Below, piece after piece: positions 1 through 64,000 of a stretch of DNA of 64,000 nucleotides. Each line of letters begins with the position of its first letter. Position 1 is the stretch's first letter. The notes beneath the pieces were generated by a model. It was not told the DNA's origin. It saw only the letters and a program-made list of their open reading frames with translations, and did no database searches. The DNA is from Deuterostichococcus epilithicus (lineage: Eukaryota; Chlorophyta; Trebouxiophyceae; Prasiolales; Stichococcaceae). A program made the position numbers and the translations under genes. The DNA lies in NCBI GenBank assembly GCA_033439295.1, contig JAVTLE010000004.1, positions 1,488,012 through 1,552,011 of the forward strand, written 5' to 3'.

Positions 1-535
1 ATCCCGGTCGGACCCTGGCGCCTGGCCTGTACCGTCGGCATCCAGCTTGAGGCGTCAGTGCTGTGCGTGATGACTTGTGAACCGTAGGGTGTCTTCAGCA
101 TGGCGTGTGGCGGCTCACTGCAGCAATGGCATTGGGCAAGTCAGGACTTTGCAGCAGTGTGTTCCGGGATTCAGCTTCGAATAGGTATGTGTCGGCTCGT
201 GCGTCTTGAAGTTGGTTTGCAACGTGGTGTCAGGCCCTCTTTCCATCGAACTGTGTTCGCTTGTCTTGCACGTCAGCAGAGAAAGTAAGCTGCGATCTGG
301 TCTAGAGTGTAATGCATGCACACGATAGTAAACATTTACAGGTACCTTGCATTGCTGGAACACTAAACGCTGACTAGGGAGAAGGAAGGGGGAAAGGAAG
401 CAAGAGCGAGTTCCGGCATTTCGACTACACACACAGAACCTGCCAGCTTGCGCATGCAAATTTCTCCTGCGGATTACCTTACTGCGGTGCGGTGTCGAGG
501 ACCTGGAGCCGCCACAATTCGCTGGATTCGGCCAA
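1..535. other. 5' flank without a recognised gene
   Basis: I see no convincing coding exon here. The short open frames show no familiar motif and no codon pattern like the neighbouring genes. The stretch probably holds the promoter and 5' UTR of the ERA-like gene that starts at 536. No clear TATA box was recognised. Confidence 0.4.
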
Positions 536-3500
536 ATGCTTCGGGGATTGCAGGATGGCTGCTGCCGGGCGTCCAGCCGGACAGTGTGGCTGGGCATCGT
601 CAATCAACTGCATTGCGGAGCAGCAGCAGCGTCAGCTGTGATGTGCTCAGTGTCTGCCAGAGACGTGGCCGACAAGGTACAGCCAGGACGTGCGCATCCA
701 CTGACAGCGGCATTAGGCCGGTGGCGAGACTTCAGCAGCATGCCAGCAGCTAGCGACGGCAAATCAGACCCTTTCACCGAGCAGATTGCCGAGCTGGTCC
801 CGGACCACTCGAACAGCTTGGCTCACCATCTGCCAGGTACCTCACGGCTGACGCCGCCACACACTCCTCCACAGTCGCTGCTGCAGCTCACAGAAAGATC
901 GCATCATCATGCAAACCATCGCGTCAAGTCATACATGTGATGGTCCGACGTCCCAATGCCCCGAGCGGATCGCTCCGCCTGCAGGCGGCGAGGTGCTTGA
1001 CGGCAGCGCCGAGGCCGAAAACGCCGCGCTGGCAGAGCCGCAGCGGCGGCTGCTGCAGGCGGGCATCGTGGGCGCGCCCAACGCTGGCAAGTCCAGCCTG
1101 ACCAATGCGCTGGCGGGCCGCAAGGTGGCAGCTGTGTCGCACCGGACCAACACGTCGTCGGCGGCGCGGCTGGCGACATTCACCGATGGCGGCGCCACGC
1201 AGGTGGGATCCTTGTTTTCTGGGTTCTTGACCAGGCCGCAGCGCAGCTGTTTTCCATGGCGTGGTGCTGCTGGATGCAGATTGGCAGCCGCCAACCTGCA
1301 GCCGTGCAGGTCGTGCTGCGGATGTCCGCCGCGGGGCTGTGGCCGCTGTTGTCACTACATGAGTGAGCTGGCTTCGGCCTGCCACCGCAGCGAGACGGCT
1401 CTGGCATGGCGTTTGGCACGATGCCGGCTGCGGCAGTGCGCAGCGGACTCACACACGATGTACCGCGAGGTATATTTCAGAAACAGGAAGACGAAAGGCG
1501 AGCGAACTCTGTCCATTGCCTGTCTGGTCTGCGACTTTGCTCCTAAACCCTGGCGCGTCATGCCTGCGCTCAGGTGGCGGTGTATGACACGCCGGGCGTG
1601 ACGAGCGTGGTGCGAGGGCGCGAGCAGGGTACTCGGGTCCAGGGCGCCTGGCAGGTGGCGCAGCACTGCGGCGCCGTCCTGTTCCTGGTCGACGCCGAGC
1701 GACAGGTGCGCAGAGAGCAGCATTCTGGCATGGTATCTACTTCGTGATTACCCAGTTCAAGCGACTCAGAGGTTGGAAAGTCGTATGAGGCTTCAGGCGA
1801 GGGTGCCTCGCCTGAGGGAGAAGGGCATTGAAGCTGTGCCTGGGGGAGGTCGAGGCTGTGGCAGGCTGGGTGTAAGGTGCCACGCGCAGCTCGCACCCGG
1901 CTGCTGTTCCTTGTGGCGAGCATCGGAGGGTTTCTGCAGTCCTGATTCCCAGGTGGACAGACTGGCGCACCGCCAGAGTGGCTCCCAGCAGCGCGGCTGC
2001 TCAACCTGGGAGCCACCTCGGGTGTCAGCTGTCCACATTGCTTTTGATCATCCGTCAAACCCAGACCATGCGTCTGTTGACAGTGGCCCCACCAGTAGAC
2101 GGTCTGCGTCGCAGATCATTCCCGTGAACTTCACGGGCACATCAATGTGCACCGCGCATGGCAGGCTGTGTTGCCCTGATGCAGCTGGGGCAGCCCGACC
2201 CGCGGGTGACGCGGCTGGCGGAGCAGCTCGAGGTGCGGTGGGCGGCGGCGCGGGCGGCGGCGGCGGCGGAGGCGGCGGCCCTGCCGCCGCCGGACTCGCA
2301 GCCGCCGTGGCAGGGCGACCCGCAGGAGGCGTCAGCCGGCGGCGGCAGCGGCGGCGCGCGTGTGGAGGGATTCTCGGCGGCGCTGGTGCTGAACAAAGTG
2401 GACCTGATTGTCGAGCCGCGGCGGCTGCTGCAGCTGGCAGACAACCTGTCGAAAGCGGCAGGTGTGTGAGTATGTTTTGACTGGCGGCTGGCTGCCATCA
2501 GATGTAAGCCATCAGATATTTAGAAAAGACGCCCTGCTGTGGCTGAGCATCTGCACACTCGTTGATGCCGCCCAAACCCCCTGCGCACTGCTCCTGCACC
2601 AGCAATGGCCTGCAGCTGCAGCTGCGTGTCACCTGCTGATGCAGCAGAACGCGTACCTGGCTGACTTGCCGCTGTTGACACTGGCTCCCGGCACCACAAC
2701 CGCAGGCGGCGCTTTCGAGGAGGTGTTCATGACGTCAGCGCTGAGCGGCAGTGGCGTGGATGAGCTGCGGCAGTACCTGTTCGACAGGTGACTATGGAGT
2801 TCGGGGTATCGAGCGCGACTGCTTGGCTGCAGCTGATCGACGAGTTGGTCAAGCGAAGCCTGCACCTCGAATGCGTGTGCCGTGATGCCTGGCAACAAAG
2901 CGCGTCCCCTGCTGCTCGCTGTGCCCGCCCCTCGGGGTGGCTGCCGGACGTCAACATCAACGACTGTGCCGCAGCTCGCTCAGGCCTGCCACTTTCGATG
3001 AAAGCTGACTTCATCAACGCTGGATCGATTGTCCTGTTGAACAGCACACTGGAAATCTTGCAGCGCGCGTCCTTCGGAGTGGCTGCCGGACGGCTTCTCC
3101 GACGACAGGGTGGCCGCCGCGGCGGACCTGGCCGTGGAACTGGTCAAGGAGCAGCTGTTCCGGCGCCTGAGCGGGGAGCTGCCCTACGAGCTGGAGCCGG
3201 TCCCCACGGAGGCGCGCGAGTTTGCGGCCAACGGCGCGCTGCTGCTGAAGCAGACCATCTTCGTGCGGTCCGAATCGGTGGGTTCCTTGTGGAGTTGAAT
3301 GAAAGTTACGATGGCGTGCATGTTGAGTGATGGGACGTGCGACTTTGCCGCCGGCAGCTCGCTGCTGCTGAAGCAGACTGTCTTCATGTGCTCGGACTCA
3401 GTGCATTGGCGATGGCATTGTCTCGTCTACTTGTTGATTACAACGACAACATCGCAGGCTTGCAGCGCAGGAGGCAACGCGTAACAGTGTAAAGCTGGGA

Positions 3501-3784
3501 TCTACGCAACTGCTAGAACAAGGGAATTTCGCTGCCAGGGGGCCCATGCCGCTGTAGTATCTGCCTGAGCCGCAAGCACTGTCACAGGACATTGCGTGCC
3601 GCCGCTGCAGGTGCGCGGCATCGTGGTGGGCACAAACGGCGAGGTCATCGGCCAGGTGGGCATCACGGCACGGCAGGCGCTGCAGCGGACGCTGGGGAAA
3701 CCGGTGCACCTGTACCTGAGTGTCGTCGTCCGCAAGCCGGGCGGCTCCGATACCGCGCAGCTCATGGCGCAGCGAGGCGCCTGA
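536..3784 (+). CDS. ERA: ERA-like GTPase with C-terminal KH domain, predicted mitochondrial
   Basis: Era GTPases bind small-subunit rRNA and help assemble the small ribosomal subunit. Seven exons close in frame (465 codons): 536-836, 985-1202, 1574-1705, 2185-2461, 2706-2787, 3064-3277 and 3611-3784, all with GT-AG introns. Visible motifs are G1 GAPNAGKSS (residues 130-138), G3 DTPG (178-181), G4 NKVD (287-290), a G5-like TSAL, and a KH loop GTNG (415-418) in the last exon. Residues about 235-275 are an Ala/Pro/Gly-rich insertion absent from bacterial Era. The first exon (ATG at 536) reads as an Arg/Ser/Ala-rich presequence, so a mitochondrial location is inferred; an ATG at 909 is possible but would lie inside intron 1. 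The intron before the last exon holds a decayed copy of the exon 6 end. Confidence 0.93.
3341..3403 (+). repeat. Decayed copy of ERA exon 6 end and donor
   Basis: This intronic stretch repeats about 3222-3279 with an offset of about 120 bp. It keeps the core encoding LLLKQT and a donor-like GTG, but has several substitutions. A stop codon separates it from the real exon, so it is not a usable extension. Confidence 0.8.
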
Positions 3785-4370
3785 GCCGCGGCAGGACATG
3801 GGCAGTCTGCGGGCTCTGGCAACTCAGCGGTTGAAGCATTGGTTCTTGAACGCCACAGCGTGAGGAGTTTGCAAAAATGTAATTCCAGCAGGTGTCCTGA
3901 GCGCTGCAGATTGCGCAGCACGCCATCCGCCATAGGCTGCCACGCCGAGGCTGCATCGGCGGTTCACACATGGGTGCTGCATTTCACTCGCCTGCGATGT
4001 GGAGTTTTTCTCCATCATGCAGGGAGAATAGCCAAGGAGGTCGATGCTGCGCCGCCGGCATTTCTGGCAACATGCTGATCCGTCCTGCTGCCAGCACCTG
4101 CTTCCCCTGCACCTTCTGCACGCTGTGCAGGTGCACTTGACGCATTGCACCCCCTTTACGTTGACGCAGCGATCGCAAGTTGCGCGCGCGACGTTCGCAT
4201 CTAGAGCAGCTTCCGTGTGCCCCAGTTTCGCGAACATTTCCGAACCCGGATCTCGTTCTTTCCGTCACGGAGGCCGGGCTTGCGGCAAGAGACGGTGCAT
4301 GCCGAATTGCGAATCTCGCAGGATGAAGCGCTGAGGACCGACATGCACATGGAAGCATGCTGATCTCGGC
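3785..4370. other. Intergenic, ERA to LST8
   Basis: The two genes lie in the same direction. The 586 bp between them should hold the ERA 3' UTR and the LST8 promoter and 5' UTR. No coding exon or RNA gene was recognised. Confidence 0.5.
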
Positions 4371-7300
4371 ATGGGCTCGTCAGTGGTGCTGGCCACAGCA
4401 GGCTATGACCACACTATCAGGCAAGCTCCTTGCGTTGCGTCGGCTTCGGTGAGGATGTCTGGATTTGTTTATATTCTTGAGGAGGAATATCACTGTTTGC
4501 TGCAAGACTGGTCAGGACACGAGCCAGAGGTAGCGCGTCGGGGTGTCTGTGGAATTGACGCCGTGTGCTTGACCTGCAGGTTCTGGGAGGCTACGAGCGG
4601 CATCTGCTATCGCACGCTCCAGTTCGCAGACTCTCAGGCGGGCCTGCAGTCCAGCCAGCGATGCCTGCCTCAGCAACGTTGCTTGCCCTGCCGTGCCAAC
4701 TGGCCGCTTCGACACCAGCCCTGCATGTATACGCCCTGCTGCACGTCAGACTTCACAACATGCATCGAGGGAATACGATGAAGACCTTTCATTCACCGCG
4801 GCAGGTCAACAAACTCGAGATCACAGCCGACAAGCAGCTGCTGGCGGCGGCGGGCAGCCCGGCCGTCAAGATCTTTGAGGTAGCGGGTGGCGCGGCGCAG
4901 CCTATCCACAGCTTCGACGGCCACACCGGCAATGTCACAGGTGTCACGTCTTGCAGGCATGCACGACATGCTGGTCTGCACTTCGAGGACAGCATCTTGT
5001 TGGGTGGGTGCCCTCTGCATGGTAATCAGACAGAGGCAACCTGCCAAGGACCAGCCGGAACTTCGGCCTTGTCCGCGCAATTGACCCCCGGCACAGCTTG
5101 CGCCGCCCTGCTGCTCTGCAGCGGTGGGCTGCGAGAAGCACTGCAATTGGGTGTGGCCAAGAGCAGAAGAACCACGAGTGCCTGCAGACCGTGTGGCCCC
5201 TTTGCCAACCTGTAGCGGTGGGCTTCGAGAAGCACTCCAAGTGGATGTGGACGGCCAGCGAGGACGGCACCGTCAAAGTGTGGGACGTGCGCGCGCGCGG
5301 TTGCCAGCGGGAGTACGAGAGCCGCGCTCCCGTCAATTGCGCGGTGCTGCACCCCAACCAGGGCGAGCTCATCTCGGGTGCGGTAATCGATTCAACGATT
5401 CTATCTTCTGGCAACAGATTCTGCTCCTGATCTGAAGATTCGACGCGGCTGCAGTGGGGGCGCGCCTGGCGTGAGGGGCATGCACTGCAGCGGGCTGCGC
5501 ATGCAGCATGCGGCGACAGATGTGGCCTCAGCCAAGCGCCTCGCTTACTGCTGGACCAAACATTTGTCAATCGCCCGCTGCAGGCGATGCGGCGGGCAAT
5601 ATCCGGGTGTGGGACCTGACGGCAGGCGCCTGCTCCTGCGAGCTGGTGCCCGAGGTCGGCACCCCCGTGAGGTGGGGACGCGCCGCCTGCCAGTGTCCAG
5701 CAAGGAATGGACTCGCAGGACCCGCGTGTGGATAGCAGGCCGAGCATGGGACAAAGCCTGGAGGCGCTGATCGCTTGACTGCGCCGATGCGCGGCTGATC
5801 GCCCGGGGTGCACGTCCGCATGCATGCGAGGGCCTGCTTGCCGGTGCACCTCGCAAGTCGTGCTGATGTTGGCGCCAGACAAAGCCGCCATGTCAGCCAG
5901 GGCTGCAGCGGCAACACGGTGGCTGCGGCCAACAATGCAGGATCTCACACTTACATCTGTTGTAAGTGCATGTTCTGGTAACATGCTGCCACACCTACAC
6001 AGGAGCCTGTCGGTGGCCCTGGATGGCAGCATGGTGGTGGCAGCCAACAACGCAGGCACTGCCTACGTGTGGCGCATGCTGCGCGGCGCCAGCGTCACCA
6101 CCCACTTCGAGCCGCTGCACAAGCTGCGGGCGCACCAGGGTGGGTTGTGCAACGTTCTTGTGGTTTGCCTGAAATCCCGTTTCTGTGCTGCATTGGCATG
6201 GCACTTGCACGAATCCAAATCCACAAGCGTCTGCAGGCACAGCGCTCAATGCTTTGAACCCTAATCCTTAGAAGCAGCTCAGTGACGCAGCTTTGCTGCG
6301 GCTCCATGCCCGATGCGTCCTGTGCAAGTCTGCGAACCTCGCGTCTCTGCTGTTGGATCAAGATCGTGACTTGCCACCACAGAGCAGCCTGCGCAGGCAG
6401 TTTCCAACCGGTGTTGGCCTGCGCGACGCTGTTGTCACACCACAGGCTACGTGCCCATGGCCCTGCTGAGGCCGGACATGAAGCAGTTTGTGCTAAGTCT
6501 CGCTGTCGTTCCGACCATTGCAGCTTACCCTGCCGCAGGTTACGTGCTCAAGTGCTTACTGAGCCCGGACATGCGGCAGCTGGCCACAGTGAGCTCCGAC
6601 AAGACCATCAAGCTGTGGAATGTGGACGGCTTCACCCTGGACCGCACCCTCACCGGTGCGCGGCTCAGGGTGTCGCGGTTGATCCAGGGGTTTTGGAGAC
6701 TTCCTGCGGCTGCACGACGACTCTCTGTGTTCAAGTTCATCGCAGAGCTGTTGACTGCCTTGTGTTGCCGGCCCCGCTGCGGCACCTGCAGTGCCGCCTT
6801 GCACTGTATGAAGAGCTTGCCCAGAAGGGTGCAGCCAGCTGAAATGCGATCGTGACTTCAGCGTCGACCAGCAGTCTGCTGCCTGATGCGCTCTCACGAG
6901 CACTGGAGGCAGCTCAGGCAGCCGGGTTATCTCCCCTGCCCTGGCGCTGCCAGGCATGCCGGCTGTTGCTTTACCCGTCCTGACAGCACCTGCTGAGACG
7001 CGGACACTGCTCACACACTGCTGATGTCATGCCCGCTGCTTTATTTATATTTTTTCCCCTGGGTGCAGGGCACTCCAAGTGGGTGTGGGACTGCGTGTTC
7101 TCAGTGGATGCAGCATACTTGGTGACAGCCAGCTCCGACTGCACCGCGCGGCTGTGGGACCTGTCCAGCGGCGACGCCATCCGCGTGTACAGCGGCCACC
7201 ACAAGGCGAGCCCAACCCTTCGTTGGAATAAATTCATACCATGTGACTGCCGCAATAGCAGCGTTTCGATGCTCACGTGTGCTGTGGGGAAAACTTGGTT

Positions 7301-7684
7301 TCTGCGGCTGTGGGACCTGTCCTGCGGGGACGCCATCCATGTGTACAGCGGCCACCACAATTCCGTGGCCTGTCAGATTTCCTGATCGTGAGCATGTTAC
7401 CCACGCAACACTCCACCTTTTGGCGCGCCACTCCACTTGTCCTGCGATCATCAGTCTTGTTCCTTATACTCACACTGGATTGCACCATCCATCTGTGGCG
7501 AAGACGCCCGAAGGCCGTGCTCTGCTGCTGTGTCTGCTGCTGGGCGGCAGACGTGGGGAGCGTTTTGTCGAAGCTGCAATGTGGGCTGAGGCGTGTGCCA
7601 GGCGGGGCGCAGGCGGTGGTGGCATGCGCCCTGAATGACTCAGCCATCGAGGGAGCGCCTGGCGGCCACCCGGAGGGCGGCTAA
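4371..7684 (+). CDS. LST8: LST8, WD40 subunit of the TOR kinase complex
   Basis: LST8 is a seven-bladed WD40 propeller that binds the TOR kinase domain and stabilises TOR complexes. Nine exons close in frame (318 codons), the usual family length: 4371-4420, 4580-4637, 4805-4940, 5216-5377, 5584-5671, 6003-6139, 6539-6655, 7069-7205 and 7613-7684. Family landmarks include [14 protein letters not shown] at the N-terminus, [54 protein letters not shown] and [12 protein letters not shown] near the end. Introns 1, 2 and 8 need GC donors (after CAG, CAG and AAG); the other five use GT. Four introns carry decayed copies of neighbouring exon ends. The start codon agrees with the short N-terminus of the family. 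Confidence 0.95.
5111..5158 (+). repeat. Decayed copy of the LST8 exon 4 start with acceptor
   Basis: It matches about 5206-5260 at an offset near 95 bp, including the AG acceptor and the CGGTGGGCT start. The reading frame is lost downstream. Confidence 0.8.
5906..5960 (+). repeat. Decayed copy of the LST8 exon 6 core
   Basis: It resembles the part of exon 6 encoding [11 protein letters not shown] (about 6028-6072), with several substitutions. It lies wholly inside intron 5. Confidence 0.7.
6441..6500 (+). repeat. Decayed copy of the LST8 exon 7 start with acceptor
   Basis: It resembles 6533-6595, offset about 93 bp. A CAG acceptor precedes a GCTACGTG start, against GTTACGTG in the real exon. 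Confidence 0.8.
7303..7361 (+). repeat. Decayed copy of the LST8 exon 8 end
   Basis: It closely matches 7147-7205 (GGCTGTGGGACCTGTCC onward) at an offset of about 156 bp and sits inside intron 8. The real copy ends HHK followed by a GC donor. This copy diverges just at the donor position. Confidence 0.85.
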
Positions 7685-8329
7685 TCTCAACCCAGCACAA
7701 GAGGCGTGCCGCGCATTGCGGTGGTGCTGCGGCAGCACGCAGAAATGCGCCGGCGTGCTCGCTGGCGTGCGGCGGCGGCATGCTTGCGGTGGGGTCAGAT
7801 GGCTCGCAGTCTCGGCAGGGGAGGCAGCAGCCCGCCTCGTGACACCGCGCTGCTGGCGGCAGCAGCTGAAGGCCTGCACTGGGTTTGCATGATCCGTGCT
7901 GAGGGTGCAGTGTTTCACTTTACATGCACTTGCGGTCGGTGCTGCAGATGCTCCGACGTGAGGGGCCTTGCTCAGACCAGTTGCTCCGCGGGATGTTGAG
8001 GGTCCGGAGTCTGACTTGGTGCAGTTCAGCACCGGGGGGTGCATCAACGTGCAATTGTGAGTGGTGCTGCGCGGACATGCAATATGTTATGATGGCTGCT
8101 TCCGTGTTTGGTGACACTGGTTCAAGATACCATGCGAAGCAGAGAATCATGAACAGGTTGTCCGTCATCCCCAGGCACCACAGACAGATGCTGATTTGCT
8201 CTAAGTTGCTGGCCGACGGTGCAAACGGCACGCCTCATTTGCACCACATCTTTGCTCCTGAATGGACTTCTTATTGCATTGCAGATTCCCGCTGACACAA
8301 AACTGAAACCTGTGACTTCGTGAGCGCCT
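7685..8329. other. Intergenic, LST8 to composite pseudogene
   Basis: No coding exon or RNA gene was recognised. I looked for resemblance to the flank upstream of the F-box/SNF2 start (32650-33100) and found none that I trust, so the left edge of the duplicated segment is probably near 8330. Confidence 0.4.
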
Positions 8330-9740
8330 GAGATGGAGCTCTTCACTTGCTGCAGAAGACGTCGCTGGTGCCATTGTGCCCGTGCATGCATGCTGATATA
8401 TAACCACACTGCGCAAACTCGGCAGTCCGACCAACTGTGGCAGTTGCGGCGCAGGCAGACGCTGGTGGACAGGTCGACTGACACGCTCGCGGATAGCAAG
8501 GGTTGCCCCCTGCTGCAGGCGGTCGGACACCTGGTGCGTTGCATCAATAATAGCTCGGCATTGCGCCGCCAACCGCCGATCTGGATCAGATGATTGGGCC
8601 AGTGCAGCTACTGTGCCGGCAATGGCCAGCATTGTCTCTCAGGTCCATCATCCTATATCACCCTGCACTGCTGAGGGCACTCTAATCCCCTAAGATTATG
8701 AGAGAGCTTTGTCTGATTTTGCACTGACTTTGCGCTGTGAGCTGTGCAGGCGTTGAGCAGTGGCCTGGGTGCAAGAGGCCGGGTGGTGGCGCACCGTACA
8801 GGGGACGTGCTCGTGCGCCTGGATATCTACTTTCCCCCTCTGGTGAGAAGCTTTCAGCCCACAATTTTAAGTGCCTTGGCCAGCTCCTAGCTGTGGTTCG
8901 TGTTCACAGCTGGCACACTCCTCACCAATTCAAATGTTGAGCCGCTGCTCGAGCGTCAGCGCGGCGCCAGTCATGCAGTTGCCTGCGTTCATCAGCACAA
9001 AGCCGCAATGCCAATAGCGGGTGCACCGCCGAGGCAGGCGGTTTGCGACGCTGCAACTGGCTTACGTCTGGAGGCCAGCGACTAGCCGAACACTGCAAAG
9101 GCCGGGAACCCACCAGGCGGCTGGCACCCTTCGCGCAGGCTGCGGATCGGGGTGCACCTCTGGAAGCGCAGCACGGCTGCCGCCTTGTATTCGGCCACCT
9201 GCATTTGCTGGGCGAGGCGCTGCAGCCCGAGACTGCACCGGGCGGCAAAGTCGACACAAATGCAGCAGCAGCGGAGGGGGCAAGCCGGGGTGCAGAGGCT
9301 GCCGCAGGCGCCTGCGAGCAGCAGCCAGCGGTCAATGCGCCAGGTGGAGAATGCCTCTGTCGGTTGGGAGGGCCTTTAGTGGCCTTGCCAGCTGTGCGAC
9401 CAGGTCGTCGAAGACAACAATGATGGCACATGGCGTGCATCATATGAGCGACAGGCGCCAGGTCCCCAGTGGATCCATCACGCTGCTCTTTGATTCCTTG
9501 CAGACTGGCGCAGTGCTTTGAGGAGCTGCCGAGCACGCACATGCACTCCGCTGCCATGCCGCTGCCGCCGCCGCTGTCAGCAGGCGCCGCACCAGCCCCG
9601 CAGCTCGGCGGCGGCACGTCAGGCTGCACAGCGGACGGCGTGCAGCCGGCTGCCGCGCGCCGGTGCCACGGCGGCCCAGCCTGATGGCGCTGCCGCCGGA
9701 GGTGCTTTGCGGCATACTGCAGGTGACTGTCTGGTTCTGT
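8330..9740 (+). pseudogene. Partial copy of the F-box/SNF2 gene, 5' part
   Basis: This stretch is an inverted, diverged copy of about 32560-31150, introns included. Matching blocks include the frame around RQTLVDRS (near 8455), the exon encoding VVAHRTGDVLVRLDIYFPL (near 8765-8850), and the start of the F-box reading LPPEVLCGILQ (near 9685-9722). In the segment just before the F-box the frame is shifted relative to the parent, giving a stop at about 9682. The copy ends just after the ILQ codons and their donor, so the rest of the F-box and the whole SNF2 part are missing. It is best read as a truncated genomic duplicate rather than a working gene. Confidence 0.85.
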
Positions 9741-9761
9741 CCGGCCTAATATCAAGTCCGG

Positions 9762-12240
9762 CATCGAAGGTCGGACTACAGACTCCTGAGGATGACATAC
9801 GCCTGTGCTGAACTCCTCAGCTCCTTTCCTGCTTCCCCAGGGCTGCTATGGGTGTGGCCATCGTCGGTGAGCCTGGACATGCTGTCTGATGGCCCTAGTG
9901 AGCACAACATGCCGGTGCTGCTAGAGGCGGAACAAGGCGCTGGGTGGGACCTGGAATCATACTACCAACAGTGTTCGCGAGTTGCGACTCCGCCAAGCTG
10001 GGTGAGCATCGATGAACCTTGTCCAATGTGCCCTCCCTGAGGACGCTCGCCCCTTGTTTGCTGCCACTGCCGCCGCCGTCAAGTCGGCGCCTCTCCTTCC
10101 AGACCAATATGCCCCCACAAACCTGTGCTGGCGGAGACGCAGCACACAGCGCGATGAGCAGCTTGTTCTCAGCCTGTGTTGCGCAGGAAACGCGTGCTAT
10201 CCATTCAAAACCTGGCGTCAAGCATCTTGAATTGTCCATTCTGACGTCATTGTTGTGAGAGAAATTCTCAAACATGCAACTCGTGTCTCTGCAGTTGAGC
10301 ACCTCGCGGATCCCGCCATATGCCCTTCACAGACCATGCCACCGTCAGCAGGCGCTCCAGCAGCTCGGTCATCGAGCTGGAGGTCACACGGCACGGCCCC
10401 CGGGGCTTTGACGGGAAGGGGAGGCGGGCCCGCGAGCCGGCGCCCTCGGGTGAGCTCGCCGTTGCCCTCACCGAAGCAGCACCTGAAAGCTGTTCAGCAC
10501 CGCTGGGGAACATTGGCAGCCTGCGGACTCGGACGCGGCATGTTGGCCAGCGGTTAGGCAAGTCGGCAGCTCCGAGTCCAGGCTTGGGGACTGCTGCTTT
10601 GCTGGGAAGCTGGGGCTCGGTGGCGGTCAAGCAGCAGACCACGTGCCAAACCCCAGGCATTCAGCTGCGCGGCTGGCAAGGCCCGGAGCAGTGCGGCGGC
10701 TGGGCAACGCCAGTCCGATGCAGGCGGATGCCCTGGTCATGCGGATGCGGCGTCATGCGGGCGGGGGACCTGACGACAGCTTGACACATCAGACACCTTG
10801 CTGAACCAACCTCCACTGCATCAATTGCTCAAACAACCCTTCGCTATGCTGGCAGGCGCATGAATACGGCGCAGCTGCGGTACCCGACGCTGCTGCGGCA
10901 CACCATTGACACTTACGACACCGAGGGCTTCGCCAACATCACAGCGACATACTGTGTGCCGCTGACACCCGAACGATCCCACATTTTCGTGTGGCAGCCC
11001 CTGCGCTTCACGGCCAGGGTCCCTGAGTTCATCATGAATGCATTTCAGCAGGCTTATCGAACCTGTTCTGTGTACACCTCTCGTCTGCTGCACTCGAGAA
11101 TGCTCGGCTGTCGCCACACCGACTCCTTTCCGTGTTACCTGTTGTACTTTCCAACAGTTTGAGTCTGGCCGCTAGCACGACTGCGCCTTGCCGAACACAC
11201 GCCATTTCCTGCTCGGGTGTGTTTCACGCACTGTCAGTTGCCTCTGCAGTGGCCGCTCGTGCTGGTGTCCACAGGCCTGGCTCGTCCACGAGACTTGGCC
11301 AAGACCCTGTGTTCGGCAGTTTTGCCCGCTGATGCTCACTTTGTTTTTGCCGCCGTTGCAGAGCGAGTGCCAGAGTGGCAGGTGCACGTGGGACAGAACA
11401 AGGAGAACGATGTGGTGTTTCTGCACGCTCAAGAGTCCAAGTCTGTCGCCCGCGGTGTGTGCTCTTTCTGTTCCTTATGCCCTTCCTCTGCATTCAGGAC
11501 CTTTCTTCTGAACCAGCAGACGTGGTTTGCGCCAGCGGCCGGCCCTGCCTCCCAGCCGGCACGGTCTGCATGTGGGTGGCTTCGGAAAGGCCGCGGCAGG
11601 CGCAGCCCTCGGATGCGACTTGCGTGCTGCTTTGCAATTCGCAGCAGCCAAGCACAGCGCCGTTGCAGCCGGGTGCGTCCAGGTGGTCACGGCTTGTAAA
11701 CGGTACTATCATCAATGGTGTCTCCGGATCGTCACGGCCTTCCAATCGTGGCTGCAGCGCTCCGCTCGGCTGGTGGTGGGCCTTCGGCCCGCAGGACGAG
11801 GCCTGGGCTGAAGATCGGCACCGCTGAACGGGCCGTGCACCTGCGTGCACGTTGCCCTCCTGAGCACAGCCTCGACCACAGATCCCGAACTCACCTCGCC
11901 CAGCGCTGCCACGCCCTCCAACTTTTCCCAGGTCGTTACTGTCGCCACCCAGTTGCTCGACACCCAGCAGCTGGGTACCCTGGGGCTCCACAAGAGGCAT
12001 GTGGCCCTTTCAGCAGGCGGCGGGGGCGCGATTGGACAAGGAGCAGCTCCTGGACCGATACTACAGCCACACGAAGCACTGCAATGCTTGTTTCGGTGCG
12101 CTGTGCAACACGCGGCACTTATGCCATGGCAGCGGCAGCGCTGCTGGCCAGGGCGCTGTCCTCGGCGGTCGCGGCGGCAGCAGCATTGGCCGGCGGCATG
12201 CAGTCTGCGGCCATGAAGGAAAAGGGGTGGAGTTGGTCTT
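9762..12240 (+). pseudogene. Partial copy of the Rieske oxygenase gene, 3' part
   Basis: This is an inverted, diverged copy of about 38690-35880, introns included. It lacks the parent's first four exons and therefore both Rieske Cys-His motifs. Lesions visible against the parent are a 1-base deletion in the DPxH iron-site codons near 10311, a donor GT changed to AT at 11038-11039, several indels around 11750-11800, and a 4-base insertion (TTAT) at 12119-12122 before the C-terminal membrane segment. Homology to the F-box copy stops near 9740 and this homology starts near 9762, so the two pseudogene parts abut directly. Confidence 0.88.
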
Positions 12241-12479
12241 AGTTGTTGGCCAACTTGTTGGAGTTGGCTTTTTGGGGTGTAATACGTCTTTTGGGGTGAA
12301 ACACGTCCTTAATATCAATAAGCAGATGTATGTCCAACAGCGGCCGCGACACGGCATGCAGCGGCGCAATTATTCTCCTTCACTAGAAAATGTCCCGCAA
12401 CAATGCAGACTATCTCGAGCGCTCAGTCATGAATGATCACGTGCTGTGAAAGCACACACAAAACCCAAACCACAATCGT

Positions 12480-15400
12480 TCATGCCGGCAGAGCCCATTC
12501 CACATGGTATTTGAGGCGGGCTGGCGCCGCTCCGTATATTGTAGAGCCGCCAATCTGGTTTTCGTCCATGACGTTTAGGGCTCTGGCGAAGAGTAGTGGT
12601 GCTTGCGCATTTGTGTCTGCTGCCAAGGCAAAGGAAGCAGGAGTTCCGAGTGGCTGCTGAACTCCGACTGCACACAAAAGTAGACAGTCCTCACGAAGGG
12701 TTCGTTGCATGTGGGTTGCTTCCACAACCGCACACCCTTGGGTGTATGCAGTGCGCACAGGTACACGATATGCACACAGGTACAAGATACATGGATTGAA
12801 CATACCTGCCGAAAAAACGAGGGCATAGATACTGCCTGCCGCCATGCACACCGGGGCTGGCAACGTCACTCTCTGTGCAGCGGCGCCGAGATTTCTGTCG
12901 ACCGCAACAACTTCTGATCTGAATAGAGCCGGGCCTGCAGGCAACGGGTGCATTGACATCAGGTGGCATTGCAACAGGGCGCAAACGCCACCGATTTGGT
13001 TGGTGTTTGTGACAAACAACACATGCCACAGTCCCAGGCTTTCACATGCGAAAGCAGCAGGATTGCAGTTTGGGGCCGGCTTGCATTGTCGTGGAAGAAA
13101 GGATGGACACAGAATGTGGCGAGGCACACCTGTGGGTCCGCCGTACGGTACGCCTGCAAAGACGTAGTACCGTCCCATGACGGGCAGCGGGGCGGGAGAT
13201 GTCGCAAAGCCGGTAGTGTACAGCTGGAAGAAGAAGCTCGTGAGTGCCGTGTCGGATGCTGGTGACACCAACTGCGAGATGGCGCTTGAAGACGCATCCA
13301 GCGTTAGGCCTATGCTAGGAGGCTCGCAAAAGAGATCGGTTGGCGGTTCAGCCGTGGACGAAATGGGACATGAACCTGCAGTGGGGGCATCGATGGTCGC
13401 ATTAGATTCTCAGGTTCGCTGTTGTCAAGATACAGGGTCCGTGATTCAGCATAGACAATGACATGAGCATCAGAGGGAAGTTTGCGAGAAGAAGCAATGA
13501 CATATGGCCCACCCGTGTATGGCGTGGTGAGCAGTGCGGGCGTGCATGCGGNGGTAAAGNTATCGTATTGTTGGTCGCTAGCTGCGTAGGGCGGTGTCAT
13601 GGCGTCATCTTTCAAAACGCTGCATCTGAAGGAGCCGCTGACAGATGTGGCCAAGCTGGCGAAGGCTATGGACCAGCTGCCGTCTCCCGCTGTGGTGGTT
13701 TGTGCCGGCTGGCTGCCATCTGACAGTGCACAACCAATGGTGCCGGCCGCCAGCGGCTGGCTCTCTGCTGGCTGCCCATCTCGCTGCCTAGACGCGGTGC
13801 CGCTGACAGTGATGGTGCCACCGCTAGGGACATTATTGGGGGTAGTGCTCAGCATGTTGAGCACGGCGGTGTAGGTGGGATCGGCGACCGTGTAGTCGAT
13901 GCTCTGCTGCGTGCTGGCGGCATGAGGCGGCGAGGCCGTGGGGTCCGCCAGCACGGTGCACAGGAGCTCGAAGGTGCCGGCCGTGAGGAGGCTGGCGTAG
14001 GAGATAGACCAGCTGCCGTCGCCCGCCGTCGCCGCCGTCGCCTGCTGGCCGCCGGTGGCAAGCTGGCACTGGACAGTCCCGCCACTCAGAGGCGTGTCGC
14101 TGCCTGCCGGCTGCCCGTCTCGCCGTGTGGCGGCTGTGCCGCTGACGGTGAGGGTGCCGCCGTCGGGAATGGTGCCGGTGGGCATGCCGGTCAGCGTGCT
14201 GAGCACGGCGGTGTAGGTGGGATCGGCGACCGTGTAGTCGATGCTCTGCTGCGTGCTGGCGGCATGAGGCGGCGAGGCCGTGGGGTCCGCCAGCACGGTG
14301 CACAGGAGCTCGAAGGTGCCGGCCGTGAGGAGGCTGGCGTAGGAGATAGACCAGCTGCCGTCGCCCGCCGTCGCCGCCGTCGCCTGCTGGCCGCCGGTGG
14401 CAAGCTGGCACTGGACAGTCCCGCCACTCAGAGGCGTGTCGCTGCCTGCCGGCTGCCCGTCTCGCCGTGTGGCGGCTGTGCCGCTAACGGTGAGGGTGCC
14501 GCCGTCGGGAATGGTGCCGGTGGGCATGCTGGTCAGCGTGCTGAGCACGGCGGTGTAGGTGGGGTCGGCGACCGTGTAGTCGATGCTCTGCTGCGTGCTG
14601 GCGGCATGAGGCGGCGAGGCCGTGGGGTCCGCCAGCACGGTGCACAGGAGCTCGAAGGTGCCGGCCGTGAGGAGGCTGGCGTAGGAGATAGACCAGCTGC
14701 CGTCGCCCGCCGTTGCCGCCGTCGCCTGCTGGCCGCCGGTGGCAAGCTGGCACTGGACAGTCCCGCCACTCAGAGGCGTGTCGCTGCCTGCCGGCTGCCC
14801 GTCTCGCCGTGTGGCGGCTGTGCCGCTAACGGTGAGGGTGCCGCCGTCGGGAATGGTGCCGGTGGGCATGCTGGTCAGCGTGCTGAGCACGGCGGTGTAG
14901 GTGGGGTCGGCGACCGTGTAGTCGATGCTCTGCTGCGTGCTGGCGGCATGAGGCGGCGAGGCCGTGGGGTCCGCCAGCACGGTGCACAGGAGCTCGAAGG
15001 TGCCGGCCGTGAGGAGGCTGGCGTAGGAGATAGACCAGCTGCCGTCGCCCGCCGTTGCCGCCGTCGCCTGCTGGCCGCCGGTGGCAAGCTGGCACTGGAC
15101 AGTCCCGCCACTCAGAGGCGTGTCGCTGCCTGCCGGCTGCCCGTCTCGCCGTGTGGCGGCTGTGCCGCTGACGGTGAGGGTGCCGCCGTCGGGAATGGTG
15201 CCGGTGGGCATGCTGGTCAGCGTGCTGAGCACGGCGGTGTAGGTGGGGAGAGGCAGAGTCGGGCTTGGGGGCGGCTGCGGCGGCGGGCTGGGGGCGACTG
15301 CGGCGGCGGGCTGGGGGCGGCTGCGGCGGCGGGCTTGGGGGCGGCTGAGGAGGCGGGCTTGGGGGCGGCTGCGGAGGCGGGCCGGGGCGGCTGCGGCGGC

Positions 15401-18400
15401 GGGCCTGGGGCGGCTGCGGCGGCGGGTTTGGAAGCGGCTGCGGAGGTGGGCTTAGGGGCGGCTGCGGCGGCGGGCCGGGGCGGCTGCGGCGGCGGGCCTG
15501 GGGCGGCTGCGGCGGCGGGCTTAGAAGCGGCTGAGGAGGTGGGCTTGGGGGAGGCTGCAGAGGTGGGCTTAGGGGCGGCTGCGGAGGCGGGCTTAGGGGC
15601 GGCTGCGGAGGCGGGCTTGGGGCGGCTGCGGCGGCGGGCTTGAGGGCGGCTGCGGAGGCGGGCTTAGGGGCGGCTGCGGCGGCGGGCCTGGGGCGGCTGC
15701 GGCGGCGGGCTTAGGGCGGCTGCGGCGGCGGGCTTAGGGCGGCTGCGGCGGCGGGCTTAGGGGCAGCTGCGGCGGCGGGCTGGGGGTGGCTGCGGCGGCA
15801 GAATGGGGAAGAGTGCTGCGGCAGAGCGGGGGTGGCTGCGGCGGCGGGCTTGGGGCGGCTGCGGCGGCGGGCTTAGGGGCGACTGCGGAGGCGGGCTTAG
15901 GGGCGGCTGCGGCGGCGGGCTTAGGGGCGGCTGCGGCGGCGGGCTTAGGGCGGCTGCGGCGGCGGGCCGGAGGCCGGCTGCGGCGGCGGGCCTGGGGCGG
16001 CCGCGGCGGCGGGCTTGAGGGCGGCTGCGGAGGCGGGCTTAGGGCGGCTGCGGCGGCGGGCTGGGGGCGGCTGCGGCGGCGGGCTTAGGGCGGCTGCGGC
16101 GGCGGGCCGGGGCCGGCTGCGGCGGCGGGCTTGAGGGCGGCTGCGGAGGCGGGCTTAGGGCGGCTGCGGCGGGCGGGCTTGGGGCGGCTGCGGCGGCGGG
16201 CTTGGGGCGGCTGCGGCGGCGGGCCGGGGCGGCTGCGGCGGCGGGCCTGGGGGCGGCTGCGGCGGCGGGCTTGGAAGCGGCTGAGGAGGTGGGCTTGGGG
16301 CGGCTGCAGAGGTGGGCTTGGGGCGGCTGCGGCGGCGGGCTGGGGGCGACTGCGGCGGCAGGCTGGGGAGCGACTGCGGCGGCGGGCTGGGGGTGGCTGC
16401 GGCGGCGGGCCTGGGGCGGCTGCGGCGGCGGGCTTGGGGGCAGCCGCGGCGGCAGAATGGGGGAAGAGTGCTGCGGCAGAGCGGGGGTGGCTGCGGCGGC
16501 AGGCTGGGTGGCATCTGCGGCGGACGCCAGCCGGGGGCCAGCTGCAGCGGTGTGCCAGGGAGCGGTTGTGGCGGCGGGCTGGGGGCGGCTGCGACGGCAG
16601 GGCAGGGGCGGCTGCGGCGGTGGGCCGGGTGACAGGTGCGGCGGTGGACTTGGGGGTGGTTGGGGGAGCGGGCTGGGGGCGGCTGCGGCGGTGGGCTGGG
16701 CGCAGCTGCGGCAGTGCGTTCAGTGGCGGCTGCGGAGATGGGATCAGGGGCGCCTGCGGCCACTGAACGCACTGCCGCAGCTGCGCCAGTGGGCCGGGGG
16801 GCGGCTCCGGGGGTGGCGATGGTGGTGTGCCAGGCCGTGGAGCTGGTGGGGGACTGCAAGCANGACTGGAACTCTTCATCTGAGCGCTTTCTGGAAGTAT
16901 TTGAGAAGTTTGCAGCCATATGATCACGCTGGTGCATGTGTTTACCACGTACAGGCAAGCAAGGTGTGGGGCATTTAGTTCAATCACCGGCACTTGTCGC
17001 AACAAAATGAAGCAGGCGATACGCCATCAATCAGCCCGCCGACCTTGTCATGCATCACTGTCGCTAGGGTTCACCAGCATGATGGCTTACCTGGGCGGCA
17101 GGNCNGAAGGGGGTTGTGGTAGTGGCGATGGCGGGGGTGACGATAGCGGGCTGGGGGTTGGTTGTGGTGGGGTTGACGGCGGCGGCATTGGCACGGACGG
17201 CGCAGGCTCCTCCGTGCTGACAGGTGGCTGCGACATCGGAGTTGTGCCAAAGACCATCACCGTCGTGGTGGCTCGGGCCTCCAACTGTCCGATGCCATCC
17301 TCCGCAAGCACGGAGCAGGTGATGGTCCACAGACCTGACCCTTGCTGGGCGTCAAACAGTATGCTCCAGGTACCATCAGCGCTCGTGGCTACCGAGTGCT
17401 GCTCGACTGTTCCTCCTCCTATAGCACTACAGGTAACGCTGGCTCCCACAAGAGGCGCCGGCTTGATGTTGGCCGGGCCGTTTAACAGCCTTGTGCCGGC
17501 AAAGCCAGTGACCGTGAAGCCCACGCCGCCCGGCTGCATGCTGTTTGGCGTGGCCGTCACATTGAGCTGCGCCTCTCGCGCTTGCGGCGGACGTGGGCTG
17601 CTCTCTGGCGCTGCGGCCGTCGGCGCGGCTGTCGGCGCTGACGACGACGCTGGCGTGGGCGCCGGCGCTGTGGGGGCGCCTGTGAGCTGAGCACTTGTGG
17701 CTGGTGTCGGGCTGGCAGTGGGCCGCTCTGCTGGGCTGCTGGTTGACATGGCTGTTGNGGATCTTGTAGGCGCGGCGGNGGGNGGCGNCACTGGGGGCTC
17801 CGGGGCAGGTAGCGTCATAGCAGTCGGCATTGCGGNCGGTGAAGAGGCAGGCGAAGGTGTGGCGGGAGGAGGAGCGAATGCGACAATAACGGCAGTCGGC
17901 GATGTGGTCGGAGCATGGGTGAGCGCAGCCGTCGGTGCCAGTACACCTGAAGAGAAGGTACCATGCAGCCCATGAACGGACTCGCTGCTGTTTCCAAGCA
18001 CCACTTGCGCGGCAATCAGCGAATTTGCGGCGGAATGTGCCGTGGGACATGCAAGCACGAGGGCTTTGGCAGCATCTTAGACAGCATCAATGTCGAGCGT
18101 TGCAGTGCAGTGATGGTACAAGAAAGCTAGAGCTGCGCATGCCATCAATGCATAATCCCATAGCAATCATCGTTGCATACAAAATGCTGCTGCATGCATC
18201 AGTTGATCAGGGCGTTCGGGTCGGTGGCACAAGACGTTGTAGAGCACGCACATTTTGTGTGTGCTGCATTTGGCCGCGCCGGTGCAAGGCAGCGGCGGCA
18301 GTGTTGCTGACCATAGAGAGGCGTATACGCCCGCCCGACGCACTTGAAGCATCTGGAGTTGGATGCTGAGCTCTTGGCCGTTCCAGGTCGGCAGAGCCTG

Positions 18401-18523
18401 GCTCCCTTCGGAACATTGGCGCGCTCCACGCCAGGCTTGGCCACTGCAGGTGACCGACCGACATCAGCACGGTTCGCTGCTGAGGGTTAGTCGTCAACGA
18501 GCCCTGCAGCATACCGGAGCCGT

Positions 18524-18571
<48 letters not shown>

Positions 18572-19594
18572 GCCGCCTAACTGCACAGCGCATCAGTCAT
18601 CTGCAACAGCTCACCACGGTACCGACATGCACGTTTTGCGCGTGCGTTTGGATGTAGACATCGGGTGTGGGCAGTCGGTGTGCAGGACAAGCAGGGTGGC
18701 GCACCGACATGCCCGTTGCGCAGCGTGAAGAGGCGTGGGTTGTTGACTTTCAGGCAGATCCTCAATCGTATGTTGCACAGCAGGCAGCGCCGGCCAAAGC
18801 CTGCCTGCAGGCATGATGGTATGATTTGCAGTCGAAGTGAGCGCACGATGTGCATCGATGCTGTGTCATGTGACGTGTCCAAATTTTGACACCCTGTCCA
18901 GCTTCCCAGCAAGAGGTCTGATTATGCTCACATTGGGAAAGCACAGTGGTGCTCCCCTGTCAGACAGCACATGCAGTGCCACAAACACGCGGACCTTGCA
19001 GCGGAAGATGTATTTGGTGAGCTCGGCGCACTGTGAGCCAGGTGACGACGCTGATAGCGCCCGGCAGGCTGCCAGTACCCTCTCGACTTCGGCATCTGTG
19101 GGCGCAGCGCGCGCCTGCCGCACAACTCACACCCCCATGAGAGACATGCAATGCGGGACTCGTCAACAGCAAGCCTGCCTGCTACATGGATCTGCAGCTC
19201 CAAGCTCAGCAAGTGCAACGAGTATCGAATTTGTCCACACACGCTCATCAGTATCATTGTCGAGGCAGTGTGTATGGCCTGCTTGGGCCATGCTGCTACG
19301 CTTTGACAGCGCTGCTCCAGGCAGGTGCGAACGCTGCCACAGCAGCAGGTGCATGCCGGTGAGTTGTTGGCAGAGGCCGTCGTGACCGTCAGAATTTAGC
19401 AGTCGAGGGGCCGGACCACTCACCGAGGCAGCATTCAGGCGCGTCAGAGTGACGGCTGCCCTGCTGTTGACAGCGGCGGCACGCACAGTGGCGGCAGCAG
19501 CAGATGCTTGAGCCGCAGCCTGCTCCATGACGCACCCAGCAAGGAGGATCAACGCTGCTAGAAGCACCGTAGCCCGTTGCCGTCGCGCCATCAT
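12480..19594 (-). CDS. Large secreted Cys-rich, Pro-rich, Ig-like-repeat protein (possibly two genes)
   Basis: The exon chain is incomplete and the span is inferred. The ATG at 19594 opens a signal peptide (core VLLAALILLAGCV), followed by a donor near 19430. Cys-rich blocks follow: CLLCN and CLSC (18810-18619) and CFKC and CRRC (about 18440-18250), similar in spacing to growth-factor-receptor-like CxxC repeats. At 18058-17080 lies a Thr/Pro/Ala linker with one Ig-like unit (VTGFAGTRLL to TITCSVLAED). At 16960-15243 is a Pro-rich tract, at 15225-13858 are four near-identical 114-residue units, and one diverged unit follows. The 3' part (about 13365-12960, frame RYYVFAGVPYGGPTGVP) has six Cys and is unfamiliar. 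Together this suggests a cell-wall or surface protein. Single Ns and frame breaks in the low-complexity parts make the model fragile. Confidence 0.55.
13858..15225 (-). repeat. Four 342-bp coding tandem repeats
   Basis: Units are 13858-14199, 14200-14541, 14542-14883 and 14884-15225. Each codes for 114 residues containing SGTAATRRDGQPAG, GDGSWSISYASL and VADPTY, a beta-sandwich-like (Ig-like) pattern. I see only a handful of single-base differences between units. A fifth, clearly diverged unit (about 13600-13857) has the same skeleton (SGTASRQRDGQPA, GDGSWSIAF). Confidence 0.95.
15243..16830 (-). repeat. 24-bp Pro-rich minisatellite
   Basis: About sixty units of roughly 24 bp follow one another. 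On the minus strand one frame reads repeated SPPPQPP, as in hydroxyproline-rich algal wall proteins. Many units are 23 bp because a G run is one base shorter, which shifts the frame between SPPPQPP, APKPAAAA-like and RRRSRP-like readings. Either the assembly has homopolymer errors or the tract is not one continuous coding exon. Confidence 0.85.
16699..16787. repeat. 29-bp perfect inverted repeat
   Basis: Arms at 16699-16727 and 16759-16787 are exact reverse complements, separated by 31 bases. Both strands therefore encode the same peptide QLRQCVQW. The repeat lies at the edge of the Pro-rich minisatellite. Confidence 0.9.
18528..18570. repeat. CAG/CTG microsatellite, about 14 units
   Basis: The run is uninterrupted. 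On the minus strand it directly follows ATGCGCTGTGCAGTTAGG, giving MRCAVRRR then poly-Leu. In the gene model used here it falls in an intron between the two Cys-rich blocks. Confidence 0.9.
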
Positions 19595-20980
19595 CGTTGC
19601 GAGTGTAAGGGTAGTGGGCGACGGTGGATGGATGGTACTGCTGCGTCACAGAAATAACTGGCTTGCTCGTTCGCAATCATCGAGAAGTCTTGTCCGATGT
19701 GTACGCGCAGGCAAACTGAGGATAATTCCGACAAGAGTCTTGACAAGCCATCTGTGGTGCTCGACAGCGGGGCAATTCACGACCTCATCTTACAAACGCT
19801 CTGCGCGCGACAAGCACGCAGCTGGCCAGGCTGCCGTGTTGAGCTACCTTGATGTGCAGCTGCGCAACCCCCTTGCCTGAAGCGCCTGGGTACAGCGAAG
19901 GCTGCCCCATCCTAGCAGCTGTCTAACACGTTGTGCTATACGTCGTACTACTAGGCGGTACCAGCAGTCGAGTCTAACATGCACATTTGCTGGCGTTGAA
20001 GATCGGCATAATTCCCGATATTTCCTGCCTTCACTCAGGCGACTGGAAAAAGTGAGCTTCTTTCTGACGTCGCACCCCCCAGCCTGATTCTGACCTAGCC
20101 GAAGGCTTGCTGCTGCCACATACACAGCTGTGAGCTGTGCATCGACTGAAGGCGGCCACGAGGAATTGTGCTGCGTGAAACCTGCAAGCCAAACTGGAGA
20201 CCCAAGGCACAGCAGATTGATGCGGGTGACGGGCTTGCCTGGCCGTTTTCTGTTGCTTTATTACAGCACGCAGACGACGACCGCTCAGCGGCGTCGCGAC
20301 GCGCCGTCACGTCACCTGTCGCTATCGCGTCAGCCAGCGGCGCCGCTGAGTCGATGGCAGTCATGCAGTGGCATCGCAGCGGCTGCGGGCTGGCAATTAG
20401 GGAATTATGTGTGTTTAGGCCGTGCAGATACTGTCAGCTGACGCCCGAACCACAGGTGGTAGGTTTGGGCGTCAGCGTACTGCCTGCACAGGTGGCTTCC
20501 GAATCAGCCGCTACAAGGCTGTGCAGGGGCTAGCTCGGAAGCCACTCCGGTGTCAAAGTGCCCAGGGAATGTATAGAATAATGTCCTCGCAACGATGAAG
20601 CACCCCCTTCAACACACAGCAGGCGGGTAGAATGCACTTCAGCGAATATCTAGAACACGGCAGAAGAAAAAGGGGTCAGAGCTGTACCAAACACTGACAG
20701 TGGTTTCCGAAGACGAAGAGTGATCATTTGACTGTAGCAAGCGCTTGCATCGTCACATCTTTGACTCAGGCAGCAGCGGTGTCACATACTCACCACGAAA
20801 CAGCACCGCCCTTGCCACAACTGCACAGGCGCCAGTCTCTGCGATCTGGCCATGCAGGGTTTCAAAGTGTGTTCCTTACCATAGCTGTGGCCGTTATGCC
20901 AAGCTTCCTTGAATGATAAAAGGTTTCTGGCCGGCCCTGCCCGATCCGCTGCCGTGCCGCTGCCGGCGGCGGCAGGCGCG
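19595..20980. other. Intergenic between two minus-strand genes
   Basis: This stretch should hold the promoter of the secreted-protein gene (start 19594) and the 3' UTR of the F-box/SNF2 gene (stop at 20981-20983). No coding exon was recognised. It contains the paired hairpins listed at 20422-20545. Confidence 0.5.
20422..20545. other. Two adjacent stem-loops
   Basis: Hairpin 1 has arms at 20437-20451 and 20462-20476 (15 pairs with one G-U or G-T) around a 10-base loop, and outer arms GTGCAG (20422-20427) and CTGCAC (20484-20489). Hairpin 2 has arms GTGGCTTCCGA (20492-20502) and TCGGAAGCCAC (20535-20545). The function is unknown. They lie downstream of the F-box/SNF2 stop and could be an mRNA 3' structure, a small-RNA precursor, or remains of a small mobile element. 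Confidence 0.75.
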
Positions 20981-23900
20981 TCACCCTGTAGTGGACCCCC
21001 AGGCGCAGCCCGCCACGATCTCGCGGCTGCGGACGCCGGTGCAGCGGTGCAGCGCCCGGAAGAGCGTGTTGCGCGAGCGGCGAGCATCGCCCGCCAATCG
21101 CGGTGCCTCCGCCTGGCCGGCGGCGGTGGCGGCCGCTGTACCCAAAATGTCCTCTTCCGCTGTGCCCTGTGGTTGTTGCATGCAGAGGAAAGTCAGACAC
21201 TTGCAAGCCTGCAGCTCCTTGTTCGCACTCTCGTACACCTAGATCGCCCTGTGAGTGTGTGCAGGAAAGTTCCTGTGCTATTCGCTGCGTCCGTAGTGCT
21301 AGAGCAGTCAAACTTTCTTTTCGTCCTCGCTGGCGCAGCCGCGCCCCCGTGAAGAGCATTTCCACAGCGATCTAGCATCGAGTTCATGCACCGCATGGAC
21401 TTGTGCAAGCAGCCTGAGCTCGCAGTCCCACCCGCACGGCTGGCATCTTCATGGACATTGGGCTTGGACACCCAAGTGGCGCCCAAGCGACTCGGGTCCA
21501 AGCAAGTGCGATCAGGAGCAACGTGTGAGAAAGGGGCATTGTGTGAAGAGTTCAGACCCGCATGACCAGAGTTCCACGCTTACAGGCCGCGCCGCGCCCA
21601 TGCGGCGCCCAAGCATCTCGGTCCAGAGCAAGCTCGGTCTCAGGAGCGAAGTAGGAAGCATTCGCACCCGCATGACCAGGGTTTCCACGCTTATGGGCCG
21701 CGCCGCGCCCATCCGGTGCGCGCGGGCCACCACCTGCGACTCCAGCGCCGGGTCGGACAGCGGCTCCATGAGGAACACGGCGCTGGCGAAGGACAGGTCC
21801 AGCCCCACGCTGCCCGTCCCGTCCATGACCAGCACCGCTGCACAGGTGAACAGGAGCGGCGCTGAGTCGATAAATTGCAATGAAGCTTAGTAAGTCTGCA
21901 AGAATTTGGCAGCTCCATTAGGCACACGGTGCTGACGAAGGACAGGTCCAGCCCCACGCTCCCCGTATTGTCCATGACCAACACAGCTGCACGGGTGGGG
22001 AAGCGGTGTCGAGTCAGCATTTGGCGGCTTCCTGAGGCACAGAGCTCCGGCCAGAAAAATGCTCGTATTCCTAAGGTGAGCACCTTCGGGTAGCCCGGCT
22101 CACGCGGTATGTGGGTCGGCCACATCTGAACAAGGTTTTCGGAAAAAGAGCATGACTTCTCAAAACAGTGGGGACGCACTGCAGGCGGGATCGTCCTGGA
22201 AAGCCGCGAGCGCAGCGGCTTTCGTGTCGGTCTTGTGGTGCGCCTGCAGCATCGCGAAGTGCACGCCGCCAGCCGCCAGCGTCGCCGCAATCAGCTGCAG
22301 GTGCATCCAGAACTGGCTGAAGATAATGGCCTGCGCGCAGAGGGGACGATACATATTGTCAGGCTCGTGCGTTCAGGGATTTGCTTCGTCCAGAGTTCCT
22401 GCTGCTGGGAGGGTGAGCGCCTCTCAAGCCATCGATCGCAAGCCGATGCCTGGCCCAGCGTTGATAGCCACAACCATATGCACATTCCAAATGTTCGGCA
22501 GCCTGGCAAGTGCTAAAGTGTCCGGCACATATGAATGGTGCATGTGAGGCAGGTTGATCATGGTTTCTCTGAATGCAGCGGCAATATCTCCCACAAGAAC
22601 CTCCCACAGCATGCACAGGAACAACCCAATCCTGGCATGCTGCACCTTGATCGGCGGCTGTTGAGCGGCAGCGTCTGCGGTTGGCTGCAACGCAACAGGC
22701 ACGGGCAGTAGCGGCGCCCCGACCGCCGCATCGCCGGCCACCGCAGCCGCCACGCTGAACGCCGCGCCGGCAGCCACGCCCCCAGCGGCGGCCGAAACCC
22801 CGGTCGCGCCGGCAACGCTGCCTGACTCTGCCTCTGCGGCGGCACCGCCGCCCGCGGGCGCTGCCGCAGCGGCCTCGTCTCTGCCCGCCGCCGCCCGGCT
22901 GGCGCGAGTGGCCGCNNCGNCGNGGCNCCGNTGGCGCGCAGCCGGCGCAGGAGGTAGGCGCACTTTGTGGAGCGCGTGACCTGCCAGTTGGCGGACCACT
23001 CGCCGCCGCTCAGCCCCACCGCGCCTGCGGAGGTGCGGATGACTTGAGTTTCTCTGGGCCATCCAGCTCAGTCTCATGGCCGGTCAACAAGTCGCGGCCA
23101 TGCAAATCAGGAGCATGGATCTGCGCCAGCCGGGAGTGCAGTCACATGCCTGTCACTCACAGCGCAGCCGCCGGCAAAACCACCGCCAGCCGCCACAGCT
23201 GGCGCTTGAGACGGCAGGCGGCGGCTGCATTAGCATGCAGGGCCCAGCAAGTGTACAGGCATGGGGCTGATTATGCAGACCTTCCTGCATTGCGGTAGCA
23301 CGGCATGGCAGGGAGGCGGCAACAGCGGGGGCCTGGCCGGGCCGGCTGCTGCGGCGCACCTGCAGATGACGTGACAGTGACAGGCATGACAGGCACAGCA
23401 TATCATCTGCATTGAGCAAAGCGGCGGCGCACCGCGCTGCACGTAGGACGGCTGCCACTCAATGACCTCCTCCGGCACTGGCCACTTGGGCCGCGGGTTG
23501 GTCTTCAGCCGTGCCGGGTCGCTCACAGCCTGCATGCGGTACGCCTGGCGGCAGCCCTCCAGCGGGCACGCCTCCCTGCAAGGCACGGGCTTTCGTAAGG
23601 TGCAGCTGCCAGTCTGAATCGGTGAGTCATGAAGGGTATGCCCACTGACAGCCGTGCAACAGGCGAGCATCTGTTTGCAGCGGGAATTGCGCCGGAGTGA
23701 CTGCCAGCATGGAGTCGGCAACGAACAGTGTCACGCACACTCGTGGACCTGCAGCATCCTGCAAGTATGGTCTGCACTCTGCGTGGATACAGCGGATGTG
23801 CCTGCCCTGGAGAAGGCACTCTTCATTCCATATGGGAGACCGGAAGCCGAGGTAAGTACCTGTCAGCGCGCGCGCAGGCGACGCACAGCAGGTGCGCGCA

Positions 23901-26900
23901 GGGCGTCACCACCAGCAGGCGTGCCGGCGCGGCGCAGGCGTCGCAGGCGCCGCCGTGCCGCAGCGCCACCTCGACGCGGGACAGCGGATGCCGCGGCGGC
24001 AGCCACGGCGGCGATTTTGCCTCCGGCATCGGTAGCGCCAGCCGCGCCGCCAGCAACTCCAGGGTTTCCTTCAGCTGAGGCTCCACGGGCGTCAGGTTCT
24101 GGTTGCCCGCCACGCAGCACGACAGCCTGCATGTGAAAGGCTTCCGGACTCAGCGACATTTGAAGGAATGGAAATGCTGCCTTGGCCATGGCAGGGGGCG
24201 GACCAGGTGCCGCGGCTATTTCAGATGTGTCGGTGTAAGGAGGCTCCGGCGAGCGGCAGCTGGAGTGTGATCTCAAGTCATGCCGCAAATGTGCTGTATC
24301 GATGCTGCGAGCTTCGCAGCATTTCATGTCCAGCGTTGATGTGCAACCTTGAGACCCGCTTGGAGATTGCCGAGTTGACTACAGTGTACTTGACTGTAAC
24401 AGCAACGGCTGCCGCCAAGATCGCTGGTTTGATGGTTTGATCAGCTGCCAATGGTGTTTACGCATAAGTTCTGCCGCGAGGGAGGAGGCCTGGCAGCACG
24501 CAGGCGAATATCTCGCGGCCCTACTCGGGAGCTGCACCTGCTCTGAACGGGAGCGGCTCAGCTTGTGTGTTGCTTCTGCTGCTCGCCACTCAATATACAA
24601 GGCTATGGTTGATATCACAGTTGGATGAGGCGCACTTGACGTTTGCCAGGTACTCGCGGCCCCACTTGGAGTTGCGCTCAGCCAAGATGCTCTCGTAGTG
24701 GTCCTCGTCGCCCCAGTCTGCCAGCAGCAGGTTGAGCCCTATTACCTCCACCTGCGCCCGAAGAAGCGTGAGAGTTTCTGCAGGTTTCAGGGCGCAGGCG
24801 CCGAGATGGGTGGCGACGACTCCGCCTCGCGCGGCAGTGCCAGCCGCCAGCAGGGCAACGCAAGAGGCGGTGCACTGTGGGCCGGACGGCATGGTGTCCA
24901 GGGTTGAGCATATCAGATGCAGCGGCAATGCTTGTCAGCAGGTTTCCCAGTGACTGTATCATGTGCAGCGGCGATTGCCGAGACGTACTTCTCGTGCCAT
25001 CTCCATGGTGCATCGACAGGAAGCGCACCAGTTCGTTGTAGCTGCGAGCATGCTCCTCCTCGAAGTCCAGCAGCGTCACCTGCGGACACAATTGCGCAGT
25101 GTGATTCAACCCCCAAGTCAGTGGAATATGTCGTAGAGCCAGTCCCAAGTGAGTGCCAGAGTGCGGGCGCCTGCAGTTCATGGCACAGCCTCAGCAGGCC
25201 GCTGGCCCCGCAACCGCAATTGCTCCAGCAGATGCAGGCAGGCCGAGCGATGGACGCCGCAGCGCACAGCCGCACGGTGACCGTGGTTGCAGCACCAAAT
25301 CAGGTACGAGACAGCAGGACGGACGCGCACAGCCACGGCACCAAGCGGGTTAGGGTTTAGGGTACAGGGTACAGGGCGGGACTGAGCAGATGGCGCGCTT
25401 TCACGGCGCACATCAGGAAAGACGGCAAACCAGAAGGAACCAACTGCACACCCACACACAAGCATGAGGATTGCACCTGGCGGGTGCAGGGCGGGATGGT
25501 GCGGATGTCGGACTTTGCGGCGCGGATCATGACCTGCCGCAGCAGCGCCATCAGCCGACCGCGGCCCTCGGCACGCCCCGCCTCGAAGGGCCTCTGCACC
25601 GCCTCCTGCGGCACGTTGACAGCAGGCGCTGGGCTGACGGGCGACGTGCCTCGATGCAGCGAGAGGCTCGTGCGGGTCTTCAGCAGCGGCAGCAAGGCCA
25701 GGCCCCGCACGTCCGATGCGTCCCGGGGCAGCAAGTCCATGCGCCTGCTTCCCTCTCCGCCGCCACTTCACATGCCGTCTCACACCGCGCAGCTGACTGA
25801 CGGACAAGAGAGCGGGGTGACCGTGCTCACGTCCCACAGGCGCTTGCCGGCAGCGCCGCCGTACGGCCGGTGCCGCAGGAAGGTCAGCAGCGGGTGCAGC
25901 CGCGCCAGCTCCGCCGCGCCCGCGCCCGGCGCCGGCGTTCCGGTCACAACCCACCGCCGCTCCGCCCGCAGGTTGGCCGCCATGGCCAGCTTATTGGTCA
26001 GCGCCGCGCCGCCGATTTTATGGCCCTCGTCCAGGATGACGCGCAGCCAGTGCACCTGCGCGCCGCAGGGTGTGGAGTCGGTGTGTAGGGTTTGGCTGCT
26101 ACGGCCTGCTCGTCCGCCAGCGCCGCGCCGCAGACGCTGCGCGCCCTCGTGTAGCACTGCCTGCGGCCAGGAGAGATGCATATATGGGTTTAAAAACTCG
26201 AGCCTCAGGCTTTTGGGGTTGCCATTGTGGACCACGGGGGAGCTTTGCGCCTTCCAGCATCAGTCCAGCTGATTGAGGCCGAGCAAGGTCGAGGCACAGC
26301 TGGCTGCTTCTGGACCAGTGTGCCGGGACCCAAGCACCGGGTTGCATACCCGTCGCACGACCGGCGCAGCAGTGTTGCCAGTAGGAATGGCGAGCAACTC
26401 TTCCCTCATACTGGTGTGCAGCAGCTGTCTCGTGCGCCGTCTGTCGCTGTCAGTGACCCCAGATGGCCTTTCAAACGGCGGGCAGTGCCTGTCTAGCTGG
26501 CTCTGGAGCCAGTCGCAGACGGTGGCACGCCTGCAAGCCACGCAGTGGCAGACCCTGGGATCCAGCCGCAGACCCTGCGGTCGCGCTGTCGCCACTGTCA
26601 CCTTTGCCGAGGATGGGGAACATTGTGCGATCGTGCGGCAGGGTCTTCCTAAAGGGGCCCGTCAGGCGCAGGGTGGCGGCGCCAGAGTCGGCACCCCATG
26701 CATATATCCGAACCGTTGCCCCTGACTGCCCTACCGTCATGGTGCGATAGAACACTCGCTGAAATCGCTGGTGAAGGTCCTCAGATATGCAGCGCACGCC
26801 CGACGCAGCGGGGAGGCCGCGGGGAGGCTGCAAAGGGGCACACTGCAAACCTTTCCTCACCGCGGTGGTGCACGATTCCTCGCTGAGGAGCGCACCTGCC

Positions 26901-29900
26901 GCAGCGGAGAGGCGGCGCCAGAGTCAGAGCTCCACTCGCCGCTGAGCCGCGTGAAGGTGGTCAGCACCACGTCGTGCTCCCATGCCAGCGCTTGCGGCGC
27001 CGCCTCCCGTGCCGTGCCCTGCACATGAACGGGCTGGCGTCAGCCTCTCTCAAACTCGCCCCCAGGTGGCGAGGTGGGTGACCGCCGCATCCCCAGATGA
27101 GATAGACGTCGCGATCCAAAACGTGTCCTCTTGTGCAGCTGTGCGAAGAAACAAACGGGCATGCACGGCAGCTAGGCATGCTTGGTGATCCTGACCGGGT
27201 TGACGGCCGTTACGCTGCCAAGCGCACCTCGCCCAGCACGGCAACGCGGAGCATGCCGCCGCGCGTGTGGCTGGCCAGCTGGTGCATCCAGTGCCCGATG
27301 AGCGGCGACGGGACCACGATCAGTGTCGCGGCCGACATAAACACCTTTGTCGGCGCCGCCGCGGGCCCTGCACATGAGGCAGCATGCATGGCGGCCCTGC
27401 CTTTAGACGAAAGCCGAGTCGGATAAGGAGCTCGAAGGTCTGTGATCTGCCATCAGAAAGTTAAAACGCCTTCGAAAAGGCCTCCAAAGCACCCAAGAAG
27501 CAGCAAGGCGGTGACAGCCGCTGGCGCTGCAGCTCACCCCCAGTCGTGCTGGCCTTGCTTCGGTGCACGTCACTACATCGCCGCCAGCATTGATCCTCAT
27601 GTACAGATTCGCTGTTTCCTCCTGCGTCTATGCTCCCACCTCCTTCCAGCGCCGCTTGCAGCGCACCGGCGACTTGCCGCAAGCGCGAAACCGACAACTG
27701 GTCACTCTTATCTTTTTGAGAATTGGATAACCTCACGCAACCGCATCGGCTGCCCAGCTGCGTCCACTTCTTCCTGCATCCGCGGCAGCCTCCAGCCGCA
27801 GTTGCACCATCACAAAGCCCCAACACCAGGTTGGCACCCACGTTGCTGGAAGGAGACTTGAAGACGTATTGCACCCTATGCCTCGCCGCTTTCCAGAGCC
27901 GCCTTCACCGCGAGTGCGTCCTTCAGGATTGCACTCTACATCCAGCCCCGCTCTGCAGCCTGTCCCCCCGCCGGCTCCTGGCGCCGTCTGCATCGCCGCA
28001 GCGCTTTCCAGCCGCAGGTGCGCCATCTATCTGCCGCAACACCAGCCCCAACATCTCGGACCCTTGACCTCTCTGGACTGCCACTGTTATACTGTCCGTG
28101 CACACCTGCTTCCAGCGCCGCCTGCAGCGCCGCAGCATCTAGCCGCAGCCCCGCCACCGCCGCCGGCTGCACCCAGCGATGCAGGTCTGCCATGGTGGGC
28201 GACGGCGGGTGGTCGCGCGGCGCCAGCTGCGCGGAAGGGGACGACTGATTGGCAGTCTGTTGAAAAAACCCGCTGCAACGGTCCACTGTGCTCAAGGACA
28301 TCTCAGGAGGCACCTTGCCTGCGACCGAAACGACCGGGAGCTCTCGAAGCGAGAACTCTCGAGGCTGAGCAGACTGAAGGGCAAACGTCGACCGGCACAC
28401 GACTGCAGCGGGCGACTCGGCATGCAGGGACTGGTCTGGTGCCCGCATGTTCATGGGCGGTGCGGCGCCCACCACGAGGCCGCGCTCGCCGCGCCTGCGC
28501 GGCCGCCTCCCCTCCTCGAGCCCCAGCGCCCGAAAGAAGTGTGCATAGTCGCCTGGTTCCCGGCAGGTGCGCGGCACCGACAGGCCCTCCCGCGCCAGCA
28601 CCTGCGAATAGAAAGAGCACACTTGATTCGCTTGACAAACCGCCACCAACAGTACTCGTAGAAGAAGCGCGCACGGCTGTTGCAGTCCAGACACCGCACA
28701 AGGCGCACGTTGTCGCCCGACTCCTGACAGGCGCAGCACCTGCGAAGCACCTGCGAAGCACGACAAGCTTCCTATCTGGCAGAGTTCTGGCACGGAACAG
28801 GGGTTCCACCTCTGGGTCCTGCCGCGCCAGCCACCACGCGGCGGAGTGCCGCAGCGCTGTCCCCGGGCAGGCCGCCAGCGCCGCCCGGGCGGCCTTGACG
28901 TTGGCCGCCTGCCCCGCCGGCTGACCCGGCGCCACAAAGCCGAGGTGCCCCGACTCCTCGTCGCCGCCGCAGGGCAGTGCCGCGGCCACGCCGGCGGGCG
29001 ACGTCGTGGCGCCGGCGCCGAGAGCTTCTGCGCCTCCAGACGGCGCGCCCGCCAGCGCGCTGCCGGCCGCTGCGGCTGCGCCCTCGGGAGATGTTCGTGG
29101 GCTGCGCTGGGAGCGGGCGCTGCTGCCGCCGCCGCCCTTGGTGCTTGGCACCCGGTCCCCGGTAAGGGCGTCCAGCTTTGACGTTGGGAAGGTGGTGCCG
29201 GCATCTTCGGCAAAGCAGACGCGGCGGCGGCGCTTGGCCGGCGGCGGGGCTGGCGGCGGGGATGCCTGCTCGTCTGCAGGGGCGGCCGCCGCGGCTGATG
29301 CCACGTGCCACTCTGCTGTGTCGCTGCTCTGGGACGAGTTGGCCGCCGGCGCCGCGGCGGCACCAGCATCCGCGGCGTGCATGGTTGCAGCCCCCGCAAT
29401 CATCGCCCCGTCGGCGGCCGCGTCTGGTGCTGCAAATGCGGCGGCGCCGTTTGACGCGGCTGTCGGCGCGCTCCGCTTCAGGGTCGAGGCCTGTTGCGTC
29501 CGCCCGCCGACGGTGCCAGCAGCGCTGCTTGCCAGGCTGCCTGCTGGGCATGAGCAGCAGTGCTGTCCTTGGCGCCGTGCCCTGGGCTGTGCTGCCGCCT
29601 GTGGCACTAACACCTCTGGCTGGGCTGCTCCCGCAGGCATCTGCTGAGGAGGCGCTGCTGGCTGTGCTGGCTCTGCCGGCTGGCTGTGTTGCGACACCTT
29701 TGACAGGAGCTGCTCGGGCGGCTGCGTGGCTGCCCGGTTAAAATCCAGCGGCGCTGGCAGGGATGCGCAGCTGGGCAGGCTGCCAGAGCGCCGCCGGCTG
29801 CGGTGCGGCGAGTGGAAGCAGCTGGCCGGCTCGTCTGCACAGCGCGACACGTTTCGGATGAAGAGACGCTACATGACGCTGACACACACCATTTTCGCAA

Positions 29901-32778
29901 AGCACATGACGTGCCCCCCCCCTCCCCACCCTATCTTGCTGCACAGGAGATGCTGAAGACAGGTCGGACCTGCCGTCGGCCCACACAACCACGCTGAATC
30001 AGGTCTGATGGCCAATATCAGCCGGGGGCCCACCTGTCTCGTGCAGGGTGTAATAGCAGCAGGGCCGGCCGCGGCTGTCGGGCGCGGCTGCCACCTCGGC
30101 GCCCAGCGGCGCGCCCGCGGCAGTGCCCAGCGTCTTGAGCATCAGCGCCATGCACGTCACCGTCTTGCCCAGCCCCTGCGGCGCCACACCGCAGCCGGAT
30201 CAGTGAGTGGGGAGGCTGCTATAGGCGCAAGCACAGGCAGCAGCTCCTGTGTGCCCTCCCTCGTGAGGAGGGTCCCAACGCAAACCCTGCCCAAGCCCGC
30301 CGCCACGCGCCTCCCAGCCGTGCACATGTCCACACTCGTTGCAGCGTGGCTGTCGCTGCTGGGAGGCACTGCCGGCAGTCTCTGCTGCCGGGGTCAGGGG
30401 GGTGACTCACCGGCTCGTCGCAGACGAACCCGCCGCGGCAGGGCGGGCACGGATCCGGAGGCTCCACGAAAGCGTCACCGCCGCCGGCGCACAGCCACAG
30501 GGGCAGGCCCTGCGCCGTGGGGAAGGCTGCCACCGTGGGGTGGGCCGCCGCCACCGTGCTGCCCTCTCGCTGCAGCATCCACCGAACCGCGACCTCCTGT
30601 GTCCACGAAGAAGCGTGGCTGGTGGAAGCGGATCGAAGTCAGCTTCGGGTGAAGCTGTCTGGACACGCCCCACTCGGCGCAGCACAGGGGGCACCACCCT
30701 GCCGCGTGCGAGCGGGTGGTAATGACAGAGCCACTCTGGCCACATCCGCGGGTGGGCCTGCACGATGCCAGGGGGCCAGACCAGCGCTTGGCGCTGTCTT
30801 CCAGTAGGTTGGTGCGTCAGAAAGGAGGTGAGGAGCGCCGAAGGGCGTGCCTGGTGCGGGAACAGCGTCAGCTTGAGGCCCGGCACGATGTCGGCTGCCA
30901 GGTGGCGCAGCAGCCGGCAGGTGCCAGACAGCGCCCTCAAGTCGGCCGGCGCGCGCACCGCCTGCAACAACGCATTTGCAAGTGACCCACGCTCTGAGCA
31001 GGTACGCAGGGTCATTGCGACTACATATGGTGTGCAGCAATCAGCGCCAGTTCAGGATGAAGTCGGGCAGCTGCGCATCGCTGACGAGCTGCAGTGTCAC
31101 TGTAGCCACATCCAGGAAACCTCCCAGGCCATCATTGCAGTTTCTACAAGAGAGGCAGTCACCTGCAGTATGCCGCGGAGCACCTCTGGCGGCAGCGCCG
31201 TCAGGCTGGGCCGCCCCGGCGCCGCGGCAGCCGGCTGCACGCCGCCCGGCTGTGCCGCCTGATGCGTGCTGCCGCAGAGCTGCGGGGCTGGTGCAGCGCC
31301 TGCTGACAGTGGCGGCGGCAGCGCGATGGCAGCGGCGTGCATGTGCGTGCTCGGCAACTCCGCAAAGCACTGCGACAGGCTGCAAGGGACCAGGCAACTG
31401 CGTCACGGACTCGGTAATGGACCTGGCACCTGTCACTCCTGCAATGCACGCCGTGTGCCGCCATTGTCCTCGACGACCTTGGTCGGACAGCCAGCATGAC
31501 CACTGGCAGCCCTCCTATCTGACAGACGCTTTCCCCACCTGAGGCGCTGACCGTCTGGCTGCTGCTCGCCGGCGACTTCGGCAGCCTCCGCACCCCCGCT
31601 TGGCCCCTCCGCTGCCGCCGCGTCTGTGTCGACTTTGCCGTCTGGCGCGGTCCCCAGCTGCAGTGCCTCGCATAGCGGGTGCAGGTGGCCAAACACAAAG
31701 GCGGCAGCCGCGCTGCGCTTCCAGACGTGCAGCCCAATCCACAGCCTGCGCAAAGGGTGCCAGCCGCCGGGTCATTCCGGCCTTTGCAGCGTTCTGCTTG
31801 TCGCTGGCCTCCAGACATGAAACAGTTGCAGTTGTGCAAGCCGCTCGCCGCGGTGGTGCACACTCTACTGGCAACGCAGCATTGTGCTGATAGACGGGGG
31901 CAACTGCATGAGTGGCGCCAAGCTGGTGCTCAAACAGCAATTCCAAAAACTAAATTTGGGAAGAGCGTGCCATCTTTTGAAAATGAACCGCAGCTGGCAG
32001 CCGGCCAAGGCACTGATGCTTGTGGGCTGGAAGATACTCACCGGAGGGGAAAGTAAATGTCCAGGCGCACACGCACGTCTCCTGCACGATGTGCCACCAC
32101 CTGGCCCCTTGCATCCAGGCCATTGCTCACCGCCTGCACAGCTCACAGCTCAGAGTCAGAGCGAAGTCAGTCAAGGCTCACTCCTCCAAGGGGAGTAGAG
32201 CGCCCCCGGCAGTGAAGGGTGAGACAGGATGCTGGCCCTGAGAGACGATGCTGGCCAATGCCAGCACAGCCACAGTGCCTGGCCAGTACAGCAACCGCAC
32301 TGGACCCAATCATCTGATCAAGATTTGCGATGGCGGCGCAATGCCGAACTGTGTGTGCAACACACCAGGCGTCCGACCGCTTGCAGCAGGGTGCAGCCCT
32401 TGCGGTCCGCGAGCGTGCCATTCGGCCTGTCCACCAGCGTGTGCCTGTGCCGCAACTGCCGCAGTCAGCAGCCGTGTACTGTATACACGTGCTTGTTCGC
32501 GAACAGCGTCCCCAGCGATGTCTTGAACTGCAGCGCCATGTAGGTCTCCATTCTCAGGAGGCGTGCACAGGTAAGTTGCCGGTGTGGGCCGTCCGTGCGC
32601 GTCAACAAGCGCACCCTTGCTGATCACGCAAGACCGCCTGCTTCCGCTTGTCTATCAGCGCCAGGCGGTACTCCAAGGGCTCCTGCAGAGCTTCCGCGTG
32701 CCCTTCCGCTGGTGCGACCGTTATAACGAGGAATCCTGCCAGCTGCTGAGGCTCAAGCTGCGTGTCAGATACAACCAT
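20981..32778 (-). CDS. F-box/SNF2 ATPase with RING-type insertion (plant At3g54460-type)
   Basis: Plant proteins of this type join an F-box, which recruits SCF ubiquitin ligase, to a Rad5/HLTF-like SNF2 ATPase, so a nuclear DNA-translocase/E3 role is inferred. Order along the gene: N-terminal PQQLAGFLVITV (start ATG at 32778); F-box split between SLTALPPEVLRGILQ (about 31200) and the exon 30960-30840 ending LKLTLFPHQ; Walker A split as GGFVCDEP (30413) and GLGKTVTCMAL (30178); basic KRRRRVCF (about 29240); CxxC pairs CCAC and CLDC (about 28735-28680); TTFTRLSGEW (26950); LDEGH box (about 26030) and RWVVTGTP (about 25945); RING-like CDAC, CAHLLCVAC and CPLEGC (about 23960-23560); PKWPVP (about 23495); IIFSQFWMHL (about 22335); GLDLSF and ARAHRMGAARP (21845-21675); last exon ending at 20981. 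Full exon boundaries were not solved. Introns at both ends of the helicase exon 21845-21675 carry decayed copies. Confidence 0.9.
21551..21616 (-). repeat. Decayed copy of the helicase exon end (HRMGAARP)
   Basis: It repeats the coding stretch at 21671-21730 (RMGAARPISVETLVMR) as RMGAARPVSVE followed by a frame break. It lies downstream of the real exon, offset about 120 bp. Confidence 0.8.
21909..21992 (-). repeat. Decayed copy of the helicase exon start (GSVGLDLSF)
   Basis: It repeats 21765-21842 (VLVMDGTGSVGLDLSFAS) as VLVMDNTGSVGLDLSFVS. It lies upstream of the real exon and includes the acceptor side. The similarity stops after about 28 codons. Confidence 0.85.
27600..28190 (-). repeat. 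Repeated decayed units inside the F-box/SNF2 gene
   Basis: The coding-like block around 28190-28110 reads LRLDAAALQAALEAG and ends at a GTGTGC donor. Shorter, diverged relatives of its end (around CTGGAAAGCG) recur near 28010, 27890 and 27650. Which of these is a true exon was not settled. Confidence 0.55.
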
Positions 32779-33411
32779 CTCGAGGCCGGAGTCACGCAAG
32801 ATCGCGTCAGTGCCTGAGCCGATCGATTGAACGGTGAGAAAACTCAGTTCCACGCCGATCAGGGCTGCACGACCAGTCTCGGAAGCGATATCGACCCACT
32901 GCTGTCAAGCATCAAGCATGTCGCCAAGCGAGACAGCAAGGCTCAGACGCGAGCTCAGGCAATCATAGCACATGCAGGATGTTGCGTAAGCTTCCTTCTC
33001 CTGAGTGAGCTCTAGCTTGCCTCGTATCCCGACCTCAGCACGGCTCCCTCCGACACAAACTCCAAAGGGCTGGATCTCGGCATTTTGCACAGAGCCACAA
33101 TCGTCATTTTGAATGTTGGCAGTTTGCTAGTCATATCTGCTTACTTTTGCAAAGCACACCAAAGTCGTCGCTGTTTGCTGTGGTTGTGTCGGTCATAGTA
33201 GTTGATCTCCATCAGAGGTCAACTGTCGGACACCACTGATGATCGGCAGCGACCTGGTGGAGCCACAGCACAGCCTCCAGACTGTTCCTGGACCTAAGCT
33301 CGACCTGCAAACCAAGCAGCAGGTGCAACGGTGCATGCCTGCCAGGCCGCATGGCGCTGCAGGCTGCTGCCGCTCCAGCAAACTACGCCGCTCCCTGCAA
33401 CTGAAGTTTCA
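32779..33411. other. Divergent intergenic region, F-box/SNF2 and GNAT genes
   Basis: The two genes point away from each other with 633 bp between start codons, so promoters and 5' UTRs of both should lie here. An open minus-strand frame reaches past 32778 but has no ATG that I prefer. No RNA gene was seen. Confidence 0.5.
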
Positions 33412-34856
33412 ATGCATGCGCAGATTCGGGAGCTGCACGCCCGCTGCTATCCGGGCGAGCAGGAGCTGGAAGACTCGGTCGATGAGGCTTTCGAGCAGAT
33501 CTGCTTCCTGCATGAGGCGGACGACTGCACCTGGTTCCTGCTGTGGCTGCCAGCGGCGCCACATGGCACCAGGTTCTTGCAGCATCCTCTGGTCTGCGGT
33601 TGTCCTCAGACTCATACATCCGCTGCTTCCAGCCAGTGACCACGCACGCGCCGCAATGCACCGGAGACAGCTGCCTGCTGCCTGTGCTTGCGCACCTGGA
33701 CTCATGGCCGTTGTGCACGTGCCACAGGCAGCTGGCAGGCATGTGTGCCGGGGTGCAGTACCATGACTCCTTGTACGTGTTTGGCTTTGGCATCGACCCG
33801 GCATTCCGGCGCATGGTGCATACTTGACGCTGCACCCTCTGTCGGCCTGCTCGTGGGCCCGCAGGCTTCTGACATAGCGTCCATGCTGCTGCAATCTTGA
33901 CACATGCTGTTTGCTGAAAGCTGCTGGATGGTCTGTCCTGCAAACAGCAGTGCAACCCTGCGCTTGTCGCTAGTGGGAGCCAGGACCGTGGCATGTAAGT
34001 GCAGGAGGGCGGATCACTGCAGGTCGACTCATGCGCTGTGCTGCAACCTTCTCAGTGTCCGCTCCTGAATCCTAGTATTGTGTATTTGCAGGGCTATGGC
34101 AAGCGAATCATGTTCGGCATCGAAGTTTGGGTTTTGGACAAGGGACTGCCGCTCAAAATATCAGCCACGGTGGACGCGGCGCAGTGGCGCCTCATTGCCT
34201 TTTACAAGTCGCTTGGCGCAGTCACAGAAAAGAACGGTGCGTTCTCTACTGCAGCTTGACATCTTCTAAGAGCACGAAGTGCTGCTCTTCAACATCGGTC
34301 AGAATCAGAACTCAGCAATATTCGTTACGATTGATCACCTGCTGGCATGATGGCAGCGTGCAGACACTCATGAACTTGAGCGTTGGAATGGAAATCTCCT
34401 GCATCTTAAGCTAGTCACATGTATCTAGACGTGCGCATATCTGCTGGCGCCCTCGCTGTACATAAGAGCAAGTCCTCCAGATGCAGTCAGGAATGCGAGC
34501 ATAGTAGACCTTGGCATCATTTACCTGCAGCTGGGGCTCGGTATGCTTGGGCATCTGGTTCATTCTGGGCCTGCACGGCTGCGACCCTTGCAGGCATGAC
34601 GAGCACGGGCGCGCCGCCACCGCCCAGCCTGCGCATGGTCAAGTATTACGACGAAGCGGAGGCACGCGCCGGCGTGGCGGCCGCCGAAAAAGAAATCGGC
34701 AGGGCGGTGGAGATGCGGCATCGCCTGCGCCGAAGGCTACTGCTCGCGGGTCAGGCGGCGGTTGTTGCTGCACTTGTGGGCGGTGTGGTGATGGTCTGCT
34801 GCAGGCGCTGGCGGGCGCCCGGCGGCGACGGCTCACCGCCTTCCGGAATGGCTTGA
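33412..34856 (+). CDS. GNAT acetyltransferase with C-terminal membrane anchor
   Basis: GNAT enzymes transfer acetyl from acetyl-CoA to an amine. Four exons close in frame (218 codons): 33412-33572, 33728-33815, 34092-34236 and 34594-34856, all GT-AG. The fold is visible: beta4 LYVFGFGIDPAF, then the acetyl-CoA loop RRMGYGK (residues 81-87) formed across an exon junction, WRLIAFYKSLGA, and a final RMVKYY. After a charged helix, residues 180-201 (LLLAGQ to VMVCC) form one hydrophobic span followed by a 17-residue Arg-containing tail. That suggests a tail-anchored protein with the enzyme domain in the cytosol or stroma. The substrate is unknown. The N-terminus is short, so an upstream exon remains possible. 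Confidence 0.85.
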
Positions 34857-35722
34857 CAGAAGGACATGGGCTGCAGCGCCAAACTTGGTGCCATGGTTGG
34901 TTCATGAGCAACTTTCTGGAGGAGGCCAGAGTTTCGAGGCCATAGCAGGATAAACGCAGTTGGGTAGCTGAGCTTGTGCTTGCTGCGAGACTCGATTTTG
35001 GGAATGTCAAGGGTATTCAACTTGATCTTCTCTTTTCCTTGGGTATGTTGTGCGCAGGGATACTAAGTTCAAGCTGGGAAAGAGAACGGAACGAGAGATT
35101 ACACCCGCCAGCCTCACTTAGTTGCAAATGCAGATCCGTCACTTCACCGAAGAAGTGTTGCGTGGCGGTGGCCAGCTGCCCACCAGGAAGCTGCATTCCA
35201 GCTTCCGCAACCGTGCTTGCACCAATGCCATTGCGCCCGCTGCTGCTAGCGCTACCGCAGCCACCGCCATACAGCCTGCCGCAGACCCTGCAGGCGCACC
35301 AGTGTGTGATTTGTTGAGTTGTCTATGATTTCATTGTGGGTCATCGTATCATCCATGCCTGTGAGCAATAGGCTGTGCTGCTGAGCAAGCCAAAATGCAG
35401 TGCAGGCACACCAGCTGGCGAACAAGGCATCCGCCATGAGTCACAAGTTTTCGCAAGTTTTCAGCTGGTAAGTCTAAGACGACAGGGTGTAGGAGCCCAG
35501 AGCATATCGCTGTAGCCTGAAGATATAACGTATAAATATTCTTGGACTAGTCGAGCAGATACCTGAGCCTGGCAGCATTGCAAGCAACGCCCGCAGCAGC
35601 CGACCGCCAAGCCATTGCAGTTGACCGGCACCGCCACCCGCAGCGGAGGCTGCTGCAGCCTGCACGTATAACTAGCAAATATGACATTTGCCCATGAGAC
35701 CACGAAGAGCGGCACATGGCAG
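34857..35722. other. Convergent intergenic region, GNAT and Rieske genes
   Basis: Two 3' ends face each other. I see no coding exon. A Gln/Ala-type open frame at 35122-35328 has no family resemblance and is probably chance. Confidence 0.5.
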
Positions 35723-38700
35723 CTACTGTGCTGGATTCAGACACAGTGGCCAGCGCTGCTGTTGCTGTTGCACACAGTGGCGCCCTGCAAACCGAGAGCA
35801 AGGCGCCGCTGGCGAAGCTGAACCCTCCATGGAGCAGATGCGAATACGCATGCCGCAAGACTCTCGGCTGCACGGCATTCTGCAGCCACTTGCCTGCGTC
35901 GCAGACTGCACGCCGCCGGCCAATGCCGCTGCCGCCGCGACCGCCGAGGACAGCGCCAGCGTCCTGGCCAGCAGCGCCGCCGCCGCCATGGCGTGCCGTG
36001 TGTTGCGCAGCGCACCGGAACAAGCCTTGCAGTGTTTCGTGTGGCTGTGGTATCGGTCCAGGAGCTGCTCCCTGTCCTGCCGCGGCCCTGCCGCCTACGG
36101 GGGTCACATGCCTCGTGTGAAGCTCCAGCGTTCCAGGCTGTTCGAGTGTCAGAGCAGCTGGGTGGCGACAGTAAGGACCTGGGGAAGGTGGAGGGCATGG
36201 CAGCGCTGGGCGAGCCGAGTTGGATCTGTGTTCGAGGTTTTGCTTGGCAGGGTCAGGAGGGCTATGTGCAGGTGCATGGCCGTACACTGGTGCGGACCTT
36301 CAGCCAGGCCTTGTCCTGCGGGCCGAAGGGCCCACCGCCGGCGGAGCGCTGCAGCCACGACCGGAAGGCTGTGACGTAGGCATCGCTGGCACCCGGCATG
36401 TGGTACACCTTGCCAATGGGCGTCTTGGCCAGCCCTGTAGCGGTGGGAGGGGCTACCAATGAGCGTGGAAAGCACGGGCTTGACGGGGCATCACTGGCAG
36501 CAGGGGGCTGCCAACGGTAAAATCAAGACCTTCATATGGACCTTACGAGGACGAGACCCTCGGACATCTCTGATCGGAGCCTCAATGTCTGTCGGTTTGC
36601 GGGAGTTCAACCGACGGTCAAATATCCGGGGCACCCGGCTGCAATGGCGCTGTGTTGCTGCGCTGCTGCGTTTGCCATGCAGCACACCAGTTGCATCCAG
36701 AGGGCTGCTCCTCCTGCGGCCTTTTCAACGGCACAAGATGCAGGCCGTGCGGGCGTGAAGGCAGGGCTGAGACCAGGCGCAGACTGCGTGATGGTGCACA
36801 AGAAGGGTCGTTGCATGCACAAACCCTGCGTGTCCAAGAAGGGCGTGGTGAACAGAAGGGTGCACGCACCGCGGGTGACAGACTCCGACTCCTGGGCATG
36901 CAGAAACACCACATCGTCCTCCAGCACCCTGTTCTGTCCCACGTGCACCTGCCACTCCGGCACCCGCTCTGCGACGGCGGCACACACAGACAGAGCTTCA
37001 GCAGGAAGATCTGCCAGCACACAGGGTTTTGGCCAAGGCTCGCGGACGAGCCAAGCGGGTGCACACCAGCATGCGCGGCCACTGCAGAGGCGGCTGACAG
37101 TGCGTGCATTACGTTGGACAAAGAATGGCTTGTGGCAGGGCGCAGTCGCGCTACTGGATGGAAGGTACAGCAGGTTACACTGAAAGGACTCGGCGCGGCA
37201 ACAGGCGAGCATGCTTGAGTGCAGCAGACGAGAGGTGGACACACAGCAGGCTGGATGAGCCTGCGAAAACGCACTCATGATGAGCTCCGGGACCTTGGCC
37301 TTGAAGCGGAAGGGCTGCCGCACAAAAACACGGGACCGGCCGGGCGCCAGCGGCACGCAGTATGTCGCCGTAATGTTGGCAAAGCCCTTGGTGTCGTACG
37401 CGTCGATCGTGTGCCTCAGCAATGTCGGGTACCGCAGCTGCGTGTCCATCCGCCTGCCGTCACAGCGAAGTATTTTTTTTGAAGCAGTGGGAGCAGTGGA
37501 TGTCGATTGAGCAAATTGCATGATGTGGCAAGTTGTTGCCATGCCCCGCGCCCACACGCCACCACATCCACAGGATTGAGGCATGCGCCTGCATCAGCTT
37601 GGCATTGCGCAGCTGCTGCACTGCTCCGGGCCTTGCCGGTAGCGCTGCTGGATGCCTGGGGCTGGGCGCGGGCTCTGCTGCCTGACCGCCACCAAGCCCC
37701 AGCTTCCCAGCAAAGCAGCGTCCCCAAGCCTGGACTCGAACTGCCGAGTTGCCTGGCCGCTGGCCGCCACGCCACATCCGAGTCCGCAGGCTGCCGATGT
37801 ACCCCAGCAGTGCTGAACAGCTTCCAGGTGCTGCTTCGGTGAGGGCGACGCCGCTCACCCGAGGGCGCCGGCGCGCGGGCCCGCCTCCCACTTGCCGTCA
37901 AAGCCCCAGGGGCCACGCCGGGTGACCTCCAGCTCGATGACTGAGCTGCTGGAGCGCTTGCTGACGGTCGCGTGGTGCGTGAAGGGCACATGGCCTGGAT
38001 CCGCGAGGTTCTCCACTGCAGAGGGGACGACAGGCAGGTTCACAAGTTGTTGCAACTTCGAAGAATGATTTGAGCTGGAATGAGAAGGCACACACCGGCA
38101 GCACGCCCGGCCATGGGCATGCGCAACAAGACTGAGCTGTGCTGCTTTGCTACAAGGTGAGTGGTGCCATGCTGGCTGACGAAAGTTCTCGTCAGAGAAT
38201 GTTCCTGTGCAGGCAGCACAGCCGCAGCCGCAGCATGCCGCCGGCACGTACCGCAGTCGTGGCGGGCGGCAGGCAGCACAGGAAGGGCGCAGGGCCGCTG
38301 CGACGCAGCAAAATTGCGCAGCGAGCAGCGAGACGGGATCTTGAGCACTGCGAGATGGACCGATAAACCTTCCGAAAGGTTGCCAGACACAGCCCTCGAC
38401 CGGGAAGAAGGGCAGGTTCACCCAGCGTGGCGTAGTCGTAGGGGAAGTCGCGGAAGGTGTTGGTGGTGACCTCTGGGTCCCATCCCGAGCCCTGCTCCAC
38501 CTCTGGCAGGATCGGGATGTCGTCCTCGCTGGGGCCGTCTGCCAGCGCGGCCAGGCTCACCGGCGACGGCCACACCCACAGCAACCCTGGGGAGGCAAGA
38601 AAGGGATTTACAAGATCAGCCCAGCCTCTTGTCGTCCCTGATGCAGCGCCTGGCTGGTCTCGGGAGTCTGCAGTCCGACCTCCAAGGCCGCCGTCTTGAC

Positions 38701-40027
38701 GCAGTGAAAAGTTCGACAAGGTGCAGGCCTGTTGCACGGAAGGCGTGCCCTCTTTGCCTCCCTCGGAGGCATTTTCGTGAAGCCCAGCCCTGCTGCCAAG
38801 AGGGACCTTCTGCGGCGCACAGAATCAGGACGCAGCCAGCAAGGGAAGAATTAGACAGGAGGTGACTTGGATAACAGACCTTGTTTCAGGGTGCAGGGGT
38901 ATGCTGTGGCGGCAGACCGTGGCGCATCAGGGCTGCCGCCCTGTGGGATGGCCTCGCATTTGCCGGAGGCTGAGAACGCCCACCCATGATACGGGCACTC
39001 CTGCGAACCATTGCAAAGCGGACTTACAGCCAGAGCAAATTGAGGTCTACGTCTCAGAGATGCCGCATGTTCGTCCTGAACATGTACCCATGGGTATCTG
39101 CGCCGCTGTCTTGACGGGCCCCTGACCAGGCGAATTTCCTCAAGCCAGCCTGACTTGACAATACAGATCGGAGTTTTGTCCCAGCCTGGCATGCACCCTG
39201 CGTCGTCCGGATGACGAATAAACTTAGAATCCCTTTCTTCTTACTCGCACACGTAAGGGATGGAGCTTACCAGGCGGCCGTCCTCATTGACGCGGCCCTC
39301 CGACAGTGGCACCAACCGGTGGGGACACACATCCAGAAACGTGTTCCACTGCCCCGCCGGGTCCTTCCAGACGACGCTGTGTCAAAGGTAAAATGCTAGT
39401 CACTGAAACTACGGAAACGCGAGCTGGCCACTTACGCAATCAGTGCAGCGGATGCGTAGGCTTGCCGCTGCGGCGCAGGGCATGGCACACGGCGGGGAAC
39501 GGACGCCTACATGTTCTTGCCGAGGAGCTGCAGAGGGTTCGGCTTATCCGTTTCGAGGTCCCTGCAGACAATTGATGGGCATCAATTGGTTTGTGTACAC
39601 CTCCACCGTTATTGGCACTGCATCATTGACAGGCAGCTGCGCAGCAGTCAGATGATGGGGACGCACAGTCTTTGTATGGTAGAGCAGGAGGTTGCAGGGT
39701 TCTGAGAATTGCAACATGTCTTTTGAACAGTCAAGCAGCTCACGTCTCCCAGCTGACTGGGTACCACTGGCGGTGCCAGTCAAACGACCCGCTGGCAGGC
39801 TCCTGCTCCACAGCTCGCTCCACTTCAGCCGCGATGGTGGTGGCAGCGGGCACCTTATGCCTCACGCCGCTGCGGCATTTGGCTGTGCGCTGCTGTCGAC
39901 GACTGCCCCGGTGTCGCCGCAGCAGCTGCAGATGCGACACGTCGCCGGTACAGAAGCTCAATTGCGGCCTCTGCAACAGGCGCACCGGCGTCTGTGCACT
40001 CGAAGCAGGCACCACGTTCGATTGCAT
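35723..40027 (-). CDS. Rieske non-heme iron oxygenase, pheophorbide a oxygenase type
   Basis: PAO opens the chlorophyll ring at the chloroplast envelope; close relatives are TIC55 and PTC52. Ten exons close in frame (545 codons), all GT-AG: 40027-39744, 39561-39511, 39376-39271, 39000-38880, 38586-38422, 38015-37892, 37453-37275, 36968-36870, 36434-36298 and 36094-35723. A Ser/Arg-rich N-terminus suggests a transit peptide, followed by [10 protein letters not shown]. The Rieske ligands are C129/H131 (CPHR) and C149/H152 (CPYHGW). The mononuclear iron site is D248-H251-H256 ([10 protein letters not shown]). Then come [25 protein letters not shown], the family CxxC (C444, C447) and an Ala/Leu membrane segment at about 456-480. 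The Cys- and Gln-rich tail after it is unusual. Exact subfamily is not settled. Confidence 0.9.
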
Positions 40028-40534
40028 GCTGTGCGAGGGACTATTGGGTGGCTTTTGCACGGTTGCACCTGTGTTTTATGTTTGCGCGGGGCCCGTTCGC
40101 CGTATATTGCGTCTGCCCCCTCCGGAAGATGAATTTCTTGAAGGGTCAAGCCGACTGCCCCTCCGAAGCACAGTTCGTTGGTTTTAGCAACACGTAGATT
40201 TTCCTTGTGCGCATTGAGAGGCCGCACCTCGGCGAGGCCAAACACCGCGACGTCTGCCTTGTCCTTCGAACTTCTCCAGAACGTCAATCTACTGGAAACT
40301 CTTGAGGCACAGCCGCCACTGCTCTAGCAGACAAAGCTTTATCACCTCCTGTATGGCTGCAGTCAGCACTCTGAGTTGAGGCCTCCTCACCCTCGACGAA
40401 TTACGTGCTTCTGGGCGGGTGCAGCCTTTTTCGCCTCGGTTCGAGGCTCAAAAATGACAGGCTATCCTGCCACACACACCTTGTGACCGCTCAGTCTGGG
40501 GCGCGTTGTTCGTACTTCGGTGCGAGGTTGGGCA
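40028..40534. other. Head-to-head promoter region
   Basis: The Rieske oxygenase gene (minus) and the next gene (plus) start 507 bp apart and diverge, so this stretch should contain both promoters. No regulatory site was identified with confidence. Confidence 0.5.
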
Positions 40535-43500
40535 ATGCTTGCGGCTGCGGCGGCAGGCCACCGCTGTGCACTGCCTGTCGGCCTCCAGACAGCAAATAGC
40601 TGCAGGCTGACGCCGCAGCGTCCACAGTCACCGCTGCGACGAGCGATGGCTCTGCACGCTGCTGCCAGTGCGTTGGCCGCAAGCGGCCTCCGGCGGCCCA
40701 GCCAACAACCCGGATTTACACCAGGCAGCAGTGTCCCTGGTGCACTGGCAGCTCGGAGGCAGAGCCTGCAGCCTGGCACGCTGGCTGCCGCGCCGCGGCG
40801 AGCGGCGGTGATGAGACGCCAGGCTGCCGCAACTCCCGAACGGCAGCCTGGCCAAGGCGCCGTCGGCGGCAGCGCCGGCGGGCTGGCTGCCAGCAGAAGC
40901 CCAACCACTGGCGGCAGCGGCGAGGCCTGGAGCAATGCACCCAGCAGCCGGGGAAGCCTGCGATGCGCCGCGAGCACGGTGCCGATCCCGCAGTCGACGG
41001 ACGAGGCGATCATACTGCTTGAGCGCTTGCAGCGGGTGCGACACTGATGTCTCTATTCACTCAGTAATTCGTGGACGCCTTCGGTGCACCTGCCCTGTTG
41101 CTCCCAATCATCTATACACGTAAGGACACGGGCTGGTGCATGCCCAGTGGCTGGCAGGAAGATGTGAGCAGTGCCAGTGCCTTGCTCAGCCCCCGAGGCT
41201 CGCATCAACCTGCAGCACTGCGCTCCATGCCCCCGCACCCAACTGCAGTTCTCGTGCACCTGACTAACAGGCGTGCTGGCTTGCAGAACACGGTGGAGGC
41301 AGGAACGGGAGAGGGCATGAACCTGGTTGTGTTCGGCGGCGGCGTCGCATCCACGCTGGCGGCGTTCCTCGTGCACTCTGTGTTCGAGGTGAGGGATCCC
41401 GGTCCTGCGTCAACAGTCAGCAGCCGGATTGGCGGACTGGGGACCAGAAGACCAGCTGCTGCACGTGCATTTGACCACCTTGACCATGCCCGTGCGATGC
41501 TGCTCGGAAGGGCTGTCGGCTGCGTTGCCAGGCGGGTCTGAACCGTTACCAGAGGTACTGACCCCCTGGCGCGCACTGCGCAGGAGCGCTGCGCGGCCGT
41601 GTTTGTGTGGCTGCCAGGCACGACGGACTCAGACTTTGACCGCGCTCAGTACCTGGCCACCTTCCTGGGTGCGCTGCACAACGGACTGTACATGCTGTAC
41701 TTTGCATGTGCTGAAGCGTATTATGGTCTGGCACTTTCTCGGGCTGCTGCGCTGGTGCTCGCTCGATAAAACCTGCAGCCTGTGGTCGCGCAGTCGTTCA
41801 TTGAAGCAATGTCGACACGGTAACGCACCGCACGGCAGCCAGCTGAGCCGCGGCAGGCGACGAGCCGCTGGGTCACTCGGAGATACTAAGTCCAACGTGG
41901 GCTCAGTATCCCCTGGCGTCACTGCTCCGCCAACCTCGCCGTGGCGTGGCACCGATAATGGGCTCCCTCTGCCTGCAGGCATCCAGCTGTGGGAGCTGCC
42001 GCTGCCGGAGGCCGAGCCGGCGCCCGCGGCGCACGCCTCCGATGGCGCGGACGTCCCCGGCACCGCGCTGAGCGGCGCGCTGGCCGCCGTCCGCGCGCTG
42101 TTGCAGCAGCGCGGCGCGCCGCCAGTGGTCGTCTTCGACGGGCTGCATGCCGAGGACCTGCCGCCGGGCGACGAGGTGTGTCAAAAGACTGCTGGTGTTC
42201 ATCCCTCACAAAGCACATCTGCGGCAAGCAGGGCACGGCCCCGATGCCGTGTCGCCGCCCGCTAGCGCAGCTGCACATCCTCACATGCTGTCCCTGGGGC
42301 ATCCTCCCTCAACGAATCAGCCCTTGACGGGGTCGTCGTCCAGGCCCTCGCAGGGTTCCTAGGTGGGCTGGGGCTGCTCGACGGGCTGCGGCGGGCAGCT
42401 GGTGAAATGGGGGGGGGGTGTTCTGACAGAGCCTGCGGCTACCACCGACAGCCAGTCGGCAACTATGTGCCATGCATGACGATTCCTCGATTCGGGCCGC
42501 CAACAGGACGGCCTTACCGGCTGGGATGGCTCTGAGGACTCTGGCGAGCAGCTGGGCGCGTCGTACGCCGCGGCAGTCGAGGCAGCGGACCGGGACATCG
42601 ACTTGACGACTCTCGATGCGCGTCATGCATCGTCCGTCGCGGGCCTGCCCACCGCCCGCCGCGTGTCGCTGCTGGCCAGGTGCGCAGGCCGTCTCCTGCC
42701 CCCGCACCGCCGGCACTGCTGCAGCCGATGCACGAGGACTTGGCTGACTTGGATGTGCTTTCGACAACTCCCGTTGGCTGGTGCCCTGGGTTGAGCTGCA
42801 GCCTTGCGGTGCCATTTTTGCCGCTGGAGCCTGTTGTGCGGAGCCACACCAAGAAGCCAGTGACTCTGTTCAACTGATCATCTGCGCTTCAAGGGCACAC
42901 TTGCAGTCCCCAACACCATACCCTCCCATCCAGGCTGCCGGAAATCGCCGTGCGAGCGGTGGCGGACCTGGCCGGCCTGCCCAATTGGGATTGGGTGCCG
43001 GATGCAGAGGCCTCGGCGACTCTCGCGCACGACGGGTGCGCTTCTCCGCACTGCTGGCCGCTCGGACAGCACCAGCAACTGAAATGGCTCTGGCACCTGA
43101 CGACCGAGGGCGGCGCTGCGGGTTGCACGACTGACAGTCATCATGAGCTTGGAACAGTCTAGGCTTGCATGTCGCCTTTGCATCTGAGCTGGAGCGGGAG
43201 GATTGAGCAACACCTGCAGACCTGCCGACAGACTCGTTCCATTGCCTGCCACCTGCCAGGGTGCAGCCGGGCGAGGAACAGCCCGGCCGCCACCAGCCCG
43301 ACCGCGAGTGTGTCATGGTGCTGGCCCTGCAAGCCTTCGCTGCTTCGGTCTCATTCGTTGAGGGCAAACTGCCGCAGCGGTGACGGGACGCCGGCGGCGC
43401 AGAGCGGCCTGAACCCTAAAGGCCCCACGGCGGCGCTGGCGCAGGCAGAAGCGGTCGTGTGCCAGGTCCTGCGCCTGCAGCCGCAGGACAGGCTGCACAT

Positions 43501-44043
43501 CCGGTGCGCATTTTGCGACCTGCGGCCGTCAGAAGCATACTATGCCTTCAAGAGCAGGAGGCGCTGCTGCGGTGCCTGGGTCAGGTTCCCCTGCCTGGGG
43601 CGCAGGAGGCCGAGCAGTCTCGAGCATGTGCATGAGCGGTGCTGTTTCGCCAGTCAGCAGTCGCTTGGCTGCCAATTCGCGCGCTTTGTGCCTTGTGCCT
43701 TGATGCCTCTGGCGCCTACCTGCTCTGCTGTACCCGCAGCATTGAGCAGGCCGAACGTGTGCTGTTGGAGGTGCCGAGCGCTGGGCGCTGCCGCTGCTGT
43801 CCAACCACCACCTGTGAAGCGTGCACGCCTGACGCTTGTTGACCTTATACAACACTAAAACCTTGTGTCCCGCTCCTGCAGCATCGGCCAGGCGGCAGAC
43901 GCGGTTGTGGAGGTGCCGAGCGCGGCGCTGCCTGCGGCTCGGTGTCTGGAACCGCAGCTCGCGCAGCGGCTGGAGGCGCTGGGGCTGCGGCCCATCACGA
44001 TCCGCGCCGCTGAGCCGGCTCCGGCGCGCCAGCTGGCCCAGTG
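40535..44043 (+). CDS. Conserved protein of unknown function, possible plastid targeting
   Basis: I do not recognise the family. Exon 1 (ATG 40535 to about 41035) is Ala/Arg/Ser-rich and low in acidic residues, like a transit peptide. Supported exons are 41287-41388 (NLVVFGGGVASTLAAFLVHSVFE), 41584-41725 (AVFVWLPGTTDSDFDRAQYL), 41979-42175 (VVVFDGLHAEDLP) and 42344 to about 42401. Further coding blocks are near 42540-42680 (EQLGASYAAAVEAA), 42933-43030 (LPNWDWVPDAEA), about 43290-43378 (MVLALQAFAASVSFVEG) and 43398-43490 (GPTAALAQAEAVVC). The last exon runs from about 43881 to the stop at 44041-44043. Junctions between 42401 and 43398 are not fully phased, and the end might be a separate gene. 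The nucleotide-binding-looking VVFGGG is only a suggestion. Confidence 0.6.
43734..43800 (+). repeat. Decayed copy of a last-exon start
   Basis: It matches 43876-43940 (acceptor GCAGC, then AT..GCAGGC and GAGGTGCCGAGCG) at an offset of about 142 bp. It lies in the preceding intron. Confidence 0.8.
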
Positions 44044-45168
44044 ACGACTCACGGGGAGGCGAGGCACGCCGAAGCGTGAGCCTGGCCGGAGGGGGAGGAT
44101 GCTGCGGCATGCGGCGTGCGCTGGGTGCCGCCGTTCGTGCATCGCGTGCACGTCAGCTGGCGCCTGCTGCTGCTGCTGCCCTCTGAGAGTAGAGGGGGGG
44201 CCCGCATGCCGGTCGAAATGCGAGTGTGGACGTGGCACGGCAAATCTGGGCAGGCGCCTGACAGCGACGGCAACGGCGGCGGACAGAGATGCAGCGCTCA
44301 CGTACGGGCTGATCGCTGCTAGGCCGTCTTGGCGTCACATGACTCGAAGCCTTGAAAGATGACAATTCATTGCAGGCACAACTTCTTTTAGTTACAGAGG
44401 GAGGTGGGCCGAGCCTGTAGGCGGCTGCGGTCAGTTCCTATTGACTGAACGGTTTTCAGCAGGAACGGTCAGCAGGCACACACAGGGCTAGGGCCTGTGG
44501 AGCTGCCCCCCCGACCCTGGCGCGCAAACGAGGCGCATGTGTGCCGGTGGCAGCAGTATACGAGGGCTAGGATCTAGGTCATCAGAGATTCAAGATTTGG
44601 TGTCAACATGCCACAGGGTTGGGGAGTTTTGGAGCTTGGACTGCACAACATCGTAGGTACTTCCTATTGCAGACATGACGACTGCAGCTGGTTAGCAGGC
44701 GAGGAAACTGCCAATGTTGCCGACAGCCCACGGAATGCATGGACACTGCCGTCACGTTGACCTCTGCTATTCATACCCCAATACACTGAGACCACTAGCA
44801 CACCAGGTGCAAGGCACGCAATCACATCGCAATTTATCAAATTAAAAAATATAAGCCGTTGACATAACCACCTCACAGTGCTCATGAAACGCCACTACTT
44901 CGAATTAAACCGTGTCTGATTCTTCGCCTCTTCCTGGATGATGCGCATACCTAGCTGCGCAACTGTGGCTGCAATGACGCTGCACCGTTGCCTTAGCTAG
45001 GGTATCCCACTTCGATGCAACATTTGCAGGCTCCGCAGCATTGCCGCCAATGGCGGCGGCTGCTGTTGCTGAAGCTGCATTGCCGCGAAACAGTCTCCTC
45101 TCCACTTGTACGGTTGGTCTATCAGCCGCCGTCGCCAGAAGCGAGCCTCAAACGAGGGGGCGCCGCAA
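44044..45168. other. Convergent intergenic region
   Basis: Two 3' ends face each other across 1.1 kb. The base composition is less GC-rich around 44780-44960, as in 3' flanks. No exon, repeat or RNA gene was recognised. Confidence 0.5.
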
Positions 45169-48100
45169 TCAGCGCACATAGCCAAGAATGGTGTCCACGG
45201 TCGTGCCCGTGGGGCATAGCATCGAGTTCAGGATATGCAGCGTGCGGTCGCCGGTCGGCGAGACGCACCGCCGCAGCGCCCGCAGAAACTCGCCGCCCTT
45301 GACCGTGGGAATGTACCTGCAGCGGTGTGTGCAGCTCTGGTCAACACAGCATGACCCTGCATGTCTGCGCAGTTCCGACAGACGCTCGGAAAGGGCGCAA
45401 TGTGCAGCACAGCGGCAGACACTCCAGTTGCAGACGGGAAACAGCAAGATGGCAAATGAGTTACCACAAGAACAAAGGTACGAACCGAATGCGAAGGAGG
45501 CGCCAATGCAGCATGCCACAGAGGCACAGGCCCTCACCCGACAGTCGAGCGCGTGTAGAAGGGACCCATGGCGGCCTCCTCGCATCCCCCGTCGACCGTG
45601 AAAAACCAGGAGCTTGCCGGCAGCGGCGGCAGCGCCTGCGCCAGACCGCGGCCGACGCCAGCCGCCATCAGCCGGCGGCCGGAGGCCGTCCTCTTGGTCG
45701 GCCGCTTCTTCGTCGGCCGCTTCTTTGTGGGGCGCCGCTTCGTCGGCCGCTTCTTCGTTGGCCGCCGTGTGGGCCGCCGCGTCGGGCGGCGAGTCGGGCG
45801 GCGAGTTGGTCGGCGAGTGGGACGCCGCGTGGGACGCCGAGTGGGCTTCCGAGTCGGCTTTTGAGTGGGCTTCCGGATGGGCGCCAGCGTCCGCAGCTTG
45901 GTCACCTGGTCTGCCGTCAGCGCCTGTGCATTGGAGGGTGAATCAAGCTTGGCCCAGCGGTGGGCTGCTTGCAACGGCTGTGTTTTGGTGCTGGCGGGGG
46001 CCCATCGAGTGGTTTGCTGAGCTGCACTGGAATGCTGTCGTTGGCTTGCAGGTGATGCATTGCCAGCAAAAACATGGAGAGGCAGACACGAAGCTGCGTG
46101 CGGCACTTGCTTGTGGCAGTGACATGACAGCGTAGGCCCCTCAACAAGCATGCAAGCTGCGGCGGTCGCGAGCAAAGTGAAGCTGATGCTGCAGCAAATT
46201 TCGTGCAGCCTGCAAGGCGGAGCATCTGACCACTGCGTCCAGCTTCACTGAGTATGGCCGGATTTGTGCGTGTCTTAATCAGCAAACTTGAAAATTGGGG
46301 GAAAACGAAAGAAAGAAGGATCACCGTGCACTTGTACAGCGCGGTTCGGCCGACGCCCGGGCCGACAGCGGTGGCGCGGATGCCGAGCACGCCGTCATTG
46401 GTCGTTACATAAGTAAAGCGAGAGCTGAACTTGCCTCCTGCAGCAGTCGTAACAGGCTCAGCAATGCAGCGCAGGCTGCGTGTGCCGCAGAACAGCACTG
46501 GCAGACGCTCCCTTCAGACAGCGCCCCCGGGCCAGTGGACAAGCAGACGGTACCATGCACTGTGTCGACCGAGCAGACAACCTCCGCGAGCCAGGGCATA
46601 TCAGGCGATGCTTGCGGAGGTGCAAGGTGCAACAGCCCCCATTTCAGGAGGGCTGACAAAACAGGCGCAAGCAGCGGCAGGCACGCCCGTGATCGGCACG
46701 GCAACAGGGGAGCCGAACCTGCGCAGCAGGCCTCTGATGCATAGGCGGCAGAGCAGGAGGTCGCCCCTGCTCGGAACATGGAGATGCACGACGCCATGAT
46801 GTCGTACAGCAGCGTGCCGCCCTCAACAGACGGCTCGATGTCACGACTGAAGGCCTCGCCGAACACGTCTGCGCAGGCACAGGAGCGGCTTGACGTGCTT
46901 CTGAGGCATAGAGACGAGCCCTAGCCATCACACAGAGCTCACAGCACCTGGCCACTCAACACGTGCTGTGTGCACGGAACCATCGCTGTGCCCACAAGCA
47001 TTGTCAGTAATATGTTGGATGGCCAAGGGCGACATCGAGCCTAGCGTGCTCACCGACGAATCCGAGCTGAGCGGCGGACGTGTCGGACTCTAATCCCATG
47101 GAGCCGTACGGTGGCACCGCCAGCTGCTGCGGCTGCGCAATGTGCTCGTTCCAGGTGGAGATGAAGAGGTAGTCCGGCCGGACCTGCGGCGGCAGCAGTA
47201 AGCGATCAGCAGCATTGCGTGCTCAGCAGGCGAGAAGGCTGCACAGTGGCCGCAGCACGCAGCTCCACAAGACAGAGGGGCGAGCTAGATCGCGGTGCAT
47301 CCACCATTGCCGGCAGCCCAGCCGCGCTCGTCGAGTGCACCAGCAACCTCGAGGCGCTGCCACCAGCACAATGCAGGAGGCGGTTGGCAGCTGTAGCACG
47401 GCATGGTTTCTCAATCTTGTCCTTTTTGTCCCTGGGCTCACCTGCAGAGCGCGTGCGAACTGCTGCTGTAGGACGACGCCCTCCCAATGTCCGGTGCCTT
47501 GCTGCGTCGCCGAGTGGTACGTAGTCTGGTACCTGCGTGTGCATGGTCGCAGCATTTCAGCAAAAGACTGGCAGTTCCGCAGCATCGGGCAGTTCACCGC
47601 CAAGAACAGCCGCCTGGACGTCCAGGCGCAGCTGCATCGTTTTCGACGAGAGATCGCATCGCAAGGATGGATCAGGAGCGGTGCGCTGTCTCCTCACGCA
47701 CCCAGGGGACACCGCCAGCTGGCTGCCACGCGTTTTGGTGGCGGCTGGCGTGAAGGGCTGATTGCATGGTGCATCCGTGATGTTGCCGACCTGTGCGGCA
47801 GGCGCGAGCGGCTGTGAAGGTGGTGGCTGCAAGGCTTAGCGGTGAAGTGCGGGGAGGCAGGAGGCAACTGAGCAGAGACCGACCACTTTGCTGCTCAGGA
47901 CTGACCTGGCTGCTTTAACAAGTGCAAATGTGGCAGCGCGCACCCCTTGGCAGAAGCTGAAGAAGTTCCAGTTGCCCTTGCTCTGCTGGTTTACCCACAT
48001 GGACACCGTCGTGATGTCGTTCAAGCCGCCTGCGAGGCCAGGCAGGGATTCTGTCAACAAGCTGGTGACATCTCAGGCACAGCACTGTACACCCTAATCA

Positions 48101-50895
48101 GGCCGCTGCCGGGGCGCTGCGCTGTGCATGGGAACACCGTGCCCCATGCAGCGGGTCCATGGGGAGGGAGGTGCATGGTGCTCCAGTCAGCTCACTGTTC
48201 AGCTCGATGTCTGAAGCCCACGCTGGGTCGTAATTGTCGACCTGCGGCGCCACAGCAGCCACAGATCAGCGTTGCGAGCGCTCACCGTGATGCCGCTTGT
48301 TGTTGTTACTCATGCTGAGCGGCAGGAAAGGCAGGCGGCCGAATGGAACATCACGATCCACCATGCGCACTCACCGCTGGGATGAAAAACATCTTCTTGC
48401 GCGTGACGGCGTCCTTCATGATAATCTGTGGTGCCATCAGATGCGCCGATCATCAGGACGCTCATCACACGTACCAAATATACTACATGCTAAGCCTTTT
48501 ATTTCCAAAAACCTTAGGAAAGATCCTTGAGATGCACGATCGATCGACCAGCTGCCCCCACAGCATATGTAGCGCCAATAGGTGCTGGACACCACCTAAG
48601 GTCATACAAGGGTGTTGATATTCAGACATTTAGAGACTCACTTGCGAGTACGCTGGGTCGTTGTAGACGTTCAGCAGGTAGGGGTACAGGGCAGTGGCCC
48701 GAGTGGCGGCGCTGTATTTCTGGTATTCAAAAGGTACGCGCTGCCAAGCGGCAATTTCAGGTGTGCGTATGCCCTGCGCCCTCAGGCTGGCCCACACCTG
48801 CACGTGGATGTATTCTCAGGTTCCAAAGACTGGATGCAGTGCAGTCATGGGCAGGACCAAGCCCTGACGCCTCAGAGGCGCCAGGACCCAAGCACAAGGA
48901 CTGGGACGCCTGCTGTCGACGATATGACCGCGGAGCTGGCACGGCGGCGGCCGCACTTGCACTGGTAGAGTCAGACAATTATGACATGTGGCACGACGGT
49001 GACTCCGTCTTCACCTGGCACAACACTTCGAAGGGCCGCAGCTGGATGGCATCGGATGTAGGGTTGTAGTCGGGTATGTTGGTCATGTCCGCCTGCAGTG
49101 ATCCGCCTTACACGTCAGACGCAGCATATGATCCAGGACCGCATGACTGCAGCAGCCCCTGGCAGATGTAGCATTGCCTGCATCGTTGAGGCGGGAAGGG
49201 GTGCTGCCGACGGAGCGGCAGTACCACGAGTTGCTGTATGTCAGCAGAGCACAGTGGAGCAGAAGCGAGCCGACCAGAGAAAGACGAATGCAATGCTCGC
49301 CACATCTCAGCTCACCACGACATAGTCGATGCCAGCTGCCACCAGCTGCTTGGCGTGTTGCTTCAGGACGCCGGCTGCAGCATGTAAGATCGATGACTGT
49401 CAGCGTGCGAAGCGCACCCCACACTCGCAAGCGGACGCCTGCATCCGTGCATCGGTACAGCAACAGGCGGATGTGCAACTCCTGGCAAAGGCGCAACAGC
49501 AGGTGTACACAAGTAGTGTGTGAAAGCGTGCGGCGCGTTTGCATGGATGCACTCACTGATGTTGGTGCAGTCCGGCTGCCGGGTGAATTGTTGGTATGCG
49601 CCCTCATGCGCAGCGTTATAGTTGGTCTGCCCTGCCGTGCGCCGCTTGTAGATGCAGTAGAAGCCAGCCTACAGACAGCGTTATACAAGTGAGTGAGCCT
49701 GAGGCAAAAGACCCGACATGCTTAAGCTGATGTGATGTGCTCGAGGCGGATGCTGTGGGCGCATGCACCGAAACCCACATGCCGCAAGGGTCGAGACAGC
49801 TGATGCTGACGGCTCTGCTGCTTAGACGTCGCTGGCTTTGTGCAGCTCTTATGCCTGGCCTGGCGCACCAAAGCTGAGTGTCTGCCTCAACAGCGCACAC
49901 CTGCGGCGTGTAGTGGTAGTAGAAGTTCATGGCGCGCGACTCCTGGCCAGGCGTCCTCAGGATGTCAGAGAACTGCAGGGCGCCGGGGGCCCCGCCTAGC
50001 GTCTCCAGCCGCGAGCGCAGCACGTCCTCCGTGGTGACGGGCGTGCTGCCGGCATCCACGATGGCCTGCACCGCCCGCGCTGCCGGCCAGTGCCACAGGC
50101 TGTACATGATGCCCACGCGCTGGCAGGGCGTCACCCCGTCCGCCTGTGCGAGTCAGAGGCGGCACCATCGGCGGCGGCAGGCTCTCTTGCAGTTTTTGCA
50201 GGTGCAGGATTGCGGGCCTGAAGTTGCAAGCCTCAATATGCTTCATGCAAGGCAGGCAGGGAAGGCGTGTGAGGCGAGCACTCAGCGCATGAGCATTGGC
50301 GGGGTGACATCAGTGGAAGCGGTTACAAGGATAGAAGCTTACCTGTGTGCAGTCCTGCGCGCATTTTGCGCAATTTTCTCCAGCATCGCAAACGCCGTCG
50401 CCGCAGAAGGGTGACTGCTGCAGCGGCGAAGCAGCAGCGCCGGCCGTCCGTTGCGAGCTCGCCACGGCTGCGGCGGAGACGCGGGCGTTCGCCGGCGGCG
50501 TGTTGACGCTGCTCACCAGTGCGTTCTGCGGAGTTCATCATGAGAAAATGAGCTCAGAACCACACCCAGCTTGCATCACTGCGAGGCGTGAAGGTCGGGC
50601 AGAGACGAACGGCGTTGTTTCGCTGTGTTGGACTGATAGCTGAGTCCCGAGACACAAGTGCGTGTGACCATGGACAAGAATCACACAACGAATACGAGTA
50701 TTTTTGCACGGGCATCGCACGTGGCCCCCGCCCCACCTTCTGGCGCGCCATGAAGTCCGCGGCTTGCCGACCGGCTGCTTCTGGGGTGGTAGCTAATTTT
50801 GTCACTGTCTGCGTCACTGCGTAGGCGCACGGGCTGTTGCTGACCGCCAACAGCGCCGACAGCAGCCCCACTGTGATCGCCGAAGCAGGCCCCAT
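45169..50895 (-). CDS. Secreted glycoside-hydrolase-like protein with (K/R)PT repeats
   Basis: Many short exons share one direction. The ATG at 50895 opens a signal peptide (MGPASAITVGLLSALLAVS). Coding blocks: Cys cluster CGDGVCDAGENCAKCAQDC (about 50415-50350); TPCQRVGIMYSLWHWP (about 50140); AGFYCIYKRR and YNAAHEGAYQQF (49672-49563); KQHAKQLVAAGIDYVV (49375-49323); GIRTPEIAAWQRVPFEYQKY (48775); LNVYNDPAYSQ (48680-48648); STWNEHIAQP (about 47140); SRDIEPSVEGGTLLYDI (about 46850); a Lys/Arg-Pro-Thr repeat tract (about 45880-45700); and a C-terminus ending ILGYVR. The ordered Trp/Asn/Glu motifs and barrel-like order resemble secreted glycoside hydrolases (GH71/GH99-like), but the family is not certain. 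The Arg/Lys-Pro-Thr tract could bind the wall. Exon junctions were only partly checked. Confidence 0.6.
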
Positions 50896-51199
50896 GCGTA
50901 TAATGCCAGCAGGCCGTCGTTGGCCGGCTCTCAGGCCGCCCTCACGTCCCATGCGCGTTCAGACGCAGGTGCAGGCAGCCTCGCGCGTAGCAACCGGCTG
51001 AATATGCTGCAGCGGCCGCCTACACGTGGATGGACGGACCCGGAGTCTGCGCGCGAAGGAGCAAAGGCGGAGCGTTAGTGCATCGATGCTCAAGCCGTGC
51101 ATCTGTTTTGCATTCATAGGCCGACTGTGAGCCCGCGCGTCTACATGACAGGCAACAGGCCGCCTCGAATCAGTGTTGCCACATATACGACTACGCAGC

Positions 51200-52010
51200 A
51201 GCGTCTAGCAGGCCTGCCATGGGAACCCACCTGCTGCACCGGGATGCCCTGAGCGATCGCTGCTCGCCTGCCCGTCAAGCGCGCCGGCAGCTGCGAAAGG
51301 ATCGCTGTCAGAGGTTTGGAAATGCTGTAGTAGTAGTCTGACCAAAGACTAATCTGCTCACACCTGGTGCAGCCGGCAATGATGGCGCCTGGCACGCAAG
51401 TGTGCGTTGAGAAGAGCTCTGAAAGCGTCACAGAATGCGACTCTGCGGTCTGCAATCCCGTCACCACCTGCTGCCCCCGCTCCATATGACACCTGTTTCG
51501 CTTGCCGATCCTGCCTGCCAGCTGTGAAACTATAACCTTTGTCATCAGCTGACGGAGGCATACGAGCCCCTGCAAAACCCTGCCATTGTGAAGGTTGCAT
51601 TTGTTGGTTGTTGGGGCTGACCTCCCGGAGCAATGCCTGCTCAGCTCCGGCTCACGGAGGAGTGAAAATTCTGCGGCGGCTTGGCAGACCACGTCAAGCA
51701 TGGGCACGGCAGACAAATGTTTGGGTGCCTTGAACGATGATCGCTGGCGACGGATACAAAATTAATTCTCAATCCAAGCCGCCAGCAAAGGTCGGATGTG
51801 CCACCCATTAAATCACCAAAGCCCAGGGCAGCGTCCGCAGAGCACATATGGATTCGTAGTACCGGTGGGTGTCTCGCACACAGTCGAAGACCAGCAACAC
51901 GAATTTTCGCGGGCTCAGCAGCCGGCGCACCCTGGCAACATCCCTCGCTAAACGCTGACGCACGTGCTCGTCAATAGCCAGCAGCACATGAGTCCCCGCA
52001 CTCCCGGCTT
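51200..52010 (-). CDS. Unrecognised gene, three coding-like blocks
   Basis: Block 1 (about 52000-51855) reads VLLAIDEHVRQRLARDVARV then KFVLLVFDCVRDTHRYYESI. Block 2 (about 51715-51645) reads PMLDVVCQAAAEFSLLREPE and ends at a possible GTCAGC donor. Block 3 (about 51330-51235) reads LTAILSQLPARLTGRRAAIA. Codon use looks coding and all three share one strand, but no start or stop was fixed and no family was recognised. It may also belong to the end of a longer gene. Confidence 0.35.
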
Positions 52011-52181
52011 TCTGGCCTCATGGCCTGTGCCAGCCTGCGATCGGCTGCGCAACGCTCAGTCATCGGCCGTGCCGCGGTAGCCCTGTGGCCATGCCTCAGC
52101 CTCTCCTGGGTGAGGCCAGCGCCCGACGGCCACGCCCGGTGCCGAGCGGGGAATTTCCGCCGGTCGTTTCTTCAGCGCTGG

Positions 52182-55100
52182 TCACTTCTGGCGGCGCTGA
52201 TAGAACAGCAGGTACGCCTGCTGCGTCAGCACCTGCACACGCAGAGCGGCGCCGGCCGGGTCAGCGCCGCAGGCCGAAAGCTCAACGGCGGTCCAGCGGC
52301 ACTGTGCTTGAGGCACAACGCAGAGCCTGCCAGGCCGCACCTGGGCTACCGTGTCGGCAGCATGCAACATCTCATGTTGGAGGCGCATGACGCGCCTTGC
52401 AACTCATGGGCGCCGAGGCAGCGGCGTAGACTCATAGCCGCGGTGTCACCGCCCGCTCTGCGACCGGCAGCGCATCTGGGCGGCGGCACAGTTACGCCTG
52501 GCGACGTCCTGCCCAGATGGGACCAGGGCCAGGGCTGCGGGCTGCGGGCTGGGGTGTGTGAACTGTGTGAACATGGGGGGCGTCTGCCCACCTGGCTGGG
52601 CGGTACCGAGGTCACGCTTGCGTCGTCGAAGCGCAGCCAGCGGCCATCCAGCTGCTTGACGTCGGACGTGTAGTGGCCCGCGCCGGCCGCCTTGCCGTGG
52701 TGCGACACAGTGGCCACCTGCGGGCAGGAGTTATATTACTCAAGTCCCTACGTCAAATCCCATAAGATTGTAATGTTACAGATGTTGTATGTTATTGCAT
52801 ACTAAAAGTAGGACAGCACGCAAGTGGGGGCAGAGCTACGAGACCCTGAGGCAGTGCCCAAAAAAGTCCTCGACTGGCACAGATGTGCTGCCAGCGGCGG
52901 TGATGCTGCCAGACTGAAAGCACCGGCTGCAGCATCTGTGCAGCATGCATTGCGCTTCAGCGTCGCCAATGCCGCGCAGCACTTTGGCGCCGCCTCCCGC
53001 ATATGCGGCGCAATTGACGTGCGGCCCCTGGAAGCTGGAAGCTGCCGGATGCGTGCAGCAATCACCGTTCTGCTTGCAGGCTACCAGCGGCCTTAGGGGT
53101 GAAACAATTGGGGGCGTCAAGCCATGCACGCTGATGACATGAGGAAAAGAGGGCATACAGGAAATAAACTACAAACCCCTAAAGCCATCATGCCCAGACA
53201 GTGCGGCAAACTCCGCGCAGTGCGGCGGCGAAGAAAGCCCAAAAAAAGCGAGAAAAGATAGGAAGGCAGGGACAGGAGGAAAGCCAAGAAGGAACAATCG
53301 GAAGGGGGCTTATGTGAGTCACGAAGAGGGCAGCACCAGGCTGTGGAGGCGCGGCGTGTTTTCTGGGCGAGAGGTTTGCAAGGTAGCTCAGATGGTGCGG
53401 CAAAATGGACCGGGGGTGCATAGATCTACATCTAAACTGCTCGCCTCGACGTCGAGCACTGTCTCTGCAGCCTCATCACTGCACGAAGTGAAACTCTGGT
53501 CGCAAGACATGAAAGGGGTTTCTTGTCCACATGGTAGAATCATTGGCGCACCAGATCATAGAGGACGCCGCGATAGTCCGGTGACGAGTCCGCCATCCAG
53601 CGCTTTTTCAAATCCAATACGTGCCCAAAAGCGACCGGCTTGTGCAGCTTGCCCAGGCCTGCACATAGCACAGCTGGAGGTTAAGAACTCTGTATCAGCA
53701 TCATATCGCCTGAATAAGACCAATGTATGTTGAGAGTCGCGCCAGATGGTTCCCAACCTCTCCCTTGAGCTGACCGGCTTGTGCAGCTTGCCCAGGCCTG
53801 GACGCAGGGTCATTGGGGGGCACATGGCCGCGAGGACCATGGGCCCAACAGTTGACTAGGCGCATTGATATGACATACGGATCAGTCATGTTCAGAGGTA
53901 CTGCAAGGACTTCGAATACCCTAGACTGTCCGATTGGTTATCTTTCCGATGACAGCCGCAGCGGCCCGACTGTCGCCAGGATTCTGCGTCAGCCAGTCGG
54001 CACAGGGGTGCCAACTGGGCGTGAATCACCCTGCATCCTTGGGAGCGCGCAGGGGCGGCTGTTCAGGCGCAAGTTTGACGGCGCGCCGGCCACGGGGCGG
54101 GGCGCCGAGGGCAGTTGCCCTTGCACCACCCGCCGCACGGGCGTGAACATCTGAAGCTGCAGGTTTAGATCGTGTCTTGACACCAAGGTGCTGGGCAATC
54201 GGTGGCTGATGGGGTTCTGTGTCGGATCTGGGTGGCGCACCGGCGGCGTCATAGGCGAAGCGGATGAGGTGGACCACCAGAACCGGCGGCAGCTTGAGCA
54301 GCTTGACCGTCTTGGTTGCGTCACCCTCAACGCCCTCCCGCACCTGTTGCACCAGCAACGGAGGTTCTGAGAGTCAAAACCGGAAAGAGCAAGTTCCGCT
54401 TCAGGCTGCGGCTCTGCAGCCTCGGCAGCTCGGTGGTCTTGATGGCGCCTAAAGTCATGGTCGTTCTCGCACCCACCGACGGAGTGAGCCACACAGGACT
54501 CAGATACAGGGTCTGCAAGTTGCGGCACTGGAAGCTTGGGCCGCTTTCTGATCTCTTGGAAGCGTTGCTCCGAACGTCCCTCCCGCACCTGTGGAACAAG
54601 GGTTCAGGGTTGAAGGTGCACAACGTGCCAGCACCGGCAGCATGGCCGCTCCAGAAGCTGACGGTCCCGGCGGCAACTGACAGCAGTGTGGTCTGTCGAC
54701 ATGTGACAGGGCCCATTCGACATCTGGCACTGTCGGGCACCGCATGCCCCGTAGCCGACGGAAACAATCGTGCTGCGGGTGCACCCCTCAGAGCCGTCCC
54801 CCTCGGCTTACACGCCATGTTGGGCAGGAGTTGCTCCATGCAAGTCGGTTGAAATTGCAAAGTTGCAACCCTACCTTGTAGCCGGTGATGAGCTCGGGGT
54901 GGGTGTATTCCTCCAATGCGTCCTCTACGGTGCGCACGCCGTTGGGCAGGATGTTGAGGCCGAACTCGGTGAAGGCCGCCAGCGTGACCGAGGGCTTCAT
55001 GATGCCGTGCAAGGTCACCGAAGACTTGGTGGACCCCGCAAACATGGTCGTCACCAGGCTCGCGCCGCCCTGCGAAAGGACCACACACAGCTTCGGCATG

Positions 55101-58100
55101 AGGAGCGGAGGGGCGGCACTGCAGGCTTGGTGGACTCGGCAAACATGGCCGTCGCCAGCATCACGCCTCCCTGCAAAAAGGAACACAGAGCTGCGGCATG
55201 AGGAGCAGAGGGCGGCACTGCAGGCTTGGCGGCGCCCGCACGCGTGGCCGTCACCAGGCTCGCGCCGCACTGCATTGTTGGAAAGGAGCTGCGTCAGCAC
55301 ACGACTTCGCGCCTAACGCAGCCTGCAGGCAGGGCCAGCCCTGAGGTCTAAACATGAAGCCCCAAAACCCCGGTGACGTCTCACCTGCACGTCCTCCTCG
55401 CCACGCATTGTCGACGCCTTGTTGCGCTTGCCGACGGTGGCCCACGCGCCGCCGGCGCCGGCAGGTGAGGAGCCCGCCGCGGGGCCGTCGGCGGCGCCGC
55501 CCCCGGCGGCCCGCTTCTGCAGAGCCACCAGCTCCTGCGCAGCGGAGCACAAGCCCTACTCAGCAGACGCTCTATGAAACGATGGACCCTCACAGAGATT
55601 CAGCGGGGCGGCACTTCGAACACGGTCAGAGCGGTGCGGCCTGTCACGTCCAGCATTATGTGACCCCGCGGCGCGATGCGGCGTCCGGTGTTGCGAGCGC
55701 CCCTGCGTTGCTTTGCGAATCAGCTGGGTGCAATTTCCGGGCAGGCGAAAGGGAAAACGACAGACACAATCGAAACAGGTGGCGCCGCGCAGTCCGCCGG
55801 GCGCGTGGCAGCAACCGGCGCTGCTCCTGCTCCTCTCTCACCAAGGTCATCGGAGAATGCTGCCTGCCAGCACTGGCCTCGACTCCATCACGAGGCTGCG
55901 CCAGCCCGTTTAGTCCAAATGGTCCATGCAGCGCAGAAACGCAGGCGCGTGCTCTCGCTCCCTCCCGCTCTTGCTTCTTGTTCCTTCAATTCTTTCTTCC
56001 TTTCGGGCCTTCTTATTTCGATCATTCGCCTTTCGTTTTCCCCTTTCGCTTTCCCAGAACTATTGACATATCGAGATATCGCACCATGATAATACCGCAC
56101 CTGGTGCGCATGGTCCAGCAGGTCGTGCAGGAAGTCCTGCGCGCCCTCCCGCCCCTGATCACGTTTCTTCAACATGCTCCCTCTTGGGCCTTTCGTTTCC
56201 ATTGCAGCTCTCACTTTCTCTTTCGTGCTTGCTTTCGGATACGCACCTGGTGCGCATGGTCCAGCAGGTAGTGCAGGTACTCCTGCGCGTCCTCCTGCTC
56301 CTGCTTCGCGTACGCGGCGACGGCAAAGGCGCTGGCCCGGCCGGCGCTGGGCGCCGCCGTCGGCACCGGCCGGTGCCCGGCGGGCGCGAACGCGTTGACC
56401 GTCTCCATGAGCATGACCGGCAGCAGCGGTCGGCCGCCGAGCACCGACGCCGGCGTCGCGCCCTGAACAGCATTAACGTGGGGTCAGTAGGAATCTCATA
56501 CTGTGACGAGTAAGTACATAAGTACATAAAGGCAGCAGCGGGCGGCCGCCGAGCATCGACGCCGGCGTCGCGCCCTGGAGTGCGAGGCGTTGGAAGTGCG
56601 TCAGTCGTTAATTGCGGGTTACCTACAGAGCGTGCAGAAGGGCAGCAGCGGGCGGCACCCAGCACAGACGCTGGCAGTGTGCCCTGCGGCGTTCACAGTC
56701 AAGATGTGGTTCGTCACAGGGGAAGCGATAGAAAGCAACGAGGTAGAGGCAGCAGGAGGAGCGGCGCACGCTTGGCGTCTTGCCCCAGGCGCCCAGCTTC
56801 GGCGCCGGCTCCGGCGGCGCTGCCGCCGCGGGGCCCTTCTTGACGGCGCCGCCAAGTGTCATCATGTTCGGCTTGGCGGCGCCGCTGCCGGCCGCCGGCG
56901 CGGGCGGCGAGACTGCCTCGAACTCCGCGGCAAAGGCCGCCAGCGCCGCGAGCGTCGGTGTCTCGCCGTCGTCGAGCAGCGGCGCCGCGGCCCTCAGCTG
57001 CTCCAAGAACTCGCAGAAGCAGGCGGCCCCCATCAGCGCCTGCATCGTCGACACGTCCAGTGGGTGTTGTTCAAAGGACAGACAGACAGTTGTGGTGAGC
57101 GGGGATTGCTGTTTGGGTTTGCCCACCGATCGGCAGCAAGGTCACGGCTCGCGGAAGCGAGTGCCGCTCATTGGCACGTGCGGCGTAGTGACCGGCAGCC
57201 TGAGCGACAGATCGAGATCGTCATTGACGCATGTGCTGTGGAGGGCGTTGTTGCATGATGGCCGACGATGCCGCCAAGCGTCTGGAGGTTTGAAGGCCTC
57301 CCCGATGTCACGGCAGAAGCATGCGCGCTTACCCCAAGCAACCGAGTGGCCTCCGTTGTGCAGCGCATGAAGGTAACGTTTCTGGAAAGCAACGCGGCTT
57401 TCCCCCCAAAGAGTCGGGGGGCACGCCATTTCTGGAAAGCCGCGCCACTTCTTCCAAAAAGTCGTTTGTGCGCGCCTGCAGCGTGGCGTTCATGAAGCAC
57501 AGGTTCCCCGGGTTGGTCAGCCCGCGCGGCTCCATGCGCCGCCCGCTGCTGGGCGCCGTCCGTTCCGCCAATGCGGCCAGCGCCCTGCAGTTCAGGGGGC
57601 TGCTTGATCGAGCACCGCAGAGCCGGCTGAGTCGGCAGGGTCAGCAAGGAGGTAAGTAGTGCATGCTCCGGCACTCCTCGTGAGGTGTGGTGGAGGTTGT
57701 CGGGGAGGGTATGGTAGACAGGGCTGTGTGGCGACAGGTAGCTTCCCTGTCGCAGTTGTAACCGGTCTGACGCCCATACGGCCAGACCCTGTCATCGCAG
57801 CATGCTCCAGCACACGATGGTGCAACAAGTGGACAGAGCGTGACGGGGCGGGGCCCCGGGGGGAGGGAAGAAGGGACCTGTGTGCCTCAGGAGACACATC
57901 CTGAGGTGGCGGTTTGGGCGCCCCAGCCGTCGGCGCCTCCGGAATGTTGGGCGCCGCCTCTGCCGCCTTGGCCGGCAGGAAGGCGTCTGCGATCTCAGAG
58001 TCCATGCCCTGCGGGGTGCATCCAGACCGTCATGCTGAATTCGGTCAGGTGTCAGTGTGCTGAGGTATGGAGCTTACACCGGCCCTGCGCACGAGCTGCT

Positions 58101-59279
58101 GGTAGCCTGCAGTGGCTCTCGCGTTCCAGCCAGTCAAAGATGAGCTTCCGCCCTGCCCTGCCAAATTTACATGCCTGGAGGAAGAGGCACCTGGCGATAT
58201 ATGGTCGCAGCACACTTGGCATGATTTCACCGCCTTGCCAGCTGCCATCCTGAGCGCAAGTCACTTACCGTTGTCGCATCCACCTTTGGTGGCGCATCAA
58301 CAGACGGAGCCTCCTGCGGCCCGTTTGCTGGCTCGCTGTCACCAGCGTCCGCCTGGCTGTCCGCCAGCAGCTGCGGCGGCGCCGGGGCCGCCATGCCCGT
58401 GGCAACCTCCTCAGCGGCAGCTGCGACCCCGTCTGGAGCCGCGTCGCCATCGCCGGAGCCTGCTGCGGAGCCGTTCGCGGCGGCGCCGCCTGCTGCGGCG
58501 GGTAAGGGCTTGACCAGCGACTCCGGCTGGGCCGCNGCGNCGGCGGCGGCNGCGGGCGCCGGCTCGGCCACCAGTGGCGCGTCCGCTGATGGCGCAGCGG
58601 CCGCCGGCACGGTGCCTGCACCCCCTCCCTCTTTCGGTGCTGGCTGGGCGTCTGGCAAGTGTGACGCGTCGCGGCTGCCGCTGCGCCTGCGTGCAACACG
58701 CAGTCCCTGGTTCAGCAAGGTCAAGCGCTGTGCACTGTGGAGAGGCTCTTGGAGACCCCGAAAGGCCTGTATGCAGTCCAACCCATGCCTGAAGTCGGCC
58801 TCCTGACGGCGGCATGACATTTGCCCCGCAAGTGCCGCAGGCTGCGGCCAAGGAGAAGGCCAGGGCGGCATCGAACCCAAGAGGTCCAGGGTTTCTGGCT
58901 ACGCCCCAGAGTTTGTTCCAGTCTCAGGCCATGGCCTGTCTGATGGGCAAGAGGAACGTGAGTGCGTGCCTGGCTTGGCGCTTGCTGGAGCTGCCGCTGT
59001 CGGACCGTGCCATCCCCTGCGCCGCCGCCGGCTGCGCCTGCTGCTGCTGGGGCGGCGCCGGCTGCTGCGCCGCTCGCTGCGCTGGCCGGGCTGCGCCGCC
59101 CTGGTTTGGCTGCTGCCGAGGCTGCTGCAGCTGCTGCGGCTGTGTCGGCGCCTGTGCACCGCCTGAGGCCTGCCGAGGCACCTCGATGACGCGGCCAGGC
59201 GCCTGCTGCTGCGGCCCCCTCGCCCGCCGCTGCTGCTGCTGCTGCTGCTGCTGCTGTGGTAGTGGCTGCGGTGCCCGAG

Positions 59280-59314
<35 letters not shown>

Positions 59315-61460
59315 GAACCTGGCGTCGGCGGCGTTGGCGGCCTTGGCTGCTGCGCCGGCTGTTGCTGCTGCTGCTGCGGCGGCTGCTGCTGGGCGCCCAT
59401 ACCCGGAGGGGGCCCCCGCAGCGGCTGCTGTCGCTGCTGGGGCAGCTGCTGCGGCTGCGGCTGCAACTGTCGCGGCTGCGCCAGGGGCGGCTGCGCCGGC
59501 GGCAAGCGCTGCGGCGCTACCGTGTTCTGCGCCACATGGCCAATGCTCAGCCCAGAGACCCGGCGCGGTCAATCACCCTTGCAGGCTACGACCTGTCCTG
59601 TTATGTGGCATTGGCAAGGTGCCAAGCATCATGCGGCAGGTGAGGCGAGGCAGGGACAACACAGAAACGTGATGGAGAAGGAAGAACGGCAAATAAACGT
59701 CTGGACACTGTGTACTGTCAACCCCGCTTGATTCATGCATTCACAAGAGTGAAACGACCCACCGCCTTGCGGGCTCGCTCCGCCCACGACATCGGCTTTG
59801 CGGGCTGCTCATCAACCTTCAGCGCTTCCGCCGGCTGCTGCCCAGCCGCGGGCTGTGGAGGCAGCTCCGCTGGCTTCTGCGGGCCCGCCGCTGACGCGAG
59901 CTGCTCGCCACTCGAGCCTGTCGGCAATTCGGACAATCCGCGGTCAACAGGCCAAGGGGTAAACTAAGCACACATCGGTGCAGAGCCTGCACCCGGGATA
60001 CATTGCAGCGCACCCAGAGGCATCAGTTGAGCTCAGGGTGCCCTGAGTGCAGCACCATGCAGCCGGATGCTGTGCATGGGAATGCAAAGCAAGCACAATT
60101 GCGAGGGCCAGCAGCCTTGTAGTTGCATCAGGTGCAGCGCCTGTTTGCGACCATGCTGGCCCGTCGGCTGCTGCTGCTTGCAGCGGCCGTCGGCAAGGGG
60201 GACGCGCGCCTTGTGTTGGATCATTTTCCAAACCCTTGCGAAAACTTCAGGTTCTGACTGTATGAACATGTCGAAGTGCACCGGTCCAGCGCCCACCTGC
60301 CGGCGGCAGGCTCGGCCGCGACTGGTGCGGTGGGGTGCTGGGCTGGCTGTGTCGCGTCGGCGTGCCTGGCGTACCCGGCTGCGGCAGGTTCGCCAGCGCA
60401 CGCCGAACCGCCTCCTGTGCGCGTGTAGGTTCTAGGGTTCAGAGTTCCGATCGGATGCCCAAGGAGCCGCTCCTTGTCTTGCAGCCGCCTGCCTCACTGC
60501 AACGGCTGCGGCATCGCACTCCAGTGTGCCGAGCGGCACACCTGGGCGGCTTCCGGCTTTGCCGCGCAACTGTTAGGTTTGCACCGCGTCTCAGACTGCA
60601 TCTGAACGCCTGCTGCAGGCAGCTTGTCGTGATGCTGTTCATGTGAAGGAGGAACAGGTCATGTTAAGGAGGGTCAGGTCACCTGTGCAGAACCCAGTGA
60701 TTTCTCGCTGGGCGTGCGAGAGACCGCCCGCCGGGGCTGCTGCTCGTGCTGCACTGAGGGCGCCCCCTGCGAGCCCTGCGAGCCCGCGGTGCTGATGCTG
60801 CTCGACTGGCGCTCGGGCGGCTGGTTAACAGGCTGTGGCTGCTGCGGCGCCTGCTGCTGTGGCGCCTGCACCGGTGGCTGCTGCTGGGCCTGCTGCTGTT
60901 GCGGAGCCTGCTGCGGATGCTGCAGCTGCTGCTGCGGCTGTGGCGGCAGCTGAGCTTGCCGCTGCCCTTGCTCGAGCTGCTCCACGGTCAGCATGGGGCC
61001 GGAGCCGCTGCTGTGGGCGGGGCTCCGCTGCTGCGCGGGCGGCAGCGCCTGCTGCTGCCGGTGCAGCGCCTGCGCCCGCACCTGCGGCGGCGCAACCTGA
61101 GGCTGGCCGGCCGGCGGCTGCCACTGCGCCGGCCGCTGCTGCTGTCCGGGGAGCGGCAGGGCCCTGGATCCCAGCAGCTGCGCCTGCGGCTGCTGCTGGG
61201 GCGGCTGCTGCTGGGGCGGCTGCGACGGCTGGGGCACAGCATGTGCCGGCGGGGACGGCGGCGCGGCCGGGGCCTGCATGACTTCAACGCCATCGAAGTT
61301 GCGGGGCCCCACCTCTGCCTCCAATTCGCCATCCCCCCAGTTGCCGAAGATCAGCTGCGCTGCGGGCGACCGGCCACGCGGCGCTTGCTGTTGCTGCGCC
61401 GGCGGCGACGTCAGCCCAGAGGCCTGCTGCGGCTGCTGCTGCTGCTGCTGCTGCTGCTGC

Positions 61461-61502
<42 letters not shown>

Positions 61503-63925
61503 GACGGCTGCTGCTGCTGCTGCTGATGATGCTGCGGAACGCCGTTGGGCGGCGCGTCCCACGGCGGCGGGGCGCCCGGGGCGTGGCCGGCGGCGGCGGC
61601 GCCGTGCCCGCCGTTCTGCTGCAGCNTCGGCGGCGGCTGGCGGTCGAGTGGCGGCGGCCGGGGAATGACCTGCAGGTAGCCACATGCCACATCAGCCCAT
61701 GTGATACGAGTGGACTTTCACCAACACGGCCTTGATGACATAGAATAGACATTTCACTGGCAGGCTACATCGAGCTCATACCTTGAGGCAGGCACGTATC
61801 GTGTAATGAGATCCAGCTACATCAAGCTGAGACCTTGTGTCCAACAATTACTTGCGAGAGGCAGAGTACAAGAAGGGCATTACCGGGTTGCCCCTCTCAT
61901 CGTAGCGCGGCTGTGCCGGAGGTCGAGGCTGCCCTGCACACAGAGACATGCCCCGTTGAGGACCATCTGCGGCGAATCGAGTCGAGAGGACAGCCGAAGA
62001 ATGAGGGTGCGAAGTGCAGATCGAGTGCATGTGCGAGGCAACAAGGAGCGGCAGCGCAGGGCACACAATCAGCCGTGTGGCTCCGAGCCACAGGACGGTG
62101 ACTGCAGGGGTCAACATGTGTGTTGCTGTGTCAGGAGCCCGCTAGGAGACAGCTCACACACCTGGCAGCGGTGGTGGGAATCGAATCCGGCTGCTGTGTG
62201 CCTGGCGTGTGTCGACAGGGGGGCCATAACCGGGCGCCGGCGGCCCCATGTGCTGCTGCGGGTGCTGCTGCTGCTGGTAGTAGGCCTGATGCGCGGCCCA
62301 CTGCTGCTGCTGCCACATGTACTCTGCCTGCTGCGCAGCCATCTGCGCCGCGTGCCGCATCTGCTGCTGCTGCGGCTGCTGCTGCTGCGGCTGTTGCTGC
62401 GGCTGCGACTGCTGCCCGTAATAGTGCTGCTGCTGCTGCTGCTGCTGCGGGTACAGCTGCCCGGGGTGCCGCTGCGGCGACGGGTGCTGCGCATGCTGCT
62501 GCTGCTGCTGCTGCACGCTCGGCCGCCGCTGCGGCTGCTGGCCCGCAGTGTCCTGCTGAGGGGCCCACTGGGGATGGCCCGGATGTTGAGCACGCAGATG
62601 CGGCGCGCTCCGCTGCTGCTGCAGCAGACCGCCCTGCTGAAGCTGCGGCTGCGGCTGCGACGGCTGCTGGGGCTGCTGCAGCAGCTGCTGGCTTGCAGCG
62701 GCGCCAGCGGCATCAGCGTTGGTGCCAGACGCTGATCGCACCGCAGGCTCAGCCGGCAGGGAAGGCTGTGCCTCCGCCGCCGGGCCTGCGGCCGCTGCGT
62801 CCACCGCAGGTGGCGCTGTACCACCGCCGGGCAGTCTGCTGGCCGACTTGGCGTCGGAGGCCGCCAGCTGCTGCGGCGATTGGTCGCCAGTATGCCGTGC
62901 CAGTCCTGATGGCTCCTGCTGCTGGGGGGCCTTCGATTGGGATACTGGCCCTGCAGCTGGCGGCGCTGGTTTCTCGTCCGCGCCGCCAGAGGCTGGCAGC
63001 GTCGCTGCAGCTGCTTCGGCTGACGGCGCCCCACCTTCGGCTGCCGGCGCCGTGGCTGCAGGGGCGGGAGCAGCGCTGTCCTCGTACGCCGCCGCTGCGG
63101 CTGGCGTCGCCGCTGCCGGCGATGGCGGCTGCCTGCCCGGAGACCCCTGCTGCTTCCCGCCGCTGCTGACGGCCACTCGACCCAGTTGCTGCATGGAGCC
63201 GCCGGCCGCATCGCTGCTGGATGCGGATGCCGGCCGCGACTGCCCCCGCGGCGGGACTCCCGTTGACGACCTGCAGGGTCAAAATCGTTTGCATTCAGCT
63301 CAAGGCTGCCGGAGAACGTCGACAATGCAGCGCAGGCCAGGTCACGATCGGGCCAGTCTAATGCATTGGAGTGGATGCCGGATGCATGCACATGGATTCA
63401 AGCAACCATGCACAATACGGCGCACTTCTGGTTTTCCGCTGACGCTGAGAGCCTAGACGCCAGGCTCGTGGGCGCGCCCCACCGACTGGCCATGGGTGCG
63501 GGCACTGCCGACGGTGGCTGGTTGCCAACGGCCTGCAGGGATGTCAGCGTGTCAGCAAGGACGGCCAACAGGTTTTCGGCTTTCACGTGCCGGCTGGTGG
63601 GGCGCACATGAGCCCACTAACCTTCCTGCATTCGCAATTGCAATTGTGATTGCAGATGAAGGGTGCAAGGCTGCTCTTCTGCCGCCAGTCTGAGCAGTGT
63701 TTTGCAGCACCTTTGGGCTGCCGCCGCTGCTGCTTCCGGCGGTGCTCGGCCGGCCGCCCAGCTCTGGGAATGCCTCCAGGGTCTGGGTCGCCCCATGCTG
63801 CTGCTGCCGCCCCTGCTGCTGCTGAGGCGGCTGCGTGAATTGCGGCGCAGGAGCTCAGCCGCAGGAGGATTAGGGCATGCGGCCGTGGACAGGGTCACAA
63901 GGAAACAGCATCGGACCAGCTGACT
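52182..63925 (-). CDS. Ubiquitin-specific protease, USP10/UBP24 type (5' end outside window)
   Basis: This enzyme cleaves ubiquitin from proteins. The catalytic core is at the 3' end: Cys box LTNPGNLCFMNATLQ (57530-57482), then ALMGAACFCEFLEQL (57045), QEDAQEYLHYLLDHAHQV (56305-56250), WATVGKRNKA (about 55435), GGASLVTTMFAGSTKSSVTL (about 55070), LPPVLVVHLIRFAYD (about 54290), LGKLHKPVAFGHVLDL (53655), His box SHHGKAAGAGHYTSD (52715), RWLRFDD, and the final YLLFYQRRQK with stop at 52182. The Cys box exon ends with a GC donor. Upstream, about 58260-63900 is Gln-, Pro- and Ala-rich, with long polyQ tracts (59500-58980, 61670-60680, 63190-62150) and MSWAERARKAVG at about 59790. Exon limits there are approximate and single Ns occur. 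Several core introns carry decayed exon-end copies. Confidence 0.9.
53768..53812 (-). repeat. Decayed copy of the USP exon GLGKLHKPV start
   Basis: It repeats 53630-53675 with the preceding CAG acceptor. The shared stretch is about 29 identical bases, then diverges. Offset is about 139 bp. Confidence 0.85.
54550..54610 (-). repeat. Decayed copy of the USP exon VREGVEG start
   Basis: It repeats the acceptor and GTGCGGGAGGG start found at about 54345-54335, with weaker similarity further in. The match is short, so it is less certain than its neighbours. Confidence 0.6.
55133..55276 (-). repeat. Two serial decayed copies of the USP exon GGASLVTTMFAGSTK start
   Basis: Copy A (55133-55182) reads GGVMLATAMFAESTKPAV. 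Copy B (55232-55276) reads CGASLVTATRAGAAKPAV. The real exon starts at about 55071. The spacing between copies is near 100 bp, and both copies share extra flanking bases (GGCGGCACTGCAGGCTTGG). Confidence 0.85.
56095..56150 (-). repeat. Decayed copy of the USP exon end (LLDHAHQV) with donor
   Basis: It repeats 56244-56300 as FLHDLLDHAHQV and keeps the CACCAG|GTGCG donor context. Offset is about 149 bp. Confidence 0.85.
56531..56690 (-). repeat. Two serial decayed copies of the USP exon start GATPASVLGGRPLLP
   Basis: Copy A (56531-56579) reads GATPASMLGGRPLLP after a CCAG acceptor. Copy B (56639-56690) reads GHTASVCAGCRPLLP. The real exon start is at about 56465. Copy A is nearly intact and copy B is more eroded, so they look like successive events. 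Confidence 0.9.
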
Positions 63926-64000
63926 GGCAGCTGCCGCTCTGCCCTGCGGCGCAATTGACGAACAGGGCACTGACCGGGCGCCTGAAGTCGCTGTGGAACC

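Follow-up and report, generated by a model that had tools for sequence, protein, structure and literature searches.

Decayed direct copies of exon edges in the adjacent introns of the green alga Deuterostichococcus epilithicus

About 3 in every 100 predicted exon edges of Deuterostichococcus epilithicus have a direct copy of themselves in their own adjacent intron (35 of 1,178 edges over all loci, comprising 22 of 592 acceptors and 13 of 586 donors), compared to none of 4,712 control pairings of the same edges with introns from other loci and 2 of 1,178 edges when the introns were inverted. The copies are about 50 bp long (51, range 18-89 bp) and the distance d from copy to splice site was 92-156 bp in 34 of the 35 cases and 189 bp in the remaining one, around 120 bp being typical. 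Exon-edge copies with this local geometry exceed the controls and extend outside the window, by which we mean the whole 64,000-nucleotide stretch analysed (contig JAVTLE010000004.1, positions 1,488,012 to 1,552,011). An initial annotation of that window had proposed that its introns hold copies of exon ends, in at least twelve cases and at offsets of 90-260 bp, mostly near the lower part of that range; the presence and number of the copies are borne out, the proposed comparison of exon edges with their own introns and with controls gave an excess when run on the sampled loci, and the offsets do lie mostly near the lower part, although the range had been drawn slightly too wide.

The DNA sampled comprised 314 kb (the window and 25 stretches of 10 kb chosen at random) and eight kinase loci, and the gene models were self-trained and ab initio (GC donors were assigned to 12% of predicted introns, apparently too often). 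An edge was counted as copied at a gapped score of at least 32 against its own adjacent intron, for exons of at least 30 bp and introns of at least 100 bp and with the closest 400 bp of intron searched; 4 of 1,182 junctions, all at 13.5-17 kb of the window, were excluded, leaving the 1,178 edges. A second set of 42 rows holds ungapped pairs scoring at least 16 at offsets of 60-260, retained where one copy was mostly coding and the other less coding and excluding two minisatellites and the duplication in locus L026; removing eight array or ambiguous rows and scores below 18 left 30 of the 42 for a position-by-position identity profile. Tallies differ between analyses because those of pairs, of the 42 rows and of exon classes use ungapped scoring, and that of the 35 edges gapped scoring. 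A window scan made without gene models (ungapped direct repeats, score at least 16) found 26 pairs at offsets of 50-400 and 1 pair at control offsets of 5000-5350. An Rfam search of the window at the gathering threshold gave no match.

The window alone contains 14 exon edges with a copy at a gapped score of at least 32, and the 56096/56242 pair makes a fifteenth, missing from the gapped tally, presumably because the copy was modelled as a small exon. The features mapped are as follows, with d in bp and percentages giving identity.

3064..3277, + strand: ERA-like exon with both edges copied into its two flanking introns
2923..2950, + strand: decayed exon-start copy from exon 3064-3277 (d = 142, 86%)
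3336..3399, + strand: decayed exon-end copy from exon 3064-3277 (d = 123, 78%)
5122..5156, + strand: exon-start copy from LST8 exon 5216-5377 (d = 94, 89%), with its own CAG in front
5910..5941, + strand: copy beginning 22 bp into the start of LST8 exon 6003-6139 (d = 115, 81%)
6448..6486, + strand: exon-start copy from LST8 exon 6539-6655 (d = 93, 77%)
7304..7360, + strand: exon-end copy from LST8 exon 7069-7205 (d = 156, 93%, z 1.9)
7205..7303, + strand: spacer Y from exon to copy (LST8), matching only itself in a genome search
21558..21608, - strand: exon-end copy from exon 21668-21837 (d = 111, 90%)
21909..21984, - strand: exon-start copy from exon 21668-21837 (d = 149, 87%)
25367..25418, - strand: exon-end copy from exon 25477-25605 (76%)
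27981..28025, - strand: exon-end copy from exon 28106-28226 (83%)
43766..43792, + strand: copy beginning 26 bp into the start of exon 43882-44044 (d = 142)
53772..53797, - strand: exon-start copy from USP exon 53552-53658 (d = 139, 26/26 identical)
53665..53771, - strand: spacer from copy to exon (USP), matching only itself in a genome search
55016..55274, - strand: USP exon-start array of about 2.5 units of 99-101 bp, with three copies
56096..56157, - strand: exon-end copy from USP exon 56247-56462 (d = 146, 90%), part of it modelled as a small exon
56531..56574, - strand: exon-start copy from USP exon 56247-56462 (d = 112, 95%)
56632-56656, - strand: older third exon-start copy from USP exon 56247-56462, about 110 bp beyond 56531..56574

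The LST8 copy at 7304..7360 has no visible sharing of either flank with exon 7069-7205, and the flanks of the USP copy at 53772..53797 differ from those of exon 53552-53658. By eye, the 3' end of the LST8 model is wrong, the last exon starting near 7614, and intron 7206-8355 is therefore too long in the length tests below.

Sources are almost confined to the adjacent exons. The two adjacent exon classes gave 42 direct matches (ungapped), while eight non-adjacent classes gave 60, with 49 in one repeat block of the window and 11 elsewhere. Six intron-intron pairs were found (ungapped), four of which are parts of exon-edge arrays or extensions of an exon-edge pair, leaving 2 independent pairs compared to about 45 expected at the same ages; four pairs in the ungapped listing lie inside predicted intergenic DNA. 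The copy spans only part of the exon in 34 of the 35 cases and the remaining one is a 51-bp predicted exon, copied entire, which is itself one unit of the 55016 array; copying of whole exons with the frame kept, as in tandem exon duplication or mutually exclusive exons, was not seen, and a search among the copies for whole small exons as copied units gave no informative case. Copy density rises with GC3 (rho 0.36, p = 0.003), which is a proxy for expression in such algae. No fixed unit length was indicated, as the standard deviation of d was 20.4 compared to 21.5 if copy and spacer were independent, and copy and spacer lengths had a correlation of -0.09 (29 cases). Even spacing in three multi-copy arrays whose spacers are not shared (142/140, 95/92 and 112/110) hints at a tandem-unit origin.

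The similarity stops close to the splice site. Maximum likelihood placed the end of homology 0-13 nt past the exon edge into the intron (34 cases), ungapped alignments gave up to 20 nt, and the identity of donor copies was 0.92 at +1, down to 0.42 at +6 (12 cases). Most copies do reach the exon edge, as had been claimed, but in 6 of the 35 the aligned part begins 18-26 bp inside the exon. It had also been claimed that copies carry the splice site, and this holds in part: the dinucleotide is intact in 28 of 42 rows, but many copies are unfaithful and 28.8 would be expected under decay, so that overall the splice dinucleotides are neither retained nor lost. Decoy acceptors resemble genuine acceptors under neutral decay, and for decoy donors the site is weaker than would be expected from such decay (p = 0.0003, n = 13). 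Identities of 69-100% in the ungapped set agree with the proposal of a continuing process whose products are eroded to differing degrees. The copies are out of frame, again as proposed: offsets are multiples of 3 in 12 of 35 cases, which is the chance level, and differences at the three codon positions (.087/.072/.134 in younger and.20/.14/.235 in older copies) show no frame constraint and near-neutral decay.

The intron half of the supposed unit gave a different picture. It was not detectably common to both copies in 32 of 33 tested cases, with one z above 3, and the suggestion that the junction was duplicated as a unit is not upheld. Comparing the intron halves of each pair with mismatched ones gave z 0.10 +- 0.15 for acceptors (20) and 1.56 +- 0.79 for donors, the latter driven by one case, with weakly positive similarity in several donor cases (z 1.0-2.4). 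Duplications simulated with twice the exon divergence plus indels gave mean z values of 11.7 and 12.8, and 85-90% scored above 3, so 10-15% would be missed. The intron half was unshared even where exon copies had 93-97% identity. Apart from the one case above 3, the tested pairs did not detectably have the whole d-length unit in common, and the 55016 array does; its exon at 55120 was excluded from the codon-position, maximum-likelihood boundary, intron-half and decoy-site tests. In that array intron spacers 1 and 2 resemble each other by eye and differ from the outer intron, and in the 21558/21668 pair the intron part is common too (z 10.8). These are true tandem duplications and a minority; a further duplication of 159 bp at 99% lies within predicted coding sequence in L026. 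The description of the copies as tandem stands for their local, direct arrangement and for this minority, but most are not simple exon-plus-intron tandem copies. Under strict scoring no source of Y plus decoy flank was found within 3 kb in 34 of 35 cases; this search missed the 21558/21668 duplication, which the intron-half comparison detects. Mobile spacers were considered and discarded, 2 of 14 Ys having been searched genome-wide and each matching only itself.

Introns with a copy appear to be longer by the full repeat distance, as tandem duplication predicts and as had been suggested. After subtraction of d the within-locus length percentile of 31 copy-bearing introns was 0.53 (p = 0.58), compared to 0.67 (p = 0.009) after subtraction of the copy only, although when pooled across loci length minus d was slightly above background (p = 0.04). 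Adding room constraints to the copy-only subtraction gave percentiles of 0.62-0.68 (p 0.007-0.06), which moderately disfavours an insertion of just the copy. Intron gain by tandem duplication, also suggested initially, found no support in a scan that excluded the minisatellite region: repeats at an offset equal to the intron length were seen at a score of at least 14 in 0 of 700 predicted introns (control 1), and at a score of at least 8 in 21 of 700 (control 14).

We tentatively propose that the copies may be produced by recurrent local repair-type insertion at exon edges, an account that we hold with somewhat less than even confidence. Each event would add 92-156 bp, consisting of a direct exon-edge copy of about 50 bp and about 75 bp with no recognised source, the copied piece (18-89 bp) usually ending no more than a few nucleotides from the splice site. 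If the staggered ends of a break were long and both were filled in, with filler between them, the result would be copy, filler, copy; alternatively, proximal DNA could be captured during repair. Breaks would be the trigger and Y the filler. The added DNA would fall in the intron, be spliced out and so be tolerated, after which the redundant copy would decay as neutral DNA and the intron would remain longer. That the decoy acceptors look like genuine ones retired recently counts for local-repair insertion. Against it, general repair should copy intron pieces too (the 45 or so expected pairs), and the near-exclusive exon-edge source is left without an account; an intron overhang of 0-13 nt beside 18-89 nt copied is unlike random cut sites; the matches beginning inside the exon and the weak intron similarity of several donor cases do not fit; and for the filler to serve as the new intron end every time is demanding. 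In donor cases the outer site, predicted to be the old donor, does not resemble one, unless it was purged.

Ordinary tandem duplication of a 92-156 bp unit across the junction, with intron halves diverging since, would explain the geometry, the lengthening by d and the even arrays, and full-unit cases exist (the 55016 array, 21558/21668 and L026), but own intron halves are no closer than mismatched ones where simulated duplications were mostly detectable, even among the pairs of highest exon identity. We consider it unlikely, and it could be upheld in 32 of the 33 tested cases only if introns diverged at many times the rate of the exon copies within them; no gene duplicates suitable for comparing the two divergences were present among the sampled loci. 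If such duplications were old and gene conversion had kept the exon-edge copy alike while the intron halves drifted, then the even arrays, tandem geometry, exon-only block and saturated intron halves would all follow, but mismatches are not patchy (mean p 0.59, 30 cases), old neutral DNA should not have left the context of decoy acceptors so intact and conversion would have to act on tracts of about 50 bp with heterologous flanks on either side, and we judge this quite improbable.

Exon-limited copying coupled to splicing, in which a splice-site-bounded exon-edge piece of transcript from the gene itself is written into a nearby break in the adjacent intron, is an account that we consider as unlikely as ordinary tandem duplication. 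It would explain why sources are almost solely exon edges and why the boundary lies within a few nucleotides of the splice site, with the steep fall in donor identity; it fits the association with GC3, and Y would be old intron and need no source. On the other hand, intron length is better explained by an added d than by an added copy, decoy acceptors resemble genuine ones, and sources are adjacent exons with none running into the next exon (by eye), which, with only 11 of 60 non-adjacent matches outside one repeat block, led us to reject mature mRNA as the template. The specific idea that the splicing machinery or its RNA intermediates delimit exon-end pieces written back into neighbouring intron DNA seems to us rather unlikely; inspection of the inner boundary by eye for products of recursive or cryptic splicing showed nothing clear. 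It is very unlikely that the copies are functional decoys or alternative exon ends: acceptor-like context is retained at decoy acceptors, but offsets follow chance, codon positions differ near-neutrally and dinucleotides are intact at the neutral rate only. An assembly or gene-model artefact is hardly credible, since, ab initio models notwithstanding, the excess is visible without them (26 versus 1), divergence is graded, the copies have unrelated flanks and the LST8 model agrees with a solved LST8 (query 4-304 aligned to 2-302 of 303, with no inserted block).

Several known systems resemble parts of this pattern. Introners, or intron-like elements, are intron sequences that are recurrently gained and are multi-copy, whereas the algal Y was single-copy in both of the two searched. 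The tandem-duplication models of Rogers and of Hellsten share the local duplication at an exon-intron boundary (the potato RdRp case), but the alga shows no new intron and its intron half is mostly unduplicated; the donor and acceptor repeats at an offset equal to intron length expected of the AGGT model were not found in the 700 predicted introns. Daphnia neointrons are reported (PMC4202315) to have exon-end direct repeats with intervening DNA mostly of unknown source, staggered breaks are proposed, and introns grow passively, but there the repeats are 4-12 bp and the introns new, whereas here copies of 18-89 bp accompany growth of an existing intron. An exon-end direct repeat flanking inserted DNA is found in the alga too, Y being the putative insert, and a new intron in a formerly continuous exon was not found among about 700 introns. 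Primate proximal-capture repair (PMC2671141) gives local copies averaging 162 bp, with filler and occasional exon/intron pieces without coding constraint (278 intron donors and 4 partial exon/intron donors of 824); those donors are of many types, whereas in the alga they are almost solely exon edges, direct, adjacent and 92-156 bp off, and are not in proportion to abundance (2 intron-intron and 4 intergenic pairs). Fill-in by Pol alpha-primase at breaks with overhangs gives short, local tandem duplications (PMC8355091), whereas most algal cases are common on the exon side only. Among the literature matches listed, judged by title and abstract, there was no report of such copies in green algae; the Chlorella NC64A genome paper could hold one, and the Coccomyxa genome paper was covered in its parts on introns and repeats.

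Chlamydomonas and relatives have conspicuously long introns, and any benefit of keeping them above a minimum length is stated to be unknown (PMC8226300). If the sampled rate (35 in about 340 kb) holds, the 46.8-Mb genome would by extrapolation contain roughly 4,800 recognisable copies, and intron growth in a green alga would thereby become directly countable and datable. The puzzle is the precision at exon edges, as a common DNA-repair duplication should have no knowledge of splice sites. The copies are also a natural test of which decoy splice sites the cell tolerates and, if copying marked by splicing were true, they would represent RNA-guided intron growth, with thousands of exon-edge fossils in one algal genome.

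Exons and introns were predicted in 340 kb of the 46.8-Mb, 21-contig genome, namely the window (part of contig C4), 25 random 10-kb stretches and eight kinase loci, using an HMM self-trained over five rounds from twelve hand-read seed exons. This gave 30% coding and 53% intron sequence (median intron about 220 bp), with donor motif CAG/GTGCG and acceptor motif YGCAG/G. GC donors appeared in 12% of HMM introns over all loci, including the LST8 exon at 7205, which is unusually high and possibly over-called. Window GC was 63%; the window LST8 protein had a best match of 86%, followed by 82% to Chlorella sorokiniana and 81% to Micractinium, on which the genome was taken as that of a Chlorellaceae green alga. 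Spliced residues 4-304 of this LST8 (last exon read by eye) aligned to solved LST8 without an inserted block.

As the main control, the first or last 80 bp of every exon was aligned to its own adjacent intron, and at a score of at least 32 matches were obtained for 35 of the 1,178 exon edges, compared to 0 of 4,712 pairings with introns of other loci and 2 of 1,178 with inverted introns, bearing out at the sampled loci the initial annotation's claim that introns hold worn copies of exon ends. These copies lay 92-156 bp from the true edge (the offset), with a single case at 189. Without gene models, the window yielded 26 ungapped direct pairs (score at least 16) at offsets of 50-400 compared to 1 at 5000-5350, and repeat offsets across all 340 kb peaked at 80-160 bp. 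At an ungapped score of at least 18, adjacent exons gave 42 direct matches and non-adjacent exons 60 (49 in one window repeat block, 11 elsewhere).

The copied piece was 18-89 bp (median 51), independent of exon length; the match came to 10 bp or less from the exon edge in 29 of 35 cases and began 18-26 bp inside the exon in 6, and the maximum likelihood overhang into the intron was 0-13 nt (34 cases). Across 30 clean rows (donors and acceptors), identity was mostly 70-90% on the exon side near the edge, and on the intron side reached background by about +6 at donors and about -20 at acceptors, the latter with weak excess homology remaining. Exonic copy (46 ± 14 bp) and spacer (75 ± 16 bp) varied independently in length (29 cases).

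Intron halves next to the real site were compared with those next to the copy, scored (z) against halves of other cases. For acceptors, own halves were no more alike than mismatched ones (z 0.10 ± 0.15, 20 cases); the donor mean (z 1.56 ± 0.79, 13 cases) was raised by one true tandem duplication, the 21558/21668 pair (z 10.8), and seven other donors were weakly positive (z 1.0 to 2.4), which may be faint residual intron homology. Simulated duplications at twice the exon-part age, with indels, gave mean z of 11.7 and 12.8, with 90% and 85% exceeding 3. The youngest real pairs (USP 53633/53772, USP 56419/56531 and LST8 7148/7304) directly show an unshared intron half. In 34 of the 35 cases strict scoring found no source inside 3 kb for the spacer and the decoy flank, the exception being the 55120 array exon; this scoring also missed the z 10.8 pair. 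The copies are thus mostly not simple tandem duplications, and that part of the initial annotation holds for the z 10.8 pair and the USP array at 55016..55274 (minus strand).

Copies were uneven over the 25 sampled stretches (0 of 5,000 shuffles as uneven), and genes with higher GC3 tended to carry them more densely (rho 0.36, p = 0.003), as did genes with a longer median intron (rho 0.40, p = 0.0009). The densest gene seen, at L025 1726-7246 outside the window, had 5 copies in 12 introns and is glutathione-reductase-like, as named by eye from sequence. Window exons 3064-3277 and 21668-21837 had copies of both edges, in both flanking introns. Other repeats at the loci were:

Window 13849-15248 and 15260-16712: 342-bp unit, 4.1 copies, 99% matches, then a minisatellite with about 62 repeats of 23 bp
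Window 8434-12209 and 31153-38637: transposon-like copies in inverted orientation to each other, roughly 73-82% identical
L026 (outside the window) 8295-8614: 159 bp (53 x 3) duplicated in tandem at 99% within a predicted coding region, similar in length to the exon-edge offsets
L014 (outside the window): many nested repeats, mostly inverted, 83-100% identity

Differences were near even over codon positions (.174/.155/.227, ungapped pair set), and no clustering of mismatches in the copies was found. Splice dinucleotides were intact in 28 of 42 rows (28.8 expected) and decoy acceptors scored as true acceptors under neutral decay (1.36, 1.53 expected). Decoy donors were weaker than neutral decay predicts (-0.90 compared to 0.71, p = 0.0003, 13 cases), a lead rather than a result because the donor set is small.

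Plain tandem duplication would fit the lengths of the 31 copy-bearing introns, whose within-locus percentile of 0.78 became 0.53 after removing the offset and 0.67 after removing the copy only, consistent with growth by the offset (pooled over loci, the remainder slightly exceeded background, p = 0.04); even spacing was also seen in three arrays whose spacers are not shared. Set against the unshared intron halves, it is nevertheless unlikely as the general process, and splicing-coupled copying seems similarly improbable. Random copying of pieces predicts about 45 intron-intron pairs at the same ages; six were listed, four being in exon-edge arrays or extending an exon-edge pair and two independent (offsets 61 and 216), while predicted intergenic DNA, which may include unpredicted genes, held four (offsets 56, 73, 113 and 117). 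Intron gain by tandem duplication, one of the models initially invoked, left no signature among about 700 introns. Overall the events resemble local insertions made during repair, which do not account for their restriction to exon edges; repair-type insertion of a copy plus filler is a possibility that we favour tentatively.
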